Source: Pseudoxanthomonas suwonensis 11-1
GTDB lineage: Bacteria > Pseudomonadota > Gammaproteobacteria > Xanthomonadales > Xanthomonadaceae
NCBI RefSeq assembly: GCF_000185965.1
Contig: NC_014924.1
Coordinates: forward strand, 3,162,001 to 3,226,000
Reading direction: 5' to 3'
Length of the DNA stretch: 64,000 bases
The position numbers were made by a program, and so were the translations under genes. The first letter of the stretch is position 1, and each line of letters opens with the position of its first letter. Below the pieces are notes generated by a model. The model ran no database searches. It was not told the origin of the DNA and worked only from the letters and a program-made list of their open reading frames with translations. This document shows positions 1 through 64,000 of this stretch, piece after piece.

Positions 1-974
1 CGCGGGATCAGCGCTTCACCGATCTGCGCGGTGGTCAGGCCCGGGTTGTTGGCCAGCAGCCACTCGGCGTCGATCGTCTCGCCCGGGGTCAGGCCGATGG
101 CGGTGCCCGGCACGGTGTTCGGGATGCGCCAGCCGTTGCCACCGGTGACATTGCAGGGCTGGCCAAGGGACGGGAAGCCCGCCTGGTCGCCGTTGCCAAG
201 GCACTGGTCGTTGGTCAGGTTGGGGTTGGTCCAGCCGATGGTCTCGTAGCCTTCCACGCCCAGCTTGCCGCGGGTTGAGGTCAGGCCGACCAGCGCGCCG
301 AAGCGGCCGTCTTCGCTGTTCCAGTTGGCGATCACCGAGCCACGCGGGCTGGCCTTCTTGCTGTTGTCGTTGTAGTCGGCCTGCAGCGAGTAGGTGACGT
401 GGTTGCCGGAGATGTCGAACGGACGCATGTTGCGCATGTCCACGACACCGGACGCGCCGCCCTCGGGCAGGCTGGCAACCGGCGACTTGTAGACCGTGAT
501 CTGGTTGAAGAACTCGGTCGGGAACATGTTCAGGTCGACTTCGCGGTTCTGGTTGGTCGCATCCAGGCCGATCGAAGCGGTGGCGACAGAAGCGCCATTG
601 ATCGTGGTCTTGGTGAAGCTGCTGGGCAGGCCGCGGATGGCGATGTTGGTGCCTTCGCCGTTGACGTCGCGGTTGAGCTGGATGCCCGGGATGCGGGCCA
701 GCGACTCTGCGATGTTGGTGTCCGGGAACTTGCCGATGTCCTCGGAGAAGATCGAATCGGTGAAGCCGGTCGAGTCACGCTTGGCTTCGGTCGAGTACTG
801 CAGGCTCTGGCGGAAACCGCGGACGGTCACCGCATCCAGTTCGACTGCTTCCTCATTGGCCGGCGCGGCGGCGGCCGGCGCGGCTTCCTGCGCGAGTGCG
901 CTGCCGCTGGCAAGCGCCAGGCACAGCAGACCTAGTGCGCGCGACAGCTCGGTCTTGCAAGGCTTCCTGTTCAC
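1..974 (-). CDS. TonB-dependent receptor, N-terminal part (runs off window)
   Basis: Outer-membrane TonB-dependent receptor, about 324 N-terminal residues present; the gene continues past the left edge. The start is a GTG at 974 with GGGAGGGAG just upstream. A signal peptide (cleavage expected after the SALA near residue 28) is followed by a plug domain with the typical DTNIAESLARIPGIQ and IRGLPSS blocks. The beta-barrel lies outside. It is transcribed divergently from the hexuronate transporter/GH115 operon, so it most likely imports xylan- or uronate-derived oligosaccharides, as in Xanthomonas carbohydrate-utilisation loci; substrate is inference from context. Promoter and operators are shared in the 428-bp gap to the right. 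Confidence 0.9.
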   Translation of the reverse strand, partial: MNRKPCKTELSRALGLLCLALASGSALAQEAAPAAAAPANEEAVELDAVTVRGFRQSLQYSTEAKRDSTGFTDSIFSEDIGKFPDTNIAESLARIPGIQLNRDVNGEGTNIAIRGLPSSFTKTTINGASVATASIGLDATNQNREVDLNMFPTEFFNQITVYKSPVASLPEGGASGVVDMRNMRPFDISGNHVTYSLQADYNDNSKKASPRGSVIANWNSEDGRFGALVGLTSTRGKLGVEGYETIGWTNPNLTNDQCLGNGDQAGFPSLGQPCNVTGGNGWRIPNTVPGTAIGLTPGETIDAEWLLANNPGLTTAQIGEALIP

Positions 975-1092
975 CGTACTCCCTCCCGTTACAGATGGTC
1001 CGGTGCGCGGCAATGGCGAGGGCCGCTGTACACCGGTGTCTTCAAATTTGGTATGTGGTTTATGCAAGCGGGGATATCGGTATTGGAATTGA

Positions 1093-1106
1093 TGATACCG
1101 GTCCCA
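1093..1106. promoter_or_regulatory. LacI-type operator candidate (9/10)
   Basis: TGATACCGGTCCCA fits TGNTANCGNTANCA at nine of ten fixed positions (C instead of A at position 11). Its centre lies 21 bp, two helical turns, from a weaker site at 1072-1085, and CGGTAT/ATACCG arms connect the two. The central CCGG is like E. coli GntR/IdnR operators. Confidence 0.45.
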
Positions 1107-1119
1107 CGAGCGGCGGCGA

Positions 1120-1133
1120 TGGTAGCGCTCTCA
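1120..1133. promoter_or_regulatory. xyl-box-like LacI operator candidate (9/10)
   Basis: TGGTAGCGCTCTCA shares its first ten bases with the xyl-box I recall from Xanthomonas campestris xylan genes (TGGTAGCGCTAACA). It fits TGNTANCGNTANCA at nine of ten fixed positions and lies on the receptor side of the divergent promoter region. Confidence 0.5.
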
Positions 1134-1295
1134 CAAAACGCAGTGCAAGGAACAGCACAACATCCACCTTCGATGTTGCGCCGCACGATGAAAACCGCTG
1201 TTTTCACGGGCGAAATCGCGATTCCGGAATGACAGCGCTGAGATGGCCACTTTCACGGAAGATGACGGGTGGTGGCAGATTTCGCGCTGTGTTAA

Positions 1296-1309
1296 TGATA
1301 GCGATATCA
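1296..1309. promoter_or_regulatory. LacI-family operator, full consensus
   Basis: TGATAGCGATATCA is an inverted repeat with central CG and half-site TGATA. It is almost identical to the minus-strand TGATATCGATAGCA at the start of the GH67 operon. It lies about 94 bp upstream of the exuT start, placed to repress the plus-strand operon. Confidence 0.65.
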
Positions 1310-1402
1310 AAGCAGGTGGCTTCGGGAAGGGGTATTTATGCTGCACCGCAGTAAATCCGTATTTATGTTGCGCCGCGTCATTCCGGCGCGCGGAGGTAAC
1401 CG

Positions 1403-2698
1403 GTGACCGCGTCGACCCCGGCGGTCGCCGCCCGGGTCGGGAAGTTCCGCTGGCGCGTGTGCGCCATGCTGCTGGCCGCGACCACGATCAACTACATCGA
1501 CCGCCAGGTGCTCGGCGTGCTCGCGCCGTTCCTGCAGGACGAGATCGGCTGGAGCGAGATCGAGTACGGCTACATCGTCATGGCGTTCCAGGCGGCGTAC
1601 GCGATCGGCCTGCTGTGCGCCGGCGCGGTGATCGACCGCTTCGGCACCCGTATCGGCTATGCGCTGGCGATAAGCATCTGGTCACTGGCGGCAATGGGCC
1701 ATGCGCTGGCAGCGAGCGTGCTGGGCTTCATCCTCGCCCGCTTCGCGCTGGGCCTGGGCGAGGCGGGCAACTTCCCGGCCGCGGTCAAGACCGTCGCCGA
1801 ATGGTTCCCAAAGCGCGAACGTGCGCTGGCGGTGGGCATCTTCAATGCGGGCTCCAACATCGGCGCGATCGTCGCGCCGCTGATGGTGCCGATCGTGGCC
1901 GCAGCCTGGGGCTGGCAGGCGGCGTTCCTGTGCACGGGTGCCCTCAGCGCGATCTGGCTGGTGGTGTGGTTGACCCGCTACCGCCCGCCGGAGCAGCAGC
2001 CGCGCGTTTCGGCCGAAGAACTGGCGCACATCCGCTCCGATCCGCCGGAGAGCACGGTCAAGGTGCCGTGGCTGCAGCTGCTGCAGCACCGCCAGGCGTG
2101 GTCGTTCGTGGCCGCCAAGTTCATCACCGATCCGGTGTGGTGGCTGTTCCTGTTCTGGCTCGGCAAGTTCCTCGCCTCCGAGTACGGATTGTCGCTGGCG
2201 ACGATCGGCCCGCCGATGATCGTGGTCTACCTGATGGCCGACGTGGGCAGCATCGCCGGCGGCTGGCTGGCCGGGCGCTTCATGCGCCTGGGCTGGAGCC
2301 TCAACCGCGCACGCAAGGGCGCGATGCTGGTCTGCGCGCTGTGCGTGGCACCGGTGGTGCTGGTGACGCAGGTCGACAACCTTTGGCTGGCGGTGGGCCT
2401 GATCGGCCTGGCCATGGCCGGCCACCAGGGCTGGTCGGCCAACGTGTTCACCCTGCCGTCGGACATGTTCCCGCGCCAGGCCGTGGCTTCGGTGGTCGGC
2501 ATCGGCGGCTTCGCCGGCTCGGTCGGCGGCATGGCCATGTCCTTCTTCACCGGCGCGCAGCTGCAGTCCACCGGCAGCTACAGCACCATCTTCCTGATCG
2601 CCGGCTCGGCCTATGTCTTCGCCCTGGTCGTGGTGCACCTGCTGGCGCCCCGGCTGGAGCCGGCCCGTTTCGAACTCCCGCGCGCGAATGGCGCCTGA
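1403..2698 (+). CDS. exuT: Hexuronate-type MFS transporter (ACS family)
   Basis: A 431-residue inner-membrane major facilitator protein of the anion:cation symporter type, with about 12 hydrophobic segments. The TTINYIDRQVLG motif in the first membrane helix and DRFGTR in the first loop are typical of ExuT/GudP transporters of hexuronates and aldarates. Start GTG at 1403 follows GGAGG with 6 nt spacing. It is the first gene of a plus-strand run with GH115, UxaC, GH2 and GH10, so glucuronate or 4-O-methylglucuronate released from xylan is the expected substrate. Specificity is inferred from family and neighbours; another organic anion is possible. Confidence 0.85.
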   Translation: MTASTPAVAARVGKFRWRVCAMLLAATTINYIDRQVLGVLAPFLQDEIGWSEIEYGYIVMAFQAAYAIGLLCAGAVIDRFGTRIGYALAISIWSLAAMGHALAASVLGFILARFALGLGEAGNFPAAVKTVAEWFPKRERALAVGIFNAGSNIGAIVAPLMVPIVAAAWGWQAAFLCTGALSAIWLVVWLTRYRPPEQQPRVSAEELAHIRSDPPESTVKVPWLQLLQHRQAWSFVAAKFITDPVWWLFLFWLGKFLASEYGLSLATIGPPMIVVYLMADVGSIAGGWLAGRFMRLGWSLNRARKGAMLVCALCVAPVVLVTQVDNLWLAVGLIGLAMAGHQGWSANVFTLPSDMFPRQAVASVVGIGGFAGSVGGMAMSFFTGAQLQSTGSYSTIFLIAGSAYVFALVVVHLLAPRLEPARFELPRANGA

Positions 2699-2770
2699 GC
2701 CATCGCGCGCAATGCTGACGCCACCTGCCGGCCTTCCGGCACGTGGCTGCCACCTAGAGGGATCCAACTG

Positions 2771-5626
2771 ATGAACAAGCGTCACCTCGTCCTGCTGGGC
2801 CTGGCCTTGCTGTTGCCGGGAACGGCACTGGCCGCTCAGGACTGCCGCAGCCCGGCCGTGGTCTGCGAGACACGCACCTCCGGCAGCCTGGCCTTGATCG
2901 AACGCGGCACGCCGTTGCCGGTGCTGGTGGACGAGGGCGATTTCCAGGCGGTGAAGCTCGCGGCCGAAGCCTTGCGTGGCGACCTGGCAGCGGTCTCCGG
3001 CAAGGAGCAAGCCAAAGGCGCGCAGAAGCTGGCGATCATCGCCGGTACCCTGGGCCACAGCCCGCGCATCGATCGCATCGTCCGTGATCACCGGATTGAT
3101 ACCGGTGGCGTAGAGGGCGTGTGGGAGGCCTACCTGCTGCAGGTCGTCGACAGGCCCGAGCCCGGCATCGACCGCGCCCTGCTGGTGGTAGGCGCCGACC
3201 GTCGCGGCACGGCCTACGGCCTGTACGAGCTTTCGCGCCGCGTCGGCGTCTCGCCGTGGACCTGGTGGGCGGACGTGCCGCCACCGAAGCGCAGCAGCCT
3301 GCATATCGCCCCGGGCCGCTTCGTCGACGCGCCGAAGGTGCGCTACCGCGGCATCTTCATCAACGACGAGGATCCCGCGCTGGGTGGCTGGAGCAAGGCC
3401 AGCTTTGGCGGCACCAACCACCGTTTCTACGAGCGCGTGTTCCAGCTGATCATGCGCCACAAGGCCAACTACCTGTGGCCGGCGATGTGGCTGCCGCGCG
3501 CGTTCTACGACGACGACCCGAAGAATGCCGAAGTCGCCGACGCCTGGGGCGTGGTGATCGGCACCAGCCACCACGAGCCGATGATGCGCGCCCACGATGA
3601 GTGGTCGCGCTACGGCAAGGGTCCGTGGGACTACCGCCGCAACGCGAAGGTGCTGCAGGAGTTCTGGCGTGGTGGCATGGAGCGGCTGCAGGGCCGCGAG
3701 GCCGTGGTCACCCTGGGCATGCGCGGCGACGGCGACGAGCCGATGAGCGAGGAGACCGCCACCGCCCTGCTGGAGCAGATCGTCGCGGACCAGCGGCGGA
3801 TCATCGGCGAGGTCACCGGCAAGCCGGTGGAACAGACCCCGCAGGTGTGGGCGCTCTACAAGGAAGTTCAGGACTACTACGACAAGGGCATGCGCGTGCC
3901 CGACGACGTCACCCTGCTGTTCGCCGACGACAACTGGGGCAACATCCGCCGCCTGCCCGATCCGGCCGAGAAGCGTCCTGGCGGCTACGGCGTGTACTAC
4001 CACTTCGACTACGTCGGCGGTCCGCGCAACTACAAGTGGCTCAACACCACCCAGGTCGAGCGCGCCTGGGAGCAGATGCGCCTGGCCTGGGCGCACGGCG
4101 TGGAGCGGCTGTGGGTGGTCAACGTCGGCGACATCAAGCCGCAGGAACTGCCGATCAGTGCCTTCCTCGACCAGGCCTGGGATCCGGATGCCGCCGACCT
4201 GGAGTGGATCAAGGCCTATCCGGCGCGCTGGGCGGCCGAGCAGTTCGGCCCGGCGCACGCCCAGGCCATCGGTGACATCGTGACCGGCTATACCCGGCTC
4301 AACGCGCGCCGCAAGCCGGAGCTGATCGACGCCGAGACCTGGAGCCTGGTCCACGACAACGAGGCCGGGCGCGTGCTGGGCGAGTGGGACGCACTGGTGG
4401 CGAAGATGCAGGCGCTGGCGCCGAAGATCCCGGCCAGCCACCGCGATGCCTGGTACCAGCTGGTCGAATACCCGGTGCTGGCCAGTGCCAACCTCAACCA
4501 CCTGCACGTGGCCGTGGCCCGCAACCGCCTGTACGCGGCGCAGGGCCGGGCCTCGACCAATGCCTGGGCGGCGAAGGCGCGCGAGCTGTTCGGCCGCGAT
4601 GCCGAGCTGCAGCGCGTGTACGAGCAGGAGATCGCCGGCGGCAAGTGGATCCACATGATGAGCCAGCCGCGCATCGGCTATACCCACTGGCAGTCGCCGT
4701 CGCGCAACGTGCTGCCGGCGCTGGCGAGCGTCGACGCACCCGAGAAGGGCGCCACCGGCGTGGCGATCGAAGGCGATCCCGCCGGCTGGCCCGTGCGCCT
4801 GCGCGCGCCGCGCCTGCCGGAACTGGACCCGGTGGCCGCGCCGACCCGCGAGGTCGTCGTGTTCAACCGCGGCCAGGCGCCGATTCCGTTCACCGCCACC
4901 AGCCGCGCGTCGTGGCTGAAGGTCTCGCCGGCTTCCGGCGAGGTCACCGATGAGCAGCCGCTGAAGCTGGAGATCGACTGGGATGCGCTGCCGGAAGGTC
5001 GGCACGAGGGCGTCATCTACATCCGCGGCCAGGACTGGACCGAGGTCTACGTGACGGTGCCGGTGCACAAGCCGCCAATGCATCGCGGTGCGCGCGGCTT
5101 CGTCGAGGGCAATGGCGTGGTCGCCATCGAGGCCGAGCATTACAGCCGCGCGGTGCCGCCCCCGGGTGGCCAGTGGCAGGTGATTCCCAACCTGGGCCGC
5201 ACCCTGTCCGCGGTCACGGCATGGCCGGCAACCGGCGAGCCGCTGTCGCCCGGCGGCGATGGCGCGCGCCTGGAATACCCGGTGGTGATGCACGAGGACG
5301 GCGAGATCGAACTGCGGGTACTGGTCTCCCCCACCCTCGACCTGCGCCACCGCGGCGGCCTGCGCTACGCCGTCTCGGTCAACGACGAGCCGCCGCGGCT
5401 GGTGAACATCCGCCTGGATCCCTCGCCCGGCGACCCCGACTTCACCGCCTGGGAAGCGGCGGTGACCGACAACGTGCATGCGGGCAGCTCGCGCCACCGC
5501 GTCCGCGCCGGCGCCAACACCGTCAAACTGTGGCTGGTCGACCCGGCCCTGGTGTTCCAGCGCATCGAACTCGTGCGCCGTCCCACTCCCACCACCCTCG
5601 GCCCCGGGGAAAGCGTGCGCCGCTGA
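2771..5626 (+). CDS. GH115 xylan alpha-1,2-glucuronidase
   Basis: A 951-residue exported glycoside hydrolase of family 115, which removes (4-O-methyl)glucuronic acid from internal as well as terminal xylose residues of xylan. A signal peptide ends near residue 22 (GTALAAQD). Family signatures include INDEDPALGGW near residue 197, ANYLWPAMW near 234 and LFADDNWGN near 383, followed by C-terminal beta domains (roughly from residue 690). Length matches GH115 proteins. It sits 72 nt downstream of exuT and upstream of uxaC, so the sugar it frees is carried in and isomerised by the neighbours. SD GAGGG precedes ATG. Confidence 0.92.
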   Translation: MNKRHLVLLGLALLLPGTALAAQDCRSPAVVCETRTSGSLALIERGTPLPVLVDEGDFQAVKLAAEALRGDLAAVSGKEQAKGAQKLAIIAGTLGHSPRIDRIVRDHRIDTGGVEGVWEAYLLQVVDRPEPGIDRALLVVGADRRGTAYGLYELSRRVGVSPWTWWADVPPPKRSSLHIAPGRFVDAPKVRYRGIFINDEDPALGGWSKASFGGTNHRFYERVFQLIMRHKANYLWPAMWLPRAFYDDDPKNAEVADAWGVVIGTSHHEPMMRAHDEWSRYGKGPWDYRRNAKVLQEFWRGGMERLQGREAVVTLGMRGDGDEPMSEETATALLEQIVADQRRIIGEVTGKPVEQTPQVWALYKEVQDYYDKGMRVPDDVTLLFADDNWGNIRRLPDPAEKRPGGYGVYYHFDYVGGPRNYKWLNTTQVERAWEQMRLAWAHGVERLWVVNVGDIKPQELPISAFLDQAWDPDAADLEWIKAYPARWAAEQFGPAHAQAIGDIVTGYTRLNARRKPELIDAETWSLVHDNEAGRVLGEWDALVAKMQALAPKIPASHRDAWYQLVEYPVLASANLNHLHVAVARNRLYAAQGRASTNAWAAKARELFGRDAELQRVYEQEIAGGKWIHMMSQPRIGYTHWQSPSRNVLPALASVDAPEKGATGVAIEGDPAGWPVRLRAPRLPELDPVAAPTREVVVFNRGQAPIPFTATSRASWLKVSPASGEVTDEQPLKLEIDWDALPEGRHEGVIYIRGQDWTEVYVTVPVHKPPMHRGARGFVEGNGVVAIEAEHYSRAVPPPGGQWQVIPNLGRTLSAVTAWPATGEPLSPGGDGARLEYPVVMHEDGEIELRVLVSPTLDLRHRGGLRYAVSVNDEPPRLVNIRLDPSPGDPDFTAWEAAVTDNVHAGSSRHRVRAGANTVKLWLVDPALVFQRIELVRRPTPTTLGPGESVRR

Positions 5627-5672
5627 CGGCACGCGCGACCCCGACCGGACGCAACCACACATGGAAGACCCG

Positions 5673-7097
5673 ATGAACGCCACCGGCCGCCCGCTGCACC
5701 TGCACCAGGACCGCCTGTTCCCGTCCGATCCGACCCAGCGCGCGATCGCCCGCCGCCTGTACGCGCAGGTGGCGGAGCTGCCGATCGTCAGTCCGCACGG
5801 GCACACCGATCCGTCCTGGTTCGCCGGCAATGCGACGTTCGCCAATGCCACCGAGCTGCTGCTGGTGCCGGACCACTACGTGTTCCGCATGCTCTACAGC
5901 CAGGGCATCGGCCTGGATGCGCTGGGCATCCCGCATGCCGATGGCAGCCGTGCCCAGGTCGACCCACGCCACGCCTGGCGGGTGTTCGCGGAGAACTTCC
6001 ACCTGTTCCGCGGCACGCCGTCGTCGCTGTGGCTCAACCACGTGTTCCACGAGGTGTTCGGCCTGCGCGTGCGCCTGGATGCCGGTACCGCGGACCATTA
6101 CTACGACACCATCACCGAAGCCCTGCAGACCGAGGGCTTCCGCCCGCGTGCCCTGTTCGAGCGCTTCAGGATCGAGGTGATCGCCACCACCGAGGGGCCG
6201 CTGGATCCGCTGGCGCACCATCAGGCCATCCGCGACAGCGGCTGGAATGGAAAGGTCGTCACCGCCTACCGGCCCGACGAGGTGGTCGATCCGGAGCACG
6301 AGTCCTTTGCCGAGGCACTGCAGCGCTTCGGCCATGTGACCGGCGAGGACGTGCACGGCTGGGACGGCTACCTGCGCGCGCACCGCAACCGCCGCGCCTT
6401 CTTCAAGTCCATGGGCGCGACCTCCACCGACCATGGGCACGAAAGTGCGCTGACCACCAACCTGTCGCACGCCGAGGCCGGGCGCCTGTTCGCGAAGATC
6501 CTCAAGGGCGGCTTCTCGCGCGAGGAGGCGGCACTGTTCCGCGGCCAGGTGCTGACCGAGATGGCGGGCATGAGCCTGGACGATGGCCTGGTGATGCAGC
6601 TGCATCCGGGCTGCTATCGCAACCACAACCCGCTGCTGTTCGCCCGCCACGGCCGCAATGTCGGCGCCGACCTCCCGCTGGCCACCGATTACGTGCACGC
6701 GCTCAAGCCGCTGCTGGACCGCTTCGGCAACGAGCCGGACTTCCGCCTGATCCTGTTCACCCTGGACGAGTCCACCTACTCGCGCGAGCTGGGCCCGATG
6801 GCCGGGCACTATCCCTGCCTGTACCTGGGCCCGGCCTGGTGGTTCCACGATTCGCCGGAAGGCATGTGGCGCTTCCGCGAGCAGACCCTCAGCACCGCCG
6901 GCTTCTACAACACCGTCGGCTTCAACGACGACACCCGCGCCTTCCTCTCGATTCCCGCGCGCCACGACGTGGCCCGGCGCATCGACTGCGCGGTGCTGGC
7001 GAAGCTGGTCGCCGAGCACCGCATGGACGAGGACGAGGCCGCCGAGGTCGCGGTGGACCTGGCCTACACCCTGCCCAAGCGCGCCTACAAGCTGTAA
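5673..7097 (+). CDS. uxaC: Glucuronate isomerase UxaC
   Basis: A 474-residue uronate isomerase (D-glucuronate to D-fructuronate), the first cytoplasmic step of the hexuronate pathway. The SPHGHTDPSW block near residue 35 supplies the HxH metal ligands of the amidohydrolase fold, and the later FTLDEST and GFNDDTRAF blocks are typical. I chose the ATG at 5673, which has GGAAGA just upstream and gives a normal N-terminus; an in-frame ATG at 5661 is the alternative. Its product feeds UxuB and ManD, which are encoded in the opposite arm of the locus more than 15 kb away. Confidence 0.93.
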   Translation: MNATGRPLHLHQDRLFPSDPTQRAIARRLYAQVAELPIVSPHGHTDPSWFAGNATFANATELLLVPDHYVFRMLYSQGIGLDALGIPHADGSRAQVDPRHAWRVFAENFHLFRGTPSSLWLNHVFHEVFGLRVRLDAGTADHYYDTITEALQTEGFRPRALFERFRIEVIATTEGPLDPLAHHQAIRDSGWNGKVVTAYRPDEVVDPEHESFAEALQRFGHVTGEDVHGWDGYLRAHRNRRAFFKSMGATSTDHGHESALTTNLSHAEAGRLFAKILKGGFSREEAALFRGQVLTEMAGMSLDDGLVMQLHPGCYRNHNPLLFARHGRNVGADLPLATDYVHALKPLLDRFGNEPDFRLILFTLDESTYSRELGPMAGHYPCLYLGPAWWFHDSPEGMWRFREQTLSTAGFYNTVGFNDDTRAFLSIPARHDVARRIDCAVLAKLVAEHRMDEDEAAEVAVDLAYTLPKRAYKL

Positions 7098-7128
7098 CCC
7101 CCGCGTCCGCCCCCGTGGAGTCGCCTGC

Positions 7129-9894
7129 ATGACGACCGAGTCGCCGCCTCCTGCGCGGCATCGTGCCCGCCGCTTCGCCGCGCTCCTGCTGGGCCTGGCG
7201 ACGCTGGCGTCCGGGCTGCCGGCGGCGGCGGAAGTCGCGCCGCGTGAACGCATCCGCCTGGACCAAGGCTGGCGCTTCCACCGCGGCGATCCGACCGGGG
7301 TGGACGGTCGCCTGGACTACGACGCGCGGCCTCAGGTGCAGGCAAGCGCCGACGGCAAGGATGCCGACAGCAGGCCCGACGCAGCGGTCCGGGTGCAGGC
7401 CGACCGGCCCGTGCTCAAACCCTGGATCCTGCCGACGGCCAACCGTTTCATCCGCGCTCCCGCGCAACGCCACGTGCCTCCGGCCACGCAGCCGGACGTC
7501 GGCGACATCCCGTTCCTGCGCGCCGGCTACGACGACTCGGCCTGGCCGCAGGTCACCCTGCCGCACGACTGGGCCATCGCCGGCCCGTTCCTCGCCGACG
7601 GCCCCTACGGCGGCATGGGCCGCCTGACCAGCTGGGGCATTGGCTGGTACCGGCGGCAGCTCGACATCCCCGCCGACCAGCGCGGCCGTCGCATCTTCCT
7701 GAACCTGGACGGCGCCATGTCCTACGCCACGGTCTGGCTCAACGGCCGGCTGGTTGGCGGCTGGCCCTATGGCTACAACAGCTGGCGCGTGGACCTCACG
7801 CCCTACGTGGAGTTCGGCGGCAACAACACCTTGGCAATCCGTCTGGACAACCCGCCCGACTCGGCGCGCTGGTATCCCGGCGGCGGACTTTACCGCGACG
7901 TCTGGCTGGTCAGCACCGCGCCGGTGCATGTCGCACAGTGGGGCACCACGGTTACCACGCCGCAGGTGTCCGCCGAGGCCGCCGACGTCCACCTGCGGGT
8001 GGAAGTGGACAACACCACCGACCGCATGGTGAAGGTGGCGGTGGAGAGCGAGTTCTACGAGCTCGATGCGGACGGACGGCGCGGCGCCGCTCCGGTGGCA
8101 CGCATCCCGCGCATCGGCTTCCAGATCGTGCCGGGGGGCAGCAGCGCTGCCGCGTCCGGCGCCACGATCGCGCGGCCGCGGCTATGGGGGCCGCCGCCGA
8201 ACCAGCAGCCGCACCGCTACGTCGCCGTGACCACACTGCGCCAGGACGGACAGGTGGTCGACCGCTACGAGACGCGCTTCGGCATCCGCCAGGTCGGATG
8301 GGACCCGGACCGCGGTGTGGTGGTCAACGGCGAGCACATCGTGCTCAAGGGCGTGAACCAGCACCACGACCTCGGCGCGCTGGGCGTGGCCTTCAATGTC
8401 CGCGCGGCCCGGCGCCAGCTGGAGATCCTGCGCGGCATGGGCGCCAACGCCATCCGCCTGGCGCACAACCCGCCCGATCCGCAGCTGCTGGAACTCACCG
8501 ACGCAATGGGCTTCCTGGTGATCGACGAGATCTTCGACTCCTGGGAGAAGAAGAAGACGCCGCTGGATTTCCACCTCGTGTTCCCGGAATGGCACGAGGC
8601 CGACCTGCGGGCGATGTTGCGCCGCGACCGCAACCATCCTTCCGTGATCCTGTGGAGCGTGGGCAACGAGGTCGGCGAGCAGTACGACGGCGAGGCCGGC
8701 GCGGCCATCGGCCGGCGCCTTGTGCAGATCGTGCGCGAGGAGGATCCCACCCGTCCGGCCACCGCCTCGATGAACTGGGCCAAGGCCGACATGCCGTTCC
8801 CTGCGGCGTTCGACGTCATCAACCTCAATTACCAGGGCGAGGGCATCCGCCAGGAGCCGGAGTTCGAGGGCACCGAGCGCATCCGCACGCCGCCCTCATA
8901 TCCGGCATTCCGCACCGCCTTCCCGGACAAGGTGGTTTTCGGCAGCGAGACCGCCTCCGCGCTGAGCACGCGCGGCACCTACCTGTTCCCGGTAAGCGCG
9001 GCGCAGAGCGCGCCGGTGCGCGACCACAACGGCGGCGACTCCCGGCGCCGCCTGGTCAGCGCGTACGAGCTGCATGCGGTGGATTTCGGCTCCAGCGCCG
9101 ACAAGGTGTTCGCCACCCTCGACCGCCATCCCTATGTGGCCGGCGAGTTCGTGTGGAACGGCTTCGACTACCTGGGCGAGCCCACCCCATACTACGAGTC
9201 GCGCAGCTCCTACAGCGGCATCATCGACCTGGCCGGATTTCCCAAGGACCGCTACTGGCTGTACCAGTCGCGCTGGCGCCCGGAACTGCCGATGGCGCAC
9301 ATCCTGCCGCACTGGAACTGGCCCGGCCGCGAGGGCCAGGTCACGCCGGTGCACGTGTTCACCTCCGGCGACGAGGCCGAACTGTTCGTCAACGGCATTT
9401 CCCAGGGCCGGAAGAAGAAGGGTGCCTACGAGTACCGCCTGCGCTGGGACGAGGTCGTCTACCAGCCGGGAACGCTGCGCGTCCAGGCCTGGCGCGATGG
9501 CAGGCCGTGGGCATCGGCCACGGTGGAGACCACCGGCGCACCCGCACGCCTGGCGCTGGAGGCCGACCGCTCGCGAGTCGGCAACGACGGCCGCGACCTG
9601 TCCTTCATCACCCTGCGCGTGCTCGATGCCAAGGGGCGCGCAGTGCCCGATGCCGATACCCGCGTGCGATTCCGCATCGACGGCGCCGCGGAACTGGTGG
9701 CCACCGACAACGGCGATCCGCGCGACCTTACCGCTTTTCCTTCGGCCGAACGCAATGCCTTCGGCGGCCTGGCCCTGGCCATCGTGCGCGGCCTGCCCGG
9801 CCGCAGCGGGACTGCGCGCGTGAGCGTGGAGGCCGACGGCCTGGAGGGCGCCGTGCTGGAGCTGCGCGTGGCTCCGGCCGTCGATGCACACTGA
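7129..9894 (+). CDS. Exported GH2 family glycosidase (beta-galactosidase-like)
   Basis: A 921-residue secreted GH2 enzyme with a signal peptide ending at about residue 34. Order: sugar-binding jelly roll with the LPHDW motif (residues ~35-260), Ig-like domain, TIM barrel with general acid Glu514 in GNEVGEQ and nucleophile Glu607 in GSETAS, then DUF4982-like and further C-terminal beta domains. Between the usual N-terminal GWRFHRGD and the YDDSAWPQVTLPHDW strand there is an unusual insert of about 75 residues. In a xylan locus the likely job is trimming a side chain such as galactose from xylan or xyloglucan; substrate is inference. SD GGAG, 31 nt after uxaC. Confidence 0.88.
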   Translation: MTTESPPPARHRARRFAALLLGLATLASGLPAAAEVAPRERIRLDQGWRFHRGDPTGVDGRLDYDARPQVQASADGKDADSRPDAAVRVQADRPVLKPWILPTANRFIRAPAQRHVPPATQPDVGDIPFLRAGYDDSAWPQVTLPHDWAIAGPFLADGPYGGMGRLTSWGIGWYRRQLDIPADQRGRRIFLNLDGAMSYATVWLNGRLVGGWPYGYNSWRVDLTPYVEFGGNNTLAIRLDNPPDSARWYPGGGLYRDVWLVSTAPVHVAQWGTTVTTPQVSAEAADVHLRVEVDNTTDRMVKVAVESEFYELDADGRRGAAPVARIPRIGFQIVPGGSSAAASGATIARPRLWGPPPNQQPHRYVAVTTLRQDGQVVDRYETRFGIRQVGWDPDRGVVVNGEHIVLKGVNQHHDLGALGVAFNVRAARRQLEILRGMGANAIRLAHNPPDPQLLELTDAMGFLVIDEIFDSWEKKKTPLDFHLVFPEWHEADLRAMLRRDRNHPSVILWSVGNEVGEQYDGEAGAAIGRRLVQIVREEDPTRPATASMNWAKADMPFPAAFDVINLNYQGEGIRQEPEFEGTERIRTPPSYPAFRTAFPDKVVFGSETASALSTRGTYLFPVSAAQSAPVRDHNGGDSRRRLVSAYELHAVDFGSSADKVFATLDRHPYVAGEFVWNGFDYLGEPTPYYESRSSYSGIIDLAGFPKDRYWLYQSRWRPELPMAHILPHWNWPGREGQVTPVHVFTSGDEAELFVNGISQGRKKKGAYEYRLRWDEVVYQPGTLRVQAWRDGRPWASATVETTGAPARLALEADRSRVGNDGRDLSFITLRVLDAKGRAVPDADTRVRFRIDGAAELVATDNGDPRDLTAFPSAERNAFGGLALAIVRGLPGRSGTARVSVEADGLEGAVLELRVAPAVDAH

Positions 9895-9969
9895 GCAGCC
9901 ACGTCCGCGGCACCGTCATCCGTCGCGCCCCCAACGCGCAAGCCCACGCATAGATCCCGGAGGTCGCCC

Positions 9970-11112
9970 ATGATCCGTCCCCGCACCGCCCTGCTCGCCG
10001 CGCTGGCCCTGGCCTGCGGCAGCGCGCTCGCCGCCCCGAAGACGCTCAAGGACGCCTACCGCGACGACTTCCTGCTGGGAACCGCGGTCAACGACGCCAT
10101 CGTCACTGGCGAGGACGCGGCGCAGCAGGCGCTGGCGGTGCGGCACTTCAACGCGATCACCCTGGAGAACTCGATGAAGGTCGAGGTCCTCCATCCCGAA
10201 CCCGGCAAGTGGGACTTCGAACGCGCCGATGCCTTCGTCGAGTTCGGCAGGAAGCACGGCATGTTCCTGGTCGGCCACACCCTGGTCTGGCACAACCAGA
10301 CCCCGGCCTGGTTCTTCGAGGACGCCGGCGGCAAGCCGGCTGGAACCGAGGTGATGCGCGAGCGCCTGCGCCAGTACATCCACACCGTGGCCGGGCGCTA
10401 TGCCGGCAAGGTGCAGGCCTGGGACGTGGTCAACGAGCAGATCGGCGAGGATGGCCAGTACCGTGACACCACCTGGGTGCGCGCCTACGGCGGGGACGGT
10501 GATGCGCTGATGCGCGACGCCTTCCGCTTCGCCGCCGAGGCCGCGCCGGGTACGGCGCTTTACTACAACGACTTCAATGCCTGGCGCCCGGAGAAGGTCG
10601 CCGGCATCGTGCGCATGGTCGGGATGCTCAAGGCCAGCGGCATCCGCATCGACGGGGTCGGCATCCAGGGCCACTGGGGCCTCAACTATCCCGCGCTGGC
10701 CGATATCGAGGCGGCGATCGACGCCTACCACGCCGCCGGGGTCGAGGTGATGGTCACCGAGCTGGACGTGGACGTGCTGCCGCTGACGAAGGAAGGCCAG
10801 ATCATCGGCCAGGGCATGCTGCATCCGCAGTTCCAGCTGCCGGAGTTCACGCGCTTCCTCGATCCGTACCGCGACGGCCTGCCCGGCGAGGTGCAGCAGC
10901 AACTCGCCGCGCGCTACGCCGAGCTGTTCGCGCTGTTCCACCGCAAGCGCGACAAGCTCTCGCGGGTATCGGTGTGGGGCGTGGCCGACGACATGTCGTG
11001 GAAGAACGGCTATCCGATCCCCGACCGCACCAACTATCCACTGCTGTTCGACCGCGCGCGCCAGCCCAAGCCCGCGCTCGATGCGGTCCTCAAGGTGCCG
11101 CAGGGCCGGTAA
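9970..11112 (+). CDS. GH10 endo-1,4-beta-xylanase
   Basis: A 380-residue exported family 10 xylanase that cuts the xylan backbone. The signal peptide ends at about residue 22 (GSALAAP). The barrel carries HTLVWHNQ (103-110), acid/base Glu156 in WDVVNEQ and nucleophile Glu264 in VTELDVDV. It has only the catalytic domain, no carbohydrate-binding module. SD GGAGG precedes ATG. It is the last gene of the plus-strand arm. Its 3' end overlaps the end of a convergent small gene by 23 bp. Confidence 0.95.
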   Translation: MIRPRTALLAALALACGSALAAPKTLKDAYRDDFLLGTAVNDAIVTGEDAAQQALAVRHFNAITLENSMKVEVLHPEPGKWDFERADAFVEFGRKHGMFLVGHTLVWHNQTPAWFFEDAGGKPAGTEVMRERLRQYIHTVAGRYAGKVQAWDVVNEQIGEDGQYRDTTWVRAYGGDGDALMRDAFRFAAEAAPGTALYYNDFNAWRPEKVAGIVRMVGMLKASGIRIDGVGIQGHWGLNYPALADIEAAIDAYHAAGVEVMVTELDVDVLPLTKEGQIIGQGMLHPQFQLPEFTRFLDPYRDGLPGEVQQQLAARYAELFALFHRKRDKLSRVSVWGVADDMSWKNGYPIPDRTNYPLLFDRARQPKPALDAVLKVPQGR

Positions 11113-11548
11113 CGCCATCCGCGGCGGCGGCGAGCGCCCAGGCGTCGTCGCCTGTCCGGCCCGGCTGGCAGCGGAAGGGATGCGTCCATCCGCCCGCCTT
11201 GACCACGGCCACCTGGTCGGAATGATCGAAGGCGACCAGCACGTCGCGTTCCCGGTCCGGACCGCCATGCGGATCCGACCAGGGCAGCTGGCGCGCGGCG
11301 ATCACCAGGAAGGGCGAGACCGCCAGCACCTCGCCGCTGCCGTCCCAACATCCGCTGTAGGCGCACAGGGACAGGCCGCCGTCGCTGGCGAAAGCCAGGT
11401 CCATCGGAGTAAATCCGCCTTCCCCGGTGGCGCCGCAGCTGTCGCCCGAGCAGGACACCTCCAGGTCGTTGAAGCAACGCCAGGTCTCCGCCTGGGCGCC
11501 GCCACAGGCCAGGACCAGCAATCCCAGCGCGCGCGTCGGCATGCGCAT
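11090..11548 (-). CDS. Small exported cysteine-containing protein, unknown function
   Basis: A 152-residue predicted periplasmic protein. I chose ATG 11548 because AAGGGGGG lies in front and a clean signal peptide follows (cleavage after GGAQA, about residue 20); a second ATG two codons on is possible. The mature part has cysteines in CFNDLEVSCSGDSC, LCAYSGCW and a late FRCQ, which could form disulfides. I do not recognise a named family. Its last codons overlap the 3' end of the GH10 gene in antisense. It ends the xylan left arm and is divergent from mrfA. Confidence 0.7.
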   Translation of the reverse strand: MRMPTRALGLLVLACGGAQAETWRCFNDLEVSCSGDSCGATGEGGFTPMDLAFASDGGLSLCAYSGCWDGSGEVLAVSPFLVIAARQLPWSDPHGGPDRERDVLVAFDHSDQVAVVKAGGWTHPFRCQPGRTGDDAWALAAAADGVTGPAAP

Positions 11549-11694
11549 GCATCCCCCCTTCCCGTTCCGCCTGCGGCCGATGGTGCCGCGGTGCGCTCGC
11601 GTCCGCCAGCCTGAAGCAGACAGGTGGCCAGGCGCTGCGTCGCACATCCTGAGACCGGGAACCCGTACAAACCGCGCTCCACGATGGAGCCGCC

Positions 11695-14100
11695 ATGTCC
11701 GCACTCGCCCCCCTGACCGCGTTCGACCGCCCCGCCCTGCCCGTCCCGGGGCCCGACGGCGCCAGCTTCGCCCTGCGCCTGGCCGGCAAGTACCAGGGGC
11801 GGGTCACCGGCCACTTCGTCCAGCCCGGTCGCGAGGGACGCTATGCACCCCTGCCGCAGGACCTGCCGCCACGCCTGGCCGCTGCCCTGCGCGCGCGTGG
11901 CGTCGAGCAGCTCTACGCGCACCAGGCCGAGGCCTGGGATGCGGTGACCGCCGGCGGCAACGTGGTGCTGGCCACGCCCACCGCCTCGGGCAAGTCGCTG
12001 TGCTACACCCTGCCGGTGGTCAGCGCGGTCATGACGCGCAAGGCCAAGGCGCTGTACCTGTTCCCGACCAAGGCCCTGTCGCAGGACCAGGTGGCCGAAC
12101 TGCTGGAGCTCAACCGCGCCGGCGACCTCGGCCTCAAGCCGGCCACCTTCGACGGCGACACGCCGGGCGACCAGCGCCAGGCGATCCGCCTCAATGGCGA
12201 CATCGTGGTTTCCAATCCCGACATGCTCCACCAGGGGATCCTGCCGCACCACACCAAGTGGGCGCAGTTCTTCGAGGGCCTGGAGTACGTGGTGATCGAC
12301 GAGATCCATACCTACCGCGGCGTGTTCGGTTCGCACCTGGCCAACGTCCTGCGGCGGCTGAAGCGGGTGTGCGCGTTCTACGGCTCGAAGCCGCAGTTCA
12401 TCCTGTGCTCGGCCACCATCGGCAACCCCAGGGACCACGCCGAGGCCCTGCTGGAGGACGAGGTACGCGCGATCACCGAGTCCGGCGCGCCCAGCGGCGA
12501 CCGCCACGTGCTGCTGTGGAACCCGCCGGTGGTGAACCCGGACCTGGGCCTGCGCGCCTCGGCGCGCTCGCAGTCCAATCGCATCGCACGCGCCGCGCTC
12601 AAGGCCGGCCTCAAGACCCTGGTGTTCGCGCAGTCGCGGACCATGGTCGAGGTGCTGACCAAGTACCTGAAGGACGTGTTCGACAGCGACCCGCGCAAGC
12701 CGGCGCGGGTGCGCGCCTACCGCGGCGGCTACCTGCCCACCGAGCGGCGTGAGGCCGAGCAGGCCATGCGCGCCGGCCGCATCGACTGCATCGTCTCCAC
12801 CTCGGCGCTGGAGCTGGGCGTGGACATCGGCAGTCTGGACCTGGTGGTGCTCAACGGCTACCCCGGCTCGGTGGCCGCCACCTGGCAGCGCTTCGGCCGC
12901 GCCGGCCGCCGCCAGCAGGCCTCGCTTGGCGTGATGGTCGCCAGCTCCGATCCGCTGGACCAGTACATGGTGCGCCACCCGGAATTCTTTTCCGCCGCAC
13001 CGCCGGAGCATGCGCGCATCGCCCCGGACCAGCCGGTGATCCTGCTCGACCACATCCGCTGCGCCGCGTTCGAGCTGCCGTTCCTGCAGGGCGAGCGCTT
13101 CGGCAACGTGGAGCCGGAGGTCTACCTGCAGCTGCTGGCCGAGGATGGCGTGGTACATCCGGACGGCGGGCGCTGGGAGTGGATCGCCGACAGCTACCCG
13201 GCCAACGCGGTCAGCCTGCGCTCGGTGGCCGACGGCAACTTCGTGGTGGTCGACCGCACCGATGGGCGCCAGGTGATCATCGCCGAGGTCGACTTCAGCT
13301 CCGCGCCACTGATGCTGTACGAAGGCGCGATCCACATGGTCCAGTCCGTCCCGTACCAGGTCGAGCGGCTGGACTGGGAAGGGCGCAAGGCCTACGTCAC
13401 CCGCACCCACGTCGACTACTACACCGACGCGATCGACTACACGAAGCTCAAGGTACTGGAGCGCTTCGACGGCGTGATCGCGGGCGCCGGCACCTGCCAC
13501 CATGGCGAGGTGCACGTGGTCAGGCGCGTGTCCGGCTACAAGAAGATCCGCTACTACACCCACGAGAACATCGGCTACGGCCCGGTGAACCTGCCGGACC
13601 AGGAGCTGCACACCTCGGCGCTGTGGTGGCAGCTGCCGCAGGCCGAGCTGGAGGCGCGCTTCGCCAGCCGCCAGGACGCGCTGGACGGCTTCCTCGGCGC
13701 CGGCTACGCCCTGCACGTGGTCGCCAAGGTCGCGGTGATGGCCGAATCGGCCGACCTGCAGAAGGCGGTCGGCAGCGGCGACGGCGCCTGGTTCGCCAGC
13801 GGCGACGGCCGCGGCCAGCTGCGTGCACTGGACGGCAGCATGGTCGATCCCGACCGCCACGACAGCTTCGTGCCCACCGTCTACCTCTACGACAACTACC
13901 CCGGCGGCATGGGCCAGAGCGAGCCGCTGTGGAAGCGCCAGCGCGAACTGGTGGTGCGCGCACGCGAACTGGTCGAACGCTGCGACTGCCGTGCCGGCTG
14001 CCCGGCCTGCGTCGGCCCGGTGCTGGCCGCGCAGGAGGACGAGGAGACCACGCCCAAGGCGCTGGCGCTGCGCGTGCTCGGCGCGCTGGAGGCGGCATGA
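11695..14100 (+). CDS. mrfA: DEAD/DEAH helicase with C-terminal Cys cluster (MrfA/YprA-like)
   Basis: An 801-residue superfamily 2 helicase of the YprA/DUF1998 type. Motifs: Walker A ATPTASGKS (Lys100), DEIH at 202-205, CSATIGNP, QRFGRAGRR (motif VI) and a metal-binding CDCRAGCPAC cluster (Cys763, 765, 769, 772). In Bacillus subtilis the homologue MrfA acts with the exonuclease MrfB in excision repair of mitomycin adducts. The next gene here is the MrfB-like partner with ATGA overlap, so the same pairing is kept. GGAG lies before ATG. Alternative name in databases: DEAD/DEAH box helicase. Confidence 0.88.
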   Translation: MSALAPLTAFDRPALPVPGPDGASFALRLAGKYQGRVTGHFVQPGREGRYAPLPQDLPPRLAAALRARGVEQLYAHQAEAWDAVTAGGNVVLATPTASGKSLCYTLPVVSAVMTRKAKALYLFPTKALSQDQVAELLELNRAGDLGLKPATFDGDTPGDQRQAIRLNGDIVVSNPDMLHQGILPHHTKWAQFFEGLEYVVIDEIHTYRGVFGSHLANVLRRLKRVCAFYGSKPQFILCSATIGNPRDHAEALLEDEVRAITESGAPSGDRHVLLWNPPVVNPDLGLRASARSQSNRIARAALKAGLKTLVFAQSRTMVEVLTKYLKDVFDSDPRKPARVRAYRGGYLPTERREAEQAMRAGRIDCIVSTSALELGVDIGSLDLVVLNGYPGSVAATWQRFGRAGRRQQASLGVMVASSDPLDQYMVRHPEFFSAAPPEHARIAPDQPVILLDHIRCAAFELPFLQGERFGNVEPEVYLQLLAEDGVVHPDGGRWEWIADSYPANAVSLRSVADGNFVVVDRTDGRQVIIAEVDFSSAPLMLYEGAIHMVQSVPYQVERLDWEGRKAYVTRTHVDYYTDAIDYTKLKVLERFDGVIAGAGTCHHGEVHVVRRVSGYKKIRYYTHENIGYGPVNLPDQELHTSALWWQLPQAELEARFASRQDALDGFLGAGYALHVVAKVAVMAESADLQKAVGSGDGAWFASGDGRGQLRALDGSMVDPDRHDSFVPTVYLYDNYPGGMGQSEPLWKRQRELVVRARELVERCDCRAGCPACVGPVLAAQEDEETTPKALALRVLGALEAA

Positions 14101-14963
14101 GCCTGACCCTGGCCAAGCTGCAGCAGCTCAAGCGCCAGGCCGGCGCCAGCACGCCACAGCGCGCGGCGTCGCCTGCCGCCCCAGCGGCGACCGACCTCGA
14201 CCAGCTGCGCCGGCTGCTGCGGGTGCGTGCGCGTCCGCTGGCGGCGCCGGTCGGCGGCGACCGCAGCCTGCCCGGCACCGAGATCGCCAGGGGCCTGTTC
14301 CTGGTGGAGGAGCTCCTGCCGGCACCGGATGTGCCCGAGCTGCTGGATGGCACGTTCGACCGCGGCGAACCCATCCCCACCGGCGACGTGCTGTTCTTCG
14401 ACACGGAGACCACCGGCCTGGCCGGCGGCACCGGCACCCGCGCCTTCATGATCGGCGCGGCCGACTGGTGCGGCGACCAGTTGCGCATCCGCCAGCTGAC
14501 CCTGGCCAGCATGGGCGCCGAAGCGGCGATGCTCGACGTCTTCGCCGGCTGGCTGCAGCCACGCAGCATCCTGTGCAGCTACAACGGCAAGTGCTACGAC
14601 GCCCCGCTGCTCACCACCCGCTACCGCCTGGCACGCCGCGCCACTCCGCTGGCCGGCCTGCGCCATGTCGACCTGCTGTTCCCCACCCGCCGCAGCTACC
14701 GCGGCGTGTACGAAAACTGCCGCCTGGCCACGATCGAACGCCACGTGCTGAAGATCGTGCGCGAGGACGACCTGCCCGGATCGGAAGCACCGGCCGCCTG
14801 GCTCGGCTACATCCGCGGCGGCGGTAGCGGACTGCTGCGGCGCGTGCTGGCGCACAACCGCCAGGACGTCATCACCCTGTCGCGTCTGCTGGCCAACCTC
14901 GCCGGTGCGAGCCGCGATGACGGAGCGTTAGCGGCACGTGAAGCCATGCTGCCGATGGAATGA
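14097..14963 (+). CDS. mrfB: RNase H-fold exonuclease (MrfB/YprB-like)
   Basis: A 288-residue protein with a DnaQ/RNase H-like 3'-5' exonuclease core. DEDDh residues are visible: Asp102 and Glu104 in FFDTETTGL, Asp in CYDAPLL, and His...Asp in AHNRQDVITL. The first 95 residues are a variable, Ala/Pro-rich leader. ATG overlaps the helicase stop codon (ATGA), so the two are translationally coupled. By analogy with B. subtilis MrfAB the pair should repair bulky or crosslinked adducts; that role is inferred. Confidence 0.85.
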   Translation: MSLTLAKLQQLKRQAGASTPQRAASPAAPAATDLDQLRRLLRVRARPLAAPVGGDRSLPGTEIARGLFLVEELLPAPDVPELLDGTFDRGEPIPTGDVLFFDTETTGLAGGTGTRAFMIGAADWCGDQLRIRQLTLASMGAEAAMLDVFAGWLQPRSILCSYNGKCYDAPLLTTRYRLARRATPLAGLRHVDLLFPTRRSYRGVYENCRLATIERHVLKIVREDDLPGSEAPAAWLGYIRGGGSGLLRRVLAHNRQDVITLSRLLANLAGASRDDGALAAREAMLPME

Positions 14964-15060
14964 TCCATCGTGCCGGCGCGCCTGGCCGCTGGATTGCCGC
15001 AGGCTCCGCCGAGGCCGCATAGTGCGGACAACGGCGCCGCGGGCGCGCAGGAGCTGCACC

Positions 15061-16743
15061 ATGCACACAGAAGGGCAGGATCCGGGCGGCGACGGTCCGC
15101 GGCACAGGGACGTGGTGATCCTGGGGGGAGGCCTTGCCGGCCTCACGCTTGCCCTGCAGTTGCGCCAGCGCAATCCCGGCCTGGCCATCACCGTGGTCGA
15201 GCGGCGCGCGCATCCGGTGCGCGAGGCGGCACACAAGGTCGGCGAATCCACGGTCGAGATCGGCGCGCACTACTTCGCCGACGTGCTTGGCCTGCGCGAG
15301 CACCTGGAAACCGAACAGCTGCGCAAGTACGGCCTGCGCTACTTCTTCAGCGAGGGCCAGCACCGGGTCGAGGACTGCAGCGAGATGGGCGTCAGCCACC
15401 TGTTGCCCACGCCGTCCTGGCAGCTGGATCGCGGCCGATTCGAGAACTTCCTTGGCGACAGGGTGCGCGAGGCCGGCGTCGAGTTCCTCGACCAGGCCGT
15501 GGTGCGCACCCTGGAGCTGTCGGAATCCGATGCGCCGCACCTGGTGAAGTTCGACCACGGCGGGCAATCACATACGCTCGCGGCGCGCTTCGTGGTCGAT
15601 GCCTCGGGCCGTGCCGGCCTGATCAAGCGCAAGCTCGACCTGGCCCAGCCCAACGACCACGACGCCAACGCGGTGTGGTGGCGGATCGATGGCCAGACCG
15701 ACCTGGACCAGTGGTCGGACGACCCGTGGTGGCGCCAGCGCTTCCAGCCGGCACGCCGGGTCAATTCGACCAACCACATGTGCGGTCCGGGCTACTGGTT
15801 CTGGCTGATCCCGCTGGCCTCCGGCTCGCATTCGCTGGGCATCGTCTGCGACGCGAAGATGCACCCGCTGGAGACGATGAACACCCACGCCAAGGCCATG
15901 GAATGGTTGCGCCAGCACCAGCCGCGCGTGCACGCGGCGCTGGACAAGCCCGGATTCGCCCTGCAGGACTTCCTGTTCCTGCGCCACTTCTCCTATGGCT
16001 GCAGGCAGGTCTATTCCGAACATCGCTGGGCGCTGACCGGCGAGGCCGGACTGTTCCTGGACCCGTTCTATTCGCCGGGCAGCGACTTCATCGCCATCAG
16101 CAACACCTACGTGTGCGAACTGGTGGAACTGGACCGTGCCGGCAAGCGCATCGGCCCCTACGCCGAGCTCTACCAGCAGCTGTACTTCTCCTTCTACGAG
16201 AACACGCTGACCCTCTACCAGGACCAGTACCCGATCTTCGGCCACCCGCAGGTGATGCCGGTCAAGGTGCTGTGGGACTACGCCTTCTACTGGGCGCTGC
16301 TGGCGCCGCTGTTCTTCAGCCGCCGCCAGGCCGACCTGCCCATTCTCTCGCGGCTCAGGCCCCACTTCGCGGAAGGGCGCGCGCTGAACCTGGCCATGCA
16401 GCACCTGATGCGCGAGTGGGGCACGCGCGACAGCACGCCGGACCTCGCCCAGTCCCGCGCCTACGACCAGTACGAGGTCCAGTGGTGCCGGGAGATGAAT
16501 GGCGCACTGACCGACGAGCTGGACGACGATACCTACGTCGCCCGCACCGCACGCTGGGTGGGGGGCATGCGCCAGCTGGCGGCCGAGGTGCTGGCCCTGG
16601 CCCGCGATGCCTTCCCGGATATCGGAGACCATGGCCTGGACGCGCTGCTGGCCGGGCACGACATCGACGCCCATCCGGCGATGCTGCCGCCACACTGGTT
16701 CGCGCCGATCGAGGACGCCGAACCCGCCGCCGCCGAGGCCTGA
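15061..16743 (+). CDS. FAD-dependent oxidoreductase, flavin-dependent-halogenase-like
   Basis: A 560-residue flavoprotein. The Rossmann GGGLAG lies at 22-27, VGEST at 60-64, and WFWLIP at 246-251 fits the WxWxIP fingerprint of flavin-dependent halogenases; a lysine in LRKYGLRYF (Lys89) lies where the halogenase catalytic lysine is usually found. Start ATG is preceded by AGGAG. No NRPS/PKS or flavin reductase gene is next to it, so the substrate is unknown. It may be a true halogenase or a related oxidoreductase that kept the fold; both options stay open. Standalone, 97 nt after mrfB. Confidence 0.75.
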   Translation: MHTEGQDPGGDGPRHRDVVILGGGLAGLTLALQLRQRNPGLAITVVERRAHPVREAAHKVGESTVEIGAHYFADVLGLREHLETEQLRKYGLRYFFSEGQHRVEDCSEMGVSHLLPTPSWQLDRGRFENFLGDRVREAGVEFLDQAVVRTLELSESDAPHLVKFDHGGQSHTLAARFVVDASGRAGLIKRKLDLAQPNDHDANAVWWRIDGQTDLDQWSDDPWWRQRFQPARRVNSTNHMCGPGYWFWLIPLASGSHSLGIVCDAKMHPLETMNTHAKAMEWLRQHQPRVHAALDKPGFALQDFLFLRHFSYGCRQVYSEHRWALTGEAGLFLDPFYSPGSDFIAISNTYVCELVELDRAGKRIGPYAELYQQLYFSFYENTLTLYQDQYPIFGHPQVMPVKVLWDYAFYWALLAPLFFSRRQADLPILSRLRPHFAEGRALNLAMQHLMREWGTRDSTPDLAQSRAYDQYEVQWCREMNGALTDELDDDTYVARTARWVGGMRQLAAEVLALARDAFPDIGDHGLDALLAGHDIDAHPAMLPPHWFAPIEDAEPAAAEA

Positions 16744-16871
16744 GCCTGCCGGACGAGCGCGCGCCCTCCCGCCCCCGCGATGGTGGCAGTCCGCGCGGGG
16801 CCCACTGCACGTGCAAGGACGACTGCATTGCCTTGCCGGACCGCTGGAACCATCAGCGGCCGTGAGGCGAC

Positions 16872-18185
16872 TCAGACCACCAGGTCCAGCAGTAGCACGC
16901 CGGCCAGGCCGACCACGGAGATGGTGGATTCCATCACCGTCCAGGAGCGGAAGGTCTGCGCCATGGACAGGTTGAAGAACTCCTTGAACATCCAGAAGGC
17001 CGAGTCGTTGACGTGGGAACCGAACACGCTGCCGGCGCCCACGGACAGCACCATCAGTTCCGGCGATACGCCGGTGGTCTCGACCAGCGGACCGACCACG
17101 CCGGCGGCGGTGATCACCGCCACGGTGGAGGAACCGATCATCACCCGCAGCAACGCGGTTGCCAGCCAGGCGAACAGCAGCGGCGGCATCTGCCACTGTC
17201 CGGCCAGGGCGGCGATGGTCGCACCCACCCCACTGTCCACCAGCACCTGCTTGAACACGCCGCCGGCGGTGATGATCAGCAGGATCACGGCGATGCCGCC
17301 GATCGCGGCATTGAGCCAGCGCGTCTGCGTCTCCAGGCCGACGCCGCGGCGGTGACCGAGGCACCAGAAGGCCAGCAGGGTCGACAGCAGCAGGGCGACG
17401 GTCGGGTTGCCGAGGAACAGCAGCGCGGTACGCGCCAGGCCTTCCGGCAACAGCCCATCGGCGATCACCGAGATGCTGATCAGCAACACCGGCGACAGCG
17501 CGATCAGGAACGAGCACAGCGCTCCCGGCGGTTCGCCCTTCGCGCCGTCCTCCGGCCCATTGAACAGGTCCGGCAGCGGCGGATTGATCGACTTCAGCCG
17601 TCGCGACAGCCAGGGTCCGGCGATCACCACCGCCGGCGCGGCCATCACGATGCCGTACAGCAGGGTGCGGCCCATGTCCGCGCCGAATGCATTCACCAGC
17701 ACCACCGGCCCCGGATGCGGCGGCAGGAAGCAGTGTGTGGTGCTGAGCGAAGCCACGGTGGGAATGGCGAGCAGCAGGATCGGCAGGCCGGTGCGACGGG
17801 CCAGCGAGAAGATCAGCGGCACCAGGATGATGAAGCCGGCATTGAAGTACAGCGGGATGCCGACCAGGAAGCCGGTCAGCAGCAGCGCCCACTGGATGTT
17901 GCGCTCGCCAAAGGCGCCGATCAGGGTGGTTGCGATCTTCTCCGCTGCGCCGCTCTCCTCCAGCACCTTGCCCAGGATCGCGCCGAGCACGATCACCAGC
18001 GCCAGGCCCGCGAGCGTGCTGCCCACGCCGGTGTCGATGGTCTTCACCAGGTCCTGCGGCGCGATGCCCAGGGCCAGGCCCATCGGGATCGCCACCACCA
18101 GCAGCGACAGGAACGGACTCAGCTTGCGCGCGGTGAGGAAGATCTGCAGCGCGATCGCCGCGGCAATGATGAGGAACGTGAGCAT
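16872..18185 (-). CDS. GntP-family gluconate/xylonate:H+ symporter
   Basis: A 437-residue, very hydrophobic inner-membrane permease of the GntP family (gluconate, ketogluconate or related sugar acids). Typical blocks are GVGSTLAGLALVIVLGA, the VGIPLYFNAGF loop and HCFLPPHPGP near residue 150. It is the last gene of the long minus-strand operon and follows the xylonate dehydratase by 84 nt, so D-xylonate is a likely substrate; this is inference. GGGAG within a 12-bp palindrome (18192-18203) is its ribosome-binding site. Confidence 0.88.
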   Translation of the reverse strand: MLTFLIIAAAIALQIFLTARKLSPFLSLLVVAIPMGLALGIAPQDLVKTIDTGVGSTLAGLALVIVLGAILGKVLEESGAAEKIATTLIGAFGERNIQWALLLTGFLVGIPLYFNAGFIILVPLIFSLARRTGLPILLLAIPTVASLSTTHCFLPPHPGPVVLVNAFGADMGRTLLYGIVMAAPAVVIAGPWLSRRLKSINPPLPDLFNGPEDGAKGEPPGALCSFLIALSPVLLISISVIADGLLPEGLARTALLFLGNPTVALLLSTLLAFWCLGHRRGVGLETQTRWLNAAIGGIAVILLIITAGGVFKQVLVDSGVGATIAALAGQWQMPPLLFAWLATALLRVMIGSSTVAVITAAGVVGPLVETTGVSPELMVLSVGAGSVFGSHVNDSAFWMFKEFFNLSMAQTFRSWTVMESTISVVGLAGVLLLDLVV

Positions 18186-18269
18186 CCAGCGACTCCCGGG
18201 AGTGAGGTGGTGCGACGTCCGGCCAGGGCCGGCGCGATCAGGCGGTCGTGCAGTCCTTGCCGCGCGGCG

Positions 18270-20276
18270 TCAGTCCCCTCCCGCCGCGCGACGCTGCGCC
18301 AGGGCCGCGCGGCCGGCGCGCAGGGTCTCGACGATGGCGTCCACGTCGTAGACGCAGCCGCCCCAGGTGCCGCCGCTGGCTTCCTGCAGCGCAGCCCACA
18401 GCCGGGTGTCGGCCGGCAGCTTCGGATGCGGGGCGATGGCCGGATGCACCGGCCGCGATGCCAGCACCGCTGCCGCTTCCTCCGGCGACAACGGGTTCGC
18501 CTCGTCGGTGCCGATGAAGTCGATGCTCCCCTGCAGCGTGTTGCGATCGATTACGATCCGCACCAGGTCGCCATCGCGCAGCCGGCCGATCGGTCCGCCG
18601 GCCAGCGCCTCCGGCCCGACATGGCCGATGCAGGCGCCGGTGGAAACGCCGGAGAAACGCGCATCGGTCAGCACCGGCACGTGCTTGCCCCAGGGCAGGT
18701 ACTTGAGCGCGGAGGTGAGCTGGTAGGTCTCCTCCATGCCGGTGCCCGCCGGGCCGCAGCCAGCCAGCACCACGACGTCACCGGCCACCACCGCGCCCTC
18801 GCCCTTGGCCTTGATCGCGGCGATGGCCTCGTGCTCGCTGGCGAACACCCGCGCCCTGCCGGTATGGCGGTAGACGTTGTCCGCGTCGACCACCGAAGGA
18901 TCGATCGAGGTGGCCTTGATCACCGAACCGTCGGGCGCGAGGTTGCCGACCGGGAACACCAGTGCAGACGTCAACCCGGCGGCACGGGCCGCGTCCGGAC
19001 CCATGATCACGTTGCCGGGATCGACGCCATCGAGCTCGCGCAGCCGCTGCCGCGCGATGCGGCGTGCCTGGCTGTGCTCCCACCATTCCAGGTTCTCGCC
19101 GACCGTGCGGCCGCTGACCGTGGGGATGTCCAGGTGCAGCAGTCCCATGTCGCGCAGGTGCAGCATCACCTCCGGCACGCCGCCGGCCATGAACACCTGA
19201 ACCGTGGGATGGTGGCGCGGGCCGTTGGGCAGCGCGTCGACCAGGCGCGGCGTGGCGCGGTTGGCCGCGGTCCAGTCGGCCACCGTCGGCGCGGTGAGCC
19301 CGGCGGCACGCGCGATTGCCGGCACGTGCAGCAGCAGGTTGGTGGACCCGCCGAAGGCGGCATGCACGACCAGCGCGTTCTCCACCGCCTTGCGGGTGAG
19401 GATCGCCGACAGCGGAGTGCCGGCCTGCGCCAGCCGCATCAGCGCCAGCGCCGAGCGCCGAGCCATGTCCAGCCACACCGGTTCGCCGGACGGAGCGAGC
19501 GCACTGTGCGGCAGGGCAATACCCAGGGCCTCGGCGATCACCTGCGAAGTCGCGGCGGTACCGAGGAACTGGCAGCCGCCGCCCGGCGAGCCGCAGGCGC
19601 GGCAGCCCATCGCCGCCGCGTGCTCGAGGTCGATCAGCCCATGCGCGTAACGCGCGCCGATGGTCTGCACCTTGGCCGTGTCCTCGGCGCCGCGCGCCGG
19701 CAGGGTCACGCCGCCGGGCACGATCACGCCGGGCAGGTCGCCGCAGCCGGCCAGGGCCAGCATCATCGCCGGCAGGCCCTTGTCGCAGGTGGCGATGCCC
19801 AACACGCCGCGACGCGTTGGCAACGAGCGCACCAGGCGGCGCATGGTCATCGCCGCGTCGTTGCGGTACGGCAGGCTGTCGAACATGCCGGTCGTGCCCT
19901 GGGTGCGGCCATCGCACGGATCCGAGCACATCACCGAGAACGGCAGGCCGCCGTGGCCGGCGAACGTTTCCGCGGCGGCGCGCACCAGGCGGTCGATCTC
20001 CCAGTGGCCGGTATGCAGGCCGAGTGCGACCGGCTGGCCGTCCCCGGCGCGCAGTCCGCCCTGGGTGCTGACGATCAGGTACGGATCGCGCGCGATCTCG
20101 CTGGCGCGCCAGCCCATGCCGGCATTCTGGGTCATGCCGAACAGGTGGCCGCTGGGCGCCTGGCGCAGGGTCGCGTCGTCGATCGGCAGGCGCCCGGGCG
20201 GACCCTCGCCGGAGGTACGGGTTGCCGCCAGGGCGGTTCCGTCGCCGAGGATCGCGTCGAGGGCGTCAGCCTGCAT
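18270..20276 (-). CDS. yjhG: D-xylonate dehydratase, YjhG/YagF type
   Basis: A 668-residue IlvD/Edd-superfamily Fe-S dehydratase of the longer YjhG/YagF branch, which converts D-xylonate to 2-keto-3-deoxy-D-xylonate. Conserved Cys blocks for the cluster are seen in [21 protein letters not shown] and [18 protein letters not shown] lies before the ATG. The gene begins 8 nt after the semialdehyde dehydrogenase stop, in the order needed for the Weimberg pathway. Length fits the family (about 650). Related aldonates cannot be excluded as substrates. Confidence 0.88.
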
Positions 20277-20284
20277 CGTTCACC

Positions 20285-21880
20285 TCATGCGTCGGCGGTG
20301 GTCCACTTGCCATCCACCAGGCGCCACAGGGAGCCGGTGGGATTGGCATCGCGCAGCGCCATCGGCAGGCGGTGCGAGCGCACGTTGTCGTAGCTGTGCA
20401 GCGCGCTGAAGCGCAGCAGCGAGGCCGGGATGCCGACCGCGGTGAACGCCGGATGCCCGGTGGCCGGATACGGACCGCCGTGGTTCTGCGCCGGCGACAC
20501 CGCAACGCCGGTGGGCATGCGGTCGTTGATCAGGCGGCCGACGCGGTTGCGCAGCACCGGGGCGACCAGGTCGTACTGCGGATCGTCCGAACCGGCGGTA
20601 TCGCTGTAGATGGTGCCGGTGAGGTTGCCCTCCAGCGCATGTGCGACCTGCAGCACCTGCTCGTCCGAGTCGGCCAGCACCAGCAGGCAGACCTGGCCGA
20701 AGGCCTCGTTCTGCAGCTCGCGCGGGGCTTCCAGGAAGCGCTTGCCGGACACCCACAGCAGGGTCGGCTGGAAGGCGTAGCCGGCCGCATCATCGGCGAC
20801 GCCGCCGCCGGCCAGCAGCTCGGCACCAGCCGCGCGCAGCGAGGCCACTGCTTCGCCCACCGATTCGGGCGCACGCGGGGTCAGCAGCACGCCGGCGGGG
20901 GTGGCCGCGGTCAGGCGCTGCATCTCCTGCACGAAGGCGTCGGTGTGCTCGCCCGGCGGCAGCACGGTCACGCCCGGGCGGGTGCAGAACTGGCCGGCGC
21001 CCATGGCGCAGGAACCGGCCAGTTCCGCGGCGATGGCCGCGCCGCGCTCGCGCAGCGCGCCGGCCAGCACGAACACCGGATTGACCGAGGACATCTCCAG
21101 GTAGGCGGGCTTGCCTGCGGCATCGGCCGCGGCCTTGATCGCCATGCCGGCCGGACGGCTGCCGGTGAAGGCGATCGCCGCGGTGCGATGGTCGGTGACC
21201 AGGCGCAGGCCCAGCTCGTTGGAGGTGTGGAAGAACATCTGCACCGTGCCCGATGGCACGCCGCTGGCCTGCACCGCCTCGACCGCGGCCTGGGCCAGCA
21301 GCAGCGAGGTATGCGGATGCGCAGGATGCGCCTTGGCGATCACCGGGTTGCCCGCGGCAATGGCCGCGGCGAAGTCGCCACCGGACACGCCGTTAAAGGC
21401 GAACGGGAAGTTGTTGGGACCGAACACCACCACCGGGCCACCCAGCGGACCATGCATGGAGCGCAGGTTGTTGGCGGTGTCGATGGTCGGGCGCGCCCAG
21501 CTGCCATCACGCGCGGCCTGCGCGGCCTGGCGCAGCTGGCCGGTGGTGCGCGGCAGCTCGGCCTTGCGCAGGCGCGGTTCGACCGGCAGGCCGGTCTCGC
21601 GGTGCGCGGATTCGATCAGGGCCTCGGCGCGGGCCTCGATGCCGTCGGCGAAGGCCTCGAGGAACTGGGCGATGCGCTCGCCCGGCAGGCGCGCCAGCTC
21701 GACCGCTGCGCGCTTGCCGGCCTCGAGCATGGCGTCTAGGTCTTCCCAGCCGGAAACCGGATAGTCGTGGCTGTCCACTTCCAGCTTCTGCGAAGGGTTG
21801 TACGCGCGGAAGCTGCCGGCCGGCGAGGTCGACTCGACCCAGCGGCCGTCGATGAGGATGGGTTGCAGGTTCTTGCTCAT
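20285..21880 (-). CDS. Alpha-ketoglutarate semialdehyde dehydrogenase
   Basis: A 531-residue aldehyde dehydrogenase oxidising 2,5-dioxopentanoate to alpha-ketoglutarate, last step of the Weimberg pathway. Catalytic Cys299 in GQFCTRPG and Glu262 in [11 protein letters not shown] are in place, along with GPNNFPFAF (154-162) and FTGSRPAG (238-245). These blocks are like the KGSADH class seen in aldarate and xylonate pathways. ATG 21880 overlaps the stop of the upstream FAH-fold gene (ATGA). The same enzyme type also works in glucarate/galactarate breakdown, but the neighbours favour xylonate. Confidence 0.9.
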
Positions 21881-22695
21881 TGCACGGGGTTCTCCAGGAC
21901 CAGGCCGTCGATCTCGATGCGCACGACATCGCCGGACTGCAGGGTGAAAGTCTCGTCCGGCACGATGCCGGTGCCGGTAAACAGGAAGGCGCCGAAGGGG
22001 AAGGACAGCTCGCGGACCAGGTAACCGGCCAGCTCGTCCAGGCCACGCTTGATCTGCGAGGTGCGGGTCTGGCCGGCGAAGGCCTCCTCGCCACCACGCA
22101 GGATACGCAGGCCGATCGGGAGATCCGTCATCGCCGCGGCCGGGCACAGGCGGATCGCCGGGCCGATCGCGCAGGAGCCGTCATAGACCTTGGCCTGCGG
22201 CAGGTACAGCGGGTTCTCGCCCTCGATGCTGCGCGAGGACACGTCGTTGCCGACGCTGTAGCCGCGGATCGCGCCGCTGGTGTCGACCAGCAGCACCAGC
22301 TCGGGCTCGGGCACGTTCCAGTGGCTGTCGGCGCGCACGCGGATCGGCTGGCCGTGGCCCACGGTGCGCCAGCCGGCGGCCTTGAAGAACAGCTCCGGGC
22401 GCGCGGCGCCGTAGACCTTCTGGTACACGTCGGCGCTCTGCGACTCGGCCTCGCGCGCCATGCGGCTGCTGAGGTAGGTCACGCCGCTGGCCCAGGCTTC
22501 CTGCACGTCCTCGATCGGGGCCAGCAGCGGGCCATTGGCCGGCTCGCCGGTGGCCGCGCCGTCGAGCGCCGCCTGCGCGGCGGCGGCCGGCAGCGCCAGC
22601 CAGGCGGAAAGGCTGAAGCCCGCGGGCAGGTAATGGCCATCCAGTGCCCAGCGCGGGCCGTCGGAGGTGGCGTGGCGGGTGAGGCTGGCGGTCAT
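21877..22695 (-). CDS. FAH-family 2-keto-3-deoxy-pentonate dehydratase
   Basis: A 272-residue protein of the fumarylacetoacetate hydrolase fold. Metal-binding blocks EPELVLLVD and [19 protein letters not shown] are present, followed by [11 protein letters not shown]. Placed between the xylonate dehydratase and KGSADH, it should dehydrate 2-keto-3-deoxy-xylonate (or -arabinonate) to 2,5-dioxopentanoate, like XylX/KdaD. Function follows from family plus context. Start ATG 22695, 38 nt after uxuB; coupled by ATGA to the dehydrogenase. Confidence 0.85.
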
Positions 22696-22733
22696 GGTCA
22701 CTCCACTGTTCGACGGTTGGGGAAACGGGCCGG

Positions 22734-24206
22734 TCAGGCCGCGGCAAGTACTTGGCGCAGGTGGTCGGGCGTGGCCGGTTCGAGCGCGGCGTAGGCATCG
22801 CGCAGCGCCGCGACGAAGCGCGCGTCGCCGGCCAGCGTACCGAACACGCCGTCCAGTGCGAGGAACGCGTTCACGTCCTGGGCTGCATCGCCGCTGCAGG
22901 CCGCGCCGATACGCGCCAGCCCGGTCGCCAGCGGATCGGTGATGGCCACGCCACGTCCGGCCTGGCGGCGCACGAACTGCAGCCAGCCGGCCACCGGCAG
23001 GCACAGGCGGGTGACCGCCCTGCCCGCGGCCAGGGCGTCGGCGATGGTGCCGAGCAGGCGCACCGGGATCTTCTGCGAACCGTCCCAGGCGATCTGCGCC
23101 AGCAGGTGGCGGATGGCGGGATTGCGGAAGCGCTCGAGGATGGCGCCGACATAGGCGCCCGGATCGAAGCCCTCCGGCACCTGCAGCGAGGGCACGATGT
23201 CCTGCCGCATCAGGCGCTCGACGAAGCCGGCCAGCACCGGATCGCGCATGGCATCGGCCACGCTTTCCAGCTCCATCAGCGAGCCCAGGTAGGCCAGCGC
23301 CGAATGCGGGGCGTTGAGCAGGCGCAGCTTGGCGCGGTCGTAGCCGGCGATGTCGCCGCTCATGACCACGCCGGCGCGCTCCAGCGGCGGGCGGCCGTTG
23401 CGGAAATCGTCCTCCACCACCCACTGGGTGTAGGGCTCGCGCTGCACCGGCCAGGCATCGGCCACGCCCAGCGCGGACTGCACCCGGGCGCGCACGCCGT
23501 CGTCGGTCGCGGGGGTGATGCTGTCGACCATCGAGCGCGGGAAGCCGACCTCGCGTTCGATCCAGGCCGCCAGCTCCGGATCGATGCGGCCGGCGTAGTC
23601 CAGCACCGCGCGACGCAGGCGGCCGCCGTTGTCGGCCAGGTTGTCGCAGCTGAGCACGGTGTAGGCCGCCAGCCCGCGCTCGCGGCGCAGGCGCAGGCCC
23701 TCGACCAGCCAGCCGATCGCGCTGACCGGCTGGCGTGGGTGGACCAGGTCGTGGGCGATATCCGGATGGCTGGCGTCCACGCCATCGGCCGACAGGCAGT
23801 AGCCCTTCTCGGTGATGGTCAGGGTCACCAGGCGCACGTCGGCATCGGCCAGGCGCGCGGCCACCGCCTCGCGCTGCTGCGGCGCGCACAGCACTTCGCG
23901 GATCGAGCCGACCACCCGCAGCCGGGGCTGCTCGCCCAGCAACAGCAGCGTGTACAGGCCGCACTGCGGCGCCAGCGCATCGCGCACGCCGGGGCTGTGC
24001 AGCGAGACAGCACTGATCGCCCATGCCGGATCCAGCGCCAGTAGGTCGTCCAGGTACACCGCCTGGTGCGCGCGGTGGAACGCGCCCGGGCCGAGATGGA
24101 CGATGCCGATGCGGGTGGCCGCGCGGTCGTAGGCCGGAGTCGCGACATTGGCCGGGATCCGGCCCAACGTGGCGGGGGAAAGGCGTGGGGTTTCGGTGGA
24201 ACTCAT
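22734..24206 (-). CDS. uxuB: D-fructuronate reductase (mannitol dehydrogenase family)
   Basis: A 490-residue polyol dehydrogenase-family enzyme reducing D-fructuronate to D-mannonate with NADH. The nucleotide-binding motif is [13 protein letters not shown] (~38-50), and the catalytic KxxxxNxxH motif is in [11 protein letters not shown]. Its partners are UxaC in the left arm and ManD a few genes upstream in this operon. Start ATG 24206 has only a weak SD. It is separated from the GH3 gene by 151 nt holding two strong stem-loops, so its expression may be set apart from the glycosidases. Confidence 0.9.
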
Positions 24207-24269
24207 CTGCTTGCCGGTGGGGGAATAAGGCCCGCGCGGGCATGGCCGCGCGCGGAAAGGAATGGGACT

Positions 24270-24308
24270 GGCGGGACCGGTGTCCTGGGAGGTCGCACCG
24301 GTCCCGCC
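24270..24308 (-). repeat. Intercistronic stem-loop 1 (GH3/uxuB gap)
   Basis: Perfect 13-bp arms GGCGGGACCGGTG (24270-24282) and CACCGGTCCCGCC (24296-24308) with a 13-nt loop. There is no good U-run downstream on the minus strand (only ATTCCTTTCC), so it looks more like a processing or stability element than an intrinsic terminator. Confidence 0.7.
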
Positions 24309-24313
24309 GCCCC

Positions 24314-24350
24314 GTGCCCGACGCCAGCGGAGAGAGAAGGCGGCGGGCAC
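24314..24350 (-). repeat. Intercistronic stem-loop 2 (GH3/uxuB gap)
   Basis: Arms GTGCCCGACGCC (24314-24325) and GGCGGCGGGCAC (24339-24350) pair with one mismatch around a 13-nt loop. It begins 8 nt after the GH3 stop on the minus strand and stands in tandem with the previous stem-loop. Confidence 0.65.
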
Positions 24351-24357
24351 AAGACGG

Positions 24358-27108
24358 TCAGCGCGTGGCGACCTCCAGCGGTACGCTGGCACGGATGTCA
24401 GCGCTGGAGGCGCCGACCTGCACTTCGTAGCGGCCCGGATCGACGGTGTAGCGGCCGGCGGCCTCGTCGTACACGCGCAGGTCACGCTCGGGGACGATGC
24501 TGAAGGTGACGGTGCGCGATTCGCCCGGCTGCAGGTGCACGCGCTGGAAGCCGCGCAGTTCCTTCAGCGCGCGCTCGCGCTGCGGCTTCACCGGCGCCAG
24601 GTACAGCTGCACCACCTCGTCGCCGGCACGCTTGCCCTGGTTCTTCACGGTGACGCTGACGGTGACCTCGTCACCGGCGCCGGCCCGCTTGCGGTCCAGC
24701 TTCAGGCCGGAATAGCCGAAGCTGGTGTAGGACAGGCCATGGCCGAACGGGAACAGCGGCTGCCCGGTGAAGTAGCGGTAGGTGCGCTCCTTCATCGCGT
24801 AGTCGTCGAACGGCGGCAGCTTCTCGTCGGCGCTGTAGAAGGTCACCGGCAGGCGGCCACCCGGGTTGTAGTCGCCGAACAGGGCCTCGCCCACGGCGGT
24901 GCCGCCGCGCTGGCCCGGGTACCACGCCACGAGGATGCCCGGCACGTTCCGCCTGGCCCAGTCGATGCCCAGCGCTGAGCCGGTGGTCAGCACCATGACC
25001 ACCGGCTTGCCGGTGGCATGCACGGCCTCCAGCAGCTTCTGCTGGGTGGCCGGCAGGCGGATGTCGGTGCGATCACCGCCGGCGAAACCGGGGTAGTCGA
25101 CCTTCATTTCCTCGCCTTCGACGTCGCCGGTCAGGCCGCCGACGAACACCACCGCGTCTGCGCTGTTGGCGGCCTCGAGCGCGGTCTCGAACGGCGGCTT
25201 GGCGCCGGGACGGTCCCAGGCCAGGCGCACGGCCGCATCGCGCTCGTTCTCGTAGTAGTCCAGGCGGATGTCGTAGGCACGGCCGGCCTCGAGGTCCAGG
25301 CTGACGCTGTCGGCGCGCAGGCGCTCGGCGTCCTCCCAGTGGTCGAGCACCAGCTTGCCGTCCACGTACAGGCGCATGCCATCGTTGGCCGCGGCCTCGA
25401 TGCGGTAGCGGCCGCTCACCGGCGGAAGCAGCTGGCCGGTCCAGCGGATGCTGAAGCCGTCGTTGGGCACGGCGTTGTCCGGACCGGCCTCGCCACGCGC
25501 CATCAGGTTGTCGGTGGGCGAGCCGCGGTCCCAGCGGAAGGCGATCTGCTGGTCCACGCGCACCAGCACCGGGGTGCCGGACAGGTCCTTGTTGCGGAAG
25601 TACTCGCCGCGCAGGCCACGCTCGGTGGAACCGGCCTCCGGACGCAGGTACTGCGGCTCGATCAGTGGGGTGGCGGCCGGGTCGTCGCGACCCTCAACCA
25701 GGTCGACGCCACGCGCGTACACCACGTCGACGCCCGGCGCCGCCTCGCGGATGCCGCGCAGGATGGTCACCGGATCGGCCGGGGTGCCGTAGTAGTTGCC
25801 CAGCAGGGCCATGGTGTCGTCGGCGGTGGGGCCGACCACGGCCAGGCGGCGGATGTCCTTCGACAGCGGAAGCACGCCGTCGTTCTTCAGCAGTACCAGC
25901 GATTCCTGGGCCATCTTCCGCGCCAGCGCGTCGTGTTCGGCGGACTGGTTCACCGAGTACGGCACCTGGGCCCAGCGCACCTGCTCCGGCGGGTCGAACA
26001 TGCCCAGTTCCATGCGCGCCACGAACAGCCGGGTCAGCGCATCGTCGAGCTCGGCCTCGCTGATCAGGCCCTTCTTCACCGCCACCGGCAGGTGGTCGGC
26101 GTAGGTGCTGCCGCAGTTGAGCTCGGTGCCGTTCTTGACCGCCAGCGCGGCGGCTTCCTCCGGGGTCTCCACGATCTTGTGGTTCTTCCAGATGTCCACG
26201 ATCGCCCAGCAGTCGGACATCACGTAGCCATCGAAGCCCCAGTCGCGACGCAGCGTATCCAGCAGCAGGAACTTGCTGCCGCTGGCCGACTCGCCGTAGA
26301 CGCGGTTGTAGGCGCCCATCACCGCGTAGACGTCGGCTTCCTTCACCAGGCTCTCGAACGCCGGCAGGTAGGTGTCGTACAGGTCCTGCTTCGACGGATG
26401 CACGTCGAAGGTGTGGCGGTCGGCTTCCGGACCGCTGTGCACGGCGAAGTGCTTGGCGGTGGCGTCGAGCTTGCGGTACTTCGGATCAAGCGGCTGTCCG
26501 GTCTGGGGGTCCATGCCCTGCAGGCCACGCACGAAGGACACGCCCATGCGCGTGGTCAGGAACGGATCCTCGCCGTAGGTCTCCTGGCCGCGGCCCCAGC
26601 GCGGGTCGCGGAAGATGTTGATGTTCGGCGACCAGAAGGTCAGGCCCTGGTAGCGGCCGTGTTCCCCCTTGCGCAGGAAGTCGTGGTGCTTGGCGCGGGC
26701 CTCGTCGCTGATCGCCGCCGACACCTGGTCCATCAGCGGCACGTCGAAGCTGGCGGCCATGCCGATCGCCTGCGGGAACACGGTGGCGCCACCGGCGCGG
26801 GCGACGCCGTGCAGCGCCTCGTTCCACCAGTCGTAGGCCGGCAGGCCGAGGCGCTCGATCGCCGGCGAATCGTTCTGCATCTGCGCCGCCTTCTCCTCCA
26901 GCGTCATCCGCGACACCAGGGCCGCGGCGCGCTCCTCGAAGCTGAGCGAGGTGTCCAGCCACGGCCGCGCATCGTCGGCCTGGGCGTGGACCGCGGGCAG
27001 CGCGACCAGCAGTGCCAGCGCGCAGCCGCGGGCGAGCATGCGCCGGCGGAGGCCGTGCACCCTCGCGCTGGCGGGGGCATGGCGGACGGTTCCGTTGTTG
27101 GCGTGCAT
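24358..27108 (-). CDS. GH3 beta-xylosidase/beta-glucosidase with PA14 domain
   Basis: A 916-residue exported family 3 glycosidase. Signal peptide to about residue 43 (VHAQA), GH3 N-terminal barrel with nucleophile Asp299 in VMSDCWAI and substrate-binding KHFAVHSGPE, C-terminal alpha/beta sandwich interrupted by a PA14 domain (about 495-640), then a fibronectin-III-like tail. GAGAGGAG stands before ATG. Within a xylan operon the expected activity is exo-beta-xylosidase on xylo-oligosaccharides; beta-glucosidase cannot be ruled out from sequence. Confidence 0.9.
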   Translation of the reverse strand: MHANNGTVRHAPASARVHGLRRRMLARGCALALLVALPAVHAQADDARPWLDTSLSFEERAAALVSRMTLEEKAAQMQNDSPAIERLGLPAYDWWNEALHGVARAGGATVFPQAIGMAASFDVPLMDQVSAAISDEARAKHHDFLRKGEHGRYQGLTFWSPNINIFRDPRWGRGQETYGEDPFLTTRMGVSFVRGLQGMDPQTGQPLDPKYRKLDATAKHFAVHSGPEADRHTFDVHPSKQDLYDTYLPAFESLVKEADVYAVMGAYNRVYGESASGSKFLLLDTLRRDWGFDGYVMSDCWAIVDIWKNHKIVETPEEAAALAVKNGTELNCGSTYADHLPVAVKKGLISEAELDDALTRLFVARMELGMFDPPEQVRWAQVPYSVNQSAEHDALARKMAQESLVLLKNDGVLPLSKDIRRLAVVGPTADDTMALLGNYYGTPADPVTILRGIREAAPGVDVVYARGVDLVEGRDDPAATPLIEPQYLRPEAGSTERGLRGEYFRNKDLSGTPVLVRVDQQIAFRWDRGSPTDNLMARGEAGPDNAVPNDGFSIRWTGQLLPPVSGRYRIEAAANDGMRLYVDGKLVLDHWEDAERLRADSVSLDLEAGRAYDIRLDYYENERDAAVRLAWDRPGAKPPFETALEAANSADAVVFVGGLTGDVEGEEMKVDYPGFAGGDRTDIRLPATQQKLLEAVHATGKPVVMVLTTGSALGIDWARRNVPGILVAWYPGQRGGTAVGEALFGDYNPGGRLPVTFYSADEKLPPFDDYAMKERTYRYFTGQPLFPFGHGLSYTSFGYSGLKLDRKRAGAGDEVTVSVTVKNQGKRAGDEVVQLYLAPVKPQRERALKELRGFQRVHLQPGESRTVTFSIVPERDLRVYDEAAGRYTVDPGRYEVQVGASSADIRASVPLEVATR

Positions 27109-27157
27109 GACTCGCTCCTCTCTCGTTTTCGGGATTGGGTGGTGCGGTGTGCCGGCT

Positions 27158-28906
27158 TCAGCGCTTCTCGATCCGCGCGTGCGGGCCGAGGGTGGCGCCG
27201 ATGAAGCCGCCCGCCACGTCGGTGCTGAGGATGGTGCCGTCGGCGTCCTCTACCAGCCAGGTGACGCCCTGGCCGTCGCCGGCGTCGAAACCGAAGCCGT
27301 AGCTGCCCTCGTTGCCCTTGATGTGCAGGGTCAGCAGCTCGACCTCCTTCGCCGGCTGGCTGGCCACGACCTCGACCTCGCCACCGGCCTTCTTCTCCAG
27401 GAACACTTCCACGCCCTGGTCGCCGCCACGGCGCACGCCCAGGAAGTACCAGTGGTCGTCGCCCTGGAACGCGGCCAGGCCCGCGGCCACGCCGGGGGCC
27501 GGCAGCTCCATCGCGGTGCTGGCCTCGAACACCAGGTGCTGCTGGCGGCGCGCGTAGAAGGCCATGTTGGTCTTGGCGTCCAGGCGCTCGGGCAGCGGCC
27601 TGATCGCCAGCCAGCCCGGGCGCGAGCTGCCGTCGTACCACTCGGTCTTCGGCACGCGCGGGGTCATCCAGCCCTTGCCCAGCTCGACCGTGTCGAACTC
27701 GTCGCGCCAGGTGAAGTTGCCGGTCATCGGCGCCTGGTCGACCGGCTTCTTCATGAAGGACGGGCCCGGCAGCGCATAGGGGATCTTCTCCCCGTGCGGC
27801 AGGATCACCGGCCAGCCGTCCTTCCAGGTCACCGGCAGCAGGAACGCCTCGCGGCCGGTGTTGTAGTGGTCCACGCCGTAGTTGCGGCTGGCCAGGAAGG
27901 TCGCCCACCAGCTGCCGTCCGGACCCTGCACCAGGTCGGCATGGCCGGCGTTGGTGATCGGCAGCTCGCGGTTGGGATCGAGGTCGCGCTGGGTCAGGAT
28001 CGGGTTGTCGGCATAGGGCTCGTACGGGCCCCAGACATCGCGGCTGCGCAGGATCACCTGCGAGTGCTGCGGACCGGTGCCGCCCTCGGCGTCGCACAGG
28101 TAGTACCAGCCATCGACCTTGTAGATGTGCGGGCCTTCGATCCAGATCGGGTTCTCCTCCGGCTTCACGCCGCCGTCGATCAGCACCTTGCGCGGACCGA
28201 ACGGCTTGCCGTTGGCGATGTCGATCTCCTGCAGCCAGATCGCGCGGTGGCCGTCGTAGCGCACCGGCACTTCCGGCTCGTCGTTGTTGAGGATGTAGAC
28301 CTTGCCGTCGTCATCGAAGAACAGCGACGGATCGATGCCGCCGATGGTCGGCAGCCACACCGGGTCCGACCACGGGCCGGCCGGATCCTTGGCGGTGACG
28401 AAGAAGTTGCCACCGGCGTCGACCGAGGTGTTGACCACGTAGAACGTGCCGTCGTGGAACTCGATCGCCGGGGCGAACACGCCACGCGACATGCCGAGGC
28501 CGTCGAAGTCCAGCTGGCCCGGGCGGTGGATCGCGTTGCCGACCTGCTTCCAGTGCACCAGGTCCTCGCTCTCGAACACGGGGATGCCGGGGAAGAACGA
28601 GAAGGTCGAGGCCACCAGGTAGAACTTGCCGTTGGCGGCGGTGACGCTGGGATCGGAATGGAAGCCGGCCAGCACCGGGTTGCGGTAGTGGCCCTCCGGC
28701 AGCGGAGCCTCGAACGCGGCGTCGCGGCCGGTGTACTCGAACCAGTCGAAATGCACCGGGGCCGCGTCGGTACCGGCCGTGGCCCGGGCCGATTCCTCGC
28801 CGGCGGGCTTGCCGCCGCAGGCGGCCAGCGCCAGCGCGGCCGCGGCGACGGCGAGCAGGCGGAGGGAGGTGCCGCGACGTGGGCGGCGGGCGCTGCGCTT
28901 GTTCAT
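27158..28906 (-). CDS. GH43 beta-xylosidase/arabinofuranosidase lipoprotein
   Basis: A 582-residue lipoprotein; lipobox LAAC with Cys30 and Gly at +2, so probably outer-membrane anchored. The five-bladed propeller carries Asp85 (FHSDPSVT, base), Asp191 (GGIDPSLF) and Glu256 (IEGPHIYK, acid). From about residue 375 a beta-sandwich domain typical of GH43 xylosidases follows. Start ATG 28906 has GGAGC upstream; an in-frame ATG 13 codons earlier would spoil the signal. It should release xylose or arabinose from oligosaccharides in the periplasm. Confidence 0.88.
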   Translation of the reverse strand: MNKRSARRPRRGTSLRLLAVAAAALALAACGGKPAGEESARATAGTDAAPVHFDWFEYTGRDAAFEAPLPEGHYRNPVLAGFHSDPSVTAANGKFYLVASTFSFFPGIPVFESEDLVHWKQVGNAIHRPGQLDFDGLGMSRGVFAPAIEFHDGTFYVVNTSVDAGGNFFVTAKDPAGPWSDPVWLPTIGGIDPSLFFDDDGKVYILNNDEPEVPVRYDGHRAIWLQEIDIANGKPFGPRKVLIDGGVKPEENPIWIEGPHIYKVDGWYYLCDAEGGTGPQHSQVILRSRDVWGPYEPYADNPILTQRDLDPNRELPITNAGHADLVQGPDGSWWATFLASRNYGVDHYNTGREAFLLPVTWKDGWPVILPHGEKIPYALPGPSFMKKPVDQAPMTGNFTWRDEFDTVELGKGWMTPRVPKTEWYDGSSRPGWLAIRPLPERLDAKTNMAFYARRQQHLVFEASTAMELPAPGVAAGLAAFQGDDHWYFLGVRRGGDQGVEVFLEKKAGGEVEVVASQPAKEVELLTLHIKGNEGSYGFGFDAGDGQGVTWLVEDADGTILSTDVAGGFIGATLGPHARIEKR

Positions 28907-28932
28907 TGTTGCTCCGTGTCTATGCGTTTGGT

Positions 28933-30189
28933 TTACCAGTCCCACATCGAGCCGTCTTCCAGGCGCGCGATCGGCAACTGCTTGGGCGAGTACGGGTATT
29001 TCGCGGCCAGATCCTCGTCGATGTCCACGCCGATGCCCGGGGTGTCGCCGACGTGCAGGCGGCCGTTGCGCAGCACGTAGTCGTGCGGGAACACCGCGTC
29101 GGTCTCGTCGGTATGGAACATGTATTCCTGGATGCCGAAGTTCGGCACCCAGGTGTCGAAGTGCAGCGCCGCGCCCATGGTCACCGGCGACAGGTCGGTG
29201 GCGCCATGGAAGCCGGTGCGCACCTGGTGCAGGGCGGCGAAGTCGGCCAGCCGGCGCAGGTGGGTGATGCCGCCGCCATGGACGATGGTGGTGCGGATGT
29301 AGTCGACCAGCTGGTTCTCGATCAGGTGCTTGCAGTCCCAGATCGAGTTGAACACCTCGCCCACCGCCAGCGCGGTGACCGAGTGCTTGCGGATCAGCTC
29401 GAACGACTTCTGGTTCTCGGCGGGGGTCGCGTCCTCCAGCCAGAACAGGCGGTAGGGCTCGAGCGACTTGGCCAGGCGCGCGGCCTCGATCGGGCTGAGG
29501 CGGTGGTGCACGTCGTGCAGCAGCTCCACGTCCGGGCCGTGGTCGGCGCGCAGCTGCTCGAACAGCTTCGGCACCACGTCCAGGTAGCGCGGGGTGTTCC
29601 AGGTGGTCTCCAGCGGCAGCTCGCTCTCGGCCGGTTCATAGCCCTTGGCATTGGAGACACCGTAGGCCTTCTTGATGCCCGGCACGCCGCACTGCGCGCG
29701 GACCGCGAGGAAGCCCTGCTCGATGAAGCGGCCCACCGCATCGGAGGCCTCGGCGATGTCGCGGCCGTTGGCGTGGCCGTAGACCAGCGCGCCTTCGCGC
29801 GAGCGGCCGCCCAGCAGCTGGTAGACCGGCATGCCGGCCATCTTGCCGAGGATGTCCCACAGGGCCACGTCGACCGCGGCGATCGCGCTCATCGTGACCG
29901 GGCCACGGCGCCAGTACGCACCGCGGTACAGGAACTGCCACATGTCCTCGATCCGCCCGGCGTCGCGGCCGATCAGGTTCGGCACCACGTGGTCCTGCAG
30001 GTACGAGGCCACGGCCAGCTCGCGGCCGTTGAGGGTGGCATCGCCCAGGCCGTACACGCCCGAGCGGGTGGTGATCTTCAGAGTGACGAAGTTGCGGCCC
30101 GGGCAGGTGACGATGACCTTGGCATCGACGATCTCGCGGTCATTCTTCGAGCCGTGGGGGGTGGTTTCGGTGGGGATCTGGCTGCTCAT
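28933..30189 (-). CDS. manD: D-mannonate dehydratase, ManD (enolase superfamily)
   Basis: A 418-residue mandelate-racemase/enolase-superfamily protein of the ManD (RspA-like) type, converting D-mannonate to 2-keto-3-deoxy-D-gluconate. Metal ligands and catalytic residues sit in [20 protein letters not shown] and VGEVFNSIW. It replaces the unrelated UxuA used by E. coli. Start ATG 30189. It lies 11 nt after the esterase stop and 26 nt before the GH43 gene. No KDG kinase or KDPG aldolase is in the window to take the product on. Confidence 0.9.
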
Positions 30190-30200
30190 CGTGCTTCTCG

Positions 30201-32180
30201 TCACTTCGCCTGCGGGGCAACGGGGAATTCGAACGGACCGGCGGGCATGCCGTCGGCGTCGTACAGGGTGCAAACCGGGCTGTCGGCCCAGCAATAGCGG
30301 ATGCGCGTGGCCTGCGCGGCGTTGGACGCCTGCAGGGCCACGCGGTTGCCGCGGATCTCGGCACGCGCGTACTGGCAGCTGCCGGCATCGGCGCCGCACA
30401 GCTCGAATCCGATCGGGGACCCGGCGCTGTACGCCACCAGTTCGCCGCCGACGTCGCCGAACTCGACCACGACGGCATCGCCATCACGCGCGGCCGCGCG
30501 CGGCACCGGGCCGGACGGGGCGATGCGCTCGCCGTACACCGCCTGGCGCGCGGCCTGCGCCAGGCGCTTGCCGACCTGCTGCTTGTTGGCCGGATGGATG
30601 TCGTAGCGGTCGCCGATGTCGATCGCCACGGCCAGGCCGGAGCGTGCGTCCTCGGCCGCCACCACGCGCTGGGCCTCGCGTACGCCGGCCCAGCCGCTTT
30701 CGGTGGGACGGGTCGGGGCCGGGCCGTAGTTGGCCAGCTGCACCACCAGGAAGCCCAGCTCCTTGCCGAACTGGCGGCGCCAGTCGCTGCGCAGGGCGCG
30801 CAGCAGGTCGGCATAACGCTCCGGCTCGCCGGTGTTGGACTCGCCCTGGTACCACAGCGCGCCCTTGAAGCCATGCCCGACGAGCGGGGCGATCATGCCG
30901 TTGTACAGGGTGGTCATGCCGGCAGCACTCTGCCACGGCGCGCGCGGCGGCTCGGCGATGCCGCCCGGCGCGATGCGGTAGCTCCAGCGCGCATCCAGCT
31001 GCAGCCGGGTGCCATCGGCCAGGCGCACGGCATGGATCGAGGCCGGGCCGGACAGGCCGCCCTCGCGGTAGGTATCCAGCACGTTCACCACCACGGTGTT
31101 CGTGCCCGCCTTCAGCAGGCCGGGCGGCAGGCGGTACTCGCGGCCGCCGCCGGCGCCATAGGTGCTGCCCACGGCCTGGCCATTGACCCAGGTCATGTCG
31201 ACCTCGTCGGCCGGACCCAGCTCGAGCACGGCCTCCTGCGCGGCCTGTGCCTCGTCGAGGCTGACCGTGGTGCGGTACCAGACCATGCCGTTGTAGTCGG
31301 CCAGGGCCGGCACGCCCCACTGCTCCCAGGCGCCCAGCTGCGCCGGCGCCTGCTTCCAGCCGTCGCCCGCGCCCGTCCAGGGCTGGTCGGCGGCCTCGCT
31401 GCCGGCCTCGCGGCTCCACCAGGCCTGCCAGAACGCGCCCCACCGGCCGAGGCCGGCCAGCTCGTCCTTGCCATAGGTATCCAGCACGGCCAGCTCGCCG
31501 TCGTACCAGGACAGCGCCTTCAGCCCTTCGGCGCTGATCCAGGGCTGGATCTTCGCGCCACCCCAGGAGGCGTTGACCAGGCCCATGGGCACGTCGACGG
31601 TCTTCTGCAGCTCGCGGGCGAAGAAGTAGCAGGCCGCGGAGAAGTCACGGACCGATTCGGTATCGACCGGCTTCCACGCCACCGGCTGGGTGAACTCGCG
31701 CTGCGGCTCGACCTGGGCCACCTGCGGCACGGTCAGCAGGCGGATGCGGTCGTTGCCGGCGCCGGCCAGCTCCGCGCGCGCGTCCAGCGATCGCCACACC
31801 TGCAGCTCCATGTTCGACTGGCCCGAGCACAGCCACACGTCGCCGACCATCACGTCGGACACGCGCTGGGTGGCGTCGCCGGCCTGCGCGACCAGGGTGT
31901 AGGGACCACCGGCCTTGAGCGCCGGCAGGCTCGCCTCCCACTGGCCGTCGTCGCCGGCGCGCACGCGAGCGCGCTTGCCGGCGATCTCGACCTTCACCTG
32001 CGCGCCCGGCTCGGCGCGGCCCCAGACCTTCAGCGGCTGGTCGCGCTGGAGCACGGCGTGGTCCTGGAACAGCGAATGCAGCAGCGGCGTGGCCGCTGCG
32101 GTGGCGTCCTGGGCCTGTGCCAGCGGCGCAAGCGCCAGGCCGAGGGCCGCGGCGAGGTGGATCAGCTTGGTTTGGCTCAC
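30201..32180 (-). CDS. Sialate-O-acetylesterase-like SGNH esterase (probable acetylxylan esterase)
   Basis: A 659-residue exported SGNH esterase. Signal peptide ends after LAQAQ (~24). An Ig-like N-terminal domain precedes the nucleophile block CSGQSNM (~119); the hydrolase domain is split by a GH2-like jelly-roll (around 280-390) and resumes with [21 protein letters not shown] block supplies the Asp/His. The family is annotated 9-O-acetylesterase, but in xylan loci such proteins are candidates for removing acetyl groups from glucuronoxylan. ATGA overlap with the GH67 gene. Confidence 0.82.
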
Positions 32181-34378
32181 TTGCCGTCTCCGGGTGCGAA
32201 CGGGAACTGCAGGGACTTGTAGTACTCCACGTCATGCGGGGGCTCGGCTTCGCCGGCCGGCAGCGGACGCCTGGAGAAGGTCTGGAAGTAGGCCACGCTG
32301 GCATCGCGCCACCACTGCGCCTCCTTCTCCTGGATGCCGAGGAACACCGCGACCTGGTGGTGGCGCTCCTGGTCGACCTTGCCTTCCAGCGTGGACCAGG
32401 TGCGGCGCATGCCGCGCACGTAATCCACGCCGCGGCCGTAGCGGCTGACCAGCTCGTCCCACAGGCTGCGGCCGGAGGCCATGCGGTGGTCCCACGGCAC
32501 GTGGTGGAACCACAGCAGGAAGTCTTCCGGCACGGTGTCGATGCTGCCGAACTGCTCCGCCACCGGCGGCGCGTACTGGGCCACGGCATTGCTGCCGGTG
32601 GCGCTGCGGTCGAAGCCGATGCCGCGCGCGTCGGCGCGGTGGTAGTAGACCGAGGTCCAGTCCGCGCGCGGACCGCCCTCGACCCACGGACCCGGGCCGT
32701 AATGGTGGCCACGGCCCATCAGGTGGTGCAGGCCCAGCGGAGTCATGTAGTCGACCACCGCCTGGTGCGAGCCCATCATCATCGACACCACCGGCTCGAC
32801 CACGGCCGGGTCGGTGGAGAAGGTCATGCGCGCCCAGTCGCGGGCGATCTCCTCGGCGCTGGCGTGCGGATCCCAGGCCATGCGGCCGTACACGTACCAG
32901 TTGGCCTGGTCGAAGTGGGAGCCGCTCCAGTTGCGGTCCACGCCGATGTTGGCCACGCCGGCCATGCCGGTCAGCGCGTGGCTTTCCAGCGAGCCGTCGA
33001 TGATCTTCGCCACCGTGGAGCCGGGACCGCGCGCATGGGTGTCGGCGCGCAGCACTTCCTCGTACATCGGGCCCAGGTACACCAGGTGGGTGGCGAAACC
33101 CAGGTACTCCTTGGTGATCTGGAACTCCATCATCAGCGGCGTCCTCGGCATCGCGCCGAACAGCGGGTGGAACGGCTCGCGCGGCTGGAAGTCGATCGCG
33201 CCGTTCTTGACCTGCACCAGCACGTTGTCGGCGAACACGCCGTCATGCGGGACGAACTCGGTGTAGGCCTGCTTGGCGCGGTCGTCCGGCTCCTCGTGCG
33301 AGTACACGAAAGCGCGCCACATCACGATGCCACCGTGCGGCGCCAGCGCCTCGGCCAGCATGTTGGCGCCGTCGGCGTGGTTGCGGCCGTAGTCCTGCGG
33401 ACCGGGCTGGCCCTCGGAATTGGCCTTGACCAGGAAGCCGCCGAAATCAGGGATGGTGCGGTAGATCTCGTCGGCCTTGTCCTTCCACCACTGGCGCACC
33501 GCCGGGTCCAGCGGATCGGCGGTCGCAAGGCCACCGATCTCGATCGGTGCGCTGAAGCGGGCACTGAGGTAGACCTTGATGCCGTACGCGCGGAACACCG
33601 AGGCCAGCGCCGCCGTCTTTTCCAGGTACAGCGGTGTCAAAGCCTGGGCGCTTGTATTGACGTTGTTGAGCACGGTGCCGTTGATGCCGATCGAGGCATT
33701 GGCGCGGGCGTAGTCGGTGTAGCGCGGATCCAGCCAGTCCGGCAGCCTGTGCCAGTCCCAGATCGATTCCCCGGCATAGCCACGCTCTACGTAGCGGTCC
33801 AGGTTGTCCCAGTGGTTGAGCACGCGCAGCTTGACCCTGGGCGACTCGCGCACGTCCACGCCGGCCAGCGGCTCTCCGGACTGCACCAGCCGCAGCAGGT
33901 GGAAGCTGCCGTACAGCGCGCCGACGTCGCTGTTGGCGGCGACCACGGTGGCCTTGCGCCCGTCGATGCGGGCCTCGCGGATCAGGTAGCCCTCCTCGCC
34001 CAGGCCTTCGAGGTCGCCCTGCAGCGAGGCCAGCTGCGGCACCGAGGCGGGGGTACCGACCACCAGCGCGCCATTGCGGCGTACAGCCGCCGCCTGCGCC
34101 GGCTCACGCCCCAGCAGGCCGCCAAGGCCACGCACCAGTTCGTCGCGCGCCGCCTGCTGGGTCGGAGTCTGCACCGGGGCCACCAGCTCGGCGCCGAGCT
34201 CCCGGTACTGCCTGGCCTGGGCCTCCGGCAGCGGCTTGTAGCGCAGCCACAGGTCGTAGCCGTCCTCGGCCAGCGCCGGCAGCGCGAAGGTCCAGGCCAG
34301 CAGCATGAGCAGCAGGGCCGGGAGGCCACGGGAGGCGGCAGGATGTCGTGGGGGGGCGGTTCGTGCTATCGATATCAC
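32177..34378 (-). CDS. aguA: GH67 alpha-glucuronidase
   Basis: A 733-residue family 67 enzyme releasing (4-O-methyl)glucuronate from the non-reducing end of aldouronic acids. Conserved blocks: [10 protein letters not shown] with acid Glu322, [13 protein letters not shown] and [12 protein letters not shown] with the paired catalytic carboxylates. No ATG gives a good N-terminus, so I chose GTG 34378: AAGGTG lies 7 nt upstream and a long n-region plus hydrophobic core ([10 protein letters not shown]) ends at LALPALA. First gene of a ten-gene minus-strand operon. A signal peptide suggests periplasmic action. An operator-like palindrome covers its start codon. Confidence 0.9.
34364..34377. promoter_or_regulatory. 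LacI-family operator, full consensus, at GH67 start
   Basis: TGCTATCGATATCA (minus strand TGATATCGATAGCA) extends to a 16-bp inverted repeat, 34363-34378, with a single mismatched pair and central CG. It is nearly the same as the site in front of exuT. It covers the GTG start of the GH67 gene and faces the divergent lacI gene, a good place for repression of the operon and for autoregulation. Confidence 0.7.
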
Positions 34379-34475
34379 TTCGTTACACCTTGGTTTCGCG
34401 GGGCCACAGACCCCGTGCGAGCGCAAAGGGAACCGCAGGGCGCACGCGCGCCGCAGTCCGTCGGGAGAGAAGGAT

Positions 34476-35537
34476 TTGGCCACTACCAGCAAGTCGGCGC
34501 GCCGCAAGGGGCGTGCAGTCACCATCCATGAAGTGGCCGCCGCGGCCGAAGTCTCGCCGATGACGGTGTCGCGGGTGATCAACGGCAACGCCAACGTGCG
34601 TCCGGCCACCCGCGAGCAGGTCATGCGCGCGGTGCGCGAACTCGGCTACACGCCCAACCTGGCGGCACGCTCGCTGGCCGCCGCGCAGGGCACGCGGATA
34701 GCGCTGATCTACACCAACCCGTCGGGTGCCTACCTCAGCGAGCTGCTGGTCGGCGCCCTGCGGGGCGCGGCGCGCTGCGCGGTGCAGCTGGTCGTCGACA
34801 GCTGGGACGGACTCAGCGCCGAGGCCGAGCGCAGCGCCGCCCGCGCCCTCGGGCGCAGCGTCGCCGGCGTGCTGCTGCCGCCGCCGCTGTGCGAATCCAA
34901 GGGCGTGGTGGCCGAACTGGTGGCCGCCGACGTGCCGGTGGTCGCACTGGCCTCGGCCCGCTTCGGCGACGACGTCTCGCACGTGCGCATCGACGATTTC
35001 CGCGCCGGCCGCGAGATCACCGAGTACCTCCTGTCGCTGGGCCACACCCGGATCGGCTTCATCAAGGGCCACCCGAACCAGACCGCCAGCACGCGGCGAT
35101 TCGAGGGTTTCCAGGCGGCGCTGGCCACGGCCGGCATCAGCCTGGACAGCGGCCTGGTCCAGCAGGGCTACTTCACCTACCGCTCCGGACTGGAGGCGGC
35201 GGAGAAGCTGCTCGCGCGCAGGAAGCCGCCGACCGCGATCTTCGCCAGCAACGACGACATGGCCGCGGCCGTGGTCTCGGTCGCGCACCGGCGCGGCCTG
35301 GAAGTGCCGCGCGACCTCTCGGTGGTCGGCTACGACGACACCTCCGCGGCCACCACCGTGTGGCCCGAGCTGAGCACGGTGCGGCAGCCGATCGCGTCCA
35401 TGGCCGATTCGGCCATGGACATCCTGGTGCGCGCGATCAACCGCAAGGAGAAGGACGTGCACATGGTCGTCGACCACGTCGTGGCCCACGAACTGGTGAG
35501 GCGGGACTCGGTGGCCCCGCCGGCCAGCCAGGACTGA
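34476..35537 (+). CDS. LacI-family transcriptional regulator (XylR/UxuR-like)
   Basis: A 353-residue LacI-type repressor. The N-terminal helix-turn-helix is [20 protein letters not shown] (about 16-35), with hinge helix near PNLAARSLA, then a sugar-binding domain. Start is probably TTG 34476, following GGGAG/AAGGA, since no ATG or GTG gives a sensible N-terminus. Divergent from the ten-gene GH67 operon and convergent with xylE. LacI proteins bind palindromes with central CG, and such sites lie in front of three transcription units here, making it the likely local regulator. Effector (xylose, xylobiose or a uronate) cannot be read from sequence. Confidence 0.88.
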
Positions 35538-35562
35538 GACGGGGCCGCCACCCATCCCCGTC
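35538..35562. terminator. Convergent stem-loop between lacI and xylE
   Basis: GACGGGG (35538-35544) pairs with CCCCGTC (35556-35562) around an 11-nt loop, right between the two convergent stop codons. Only short pyrimidine runs follow (ATCCTTCCATCT), so it is a weak bidirectional terminator candidate. Confidence 0.45.
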
Positions 35563-37003
35563 ATCCTTCCATCTGCTCCAGCTCGCGCCCGCGGGTTTCG
35601 CGGACGAAGCGCAGCACGAAGAACACCGACAGCACCGCCGCCGCCGCGTACAGGCCGTAGGCCGCCGCCAGGCCGATGCCGGCCAGCAGCATCGGGAAGG
35701 TCCAGGTGATGACGAAGTTCGCCACCCACTGCGCCAGGCCCGCCACCGCCAGGCCCGAGCCGCGGATCTGGTTGGGGAACATCTCGCCCAGCATCACCCA
35801 CATCACCGGGCCCCACGAGGCGTTGAAGAACACCACGTAGGCGTTGGCCGCCACCAGCGCCACCAGGCCCATCTGCCCCGGCAGCTGCAGCTTGCCGGCC
35901 GCGTCCAGGGTGCCGGTGGAGAACGCCCAGGCCACGATGCCCAGGGTCACCGCCATGCCCGCCGAACCCACCCACAGCAGCGGCTTGCGACCGACCTTGT
36001 CCACCAGCACGATCGTCACCAGGCAGGCACCGATGCTCAGCGCGCCGGACAGCACGTTGATCAGCAGCGCGTCGTTCTCCGAGAAGCCCACCGCCTGCCA
36101 CAGCACCGCGCCGTAGTAGAACACCACGTTGATGCCCACCAGCTGCTGGAACGTGGCCAGGCCGATACCCACCCACACGATCGGCCGCACCTTGCCGGTG
36201 GCCTTGCTGATCAGGTCCGACAGGCGCGGACGGTGGTGGTCGGCCGCCAGCGAGGCGTCGATCTCGGCCAGCTTGCGCGCCCCGCCCTGCTCGCCGTACA
36301 GCCGCGCCAGCACCTTGGCCGCCTTGTCCTTCAGGCCACGGGCCACCAGGTAGCGCGGGCTCTCGGGGATGAAGAACAGCGCGCCCAGGAACAGGAAGGC
36401 CGGGGCCAGCTCGGCCCAGAACATCCAGCGCCAGGCCTCGTAGTCCCACCACAGCACCGCGGTCGAGGCGCCGGCATGGCCGGCCAGCCACCAGTTGCTC
36501 AGGAACGAGAAGAACAGGCCGGAGATGATCGCGATCTGCTGCACCGTGGCCAGGCGGCCGCGGTAGCGCGCCGGGGCGACCTCGGCGATGTAGGCCGGCG
36601 ACATCACGCTGGCCGCACCTACCGCCAGGCCACCGAGCACGCGGTAGACCACGAACTCGGCCGAGGAGGTGGCGATGCCCGAGCCCCAGGCCGAGACGAT
36701 GAAGAACACCGCCGCCCACAGCTGCATCGTGCGGCGGCCGTAGCGGTCGGCCAGGGTGCCGGCGAACCAGGCGCCGACCGCGCAGCCCAGCAGCATCGAG
36801 GCGACGTTGAAACCGGTCACCGCCGCGTCGGACTTGAACGCCGCGGTCAGGCCGTCGACCGTACCGTTGATCACGCCGCTGTCGTAGCCGAACAGGAAGC
36901 CACCGATGGTGGCCACCAGGCTGATCAGGATGATGAAACGCGTGTTCTCGCCGCCGGCTTCGATGTTCGTCGTGCCGGTCTGCGTGTTTTCAATAACCGC
37001 CAT
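35561..37003 (-). CDS. xylE: D-xylose:H+ symporter XylE-like (sugar porter MFS)
   Basis: A 480-residue sugar-porter family transporter with 12 expected membrane segments. Signatures include GYDSGVINGT in TM1, ADRYGRR, PESPRYLVARG after TM6, QQLVGINVVFYYG in TM7 and VDKVGRKPLL. In E. coli XylE the matching QQxxGIN block binds xylose. Last gene of xylB-xylA-xylE. GAGGGAGGGG precedes ATG. The 96-nt gap to xylA contains two GC-rich stem-loops. Specificity rests on the gene order. Confidence 0.9.
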   Translation of the reverse strand: MAVIENTQTGTTNIEAGGENTRFIILISLVATIGGFLFGYDSGVINGTVDGLTAAFKSDAAVTGFNVASMLLGCAVGAWFAGTLADRYGRRTMQLWAAVFFIVSAWGSGIATSSAEFVVYRVLGGLAVGAASVMSPAYIAEVAPARYRGRLATVQQIAIISGLFFSFLSNWWLAGHAGASTAVLWWDYEAWRWMFWAELAPAFLFLGALFFIPESPRYLVARGLKDKAAKVLARLYGEQGGARKLAEIDASLAADHHRPRLSDLISKATGKVRPIVWVGIGLATFQQLVGINVVFYYGAVLWQAVGFSENDALLINVLSGALSIGACLVTIVLVDKVGRKPLLWVGSAGMAVTLGIVAWAFSTGTLDAAGKLQLPGQMGLVALVAANAYVVFFNASWGPVMWVMLGEMFPNQIRGSGLAVAGLAQWVANFVITWTFPMLLAGIGLAAAYGLYAAAAVLSVFFVLRFVRETRGRELEQMEG

Positions 37004-37029
37004 CGGGGGCCCCTCCCTCGAGAATCCGC

Positions 37030-37058
37030 GCGCCCGCCGTGATGCGGCTGGCGGGCGC
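37030..37058 (-). repeat. Intercistronic stem-loop, xylA/xylE gap (1)
   Basis: GCGCCCGCC (37030-37038) and GGCGGGCGC (37050-37058) form a 9-bp stem with an 11-nt loop between xylA and xylE. There is no U-run. Confidence 0.55.
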
Positions 37059-37067
37059 GGCGCGGTC

Positions 37068-37089
37068 GCCGGGGCGCGGGCGCCCCGGC
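37068..37089 (-). repeat. Intercistronic stem-loop, xylA/xylE gap (2)
   Basis: A 22-nt inverted repeat, GCCGGGGCG - CGGG - CGCCCCGGC, lying 10 nt after the xylA stop. With the previous hairpin it forms a tandem pair like the one in the GH3/uxuB gap. Confidence 0.6.
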
Positions 37090-37099
37090 TCGTTTCGCG

Positions 37100-38434
37100 T
37101 CAGCGACGCAGCAGGTACTGGTTCAGCAGGTTCTCGTAACGCTCCTGCTTGCCGCTGGTCTGCTTCGGCTCGCCGATCTTGGCGGCCAGCGAGGCCAGGT
37201 CGGCCAGGCCCAGCTTGCCTTCCTCGAAGGCCTTGCCGTCGCCGGAGTCGAAGCTGGCGTAACGCTCCTTGCGCCAGGTCTCCCACGGCGAGTCATTGAG
37301 CAGGGCGTGGGCGACTTCCAGGCCCTTGGCGAACGCGTCCATGCCACCGATGTGGGCGATGAACAGGTCCTCCATGTCGGTCGACTCGCGACGCGGCTTG
37401 GCGTCGAAGTTCAGGCCGCCGACCAGGCCGCCCTGGCGCAGCACCACCATCATGGCGCCGACGGTGTCGTACAGGTCGGTCGGGAACTGGTCGGTATCCC
37501 AGCCGTTCTGCGCGTTGCCGCGGTTGGCGTCGATGCTGCCCAGCAGGCCGTGGTCCGAAGCGACCTGCAGGTCGTGCTCGAAGGTGTGGCCGGACAGGGT
37601 GGCGTGGTTGGCCTCGATGTTCAGCGAGAAGTCCTTCTCCAGGCCGTGCTCCTTCAGGAAGCCGGCGACGGTGGCGCTGTCGAAATCGTACTGGTGCTTC
37701 ATCGGCTCCATCGGCTTGGGCTCGATGAAGAACTGGCCCTTGAAGCCGATGCTGCGGCCGTAGTCGCGGGCAGCGGTCAGGAAGCGGGCGAAGTGCGCCA
37801 GCTCGCGCTTCATGTTGGTGTTGTGCAGGGTGGCGTAGCCCTCGCGGCCGCCCCAGAACACGTAGTGCTCGCCGTCCAGCTCGACCACGGCGTCCAGCAC
37901 GGCCTTGACCTGCACCGCGGCGCGCGCGACGACGTTGAAATCCGGGTTGGTGGACGCGCCGTTCATGTAGCGCGGGTGCGAGAACAGGTTCGCGGTGCCC
38001 CACAGCAGCTTCATGCCGGTGGCGTTCTGGCGCTCCTTGGCCAGGCCGACGAGGTGCTTGAGGTTCTTCTGGTAGGTGTCGATGTCGTCGGCGTCCGGCG
38101 CCAGGTCGACGTCGTGGAAGCACCAGTAAGGCACGCCCAGCTTGGTGAAGAACTCGAACGCGGCGTCGACCTTCGCCTCGGCGGTGGCCATCGCGTTGCC
38201 CTTCTCCCACGGGAAGGCGCGGGTGCCCGGTCCGAACGGGTCGGCGCCGGCGTTGCAGAAGGTGTGCCAGTAGCAGACCGCGAAGCGCAGGTGGTCGCGC
38301 ATGGTCTTGCCGCCGATCACCTTGTTGGCGTCGTAGACCTTGAACGCCAGCGGGTTGTCAGAATCCGGACCTTCGTAGGGGATCGCGCCGATGCCGGGGA
38401 AGTATTCGGTGGCGCCGATGAAAGGCTTGCTCAT
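37100..38434 (-). CDS. xylA: Xylose isomerase
   Basis: A 444-residue class II xylose isomerase (D-xylose to D-xylulose). Active-site blocks: [10 protein letters not shown] (catalytic His/Asp), [18 protein letters not shown] (metal Glu), [18 protein letters not shown] and GSIDANRG. Start ATG 38434 gives the usual short N-terminus with [12 protein letters not shown]. Second gene of xylBAE, 40 nt after xylB. Together with XylB it channels xylose to the pentose phosphate pathway, in parallel to the oxidative branch encoded upstream. Confidence 0.96.
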
Positions 38435-38474
38435 TTTCGGGGTTCCGTTTGGGAGTTCGTGCAGCTGGGATGCG

Positions 38475-39965
38475 TCAGGCGTACAGCGGCCGGATCGCGT
38501 CGAGGTGGGAAAGGAAGCGGGCGTACTGGGCCGCGTACGCGGCCGTTGCCTCGGCGTGCGGATGCGCCGACAGGCGCGGCTCCAGGCGTACGTGCGCGGC
38601 CGCCAGCGCGGCCAGGTCGGCATTGCCGCCCTGGGCACGGGTGGTGGCCCACAGGGCCTGCAGGGCGGCGCCGAAGGCAGCGCCCTCGGCCTGCTCGGGC
38701 ACGTCCACCGGCAGGCCGAATACGTCGGCGACCATCTGTCGCCATACCGCGCTGTGGCTGCCACCGCCGGTCAGGCGGATGGCCTCGAAGCGCATGCCGG
38801 CGTCGACGAAGGCGTCGTAGCCGTTCTTGAGGCTGTACACCGCGCCTTCCATCGCCGCGCGATAGAGGTTGGCCACGGTGAAGTTGGTCGCGGTCATGCC
38901 GAACAGGCTGCCGCGGCCGTTGGGCAGGTTCGGGGTGCGCTCGCCATTGAGGAACGGCAGCATCAGCAGGCCCTCGGCGCCCGGGCGGGTGCCGGCCAGC
39001 AGGGCGTCGCCCTCCTTGGTCGAGAAGCTGCACAGCTTGCCCACCGCCTCGGTGGCGACGGTGCAGTTCATGGTGCAGATCAGCGGCAGCCAGCCGCCGG
39101 TGGAGTCGCAGAACGCGGCCCAGCGGCCGGCGTCATCGACCATGGCGCGGTCCGAGTACGCGAACAGCGTGCCGGAGGTGCCCAGGCTCATGCTCAGCAC
39201 GCCCTGGGTCACGTTGCCGGTGCCGATGGCGGCCATCATGTTGTCGCCACCGCCGGCCGAGACGCGCACGTTGCGCGGCAGGCCCAGGGCATCGGCGATG
39301 TGCGCGGCGATCGGGAAGGTGGCATCGGCCTCGACCAGCGGCGGCAGCAGCGCGCCCAGGTCGCGGTCCGGATCGGTGGCGCGCAGCATCTCCTCCGACC
39401 AGTGGCGGTTGCGCACGTCCAGCCAGCCGGTGCCGGAGGCGTCGCCGCACTCCATCCAGCGTTCGCCGGTGAGCCAGAAGTTGACGTAGTCGTGCGGCAG
39501 CATGATCGAGGCCAGCTGCGCGTATGCCTGCGAGCGGTGGATACGGGTCCACGGCAGCTTGGAGGCGGTGTAGCCGACCAGGATCGGGTTGCCGGCCAGT
39601 TCGATGCTGCGCGCGGCGCCGCCGACGGCGTCCATGATCAGGTCGCACTCGGCCGCGGTACTGGTGTCGCACCACAGCTTGGCCGGGGCCAGCACGTTGC
39701 CGTCGCGGTCCAGCGGCACGAAGCCGTGCTGCTGGCCGGACACGCCGATGGCGACCACGCGCTCGCGCAGGGCCGGATCCAGCTGGGCGAAGCAGCTGCG
39801 GATCGCCTCGATCCACCACTCGGCGCGCTGTTCGCGGCTGCCGTCGTCACCGGCGGCCAGCTCCAGGGCGTGGCCGCTGGTGGCCGCGACCTGGCGCGCG
39901 TCCGGGTCGTAGGCGACCAGCTTGACGCTCTGGGTGCCTACATCCAGGCCGACGTACAGGCTCAT
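38475..39965 (-). CDS. xylB: Xylulokinase
   Basis: A 496-residue FGGY kinase phosphorylating D-xylulose. N-terminal [10 protein letters not shown] phosphate loop, [11 protein letters not shown] and the late [13 protein letters not shown] block are typical; [11 protein letters not shown] marks the centre. Start ATG 39965. First gene of the xylBAE unit. The 361-bp upstream gap contains an operator-like site matching those of the two xylan arms plus two other palindromes. Confidence 0.94.
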
Positions 39966-40035
39966 GCGCGCACCCCGTGCGCGGACGGGCAGCCCAGGGG
40001 CCGCGGGTTGGAACGTATTGCCGGGGCAGTGGTCA

Positions 40036-40047
40036 TGGAGCGCTCCA
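40036..40047. promoter_or_regulatory. Palindrome TGGAGCGCTCCA upstream of xylB
   Basis: A perfect 12-bp palindrome 71 bp upstream of the xylB start. It shares the AGCGCT core with Xanthomonas LacI-family boxes (CelR type TGGGAGCGCTCCCA, xyl-box), but the flanks are offset by one base, so the protein that binds it may be different. Confidence 0.4.
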
Positions 40048-40085
40048 GTGCGCGAAAACGTCGCCAAGGTCCCGCCAGCAAAGGC

Positions 40086-40102
40086 TTGTTGCAGCGCAAC
40101 AA
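40086..40102. promoter_or_regulatory. Inverted repeat TTGTTGC-AGC-GCAACAA
   Basis: Perfect 7-bp arms with a 3-bp centre, 121-137 bp upstream of xylB and flanked by two AAGGCTT-like repeats. Its position suggests a regulator site for xylB or for the divergent gene. Confidence 0.4.
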
Positions 40103-40155
40103 AGGCTTCGGCCACGACTTGGCCCGGTCGGGTGCGAAGCCCCGGCCGGGCATCA

Positions 40156-40169
40156 AGTTAGCGGTATCA
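40156..40169 (-). promoter_or_regulatory. LacI-type operator candidate upstream of xylB (9/10)
   Basis: Minus-strand TGATACCGCTAACT matches TGNTANCGNTANCA at nine of ten fixed positions and shares GCTAAC with the Xanthomonas xyl-box as I recall it. It extends the putative regulon to xylBAE. Confidence 0.5.
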
Positions 40170-40326
40170 TTTGCGCTTTCTACCACGATCCGACCACGCG
40201 CGCATGCTGCGGGTGCGTATGGACCGGAAGGGATGACGGCGGGGGCAGCGCAGTCCACGGCTCCGGACCACGGGCGGCGGCGGACCCGTGCATGCGAAGC
40301 TTTGGCCCCGCCCCGGGGATCGAGAC

Positions 40327-40857
40327 ATGCGCGACCACTTCGCCCTGCTGGCCGATTACAACCGGTGGATGAACGCCTCCCTGCACGTGGCGGCCCTGCG
40401 CCTCCCGGAAGGCGGGCTGGCCGAGCCTCGCGGGGCGTTCTTCGGCTCCATCCTCGGCACCCTCAACCACCTGGTGGTGGCCGACACGATCTGGCTGCAG
40501 CGGTTCGCCGGCAACGACCCGGGCCACTGGCGCGCGTTGCGCCCGCTCGCCGACCTGCCCGTGCCCCGGCGCCTGGACGAGGCCGCCTGCGCCGACCTGC
40601 ACGCCTGGTGGGAGCGCCGGCAACTGCTGGACCAGGCGATCGCCGACTGGATCGCGGCCTTGCAGCCGCACGACCTCGAACGCGCCATCGCCTATCGCAA
40701 CATGGCCGGCCAGCCGCACGGGCGGCGGCTGTCGCACCTGCTGCTGCATTTCTTCAACCACCAGGCCCACCACCGCGGCCAGGCCACCACGCTGTTCCAC
40801 CAGCTGGGCGTAGACGTCGGCCCCACCGACCTGCTGCTGCGGCTGCCTGCCGCCTGA
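40327..40857 (+). CDS. DinB-family protein
   Basis: A 176-residue DinB/YfiT-like four-helix-bundle protein. Candidate metal-binding histidines are in [10 protein letters not shown] and NHQAHHRGQ, positioned as in the family's three-His site. N-terminal [13 protein letters not shown] is typical. Family members are thiol-dependent transferases or of unknown role; the substrate here is unknown. Start ATG 40327 was chosen because the usual MRxHFxxLAxYNxW N-terminus begins there. Divergent from xylB and probably unrelated to xylan use. Confidence 0.85.
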
Positions 40858-40875
40858 ACCCGCCCGGCGAGCCGC

Positions 40876-40881
40876 TAGAAT
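40876..40881 (+). promoter_or_regulatory. -10-like TAGAAT before acid phosphatase gene
   Basis: TAGAAT ends 6 nt before an in-frame TTG (40888) and 27 nt before the ATG at 40909. If the TTG is used the transcript would be leaderless. Confidence 0.4.
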
Positions 40882-40908
40882 GCGCGTTTGCCGTTGCGAG
40901 TCCGCCCC

Positions 40909-41787
40909 ATGCGTCCTGCCCCGATCTGCGCCGCCCTGTTCGCGCTGGCGCTCGCCGCCTGCCAGCCGGTGCGGCCCGAAGCCCCGCCCGCCGCACCCGC
41001 CACCGCGGCGGTGCCCGCCGACGACAACCTCAATGCGGTGCTGTGGGTGCAGCGTTCGACCGAATACCGCGCCCTGCTGGAGCAGGCCTACCGCGCCGCC
41101 ACCGACAAGCTGGATGCGGCGCTGGCCGACCCGCGGTGGAACGCGCTGGTCGAGGAGGAGCGCGAGGGCAGCGGCCCGCAGCTCAAGCCGGCGGTGGTGC
41201 TGGACATCGACGAGACCGTGCTCGACAACTCGCCCTACCAGGCCCGCCTGGTGCGCGACGGCGCCGAGTACAGCGATTCGACCTGGGACGCCTGGGTCGA
41301 GGAGCGCAAGGCCCGCGCCGTGCCCGGCGTGGTCGAGTTCGCCCGCGCCGCCAACGCCCGCGGCGTCACCCTGGTCTACATCTCCAACCGTGCCGTGCAC
41401 CTGACCGAGGCCACCCTGGACAACCTGCGCGCCGAGGGCCTGCCGGTCGAGGGAGACGACGTGTTCCTGGGCCTGGGCCTGAAGGTGCCCGGCTGCGAGC
41501 AGCACGGCAGCGAGAAGGACTGCCGCCGCCGCCTGGCCAGTCGCAGGTACCGGGTGCTGATGCAGTTCGGCGACCAGCTCGGCGACTTCCTCAAGATCGA
41601 GGACAACAGCCCCGCCGGCCGCCAGGCCCTGCTCGACCGCCATGGCGAGTGGTTCGGCAGCCGCTGGTGGATGCTGCCCAACCCGACCTACGGCGGCTGG
41701 GAGCCGGCGCTGTTCGACAACAACTGGAAGCAGCCGCGCGACGCCCGCCGCGCCGCCAAGCGCGCCGCGCTGGAGACCGCGCCGTGA
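40909..41787 (+). CDS. HAD acid phosphatase lipoprotein (class B / e(P4)-like)
   Basis: A 292-residue lipoprotein (lipobox LAAC, Cys18) of the class B/5'-nucleotidase e(P4) HAD family, which hydrolyses phosphomonoesters or nucleotides in the periplasm. DxD nucleophile motif is in [12 protein letters not shown]; further blocks are YISNRAVH and [11 protein letters not shown] chose ATG 40909; an in-frame TTG 7 codons earlier (40888) sits exactly where a leaderless transcript would start. The stop codon overlaps the pyrF GTG start. Confidence 0.87.
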
Positions 41788-42506
41788 GTCGCGCCCCGCT
41801 GCAATTGGCGCCGGAGGAGCGCCTGATCTTCGCCCTGGACGTACCCGGCCGCGCCGAGGCCGTGGAGTGGATCGACCGCCTCGGCGACAGCGTCCGCTTC
41901 TACAAGATCGGCATGGAGCTGCTGGCCTCCGGCGAGTACTTCGACGTGCTGGACCTGCTCGGGCAGCGCGGCAAGCGGGTGTTCGTGGACCTGAAGTTCT
42001 TCGACATCCCGGCCACCGTGGCCGGCGTCATCCGTGGCCTGGGCCGCTGGAAGGTGGACTACTGCACCATCCACGGCTGGCACCCGGCGATGATGCAGGC
42101 GGCCGCCGAGGCGAATACCAATTCCGACATGCGCCTGCTGGCGGTGACCGTGCTGACCTCGATGGACGGCAACGACCTGCGCGCCATGGGCATCGACGGC
42201 GAACCGGAACAGGTGGTGGTCCAGCGCGCGCTCGCGGCCCAGGCCGCCGGCATCGACGGGGTGATCGCCTCCGGTCGCGAGGCCGGTCCGATCCGCCGCG
42301 CCACCGGCGCCGGGTTCTCGATCGTGTGTCCCGGCATCCGCCCGGACGGCGGTGGCGGCGACGACCAGAAGCGCAGCGTGGGCGTGGCCGAGGCCTTTGC
42401 CGCCGGCGCCGACGCCATCGTGGTCGGCCGCCCGATCCGCAATGCCGCCGATCCGGCCGCCGCCGCGGCCCTGATCCAGCAGCAGATTCGCGACTCGATC
42501 AAATAA
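41784..42506 (+). CDS. pyrF: Orotidine-5'-phosphate decarboxylase
   Basis: A 240-residue OMP decarboxylase, last step of UMP synthesis. Conserved FALDVPG, YKIGMEL and the catalytic [11 protein letters not shown] block (Asp-Lys...Asp) are present, and [11 protein letters not shown] near the C-terminus binds phosphate. GTG start overlaps the preceding stop (GTGA), with GGAG upstream, so it is coupled to the phosphatase gene. The 3' end is followed by an AT-rich stretch and, 125 bp on, by a strong terminator. Confidence 0.95.
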
Positions 42507-42549
42507 AATCAGCTACTTGCAATATTTAACAAAGGTATTGCATTAGCTT

Positions 42550-42657
42550 CACGCCGGGACTACAGTCGCCAGCAGCCGGGTCCTGCCGGCGCCGTGCCAC
42601 AACACGATGTCCTCCGGCATTGCCGGATTGGGGGAGGCTTCGGCCTCCCCGTTTTGT
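42550..42657 (+). ncRNA. Candidate small RNA or long structured 3' UTR after pyrF
   Basis: The pyrF-lipoprotein gap starts with an AT-rich island (42505-42545, TTGCAATATTTAACAAAGG) unlike the surrounding DNA. It is followed by about 80 nt rich in pairing segments (GCCGGGAC with GTCCTGCCGGC; TCCGG-CATTG-CCGGA at about 42614-42628) and ends in a strong intrinsic terminator. This is the layout of an independent small RNA, but the promoter is not clear and it may be pyrF 3' UTR. Confidence 0.3.
42631..42656 (+). terminator. Rho-independent terminator after pyrF
   Basis: GGGGAGGC - TTCG - GCCTCCCC followed by GTTTTG: an 8-bp GC stem with a stable UUCG tetraloop and a short U-run. Confidence 0.85.
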
Positions 42658-42726
42658 ATGTGGACGTTGCCGTCGCGGCCCCGCAGCGGCGACACTCGGG
42701 GCCAAGGGGACCCAGGACCAGACCGC

Positions 42727-43713
42727 ATGCAACGATCGAGCCTCGCCCGATCCCTGTCCCGCGCGCGCCCGTGGCTGCTGCCGGCCATGCTCCTGCTGCT
42801 GGCCGCCTGCCGCCAGGAGCCGGGCACGGACGGGGAACTGCCGGGCGCCGCCAGCGAGCCGGCCGGCGCCGTGCGGCAGCTGGCCGTGCACCTGCAGCAC
42901 AACGACCTGGCGGCCTTCGCCCGCGACGCCGTGCCGCCGGCCACCCACGCCGCCCTGGCCCAGGCCTGGGACCGGGACCGCAGCCGCTGGCCGATCACCG
43001 AGCTGCCGCTGGACGAACAGCTGCCGTCGCTGATGGCGACCCTCGGCGGGCCCGGCTCGGAAACCGACCTGCGCCGCCTGTTCGACTCCCAGCTCGCCGG
43101 ACAGGACGCGGCCCTGCGCGAGGCCGCACGCTCGCTGGCCCTCTTCGGCGTGCAGTACCTGCGCCAGCAGGAGGGCTACAGCGACGAGGAGCGCGCCCAC
43201 TACGTGCAGACCGTCGAGGCGCTGGGCGCCTGGGCCGGCCAGGCCCCGCTGGGCGACCGCACCAGGGGCCATGCCGCGATCGAGCGCCTGGCCGCGGCCG
43301 CCCGCGAGGCCGGGCTGGGCAGCGAGGAGGCCCTGCGCGCGGCCGGCATGGAGGGCAGCCTGCAGCGCCTGGGCCCGTTCCTGGCCGCGGTGAAGGCAAC
43401 CACCGCCGACTACGGCCTGGACCTGGACAGCAGCCTGGTCGACCTGCGCACCGGCCTGGTCGAGGAGAAGGGCGACCACGCCACCGTGCGCCTGCACTAT
43501 CCGCTGGCCGGGCGCGAGATCGACACCACCCTGCGCCTGACCCGGGTCGACGGCCACTGGTACCTGGACGGCTACCTCGAGGAGGCCGCGCGGATCATCG
43601 AGGCCGCCCAGGCGGCAGCCGAGGCCGAGGCGGAGGCCGGGGTCGAAGCCGAAGCCGGGCTCGAGCCCCTGCCGACCCCGCCGTCAGCGACTCCGAACCC
43701 GGGTGGGCGATAA
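42727..43713 (+). CDS. Lipoprotein of unknown function
   Basis: A 328-residue lipoprotein (lipobox LLAAC, Cys28). After the anchor it is largely helical, then has a short beta-rich block with VRLHYPLAGREIDTTLRL and VDGHWYLDGYLEE, reminiscent of SnoaL/NTF2-like or Tim44-like C-terminal folds. It ends in an Ala/Glu-rich tail (AEAEAEAGVEAEAG). I do not recognise the family; similar proteins sit beside plsB in relatives, as far as I recall. Start ATG 42727 gives a clean lipoprotein signal. The stop codon lies within the palindrome at the plsB promoter. Confidence 0.8.
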   Translation: MQRSSLARSLSRARPWLLPAMLLLLAACRQEPGTDGELPGAASEPAGAVRQLAVHLQHNDLAAFARDAVPPATHAALAQAWDRDRSRWPITELPLDEQLPSLMATLGGPGSETDLRRLFDSQLAGQDAALREAARSLALFGVQYLRQQEGYSDEERAHYVQTVEALGAWAGQAPLGDRTRGHAAIERLAAAAREAGLGSEEALRAAGMEGSLQRLGPFLAAVKATTADYGLDLDSSLVDLRTGLVEEKGDHATVRLHYPLAGREIDTTLRLTRVDGHWYLDGYLEEAARIIEAAQAAAEAEAEAGVEAEAGLEPLPTPPSATPNPGGR

Positions 43714-43720
43714 TCGCCCA
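43704..43720. promoter_or_regulatory. Palindrome over the plsB -10 region
   Basis: TGGGCGA-TAA-TCGCCCA is a perfect 7+3+7 inverted repeat. It contains GATAAT (43709-43714), which ends 6 nt before the plsB ATG, and also the TAA stop of the upstream gene. It could be a leaderless promoter, an operator or a small RNA hairpin. Confidence 0.5.
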
Positions 43721-46357
43721 ATGCCAGAACAGAACCCCCTGCCCTTCCCGGGCCCCGGCACCGACGGCTCCCAGGCCCCGGCCACGCCTCCGACCGGCGA
43801 AGCCGGCCAGACCCAGCCCACGGGCGAGCCACCGCGCCAGCCCATCGCCCCGCGCCCGCAGGCGCGCCGGCCGCTGTGGGCGCGCCTGCTCGGCTGGGTG
43901 GTCGATCCGTGGCTGGATCTGAAGCTCGAGCCGGCGCAGCTGCCGCAGGACGAGCGCCCGGTCTGCTACGTGCTGGAGGACTACGGCCTCTCCAATGCCC
44001 TGATCCTGGACAAGGCCTGCCGCCAGGCCGGCCTGCCCTCGCCGCTGGTGCCGCTGGCCGGCGACCCGCTGGGCCGGCGCCGCGCCTACGTGGCGCTGTC
44101 GCGCCGCAACGTCAGTCCGCTGATCCCGGACCAGCGCCCGAGCTCGCGCACCCATTCCGATTCGCTGGCGCGCCTGCTCCAGGCGCATCGCGCCGACCCG
44201 GCGCTGGACGTGCGCCTGGTGCCGGTCTCGATCTTCGTCGGCCGCGCCCCTGACCGGCACAGCGGCTGGTTCTCGGTGCTGTTCTCGGAGAACTGGGCCA
44301 TCGTCGGCCGTTTCCGCCGCCTGCTGGCGCTGCTGCTCAACGGCCGCGACACCCTGGTGCGCTTCGCCGACCCGATCTCGCTGCGCGAGAGCGTGGACGA
44401 GGGCCTGCCGCCGGAGCGCACCGTGCGCAAGCTGCAGCGCGTGCTGCGTGCGCACTTCCGCCGGATCCGTGCCGCGATCATCGGCCCCGACCTGTCGACC
44501 CGGCGCCTGCTGGTGGACAAGGTGCTGGCCGCCGACACCGTGCGCGAAGCCATCGCCGACCAGGCCCGCCGCGACAACACCCGCCCGGCCGAGGCCTGGA
44601 AGAAGGCCCATGCCTATGCGTGGGAGATCGCGGCCGACTACTCGCACCCGGTGGTGCGTTCGGCCAGTTTCATCCTCACCCCGGTGTGGAACAAGATCTA
44701 CCGCGGCGTGCTGGTCCACCACCTGGACCGCCTGAAGGAGGTCGCGCCCGGCCACGAAGTGGTCTACGTGCCCTGCCACCGCAGCCACATGGACTACCTA
44801 CTGCTGTCGTACCTGCTGTACGAACGCGGCATCGTCCCGCCGCACATCGCCGCGGGCATCAACCTCAACCTGCCGGTGGTGGGCACCATCCTGCGCAAGG
44901 GCGGTGCGTTCTTCATGCGCCGCAGCTTCCGCGGCAACCCGCTGTACTCGGCGGTGTTCACCGAGTACGTGGCGCAGCTGGTGTCCGGCGGCTACTCGCT
45001 GGAGTACTTCATCGAGGGCGGGCGCTCGCGCACCGGCCGGCTGCTGCAGCCCAAGGGCGGCATGATCGCCATGACCGTGCGCGCCTACCTGCGCCAGCCC
45101 ATCCGCCCGGTGCTGTTCCAGCCGGTGTACATCGGCTACGAGAAGCTGATGGAGGGCAACAGCTACCTGGACGAGCTGTCGGGCAAGCCCAAGGAGAAGG
45201 AGTCGATCTGGTCGCTGCTGTGGGGCATCCCCAAGGTGCTGCGCAGCAACTACGGCCAGGTGGTGGTGAACTTCGGCGAGCCGATCCGGCTGGGCGAGGT
45301 GCTGTCCAGCCACGCCCCGGAATGGGACGGCCGCCCGCTGGCGGAGGACGAGAAGCCGTCGTGGCTGGCCGACACCGTCGACGTCCTGGCCCAGCACATC
45401 CAGGTGCGCATCAACGGCGCCGCCGACGTCAACCCGATCAACCTGCTGGCGCTGGCCCTGCTGTCCACGCCCAAGCACGCCATGGGCGAGCGCGACCTGC
45501 TGGCGCAGATCGCCCTGTCCAAGACCCTGCTGGCGGAGCTGCCGTACTCGGACCGCACCACGGTCACGCCGCACACGCCGGAGGAGATCATCGCCCACGG
45601 CGAGGAGATCGGCGTGCTCAACCGCATCCCGCATCCGCTGGGCGACGTGCTGACCGTGGACGACGACACCGCGGTGCTGCTGTCGTATTTCCGCAACAAC
45701 GTGGCACACCTGTTCACCCCGTCGTCGTGGATCGCCTGCTGCTTCCAGCACAACCGGCGCATGAGCCGGCGCACCCTGGTGCGGCTGGGCCGCACCGTGT
45801 ATCCGTTCCTGCAGGCCGAGTTGTTCCTGCCGTGGGACGAGGACGAGTTCGCCGCGCGGATCGAGCGGATCGCCGACGTGTTCGTGCGCGAGGGCCTGCT
45901 GTCGCAGACCAGCGACGAGGAAGGCGGCATCCTGCAGCGCAGCCAGGGCCAGAGCGACGAGGTGTTCCGCCTGCGCGCGATCGGCCACACCCTGCAGCAG
46001 GCGTTCGAGCGCTATTACATCGCCATCTCGGTGCTGGTGAAGAACGGCCCCGGCACGCTCGGCGCGGCCGAGCTGGAAAGCCTGTGCCAGCTGGCGGCGC
46101 AGCGCCTGAGCCTGCTGTACGCGCCGGCGGCCCCGGAGTTCTTCGACAGGAGCCTGTTCCGCGGCTTCATCCAGAAGCTGCGCGAGATGCGCCTGGTATG
46201 GCCGGACCAGAACAGCAAGCTGCTGTTCGACGAGCGCCTGGACCTGTGGGCCAAGGACGCGAAGATGATCCTCGGCCGCGAGCTGCGCCACACCATCGAG
46301 CGGGTGAGCCCGGAAGCGGTCCGCCCCGCCGAGGCCGAGCCGCCGCCGGCCGACTGA
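43721..46357 (+). CDS. plsB: Glycerol-3-phosphate acyltransferase PlsB
   Basis: An 878-residue inner-membrane acyltransferase making 1-acyl-glycerol-3-phosphate, the first step of phospholipid synthesis. HX4D catalytic block is HRSHMD (His353, Asp358); GGAFFMRRSFRGNPLY, FIEGGRSRTGRLL and the QPVYIGYEKL block are the other acyltransferase motifs. It is longer than E. coli PlsB (807) because of a Pro/Gln-rich N-terminus of about 50 residues. There is no SD; a -10-like GATAAT lies just upstream. Confidence 0.95.
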   Translation: MPEQNPLPFPGPGTDGSQAPATPPTGEAGQTQPTGEPPRQPIAPRPQARRPLWARLLGWVVDPWLDLKLEPAQLPQDERPVCYVLEDYGLSNALILDKACRQAGLPSPLVPLAGDPLGRRRAYVALSRRNVSPLIPDQRPSSRTHSDSLARLLQAHRADPALDVRLVPVSIFVGRAPDRHSGWFSVLFSENWAIVGRFRRLLALLLNGRDTLVRFADPISLRESVDEGLPPERTVRKLQRVLRAHFRRIRAAIIGPDLSTRRLLVDKVLAADTVREAIADQARRDNTRPAEAWKKAHAYAWEIAADYSHPVVRSASFILTPVWNKIYRGVLVHHLDRLKEVAPGHEVVYVPCHRSHMDYLLLSYLLYERGIVPPHIAAGINLNLPVVGTILRKGGAFFMRRSFRGNPLYSAVFTEYVAQLVSGGYSLEYFIEGGRSRTGRLLQPKGGMIAMTVRAYLRQPIRPVLFQPVYIGYEKLMEGNSYLDELSGKPKEKESIWSLLWGIPKVLRSNYGQVVVNFGEPIRLGEVLSSHAPEWDGRPLAEDEKPSWLADTVDVLAQHIQVRINGAADVNPINLLALALLSTPKHAMGERDLLAQIALSKTLLAELPYSDRTTVTPHTPEEIIAHGEEIGVLNRIPHPLGDVLTVDDDTAVLLSYFRNNVAHLFTPSSWIACCFQHNRRMSRRTLVRLGRTVYPFLQAELFLPWDEDEFAARIERIADVFVREGLLSQTSDEEGGILQRSQGQSDEVFRLRAIGHTLQQAFERYYIAISVLVKNGPGTLGAAELESLCQLAAQRLSLLYAPAAPEFFDRSLFRGFIQKLREMRLVWPDQNSKLLFDERLDLWAKDAKMILGRELRHTIERVSPEAVRPAEAEPPPAD

Positions 46358-46382
46358 GCCGGCGGCGACCCGCGTGGGGGGC

Positions 46383-47996
46383 TCAGCTGCAGCCGGTCAC
46401 GTCCAGCGCCTCGACGATCACCTCGCTGTCGGCGCAGGCCAGCCGCTGCGGCATCAACGACTCGGCCGACAGGCAGCCCAGGCCCATGCCGGTGAAGTTG
46501 TACTGGGTGGCCTGGATCCCCGAGCCGCGCGGGGTGCCGGGGCAGCGCGCCTCGTAGCGCACCGAGATGCAGGACGAGTAGTAGTTGATCACCTGCGGCA
46601 GCGACACCGCGGGGCGGTCGCCGACCAGCCGGTACGGCTTGTCCTTGCCGTCGCACTGCTTGGCCCCCAGGCGGATGCCGCGCTTGTTGGCCGCCAGGTA
46701 GGACTGCCACGCCTCCTTCTTCGCGCGTTCGGCCTGTTCGTTCGCCAGCCGGCGCTGCTCCGCCTCGCGCTCGCGCGCCAGACGCGCCTCCTCCTCCTTG
46801 CGCCTGCGTTCGGCGGCCGCCTGCTCCTGGGCCAGGCGCTGCTGCTCGGCACGCTGCTGCGCCTCGCGTTCGCGCTGCAGGCGGGCCTGCTCGGCAATGC
46901 GCTGCCGCTCGGCCTGGTCGTCGGCCTCGCGTTGCGCCCGGGCCTGGTCGAAGCCGGCCTGGGTGGAGCGCGTGGCCATGATGTCGACCTGGGCATGCAT
47001 GCCCATCTGCGCGGCGGTGCGCAGCGCGGCCTCGTTGTCGGCCATCAACCGTTGCCGGGTGGCAGCGTCGGTGGTCTTCGCCAGCTGCTGGTTGCGATAG
47101 GCGATGCCCTCGGCCAGCTGTCGCGCCAAGGCGTCCCGCCCGGCCTGCTGCTGCGCCGCCTGCTCGCTCGCGCGTTGCCGCGCCTGTGCCTGTTGCTGGG
47201 CCTCGCGCTGCTGGCGCGCCGCCTCGGCCTGGGCATTGAGGCTCTGCGCATAGGCCTGCTGTTGCGCCTGCTGTTGCTGGTACTCGGCCATGGTCGTGTT
47301 GAGCGTGCTCTGGAACTCCGGGCTGGCCGCCACTTCCAAGACCCCGCCCGCGACCTCGCCGACGCCCTTGACCACCGCGACCGCGCCTTCGACGGTGGCG
47401 ACGAAGCCCTTGGCCAGGGCGTTGCCGAACTTGCAGCCGATGGTCGAACCCTTGCCCAGCTGGCGCTGCAGGCCGGCTTCCAGCTCGCTGGCGCGCGCGG
47501 CGAAGGACGGATCGTCCCTGCGCAGCTCCAGCAGCAGGTACTTGAGGTTGCCGGCCATGGCAGCGTCGAAGTTGTCGCTGGAACCCTTCATCGGCGCCGG
47601 CGTCTCGATGGTCATCTGGCTGACCTCCTGCTCGCCGTCGAGGAAGCGGTAGGTCACCGCCAGCGAGCCGGGTGTGGTCTTGCAGCCGCTTTCGGAATTG
47701 ACGTCGCCAACCGCGGTTGCGCGCCCGATCCGCAGGCGCAGGCGCGGCGCGTCCTCGCGCTGGAAGTAGTTGGAGCCACGCAGCGCCGCGCGCAGGTCGC
47801 CCATGTACTCCAGCCACTCCGCGCTGGCGCCGCCCTCGTACTCGACCACGCCCAGGCGATAAGGCAGGAACGGCTGCTCGGCGCGCGCGGCGGCGAGCCA
47901 TTTCTCCTCGGGCTGGTAGCGGCCGGCCACTGCCAGCACCGGGATGGCCAGCAGCGCCGCGCCTGCGCCCATGCGCAGGAAGCCGCGCCCGTTCAT
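46383..47996 (-). CDS. Exported coiled-coil protein, Gln/Ala/Arg/Glu-rich, unknown function
   Basis: A 537-residue protein with an N-terminal signal (residues ~1-25), a globular region (26-190, with a glycine-rich helix at ~195-225), a long charged/Gln-rich coiled coil (~235-430, many QQ, RQR and EAE blocks) and a C-terminal domain (440-537) with six cysteines that could pair. I do not know the family. ATGA overlap with the lipoprotein gene upstream indicates a two-gene operon, divergent from the wHTH-kinase-TPR gene. Convergent with plsB. A structural or surface-sensing role is speculation. Confidence 0.75.
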   Translation of the reverse strand: MNGRGFLRMGAGAALLAIPVLAVAGRYQPEEKWLAAARAEQPFLPYRLGVVEYEGGASAEWLEYMGDLRAALRGSNYFQREDAPRLRLRIGRATAVGDVNSESGCKTTPGSLAVTYRFLDGEQEVSQMTIETPAPMKGSSDNFDAAMAGNLKYLLLELRRDDPSFAARASELEAGLQRQLGKGSTIGCKFGNALAKGFVATVEGAVAVVKGVGEVAGGVLEVAASPEFQSTLNTTMAEYQQQQAQQQAYAQSLNAQAEAARQQREAQQQAQARQRASEQAAQQQAGRDALARQLAEGIAYRNQQLAKTTDAATRQRLMADNEAALRTAAQMGMHAQVDIMATRSTQAGFDQARAQREADDQAERQRIAEQARLQREREAQQRAEQQRLAQEQAAAERRRKEEEARLAREREAEQRRLANEQAERAKKEAWQSYLAANKRGIRLGAKQCDGKDKPYRLVGDRPAVSLPQVINYYSSCISVRYEARCPGTPRGSGIQATQYNFTGMGLGCLSAESLMPQRLACADSEVIVEALDVTGCS

Positions 47997-48571
47997 TCGA
48001 ACGACCCCTGGTCGATCCAGAGGCGGATGACGCTGTCGTGGCTGCCGAGCCGCGCCTTTTCCCTGGCCGCCTCCGAGCGGCTGAGGGTGGAGCAGAGCGA
48101 TACCAGTCCTACCGGTTCCTTCCAGCTGGCCGGGGTATCGAGGGCATGGACCTGCCGTCCATCCGCCCACAGTTCGTAGCGGAACACGGCGCGGTAATCG
48201 AACACCGCCGGCACCACCCCCAGGGTGATCAGGGCGACGGTGGCGCCCAGCGAGCCGGTCCATTCGCCGGTCACTTCCTGGGCCTCCCCCTCGACGATGC
48301 GGACCTGGAAGCTGGCGTCGCCGCTGGAAACGGGCTGGAACCCCTGGGCGGCCAGCAACCTGTGGACTTCATCCACCCTGGCGCGCCGCGTCGCCTCGCG
48401 TTTGTCGGCCGCCACCTGGCCTTCCGACGCCAGTGCGTACTCGACCAGCACCGTGGCGCCGCGGCCGTCGAACCCCGATGTGTCGGCCAGGCCCAGCGTG
48501 GGCGCCGAGGCGCAACCGGCCAGCCACAGGCAGACCATGGCCAGCATGCATGCCATCACCTTCGCTTTCAT
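47993..48571 (-). CDS. Lipoprotein of unknown function
   Basis: A 192-residue lipoprotein (lipobox LAGC, Cys20). The mature part begins with ATVLVEYALASEG and has a basic helix (ADKREATRRARVDEVHRLLA) followed by strands and a hydrophobic stretch (GATVALITLGVVPAVFDY), so it probably packs against the membrane. I do not recognise the family. It is the first gene of the minus-strand pair with the coiled-coil protein and divergent from the kinase gene. Start ATG 48571 has GGGGGGAGC in front. Confidence 0.78.
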   Translation of the reverse strand: MKAKVMACMLAMVCLWLAGCASAPTLGLADTSGFDGRGATVLVEYALASEGQVAADKREATRRARVDEVHRLLAAQGFQPVSSGDASFQVRIVEGEAQEVTGEWTGSLGATVALITLGVVPAVFDYRAVFRYELWADGRQVHALDTPASWKEPVGLVSLCSTLSRSEAAREKARLGSHDSVIRLWIDQGSFE

Positions 48572-48989
48572 GACGCTCCCCCCCTTCGCTGCAGTAATCA
48601 GCGCTGGCCGGCCGGAAGATCGGGCGACGGGAGCGCCGCCGCGTGCCCCCCGTGCGTGGCGCCAGGCAGGACGGAAGCCAGGAAGAGGCACGGCGCCGGA
48701 GCGATCCTTCGCCCGGCGCCGTCCCTGGACATCCCTGTCTATTGGTCCCGGGTCCGCCCCCCAGCGGATCCGGGACCTGTCCGCGCTGATGGCTCCCCTG
48801 CTCACCTGCGTACCGGCCGGGACGGCACCGAGGCCGTCCCCATGGGCAGCACCGTGCCGCAGGCCCATGCCGGGTTCTTTGCCGGGCGCGGAAAAATCCT
48901 GAATAGTTATGACCGGATGGCTAAAGACCCGGCTCCCGCCGCCGTAGAAACAGGGAGTTGCGGCGCCGGCCATGTAAGGGGAGCAAGTC
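48572..48989. other. Intergenic region, lipoprotein / wHTH-kinase
   Basis: 418 bp without a convincing gene. It contains a strong stem-loop (48744-48777) and, near the kinase, an AT-rich stretch (GAAAAATCCTGAATAGTTATGACC, 48891-48914) that may hold its promoter. No clear boxes; no repeats shared with other parts of the window were noticed. Confidence 0.6.
48744..48777. repeat. Strong inverted repeat
   Basis: GGTCCCGGGTCCGC (48744-48757) and GCGGATCCGGGACC (48764-48777) pair over 14 bp with one mismatch around a CCCCCA loop. No U-run follows on either strand, so a terminator is unlikely. Confidence 0.65.
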
Positions 48990-51710
48990 ATGCAGCAAGC
49001 CGGTCCCCGGCCTGCTCCAGGGGTATGGCGGTTCGGCGAGGCCGGGCTGCACGAGACGGAGGGCCGCCTGGAGGTGGCGGGCAGCGCGCGCGCGCTCGAC
49101 CGCAGCAGCCTGCAGATCCTGCGCCTGCTGCTGCGCCATGCCGGCGAGGTGGTCACCAAGGACGAACTGCTCGAGGCCGGCTGGCCTGGACGGATGGTGG
49201 CCGAGAACTCCCTGGCCAAGGCGGTCAGCCGCCTGCGCGCGGCCCTGGGCGATGCGGCCGAGGTCCGTGCGGTGCATGGCTACGGCTACCGCCTGGCCTG
49301 CCGGGCGCGCTTCGAGCCCGCCTCCACCGGTTCCGATCGCGCGGCGCCCCGCCAGCCGGAGGGCGGCGACACCCTCCCCGGCGAGGCCAGCTGGACCCTG
49401 GTGCGTCCCCTCGGGGAGGGCGGCAGCGGGGTGACCTGGCTCGCCCGCTCCCCGGTCCACGGCGAGCGGGTGCTGAAACTGGCCCGCGACGAGGCCGGCC
49501 TGCGCGGGCTGCGCCGCGAGGTCGCGCTGGCGCGCTACATCCACGAGGCGATACCTGGGCAGGCCCATGTCGCACCGGTGCTGGGCTGGAACCTGGAGGA
49601 GCCCCCCTGCTGGCTGGAGCTGCCGTACTTCCCCGGGGGCAACCTGCTGGAGTGGGTACGCGCCCGCGCTGGCGCGGCGACCCTGGACGAAGCCACCCGC
49701 CTGTCCCTGTGCGTGTCCCTGTGCGAGGCGGTGGCCGCGATCCACGACCTGGGCATCATCCACCGCGACCTGAAGCCGGAGAACCTCTACCCGGTCGAGG
49801 ACGAGCGCGGGCTGCGCGTGGTGCTGGCCGACCTCGGCGCCGGCGAGGCGCTGGCGCCGGCGCTGCCGGGCGAGGCCCCGGCTTCCGGCAGTGCTCCCGG
49901 CCAGGGCAGCCTCGATCCGCTGGCCACCGGCAGCCTGCTGTACATCGCGCCCGAAGTGGCTGCCGGCGACGCGGCGACCCAGCGTTCGGACGTCTACGCC
50001 CTGGGCGTGCTGGTGTTCCAGCTGCTGTCCGGAGACCTGCGCGGCGCGCTGGGTCCGGGCTGGGAAGCACGCATCGCCGATCCGCTGCTGCGCGAGGACA
50101 TCGCCCTGGCCGCGGCCACCGATCCGCGCCGCCGCACCCTCGATGCGCGCACCCTCGGCGCCCGCCTGCGCGGACTGGAGGCACGCCGCGCCGGACGCCG
50201 CGCCGCCCGCGAGCAGGCGCTGCAGGCCCGGTTGCAGGCATGGCGGCGCCGGCGCGAGCTGCGCCGCCGCCGGTTCGGCCTGGCGGTGACCCTGGCCTTG
50301 GGCGCGGGACTGCTCGCCACCGGCTGGATGTACCTGGAATCCGAGCGCCGCCGGCACCAGGCCGAGACCGCCACCGCCCAGCGCGAGGCGATGCTGGCCT
50401 TCGTCACCCGCGACATCCTCGGCCAGGCCGACCCGTACGACAGCCGCAGCAGCCGCGCCACCGCCAGCGGGATCCGCGCCGCGGTCGACCGCGCTGCTTC
50501 GCGCGTGGACGGACGCCTGCAGTCCGATCCGCTGGCCGCCGCCGCCGTGCACGGCATGCTCGGCAGCATCTACTTCGCCCAGGACGCCCACGACCGCGCC
50601 ATCACCCACCTGGAGAAGGCGCGCGCGTATTCGCTTGCTGGCGGCATCGGCGATCCTGCCGGGCTGGTCCAGGTCGAAACCACGCTGTGCGACGTGTACC
50701 GCATCGGCGGCCGCATCGATGCAGCCGAGGACGCCTGCGCCAGCGCGATGGAGCACGCGCGCGGCGCGGGCGAGCCGGCGCGGCAGCTGGCCACCCTCAA
50801 GCTCGGCCAGCTGCGCGGCGAGCAGGGGCGCCAGGAGGAGAGCCTGCAACTGCTGCAACCGCTGCTACAGGCCGGCGCCTTCGCCGGGGATCCGCGCCTG
50901 CGCGGCGAGCTGCACTGGGCGCTGGGCCTGTCCGAGCGTTCGCGCGGGAACTACCCGGCCGCGCGCGCCCACTTCGAGCAGTTGCTGCAGGCGGCCAGGG
51001 CCATGGGCGACGACAGTTCCTGGCTAGGCTGGGCCTACAACTCGCTGGGCAGCGTGCTGGTGGAGACCGGCGATTACGCACGTGCCGACGCCGTGCTGCT
51101 GCGCGCGCGCGACGTGTTCGCCCGCACCCAGGGCGAGGACCAGATCGAGGCGCAGATGCCCGAGGCCTGGCGCGCCGAGATCCGCCTGCTGCGTGGGCAG
51201 TGGGACGAGGCTACGGAGATCCTGCAGCGCATCCGCGCGGCCTGGCAGGACCACCTGCCGCCGCAGCATTCGCAGCAGCAGCGCATCGCCGCCAGCCTGG
51301 CCTGGGCCGACGCCATGGCCGGGCGCAGCGCCGAGGCCGCCGCGGCCCTGGCCGGCGTCCCGCGCCGCGACGATCCGGCGCGCAAGCGCGGCGAGCGCAC
51401 CAGCGCTTCGCGCACCCTGCGCTGGACCCGCGCCGCGCTGGCCCTGGGCGAGCTGGACCGCGCCGGCGAACTGCTGGACCTGTTCGAGGAGGAACTTGGC
51501 ACCGGCCTGCCCGAGCCGCACCCGCTACGGGTCGAGGCCGCCTGCCTGCGCACGGAGTGGGCATCGCTGCGGGGCGAGGCGTTGCTGGCGCGGGAGAGCG
51601 GCCAGGCCTGCCGCACCGGCATGGCGCGCTACTACGCGCCCACCGACCCGCGCCTGCGCCACCTGCAGGCGACCCGCGTCGCCCTCGCCACGGGCGCGAC
51701 CGCGCCCTGA
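48990..51710 (+). CDS. wHTH - Ser/Thr kinase - TM - TPR protein
   Basis: A 906-residue fusion. Residues ~15-105 form an OmpR/CadC-type winged helix (DELLEAGWPGR, ENSLAKAVSRLR, VHGYGYRL). Residues ~137-395 form a Hanks-type kinase with LGEGGSG (141-147), Lys163, HRDLKPEN (258-265) and DLG at 281-283 in place of DFG. A transmembrane helix (~429-447) follows an Arg-rich stretch, then helical repeats of TPR type (~500-870), probably periplasmic. It may read periplasmic state and signal by phosphorylation, DNA binding or both. GGGGAG precedes ATG. Target genes unknown; the divergent lipoprotein pair is the obvious candidate. Confidence 0.85.
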   Translation: MQQAGPRPAPGVWRFGEAGLHETEGRLEVAGSARALDRSSLQILRLLLRHAGEVVTKDELLEAGWPGRMVAENSLAKAVSRLRAALGDAAEVRAVHGYGYRLACRARFEPASTGSDRAAPRQPEGGDTLPGEASWTLVRPLGEGGSGVTWLARSPVHGERVLKLARDEAGLRGLRREVALARYIHEAIPGQAHVAPVLGWNLEEPPCWLELPYFPGGNLLEWVRARAGAATLDEATRLSLCVSLCEAVAAIHDLGIIHRDLKPENLYPVEDERGLRVVLADLGAGEALAPALPGEAPASGSAPGQGSLDPLATGSLLYIAPEVAAGDAATQRSDVYALGVLVFQLLSGDLRGALGPGWEARIADPLLREDIALAAATDPRRRTLDARTLGARLRGLEARRAGRRAAREQALQARLQAWRRRRELRRRRFGLAVTLALGAGLLATGWMYLESERRRHQAETATAQREAMLAFVTRDILGQADPYDSRSSRATASGIRAAVDRAASRVDGRLQSDPLAAAAVHGMLGSIYFAQDAHDRAITHLEKARAYSLAGGIGDPAGLVQVETTLCDVYRIGGRIDAAEDACASAMEHARGAGEPARQLATLKLGQLRGEQGRQEESLQLLQPLLQAGAFAGDPRLRGELHWALGLSERSRGNYPAARAHFEQLLQAARAMGDDSSWLGWAYNSLGSVLVETGDYARADAVLLRARDVFARTQGEDQIEAQMPEAWRAEIRLLRGQWDEATEILQRIRAAWQDHLPPQHSQQQRIAASLAWADAMAGRSAEAAAALAGVPRRDDPARKRGERTSASRTLRWTRAALALGELDRAGELLDLFEEELGTGLPEPHPLRVEAACLRTEWASLRGEALLARESGQACRTGMARYYAPTDPRLRHLQATRVALATGATAP

Positions 51711-51713
51711 TCC

Positions 51714-51731
51714 GCCGGCGGGCTCGCCGGC
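51714..51731. terminator. Short stem-loop between convergent kinase and ydcH genes
   Basis: GCCGGCG-GGCT-CGCCGGC, a 7-bp GC stem filling the 21-nt gap between the two stop codons. No U-run, so termination is unproven. Confidence 0.4.
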
Positions 51732-51935
51732 TCAGGCCGGCTCGTCGGGGATCAGCAGGCTTTCCAGCCTGGCGATGCAGTCCTTCAGCTGCAGCTTGCG
51801 CCGCTTCAGCCGCTTGGCTTCCAGCTCGTCGCCCGCATTGGCCGCCAGCTGCGCGATACGCTCGTCCAGTGCGCGGTGCTGTTGGCGCAGTTCCGCGAGC
51901 TTGAGGGCGATGTCGGACGGGCTGGTGGTATCCAC
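51732..51935 (-). CDS. YdcH/DUF465 small protein
   Basis: A 67-residue protein of the YdcH (DUF465) family: a helical hairpin with the typical LKLAELRQQHRALDERI and LKRRKLQLKDCIARL blocks. Function is unknown. Start is GTG 51935, because nothing upstream resembles the family and no ATG is present; TATGCT ends 6 nt before the GTG and no SD is visible, so the mRNA is probably leaderless. Divergent from ttcA. Confidence 0.85.
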   Translation of the reverse strand: MDTTSPSDIALKLAELRQQHRALDERIAQLAANAGDELEAKRLKRRKLQLKDCIARLESLLIPDEPA

Positions 51936-51941
51936 CGCCCA

Positions 51942-51947
51942 AGCATA
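51942..51947 (-). promoter_or_regulatory. -10-like TATGCT before ydcH (leaderless)
   Basis: TATGCT on the minus strand ends 6 nt before the GTG start, with no SD between. Confidence 0.45.
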
Positions 51948-51972
51948 GCGCGGGCAGGGAGGCGCCCGAAGG

Positions 51973-51978
51973 TAGAAT
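51973..51978 (+). promoter_or_regulatory. -10-like TAGAAT before ttcA (near-leaderless)
   Basis: TAGAAT ends 9 nt before the ttcA ATG; the space GGCAGCCCT has no SD. The start point would leave 0-3 nt of leader. Confidence 0.5.
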
Positions 51979-51987
51979 GGCAGCCCT

Positions 51988-52908
<921 letters not shown>

Positions 52909-52991
52909 CCTCGCGGTCGCATTGCCTGCGACCGCCTCCTGATCTCCTGCACGGCGCGCACCCGCGCCGCCGTCACGCACCGAGCAACCGC

Positions 52992-53897
52992 ATGTTCTTC
53001 CGCAACCTGACGTTCTTCCGCTTTCCCGCCTCCCACGATTTCTCCCAGCTCGACGAGCTCCTGCCCGAGGCCGCGCTCAAGCCGGTCGGGCCGCTGGAGA
53101 TGAACTCCACCGGCTTCATTTCGCCCTTCGGCCGCGGCGAGGAGGCGTTGTCGCACCGCGTCGGCAACGCGATCTGGCTGGCGGTGGGCAGCGAGAACAA
53201 GATCCTGCCCGGCTCGGTGGTCAACGAACTGCTGGCGCAGAAGGTGGCCGAGATCGAGGAGAAGGAAGGCCGCAAGCTCGGCGGCAAGGCGCGCAAGCGG
53301 CTGAAGGACGACCTGCTGCACGAGCTGCTGCCGCGCGCCTTCGTGAAGACCTCGCGCACCGACGCCCTGCTGGACCTGGAACACGGTTTCCTCGCCGTGG
53401 ACGCCTCCTCGCGCAAGACCGCCGAGATGGTGGCTTCGGAGATCCGCCGCGCACTGGGCAGCTTCCCGGCGATCCCGCCGAACGCGGAAGTGGCGCCGCG
53501 CAGCGTGCTGACCTCCTGGATCGCGGGCGAGCCGCTGCCGGAAGGTCTGTCGCTGGGCGAGGAGTGCGAGCTGAAGGACGCGATGGACGGCGGCGCGGTG
53601 GTGAAGGCGCAGAACCAGGAACTGATCAGCGACGAGATCGCCAAGCACCTGGAGTCCGGCAAGCAGGTCACCAAGCTGGCGCTGAACCTGGACGACCACC
53701 TGTCCTTCGTACTCGGCGAGGACCTGATCGTGCGCAAGCTGAAGTTCCTGGAAGGCGCGGTCGACCAGCTGGAAAGCACCGAGCGCGACGACCTGCGCGC
53801 CGAGCTGGACGCGCGTTTCACCCTGATGGCCGGCGAGGCCCGCCGCCTGTTCCTGGTACTGGAATCGGCGCTGAAGATCTCCAAGGCCGAGGCCTGA
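52992..53897 (+). CDS. rdgC: Recombination-associated protein RdgC
   Basis: A 301-residue RdgC, a ring-forming DNA-binding protein that limits RecA-mediated strand exchange. Typical MFFRNLTFFRFP start and FISPFGRGEE, LPRAFVKTSRTDALLD and LEHGFLAVDASS blocks. Full length. A GC-rich hairpin (GGCCGCC 53900-53906 with GGCGGCC 53928-53934, inner TCCGGATCCGGA) lies right after the stop and may help end transcription, although no U-run follows. Confidence 0.95.
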   Translation: MFFRNLTFFRFPASHDFSQLDELLPEAALKPVGPLEMNSTGFISPFGRGEEALSHRVGNAIWLAVGSENKILPGSVVNELLAQKVAEIEEKEGRKLGGKARKRLKDDLLHELLPRAFVKTSRTDALLDLEHGFLAVDASSRKTAEMVASEIRRALGSFPAIPPNAEVAPRSVLTSWIAGEPLPEGLSLGEECELKDAMDGGAVVKAQNQELISDEIAKHLESGKQVTKLALNLDDHLSFVLGEDLIVRKLKFLEGAVDQLESTERDDLRAELDARFTLMAGEARRLFLVLESALKISKAEA

Positions 53898-54010
53898 GCG
53901 GCCGCCCCGGGTCCGGATCCGGACACCGGCGGCCCCGGCGCGGGGCGGTTTGCGGAGGCTTGGGGAAGGCGTAACGTGGGTCCTGTCCCCCGTGGCAAAG
54001 GAGCCGCCCC

Positions 54011-54334
54011 GTGAACGTAGCTTCCCTGCTCATGATTGCCCTCGCCCAACCGGTGCAGGCTGCCGGCCCGCTGGATACCACCACGGCCGAACCGGTCGCG
54101 CTGCCCCAGGTCATGACCCGCAGCGGCCGTGAGTTCGTGGCCCGGTGCAACGACGCTGCATTCGCCAACGCGCGCTTTCCGCAACGCCTCGCCGGGCGCT
54201 GCGGGACGCTGCTGGACACCTGGCGCGCCGAGGCCAGCGACCGCGGGAACCGCACGCCCCTGTACCCCGGCGTGGTGCAATTCGACGTGGCGCGTGGCAT
54301 CTCACCAATCCCGGACTCGTCCAGAGGACGCTGA
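54011..54334 (+). CDS. Small exported protein, unknown function
   Basis: A 107-residue protein starting at GTG 54011 with AAGGAG 7 nt upstream, which makes it a likely real gene. A short signal peptide (cleavage near PVQAAG, residue ~18) is followed by a small domain with two cysteines (ARCNDAAF and GRCGTLL) that could form one disulfide. I do not recognise the family. It stands alone between rdgC and the YgjP-like gene. Confidence 0.65.
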   Translation: MNVASLLMIALAQPVQAAGPLDTTTAEPVALPQVMTRSGREFVARCNDAAFANARFPQRLAGRCGTLLDTWRAEASDRGNRTPLYPGVVQFDVARGISPIPDSSRGR

Positions 54335-54380
54335 GCCCCTGCGGTCCCTCCACCCTGGCTGCGGCGCCGGGGCATGCGCG

Positions 54381-54386
54381 TAGAAT
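54381..54386 (+). promoter_or_regulatory. -10-like TAGAAT before YgjP-like gene (leaderless)
   Basis: TAGAAT ends 6 nt before ATG 54393, placing the usual start point on the A of the start codon; no SD. Confidence 0.5.
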
Positions 54387-54392
54387 CAACGC

Positions 54393-55175
54393 ATGCCTGC
54401 CTCGACACGCCGCCTGATCGCCCGCGCCCCGCAGCGCGTGGAACGCGACACGGTCGAGCTGGTGCTGGAGGATGGCCGCAACATCACCGTGCAACGCGTG
54501 CGCGATCCGCGCGCGCGGCGGGTGAAGTTGAGCATCGACGAGCGCGGCCCGCGCCTGACCCTGCCGCTGCGCGCCAGCCTGGTCACCGGCGAGCGTTTCC
54601 TGCACGAGCATCGCGGCTGGTTGCAGGCGCAGCTGGCACGGCACCAGCCGGCCGGGGACTGCGCGGCACTGCAGCCGGGCACCAGCACCCACCTGCCGCT
54701 GCGCGGCGAGGATGTGCCGCTGCACTGGGACGAGGGCCGCTACCTGCGCATCGAGCGGCGCGAGGACGGCATCCACGTGCAGCTGCCGCCACGCGTGTCG
54801 CCAGCGTCGCTGGCGCGTGCGCTGCGTGCGTTCTACGAGGCCGAGGCGCGCGCCGACATCGGCCGCTGGCTGCCGGCCTACCTGCCTAGGCTGCCGCGCG
54901 CGCCGCGCGCGATCCGGCTGAAGGTGCTGTCCTCGCTGTGGGGCTCGCTGGCCCCGGATGGCAGCATGGCACTGGACATCGCCCTGGTGCTCGGACGGCC
55001 CTCGGCCTTCGAGTACGTGCTGGTCCACGAGCTCTGCCACCTGCTCCAGGCCAACCACTCGCCCGCGTTCTGGCGCGAGGTGGAGCAACGGTTCCCGGCC
55101 TGGCGCGACGAGCGCGAATACTTCCACCGCGAAGGCCGGCGCCTTAAGGCGCGCCTGCGCGCCCTGCTGGCCTGA
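54393..55175 (+). CDS. YgjP-like zinc metallopeptidase (DUF45)
   Basis: A 260-residue protein of the YgjP/DUF45 (SprT-like) family. The zinc motif is HELCHLLQANHSPAFW (HExxH plus downstream His), preceded by a WGSLAPDGSMAL segment. The N-terminal half is a beta-rich domain starting with VQRVRDPRARRVKLSI. Cytoplasmic; exact substrate is unknown. Probable leaderless transcript from TAGAAT. Confidence 0.85.
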   Translation: MPASTRRLIARAPQRVERDTVELVLEDGRNITVQRVRDPRARRVKLSIDERGPRLTLPLRASLVTGERFLHEHRGWLQAQLARHQPAGDCAALQPGTSTHLPLRGEDVPLHWDEGRYLRIERREDGIHVQLPPRVSPASLARALRAFYEAEARADIGRWLPAYLPRLPRAPRAIRLKVLSSLWGSLAPDGSMALDIALVLGRPSAFEYVLVHELCHLLQANHSPAFWREVEQRFPAWRDEREYFHREGRRLKARLRALLA

Positions 55176-55254
55176 GGCACCGCTCCATACGCCGCCGATC
55201 CCGGGCCGCCCCGCGGCCCGCTAGGATGCCAGGGATGTCCATCCCGGAGCGCCC

Positions 55255-56295
55255 ATGAGCCGTCCTGTCCGTACCGCCCTTTCCGCCGCCGTGTTCGCGC
55301 TCGTGCTGGGCGCCTGCCAGCGTGGCGACGACACGCCCGCCGCCGACACCACGCCCGCGCCGGAACAGCCCGCCGCGTCCACCGTCGATGCGGACGCACC
55401 GTCCGCCGCCTCGTCCAATCCCTACTGCAGTGGCGAAGCGGGCACCGCGCCGTCGGGCGAACTGGTGGCGCAACGCATCCGCGGCGCCGATGGCGATGGC
55501 GCCAACGGCCTGTACGAGGGCCCGGTGTGGAACGGGCAGGCGCTGTACTTCTCCGACTTCCGCTTCAGCGATGGCTTCCCCTCGCGCATCCGCCGCCTGG
55601 GCGCCGACGGCACCGTGGAGACGGCGATCGAGGACAGCGGCAGCAACGGCCTGGCCCTGGGCAGCGACGGCGCGCTGGTGGCAGCCACCCACGACCGCAA
55701 GGAACTGTCGCGCTACGACCTGGCCGATGGCTCGCGCATCCGCATCGTCGGCGAGTTCGAGGGCCAGCCGTTCAATTCGCCCAACGACCTGGTGATCGGC
55801 ACCGACGGCACCATCTGGTTCACCGACCCGGACTTCCAGCGCTCCGCCGCGCCGGGCGGCCAGCCGAAGACCCGCGTCTACCGCGTCGGCACCGATGGCC
55901 AGGTCTCGGTGGTCGACGACAGCATTGCCAATCCCAATGGCATCGCCCTGTCGCCCGATGGCCGCACCCTGTACGTGGCCGGCGGCGGCGACCAGGGCGT
56001 GCTGCGTGCGTATCCACTGGACGAGGCGGGACAGGCCGGCGCGGGCCGCGACCTCGCCAGCACCGCTGTGCCCGACGGCATGGCGATCGACTGCCTCGGC
56101 AACATCTACCTGACCGAGCACAACAACCGCCGCGTGCGTGTGCTCTCGCCGGAGGGCGACGCGCTGGCCACGATCACGGTGGACGCCAACATCACCAACG
56201 CCGCATTCGGTGGCCCGCAGCGGCGCACGCTCTACCTCACCGGCGCCGGCGCGGTGTGGTCGATCGACCTGGAGGTGGCCGGCCTGCCCTACTGA
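55255..56295 (+). CDS. SMP-30/gluconolactonase-like lipoprotein
   Basis: A 346-residue lipoprotein (lipobox LGAC, Cys21) with an Ala/Pro/Asp-rich linker (to ~60) and a six-bladed SMP-30/gluconolactonase/LRE propeller. EGPVW, FNSPNDLVIGTDGTIWFTDP and NGIALSPDGRTLYV blocks carry the metal-binding Glu/Asn/Asp residues. It should hydrolyse a sugar lactone in the periplasm. It lies 15 kb from the xylan locus, but a periplasmic xylonolactonase role would complete the oxidative xylose branch; that is speculation. GGAG precedes ATG. Confidence 0.85.
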   Translation: MSRPVRTALSAAVFALVLGACQRGDDTPAADTTPAPEQPAASTVDADAPSAASSNPYCSGEAGTAPSGELVAQRIRGADGDGANGLYEGPVWNGQALYFSDFRFSDGFPSRIRRLGADGTVETAIEDSGSNGLALGSDGALVAATHDRKELSRYDLADGSRIRIVGEFEGQPFNSPNDLVIGTDGTIWFTDPDFQRSAAPGGQPKTRVYRVGTDGQVSVVDDSIANPNGIALSPDGRTLYVAGGGDQGVLRAYPLDEAGQAGAGRDLASTAVPDGMAIDCLGNIYLTEHNNRRVRVLSPEGDALATITVDANITNAAFGGPQRRTLYLTGAGAVWSIDLEVAGLPY

Positions 56296-56319
56296 TCCAC
56301 GCCTGCACCCGCGCAAAAG

Positions 56320-56347
56320 AAAAGCCCCCGCATCGCGGGGGCTTTTT
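56320..56347. terminator. Bidirectional rho-independent terminator
   Basis: AAAAGCCCCCGC - ATC - GCGGGGGCTTTTT: a GC stem flanked by A-run and T-run, serving both the SMP-30 gene (plus) and fadL (minus). Confidence 0.92.
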
Positions 56348-56367
56348 GTTGCTGCCTGTCGCTTCGA

Positions 56368-57819
56368 TCAGAACTTGTAATTGATCGAGGCGGCCAGGAT
56401 GTCGCCACCAACGTCGTACTTGCCCTGCAGGGTGCTGCCGGTGGGCGAGACCAGGCTGATGGCCGGCTCGTTGGTGAACAGGTGGGTGTAACCGAAGTTG
56501 TATTCCACCTTCTCCGACGGGGTCCAGCCGATGCCCAGCGACAGCCACTTGCGGGTCACGTCCGGCACGCGCACGTCGCGGTGGGCGTAGCTGGTCGGGG
56601 TCTCGTCATAGGCGACGCCGGCACGCAGGGTGACGGTGTCGGACATGCGGTACTCGGTACCGATCGAGCCGAAGGTGGTGTCGTTGTAGCCGAACTCCAG
56701 CACCGCGTCGGCCTGGTTGGAACCGAAGTCGACGGTGACCTGGTCGAACGCACTGGACCAGGCGGTGCGGCTGATGTCGGCCATGATCTTCCACTGGTCG
56801 TTGACCGCGTGGGTCACGCTCAGGGTGGCGGAGGCCGGCAGGGTCACGGTGGCGCGGCCGTCGGTGTCGACGTACTGGCCCGGGGCGGACTGCGCCAGCA
56901 CGGCCGCGGCGTTGGCCGGGACCAGGAACTCGGCGTCGCCGCCGGTGATCTTGTGCTCGACCTTGGAGCGGTAGCTCAGGGCGATGTGGGTGTGGTCGGT
57001 CGGGCTGAAGGTACCGCCCAGCACGTAGCCGAAGGCGTTGTTGTCGCCGGAGATGGTCATGCGGCCATCGGCGGCGCCCGGGGTGAAGCCCATGGCCGCC
57101 ATCTGCGCCGCGGCGGCCTGGGCGGCCTGGGCGGCCTGGGCCGGGGTGCCACCGGCGGCGAGGACCGTGGCGGCGGCCTGCTGCTGGGCGCTGCCGTTGA
57201 TCGCGGTGCCGAAGTCGATCGCGCTGCTCAGCTCGATGGTCAGGTGCTCGACGAACACGCTGGCGCCGAAGGACACGTACGGGTTGAGGTCGTACGAGAA
57301 CGAAGCGCCCAGGTCGATCGCCTTCAGGTCGGTCTTGATGCCGTGGTAGCGGCCGATCCAGTCGGTGTCGTACTCGGTCTTGAACCCGAACGGCACCTGC
57401 AGCGACACGCCGAAGTGCATGTTGTCGTTCTCGCCGAAGGCGCGGTGGAAGTAGGCCGCCGGGACCGGCGCGATCATGCCCGCGTCGCCGCCGTTGCCGC
57501 CGGAGACCGGCTGGCCGGTGCCCGGGCCGTTCGGGCCGTTGTGGCGGGCGGAGTAGTCCTTCAGGTCAGCGGAGAAGCTGATCGCGGCCAGGTCGGCCTG
57601 GAACTGGGTGCCCTCCAGCAGGCGCATGGAGGCCGGGTTGGTGGCGACCACCGAGGCATCGCCCTCGGCGCTGGTCGAGCCGGCGAAGGCGCGACCCAGG
57701 CCCTTGGCGCTGTTCTCCTTCAGCTGGAACGCGGCGGCGTCGGCGTTGCCGCAGGCCAGCGCGCCGGCGATGCCGAGGGCCAGCGCGGAAAGGCGGGTGA
57801 AGCTGTGGGCGTAATGCAT
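56368..57819 (-). CDS. fadL: FadL/OmpP1-type outer-membrane transporter
   Basis: A 483-residue FadL-family beta-barrel for uptake of hydrophobic compounds such as long-chain fatty acids. Signal peptide to about residue 29 (GNADAAA); mature N-terminus FQLKENSAKGLGRAFAG with the family NPA motif (VATNPASMRLL) that forms the plug. Ends with a terminal Phe (ASINYKF), as outer-membrane barrels do. One loop (~205-240) is unusually Ala/Gln-rich (QAAQAAQAAAAQ). Single gene with its own promoter region upstream and a shared terminator downstream. Confidence 0.93.
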   Translation of the reverse strand: MHYAHSFTRLSALALGIAGALACGNADAAAFQLKENSAKGLGRAFAGSTSAEGDASVVATNPASMRLLEGTQFQADLAAISFSADLKDYSARHNGPNGPGTGQPVSGGNGGDAGMIAPVPAAYFHRAFGENDNMHFGVSLQVPFGFKTEYDTDWIGRYHGIKTDLKAIDLGASFSYDLNPYVSFGASVFVEHLTIELSSAIDFGTAINGSAQQQAAATVLAAGGTPAQAAQAAQAAAAQMAAMGFTPGAADGRMTISGDNNAFGYVLGGTFSPTDHTHIALSYRSKVEHKITGGDAEFLVPANAAAVLAQSAPGQYVDTDGRATVTLPASATLSVTHAVNDQWKIMADISRTAWSSAFDQVTVDFGSNQADAVLEFGYNDTTFGSIGTEYRMSDTVTLRAGVAYDETPTSYAHRDVRVPDVTRKWLSLGIGWTPSEKVEYNFGYTHLFTNEPAISLVSPTGSTLQGKYDVGGDILAASINYKF

Positions 57820-58017
57820 GTTGCGCTTTCTCCGGAAAGACGTTGATTGTTGTTGTTACCAGCGCCGGTGGAGTGCTCCCCGGGGTGCCTCCGTCCGTCG
57901 GAGCCCCCTCCCGACATACGACGCCGTACTGGAATATAAGCATGCCTTTAACCCATAAATAACGCTGCACTGCCGCAAAAGGCGTGCACGCAGGGGACAA
58001 GGTCGCCGTCGATCGGG

Positions 58018-58023
58018 GATAGT
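58018..58023 (+). promoter_or_regulatory. -10-like GATAGT before rhomboid gene (leaderless)
   Basis: GATAGT ends 7 nt before ATG 58031; no SD in TGCGCGC. Confidence 0.45.
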
Positions 58024-58030
58024 TGCGCGC

Positions 58031-58735
58031 ATGTTCGTCTCATTGCCTTCACGCCGTAAGCCTTCCCCGCGCTGGGCCACCCCCCTGCTGTTCGCCGCGC
58101 TGTGGCTGGCGTTCCTGTGGATGCTGGGGCGTCCGGACGAGGCCCGGCGCAGCCTGTGGATGGCCTGGGGCGCCCTGGGCCGGGACCTGGCCGGCGGCCT
58201 TCCATCCTGGGGCGCATGGCTGGCGGCGCTGCAGGACGGCAGCATTTCGCGCCTCTTCACCGCGCTGTTCCTGCACGCCGACTGGGCCCACCTGCTGGGC
58301 AACCTGGTGTTCCTGCTGATCTTCGGCCTGCCGGCCGAGCGGGCGATGGGGCCGTGGCGGTTCCTGCTCCTGTTCCTGGCCGGCGGTGCGATCGCCAACC
58401 TGGCCGCGGTGATCGTGATCGACGATCCGCACCGCGCGGTGATCGGCGCCAGTGGCGCGGTTTCGGCGGTGATCGGTGCGTACCTAGCCCTGTTCCCCGG
58501 CGCGCGCCTGGGCGTGGTCCTGCCGCTGGGCCTGTTCCTGGAATTCGTGCGTGCGCCGGCGTTCCTGCTGATCGGCATCTGGGCGGTGCTGCAGGTGGTG
58601 TTCGCCTACATCGGCCCGGCCTTCGGCGAGGTGGCCTGGGCCGCGCACGTGGCCGGCTTCCTGTTCGGCGTGGTGTTCGCCCTGCTGGTGCGCGCCGGCA
58701 TCGCCCGGCGCATGCGCCGGCAGAAGGGCTACTGA
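58031..58735 (+). CDS. Rhomboid family intramembrane serine protease
   Basis: A 234-residue rhomboid with about six membrane helices. Catalytic Ser141 in GASGAV and His206 in AAHVAGF; HADWAHLLGN (82-91) is the conserved His/Asn segment of TM2. Full length for a bacterial rhomboid. Substrate unknown. Probably a leaderless mRNA. DUF1820 gene follows 81 nt downstream. Confidence 0.92.
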   Translation: MFVSLPSRRKPSPRWATPLLFAALWLAFLWMLGRPDEARRSLWMAWGALGRDLAGGLPSWGAWLAALQDGSISRLFTALFLHADWAHLLGNLVFLLIFGLPAERAMGPWRFLLLFLAGGAIANLAAVIVIDDPHRAVIGASGAVSAVIGAYLALFPGARLGVVLPLGLFLEFVRAPAFLLIGIWAVLQVVFAYIGPAFGEVAWAAHVAGFLFGVVFALLVRAGIARRMRRQKGY

Positions 58736-58816
58736 GCGACCACCAGGCCCCCGGCCGGGCTTGGAAACGCCGCGCCAGTCCCCATCCTGCAGCCATCCCG
58801 ACGGAACCCTCGCACC

Positions 58817-59137
58817 ATGGCCAAGCCGCTGTACAAGGTCACCTTCCTCAACCACGGAAAGGTCTACGAGCTTTACGCCCGCCATGTGGGGGGAAGCTCG
58901 CTGTGGGGCTTCACCGAGGTCGGCGAGCTGGTGTTCGACGTGCACGAGGGCCTGGTGGTCGATCCCACCGAGGAGCGCCTGCGCGACGAGTTCGGCAATA
59001 CGAAGATGCTGCACCTGCCGATGCAGAGCATCATCCGGGTCGAGGAAGTGGAGCGGAAAGGCCAGTCGGCGATCCGCGACGCGGCCACCGGCGAGAAGGT
59101 GGTCACGCCCTTCCCGCTGCCGGCCAAGCCGCGCTGA
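58817..59137 (+). CDS. DUF1820 family protein
   Basis: A 106-residue protein of the DUF1820 family: KPLYKVTFLNHGKVYELYAR opening, WGFTEVGELVF, and IPM-like LHLPMQSIIRVEEV centre. Function is unknown; close relatives occur across gamma-proteobacteria as small cytoplasmic proteins. No cysteine and no membrane segment. Convergent with ctpA, 18 nt apart. Confidence 0.9.
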   Translation: MAKPLYKVTFLNHGKVYELYARHVGGSSLWGFTEVGELVFDVHEGLVVDPTEERLRDEFGNTKMLHLPMQSIIRVEEVERKGQSAIRDAATGEKVVTPFPLPAKPR

Positions 59138-59155
59138 GGGCGCGGCCGGCCGCGG

Positions 59156-60607
59156 TTACTCGCGACGCGCCGCCGCCGGTGCAGCCGCCACGCCAGCCAG
59201 CTTCTTCAGTTCGGCCAGGGCCGCGGTGATCGGCGCATCGCCGGGCAGGGGCGAGCCGGGCTGGTAGCCCTCGCCTTCCTCTTCGCCGCGCAGGTGGCCG
59301 GGCAGGGTCGCCTCGGTCACGGTGCGCGGCGCACCGGTCGGGGCAGTGCCGCCGATCAGCTTGGGATCCGGCTGCAGTTCGACATCGGGAACGATGCCGC
59401 TGGCCTGGATCGAGCGCCCGCTGGGCGTGTAGTAGCGCGCGGTGGTGAGCTTGACCGAATCGCCATTGCCCAGCGGCAGCAGGGTCTGCACCGAACCCTT
59501 GCCGAAGGTGCGGCTGCCGACCACGCGCGCGCGCTCGTTGTCGCGCAGCGCGCCGGCCAGCACCTCGGCGGCGCTGGCCGAACCGGCATCCACCAGCACC
59601 ACCACCGGCGCGCCCTCGAGGCGGTCGCCGCCGGTGGCGTCGAAGCGGGTATCGCTGGCCGGCACGCGGCCGCGGGTGCTGACGATCGCGCCGCTCTCCA
59701 GCAGCTCGTCGGCCACCTGCACCGCGGCGGTCAGCAGGCCGCCGGGATTGCTGCGCAGGTCCAGCACCAGGCCGCGCAGCCTGCCACCGGCCTTGGCCTG
59801 CAGCTCGTCGACGTGCTTGCGGAAATCGGCGCCGGTGTCGGCCTGGAAGGTGCTCAGGCGCACGTAGCCGTAGCCCGGCTCGAGCATCCGGCTGCGCACG
59901 CTGGTGACGCGGATGGTCTCGCGCTGGATCTCCAGGTCGAACGGACGATCGCGGCCCTCGCGCACGATGGTGATGCTGACCTTCGAGCCCGCCGGGCCAC
60001 GCAGCGGTTCGCTGCCTTCGATCTGAGCGATCGGCTTGCCGTCGATGGCCACGATCACGTCGCCCGCCAGCACGCCGGCGCGCGCGGCGGGCGTGCCGTC
60101 GATCGGGGCCACGATCTTCAGGGTGCGGTCCTGCTGCTGCAGCAGTTCCACGCCGATCCCCTCGTAGGCGCCTGAGGTCTGCTCGTCGAAGGTCTCGGCC
60201 TCGTCACGGTCCAGGTAGGCGCTGTGCGGGTCGAGGTCCATCAGCAGGCCTTCGATCGCCGACTGCATCAGGAAGCGGTCGTCGACCGGATCGACGTAGG
60301 CCTCCTTGATCGCGCGGTACACGGCGACGTAGCGCTGGATCTCCGCCATCGGCACGCGCGAACCGGTGGCGTCGCCGCCGTCCGGATCGTCGGTGGCCGG
60401 CACTGGCGCGGCGGCATCCTCGCCCTCGCCCTCGTCCTGGTGTTCGTGGTCGTGCGCATCCTCCGCATCCACCGGTTCGGGCTGTGGCGCGACGCCCTCG
60501 ACCGGAGCCGACTGGACGGGAGACGGGTCCCGCGGCGCTTCCAGGGCCAGGCCAGTGAACGGCATGGCGAGCAGCAGCAGGGGCAACAGCACGGGGGCAG
60601 GACGCAT
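59156..60607 (-). CDS. ctpA: Carboxy-terminal processing protease (S41)
   Basis: A 483-residue exported S41 protease. Signal peptide to ~22 (GLALEA), then an Asp/Glu/His-rich linker (HDHEHQDEGEGED, 52-64) that is unusual, a PDZ domain (~145-220), and catalytic Ser343 in GSASAAE with Lys370 in FGKGSVQ. Follows envC by 77 nt on the same strand, the usual envC-ctpA order in this group, pointing to envelope or peptidoglycan maintenance. The start at ATG 60607 gives the only clean signal. Confidence 0.92.
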   Translation of the reverse strand: MRPAPVLLPLLLLAMPFTGLALEAPRDPSPVQSAPVEGVAPQPEPVDAEDAHDHEHQDEGEGEDAAAPVPATDDPDGGDATGSRVPMAEIQRYVAVYRAIKEAYVDPVDDRFLMQSAIEGLLMDLDPHSAYLDRDEAETFDEQTSGAYEGIGVELLQQQDRTLKIVAPIDGTPAARAGVLAGDVIVAIDGKPIAQIEGSEPLRGPAGSKVSITIVREGRDRPFDLEIQRETIRVTSVRSRMLEPGYGYVRLSTFQADTGADFRKHVDELQAKAGGRLRGLVLDLRSNPGGLLTAAVQVADELLESGAIVSTRGRVPASDTRFDATGGDRLEGAPVVVLVDAGSASAAEVLAGALRDNERARVVGSRTFGKGSVQTLLPLGNGDSVKLTTARYYTPSGRSIQASGIVPDVELQPDPKLIGGTAPTGAPRTVTEATLPGHLRGEEEGEGYQPGSPLPGDAPITAALAELKKLAGVAAAPAAARRE

Positions 60608-60684
60608 CGACGACTCCAGGCGCGCGGACAGTGCGCACGCCCCGATTATGCTGCAGCGCGTTGTAAATGCGGCTTGAACCCGCG

Positions 60685-61974
60685 TCAGCGGCGCTGCAGC
60701 CAGGCCGAGGGATCGACCGGCTTGCCGTCGCGGCGCAGCTCGAAGTACAGCGCCGGACGGCCGTGGCCACCGGAGCTGCCCACCCGCGCCACCGGGTCGC
60801 CCTTGCGCACGCGGTCGCCTACGTCGCGCAGCAGGGCGTCGTTGTGCGCGTACAGGCTCATGTAGCCGTTGCCGTGGTCGATGATCAGGATCAGGCCGTA
60901 GCCGGTCATCCACTCGGAGAACACCACGGTGCCGTCGGCCACCGCGGTCACCGGCGCGCCGGCGGCGGCACCGATCAGCACGCCGCTGCTGCTGCGTCCG
61001 TCCGGCAGCTTGCCGCCGAAGCGGGCCAACAGGTCGCCACTGGCCGGCCAGCCGAGGCCACCGACCTTCGGCGGCGGGGTGGTGGCCGCCACCGGTCCAC
61101 GCGGCTTGCTGCCCTCGCGCGGCGTGGCCTGTGTCCGCCGCGCCTGTTCGCGCGCCTTCTGCTCGGCGGCGCGCTTCTCGGCCGCGGCTCGGGCGGCGGC
61201 CGCACGCAGGTTCTTCAGCAGCTGCTCCAGCGACTTCGCATCCTGGCCCAGGGCCTTCTCGCGTTCCTGGCGGTCCTGGTAGCGGGTGTCCAGCTCGCTG
61301 AGCAGGGCGGCGCGCTGGCCGCGGTCCCGCTTGAGCGCGGCGATCTTCTCCTGCTGGGCGGCGCGCAGCGCCTCCAGCTCGGCACGACGCTGGGCGATGC
61401 CCTCCTCCACCGTCTGCAGTTCGTCCAGCGAGGCGGACAGCGCCTGTACCTGGCGCGCGTGCTCGCGCTGGGCATAGCGGTGGTAGGCCAGGGCGCGCTG
61501 GGCGTCGGCGGCGCGGTCCTGGGCCAGCAGCAGCTTCAGCGGGGCCTTGCCGCCGAGCGTGTACGACGCGCGCAGCAGCGCGGCCAGGCGCTCGCGGGCC
61601 TGGTCCTGGTCGGCCCTCAACCGGTCGCGGCGCTGTTCCAGCTCGGCCAGCACCTGGGTTTCACGCTGCAGGGCGGCCTCGGTTTCGGCCAGTTCGCGGG
61701 CGCTGCGGCCCAGCTGCTCGTCAGCGCGGCGCAGGCGGGTGGCGGCATCGCCGCGCTGGCCCTCCAGGCGACGGCGCTCGCGGGCGATCTCCTGCAGCTC
61801 CGCCCGCACCTTGCGCAGTTCGCGCTCGGCGGCGGTAGGGTCGCGCTTCTCCTGGGCTTGGACCAGGCCGCAGGCCACGGCCAGCAGGACGCCCAGCATC
61901 GGCCAGCGCCATGCACCGCGTGGGCGTTGGGGTCCTGGCCCGGGGAACTGGCGACGCTCGCGCGGTTGGGGCAC
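60685..61974 (-). CDS. envC: Murein hydrolase activator EnvC (LytM domain)
   Basis: A 429-residue EnvC-type protein: signal near residues 25-41 (LGVLLAVACGLVQAQ), a long coiled coil (~45-290; AERELRKVRAELQEI onwards), linker, and a C-terminal degenerate LytM/M23 domain (GWPASGDLLARFGG, IIDHGNGYMSLYAHND) that activates amidases at the septum. The start is unsure. GTG 61974 is preferred because a -10-like TACAAT (62009-62014, minus) lies inside the longer version that would begin at ATG 62031; neither start has a good SD. Confidence 0.88.
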   Translation of the reverse strand: MPQPRERRQFPGPGPQRPRGAWRWPMLGVLLAVACGLVQAQEKRDPTAAERELRKVRAELQEIARERRRLEGQRGDAATRLRRADEQLGRSARELAETEAALQRETQVLAELEQRRDRLRADQDQARERLAALLRASYTLGGKAPLKLLLAQDRAADAQRALAYHRYAQREHARQVQALSASLDELQTVEEGIAQRRAELEALRAAQQEKIAALKRDRGQRAALLSELDTRYQDRQEREKALGQDAKSLEQLLKNLRAAAARAAAEKRAAEQKAREQARRTQATPREGSKPRGPVAATTPPPKVGGLGWPASGDLLARFGGKLPDGRSSSGVLIGAAAGAPVTAVADGTVVFSEWMTGYGLILIIDHGNGYMSLYAHNDALLRDVGDRVRKGDPVARVGSSGGHGRPALYFELRRDGKPVDPSAWLQRR

Positions 61975-62008
61975 GCCTGGGAGATCCAGTGACTTCAGAC
62001 AGGTGCGG

Positions 62009-62014
62009 ATTGTA
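62009..62014 (-). promoter_or_regulatory. -10-like TACAAT for envC
   Basis: Minus-strand TACAAT lies 35 nt upstream of GTG 61974. If it is the real -10, the longer ATG 62031 start is excluded. Confidence 0.4.
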
Positions 62015-62061
62015 GCCAAGCGTGGTGACATGGCGCGTACAGATCGCTCCCAGGAGGCCCC

Positions 62062-62727
62062 ATGGCCCGCTCCCGCATCCTTACCCTCGCCCTGCCCCTG
62101 CTGCTGGCCATGCCGGCGGCCTGGGCCGCGGAGGACATCAGCAAGGTCAACGGCAGCATCGAGGTTTCCGCCGGCAAGGCGTACGGCGAGCTGGAAACCG
62201 TCAACGGCAGCGTGGTCATCGGCGAAGGTGTCGAGACCGGCGATGCCAGCACCGTGAACGGCAGCATCAAGGTCGGCGCCAACGCCAAGGTCGGCGGCCT
62301 GGAGACGGTCAACGGCGCGATCCGCGTCGGCCGCAACGTGGAAACGCGCGGCGGCATCGAGACCGTCAACGGCGGCGTGTTCGTCGACCGCGGCAGCACG
62401 GTCGGCGGCAACGTCGAGACCGTCAACGGCGCCATCGGCCTGGTCGAGACCCGCGTCCGCGGCGACGTCGAAACCGTCAACGGCGATGTCACCGTCGGCA
62501 TCGGCTCGGTGGTCGGCGGCGGCATCAGGATCAGCCGAAGCTCCGGCTGGTTCCAGTCCGCACCCAAGCGCAAGCCGCGCGTGGTGCTCGGCCCGCGCGC
62601 CGTGGTCGAAGGTCCGCTGAGGTTCGAGCGCGAAGTGCGCCTGTACATCCACCGCACCGCCCGCAGCGGCCAGATCACCGGTGCCGAGCCGGTCGTGTTC
62701 GATACCGATACCGCGCCGGAAGAGTGA
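62062..62727 (+). CDS. Exported 18-residue-repeat beta-helix-like protein
   Basis: A 221-residue exported protein, CAGGAGG-type SD before ATG. After the signal peptide (~1-23, AAWAAED) there are seven VNG repeats at residues 29, 47, 65, 83, 102, 121 and 139, spaced 18 or 19 residues, with the pattern ETVNGxIxVG. An 18-residue coil suits a beta-solenoid (left-handed helix or bactofilin/DUF4097-like). A basic C-terminal part (PKRKPRVVLGPRAVVEGPL) follows. Function unknown; divergent from envC. Confidence 0.8.
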   Translation: MARSRILTLALPLLLAMPAAWAAEDISKVNGSIEVSAGKAYGELETVNGSVVIGEGVETGDASTVNGSIKVGANAKVGGLETVNGAIRVGRNVETRGGIETVNGGVFVDRGSTVGGNVETVNGAIGLVETRVRGDVETVNGDVTVGIGSVVGGGIRISRSSGWFQSAPKRKPRVVLGPRAVVEGPLRFEREVRLYIHRTARSGQITGAEPVVFDTDTAPEE

Positions 62728-62761
62728 ACGTGGGGCGCCGCAGCCGCGGCGCGCTTGCCTA

Positions 62762-62767
62762 TAGAAT
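62762..62767 (+). promoter_or_regulatory. -10-like TAGAAT before M28 peptidase gene
   Basis: TAGAAT 30 nt upstream of the ATG, inside the left edge of an inverted repeat (62768-62776 with 62789-62797). A normal SD (GAGGGAG) is present. Confidence 0.45.
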
Positions 62768-62797
62768 CGGGACTCCGCTGTCCGCGAGGGAGTCCCG

Positions 62798-64000
62798 ATG
62801 TTCCGCAAGTCCCTGATCGGCGTCGCCGTTGGCGCGCTCCTGCTGGCCGGTTGCGGCAGGCAGGCCGAAGAAACCACGGCTGCAACGCCCGATGCGAATG
62901 CCAACGTCCCGGCACCCACGTCGGACCATCCGTTCGAGGCGGCGATCACCGCCGACGATTTCGCCGAACTGACCCGCACCCTGGCCTCGGACGAGTTCGA
63001 GGGCCGCGGCCCCGGCTCGGTCGGCGAGGAGCGCACGGTCGAGTACATCCGCGCGCAGATGCAGCGCATCGGCCTGCAGCCGGGCAACGGCGACAGCTTC
63101 TTCCAGGAAGTGCCGATGGTGGAGACCACCGCCGATCCGGCCACCCGCCTGTCGATCAAGACCGGTGACGAGGCCATGGACCTGGCCTTCGGTCCGGACA
63201 TGGTGGTCGGCACCCGCACCGGCGAGCAGCAGGTCTCGGTGCGCGACAGCGAGATGGTGTTCGTCGGCTACGGCGTGGATGCGCCGGAGCGCGACTGGAA
63301 CGACTACGCCGGCCAGGACTGGAGCGGCAAGACCGTGGTGATGTTCGTCAACGACCCGGGCTTCCACACCAACGACGGGAAGCTGTTCGACGGCCGCAAG
63401 ATGACCTACTACGGCCGCTGGACCTACAAGTTCGAGGAAGCCGCGCGCAAGGGCGCGGCCGCCGCGCTGATCGTCCACGACACCGCCGGCGCCAGCTATG
63501 GCTGGGACGTGGTGAAGAACTCCTGGTCCGGCCCGCAGTACGACCTGCCCTCCGCCGACGATCCGGATCCGCGCCTGCCGGTGCAGGGCTGGATCACCGC
63601 CGACGTGGCCCGCAAGCTGTTCTCCTCCGCTGGCCTGGACCTGGACGAGGCCTACCGCACCGCCAGCAAGCCGGGCTTCAAGCCGGTGCCGCTGAAGGCC
63701 AGGCTTTCGGTCGACCTCAACAGCACCAGCACCCGCAAGACCTCGCGCAACGTGGTCGGCGTGCTGCCGGGCAGCAGCCGTGCCGACGAGGCCGTGCTGT
63801 ACATGGCCCACTGGGACCACCTCGGCAAGCACGAGGGTGAGGGCGACACGATCTACAACGGTGCCGTCGACAACGCCACCGGCGTGGCCGGCATCCTCGA
63901 GATCGCCGAGGCCTTCGCCGCGCAGGAACAGCGCCCGGAGCGTTCGGTGGTGTTCCTCGCCGTGACCCTGGAGGAATCCGGCCTGCTGGGCTCCAAGTAT
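62798..64000 (+). CDS. M28 family aminopeptidase lipoprotein (3' end outside window)
   Basis: The first 401 residues of an M28 zinc peptidase; the gene continues past the right edge. Lipobox LAGC with Cys19, then an Ala/Thr linker, an N-terminal catalytic part, a PA-type insert (~135-260; VFVGYGVDAPERDWNDY and AALIVHDTAGASYGW), and the zinc site with AHWDHLG, VDNATGVAG and TLEESGLLGS (His, bridging Asp, catalytic Glu and Glu ligand). Probably a periplasmic aminopeptidase. GAGGGAG lies before ATG. Confidence 0.92.
   Translation, partial: MFRKSLIGVAVGALLLAGCGRQAEETTAATPDANANVPAPTSDHPFEAAITADDFAELTRTLASDEFEGRGPGSVGEERTVEYIRAQMQRIGLQPGNGDSFFQEVPMVETTADPATRLSIKTGDEAMDLAFGPDMVVGTRTGEQQVSVRDSEMVFVGYGVDAPERDWNDYAGQDWSGKTVVMFVNDPGFHTNDGKLFDGRKMTYYGRWTYKFEEAARKGAAAALIVHDTAGASYGWDVVKNSWSGPQYDLPSADDPDPRLPVQGWITADVARKLFSSAGLDLDEAYRTASKPGFKPVPLKARLSVDLNSTSTRKTSRNVVGVLPGSSRADEAVLYMAHWDHLGKHEGEGDTIYNGAVDNATGVAGILEIAEAFAAQEQRPERSVVFLAVTLEESGLLGSKY

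Follow-up and report, generated by a model that had tools for sequence, protein, structure and literature searches.

A 14-bp palindrome as the probable operator of a Xanthomonas-type XylR repressor in a glucuronoxylan locus of Pseudoxanthomonas suwonensis 11-1

The gene at 34476 encodes a LacI-family regulator, very likely a XylR like that of Xanthomonas, and the 14-bp palindrome TGNTANCGNTANCA is very likely its operator, through which it would control the surrounding xylan and xylose units. We infer that a dimer of this protein sits on the sites at 1120 and 1296 (between a TonB-dependent receptor and the MFS-GH115 unit), at 34364 (in the GH67-lacI gap) and at 40156 (upstream of xylB), that the bound dimer keeps these units off, and that xylose or a xylo-oligosaccharide entering the cell releases it. 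The conservation of the sites, the exact occurrence of the published xyl-box and the grouping of the regulator with Xanthomonas LacI proteins together suggest a XylR regulon of a known kind in Pseudoxanthomonas. The new details are the organism in which it occurs, the unit of the TonB-dependent receptor, the wiring of the GH67-lacI gap and a likely reach to transaldolase; the rest is an ordinary XylR system.

The DNA analysed (the window, 64,000 nucleotides) corresponds to positions 3162001-3226000 of a genome of 3,419,049 bases in one contig. According to Pfam and NCBIfam, it holds a glucuronoxylan locus (Table 1). The xylanase gene at 9970 is the only GH10 gene recovered by an own-genome search. 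Besides the GH67 gene, the minus arm encodes a SASA esterase, ManD, GH43 and GH3 enzymes, a reductase of the mannitol-dehydrogenase type, an aldehyde dehydrogenase, a D-xylonate dehydratase of the YjhG/YagF type and a GntP permease.

Table 1. Genes and palindrome matches of the locus, in window coordinates
Feature	Position	Strand	Basis or remark
TonB-dependent receptor, 5' part	1..974	-	joined ORF; Pfam TonB_dep_Rec_b-barrel on left part
Weak site TGATACCGGTCCCA	1093..1106		one mismatch
Predicted operator TGGTAGCGCTCTCA	1120..1133		TonB-receptor side of divergent region; one mismatch
Predicted operator TGATAGCGATATCA	1296..1309		upstream of MFS-GH115-uxaC-GH2-GH10 unit; perfect
MFS transporter, hexuronate-type by context	1403..2698	+	Pfam MFS_1
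GH115 alpha-glucuronidase	2771..5626	+	Pfam Glyco_hydro_115
UxaC glucuronate isomerase, mechanical start	5478..7097	+	Pfam UxaC
uxaC-internal match	6612..6625		one mismatch; matrix 10.6
GH2 enzyme, GalB-like	7129..9894	+	Pfam; NCBIfam GalB 1487.9 bits, cut-off 900
GH10 xylanase	9970..11112	+	Pfam
Minus-arm remainder	16872..32180	-	Pfam + NCBIfam
GH67 alpha-glucuronidase	32177..34378	-	Pfam GH67 N, M, C
Predicted operator, GH67-lacI gap	34364..34377		perfect match
LacI-family regulator, XylR ortholog, 353 aa from TTG 34476	34476..35537	+
xylE (sugar transporter), xylA, xylB	35561..39965	-	Pfam; NCBIfam TIGR02630, TIGR01312
Predicted operator upstream of xylB-xylA-xylE	40156..40169		one mismatch

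The palindrome matches twice perfectly and four times with one mismatch in the window, whereas 100 dinucleotide shuffles of the same DNA gave a mean of 0.34 matches at no more than one mismatch and a maximum of 2. Five of these places had been proposed by an earlier, sequence-only reading of the window. A pattern search found them all, the perfect pair at 1296-1309 and 34364-34377 and the one-mismatch sites at 1093, 1120 and 40156, and the TGATA half-site said to recur in four of them is present, on either strand, at 1093, 1296, 34364 and 40156. The sixth match, at 6612 within uxaC, was absent from that reading and is probably due to chance. Over the whole genome the pattern is in excess at the perfect level (7 places versus 1 for a reversed-pattern control) but not at the level of no more than one mismatch, where its 35 places are fewer than the 63 of the control. 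A lone one-mismatch match is thus no evidence in this genome, and position and conservation must decide.

The 35 genome places were scored with a matrix trained on 46 sites taken from relatives (21 distinct 14-mers), which is partly circular because its training sites had been pre-filtered to one mismatch. The best four in the window were 1296 (26.2), 34364 (20.6), 1120 (19.9) and 40156 (19.3), followed by 1093 (14.7) and 6612 (10.6); none of 12 simulated windows contained a match of at least 19.3, and one reached 19.1. Ten of the 35 places scored at least 19, four of them inside the window and four at own-genome places outside known xylan genes. The expectation that matrix hits would be denser near xylan genes than elsewhere was thereby borne out (4 of the 10 top places lie in the window), though not by a wide matrix alone. 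Scans for promoters of the Escherichia coli type found no sigma-70-like promoter beside any site.

The left end of the locus proved to be a divergent promoter region. The TonB-dependent receptor gene starts near 974 and runs leftward out of the window, where an MFS_2 transporter gene and then an aldose epimerase gene follow it; it was missing from the sequence-only reading because the window edge cuts its ORF and leaves it open. Since it starts opposite the MFS arm, the interval 1093-1309 serves two units, with the site at 1120 facing the receptor. The earlier claim of a shared operator linking the xylan and xylose units is supported, but with the receptor these number at least four and not three. 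Among 14 MFS-gene orthologs sharing at least 72% identity, one of them being the window's own, the site at 1296 is perfect in all 14, and a match with no more than one mismatch occupies the position of 1120 in 13 of the 14, the last one having a perfect site at the position of 1093. Neither site occurs in four distant MFS homologs of 35-38% identity (0/4). Aligning 13 ortholog upstream regions leaves both sites as clear conserved blocks amid diverging flanks. Conservation in place across diverged promoters also speaks against the reading that the matches arose by chance in a G+C-rich genome: one-mismatch matches do not exceed the control genome-wide and some matches fall in coding sequence, yet we regard chance as next to impossible as a general account, and such conservation refutes it for 1120, 1296, 34364 and 40156, whereas it stands for 6612. 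The site at 1093 is doubtful, being weakly kept and only among the nearest relatives: its one perfect counterpart is in ortholog row L127, and it is decayed in L126. Another genome site, at 3159818 between the TonB receptor and MFS_2 genes, was left out of the regulon, as it is kept in only 3 of 15 rows.

The other two predicted operators are similarly conserved. In the genus set, to each count of which one genome contributes two rows and which shares four identical LacI rows with the named set below, a site with no more than one mismatch was found before GH67 in 15 of 16 ortholog rows and before xylB in 17 of 19, the latter measured from the conserved start (the xylB ATG is at 39965, and the mechanical ORF begins 150 bases upstream of this real ATG). 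The xylB operator is identical to the published xyl-box TGGTAGCGCTAACA in 10 of the 19 rows; the Xanthomonas box that the sequence-only reading had invoked is indeed in print in this form, in the portions of PMC10380989 and PMC7748154 available. Relatives of the LacI protein provided 80 named loci. Upstream of xylB or xylA, 40 of 42 have the site at no more than one mismatch (0.22 expected). The GH67-lacI gap was readable in 50, of which 33 carry a site with no more than one mismatch (0.12 expected) and 17 carry no such site. Fourteen loci have a perfect one. Four of the 33 sites are probably not operators, since they are displaced by 301-310 bases towards GH67.

The position of the 34364 site allows two modes of action. 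GH67 probably starts at the GTG at 34378, which the site overlaps, and a protein bound here may therefore block start-up of that gene. With lacI beginning about 100 bases further on, self-control of the regulator is also possible. In the parts of PMC10380989 and PMC7748154 available, xylR expression is given as unchanged on xylose, which speaks against autoregulation in Xanthomonas.

The 34476 protein combines a LacI helix-turn-helix (PF00356) with a Peripla_BP_3 sensor domain that resembles periplasmic binding proteins (PF13377). A tree built from 103 LacI rows places it with the Xanthomonas rows in one supported group (71 rows, support 100/98) that excludes all seven of its own-genome paralogs. 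In three named Xanthomonas loci with a readable xylA upstream region, the gene of the LacI relative lies next to xylA, and that region contains the xyl-box in reverse complement; the Xanthomonas rows of tree and synteny are fetched relatives, other than the strains studied in print. The gene repertoires of two relatives were also compared: genome G006 lacks a regulator ortholog (best 38%) as well as xylB, GH67 and MFS orthologs at the cut-offs used, and genome G004 has the regulator, has a perfect box at its xylB gene, and lacks GH67 and a close MFS ortholog. Of the NCBIfam models, 19 match the 34476 protein and none reaches its own cut-off, and among solved structures (99 LacI-family sequences) the best is CcpA, with XylR absent from the 60 listed by name.

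Conservation, synteny and the tree thus make the 34476 protein the likely binder of the shared operator. The claim that one regulator serves all sites had named this gene as the only such regulator in view, and the window indeed holds no second LacI gene; the genome as a whole, however, has eight. Moreover, a second LacI-like palindrome, TGACAGCGCTG, is found at the position of 1230 in 5 of 13 aligned relatives, and together these two facts leave the privacy of the code unproven. The operators might then be common to two or more LacI regulators, for example to the 46%-identical paralog at genome position 3268177, and in genome G011 a perfect site does stand before a different LacI gene. We nevertheless consider such sharing unlikely, as none of the seven paralogs has a site with no more than one mismatch within its own 3-kb locus, all differ from the 34476 protein in the recognition helix (SPMTVSRV in the latter), and the nearest paralog, whose neighbour is a gene of the GlcNAc 2-epimerase family, turned up in just 5 of the 16 genus genomes, the sites being spread more widely. 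Alternatively, XylR could own only the GH67 and xylB sites, leaving the MFS-GH115-uxaC arm to a different regulator, one of uronate use, that by coincidence recognizes a similar palindrome. The block at 1296 is conserved beyond the core, extending to TGTGNTAATGATAGCGNTATCA, and this would fit a separate regulator, as would the extra palindrome at 1230; its core, however, is the same 14-mer, and the window has no other LacI gene, so that we hold this division to be very unlikely. The control of all these units by the 34476 XylR remains our preferred reading.

The regulon appears to be wider than the locus units first claimed for it and to reach, outside the window, two remote TonB-receptor genes and transaldolase. 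The site at genome position 673778, before one of these receptor genes, has no more than one mismatch in 17 of 24 rows (10 perfect, 0.28 expected), and that at 1172360, before the other, in 11 of 24 (5 perfect, 0.08 expected), with paralogs included among the rows of both. Both belong to the 28 places that match the pattern with one mismatch in this genome, and their own-genome matrix scores are only 18.2 and 7.9. Of 7 genomes searched, 4 have a perfect site between the pyruvate kinase and transaldolase genes and 3 have one between the DAHP synthase gene and glnE; these seven comprise the own genome and six chosen from genomes carrying the locus. We rejected a coding assignment of the transaldolase site, since the mechanical ORF overreaches and the alignment of relatives places it between the two genes. 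Altogether the seven genomes hold 42 perfect sites, against a summed control of 11. Xylan, xylose, TonB-receptor or transaldolase promoters account for 27 of them; the other 15 are at glnE (3), in ppsR coding sequence (5, in five genomes), in further own-genome coding sequence (2), at a GH9-type gene (2), at a different LacI gene (1) or unassigned (2). The ppsR and own-genome coding sites are plainly chance. Further one-mismatch matches were noted on the glnA side (105453) and at three more TonB-receptor or other intergenic places. A reach of the regulon to transaldolase is likely from these patterns. More tentatively, and with rather less than even confidence, XylR could in this lineage have expanded from a repressor of the xylan locus into a wider carbon switch. 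It would then also control the divergent transaldolase/pyruvate kinase promoter, both remote operons with TonB receptors and possibly glnE, and would share the xylan promoter with a second LacI protein acting at TGACAGCGCTG; the GH67-lacI operator would have been lost from Xanthomonas or have been absent there from the start.

Papers on XylR in Pseudoxanthomonas were absent from the results of our literature search, which also gave nothing useful on XylR with transaldolase in this family or on the TGACA palindrome. The validity of the published xyl-box code extends well past the plant pathogens of the genus Xanthomonas to environmental Lysobacteraceae; the perfect pattern also occurs at similar places in Steroidobacter and Sphingobium relatives, and the pattern is shared by alphaproteobacterial relatives whose identity is 52-59%. 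The regulon can be read from sequence in the genomes of biomass degraders.

The XylR/xyl-box regulon of Xanthomonas was reportedly described in Dejean 2013. In the published portions at hand, this regulon is reported for Xanthomonas campestris, X. oryzae and X. citri (PMC10380989, PMC7748154, PMC13282271), XylR occupies its boxes without xylose and is released by xylose or short xylo-oligosaccharides, and TGGTAGCGCTAACA is the box bound by X. campestris XylR before xylA of the xylR locus (PMC10380989, PMC7748154). The system described here resembles it in having a LacI regulator (helix-turn-helix plus sensor domain) beside xylA, a tree and synteny grouping with Xanthomonas, an operator that fits the xyl-box, and sites at genes for xylan enzymes, xylose use and TonB receptors. 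It differs in that GH67 and lacI here face a predicted operator and that transaldolase sites are added. None of seven named Xanthomonas loci with a GH67-lacI gap has a site at the usual place, so the wiring differs, in agreement with the statement, in the sections available of PMC10380989 and PMC7748154, that XylR represses no gene of the Xanthomonas xylR locus other than xylA2. Assignment to the LacI-type uronate regulators (UxuR, ExuR and KdgR groups, as outlined in part of PMC4052901) was rejected, for their regulon is uronate-only and the sites found here lie also at xylB and TonB receptors. The XylR of Caulobacter crescentus is likewise of the LacI type and released by xylose, a likeness drawn from its description in an excerpt of PMC10380989. 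Escherichia coli XylR and the marine gammaproteobacterial XylRA, by contrast, share the name and the sensing of xylose but, as far as the available text of PMC12125979 goes, have an AraC-type DNA-binding domain and recognize AT-rich direct repeats, an unrelated DNA code.

Beyond the xylan locus, the genome of P. suwonensis carries an xyl-box-like site and a further palindrome in two gaps between genes. An xyl-box-like site between the pyruvate kinase and transaldolase genes is perfect in four of the seven genomes searched (our own and six picked from those with the locus), and the palindrome GTGATA..CG..TATCAC between the DAHP synthase gene and glnE is conserved in three of the seven. Two remote TonB-receptor loci are likely to be additional xylan uptake loci.

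Coordinates of sites and genes
Feature	Position	Strand
Xyl-box-like site (L004)	genome 2634029	
DAHP synthase-glnE palindrome (L002)	genome 456036	
TonB-receptor locus with Cupin_8 and Trp-halogenase genes (L259)	genome 673778	
TonB-receptor locus with second receptor, BNR-repeat protein and SASA esterase (L260)	genome 1172360	
TonB-dependent receptor	window 1-974, plus 1.96 kb further left of the window	minus
Second LacI-like palindrome, TGACAGCGCTGAGA	window 1230-1243	
GH2 enzyme	window 7129-9894	
D-xylonate dehydratase	window 18270-20276	

The receptor at the left window edge is missing from plain ORF lists because its ORF is open there. In the divergent region beside it lies a second LacI-like palindrome, of which alignment revealed fuller versions in 4 of 12 relatives; the transaldolase/pyruvate kinase region also holds a sequence resembling it. 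Some relatives of the LacI-family regulator XylR occur as two in the same genome, ~7-15 kb apart (L045/L061, L060/L072, L064/L075 and L068/L069), the second member having its own TGGTAGCGCTACCA.

The YjhG/YagF-type D-xylonate dehydratase scored 1063.6 bits against a cut-off of 808.15 and shares its locus with xylose isomerase and xylulokinase, a gene content that places two xylose routes next to each other. The xylan operon also includes a GH2 enzyme with a beta-galactosidase GalB score.
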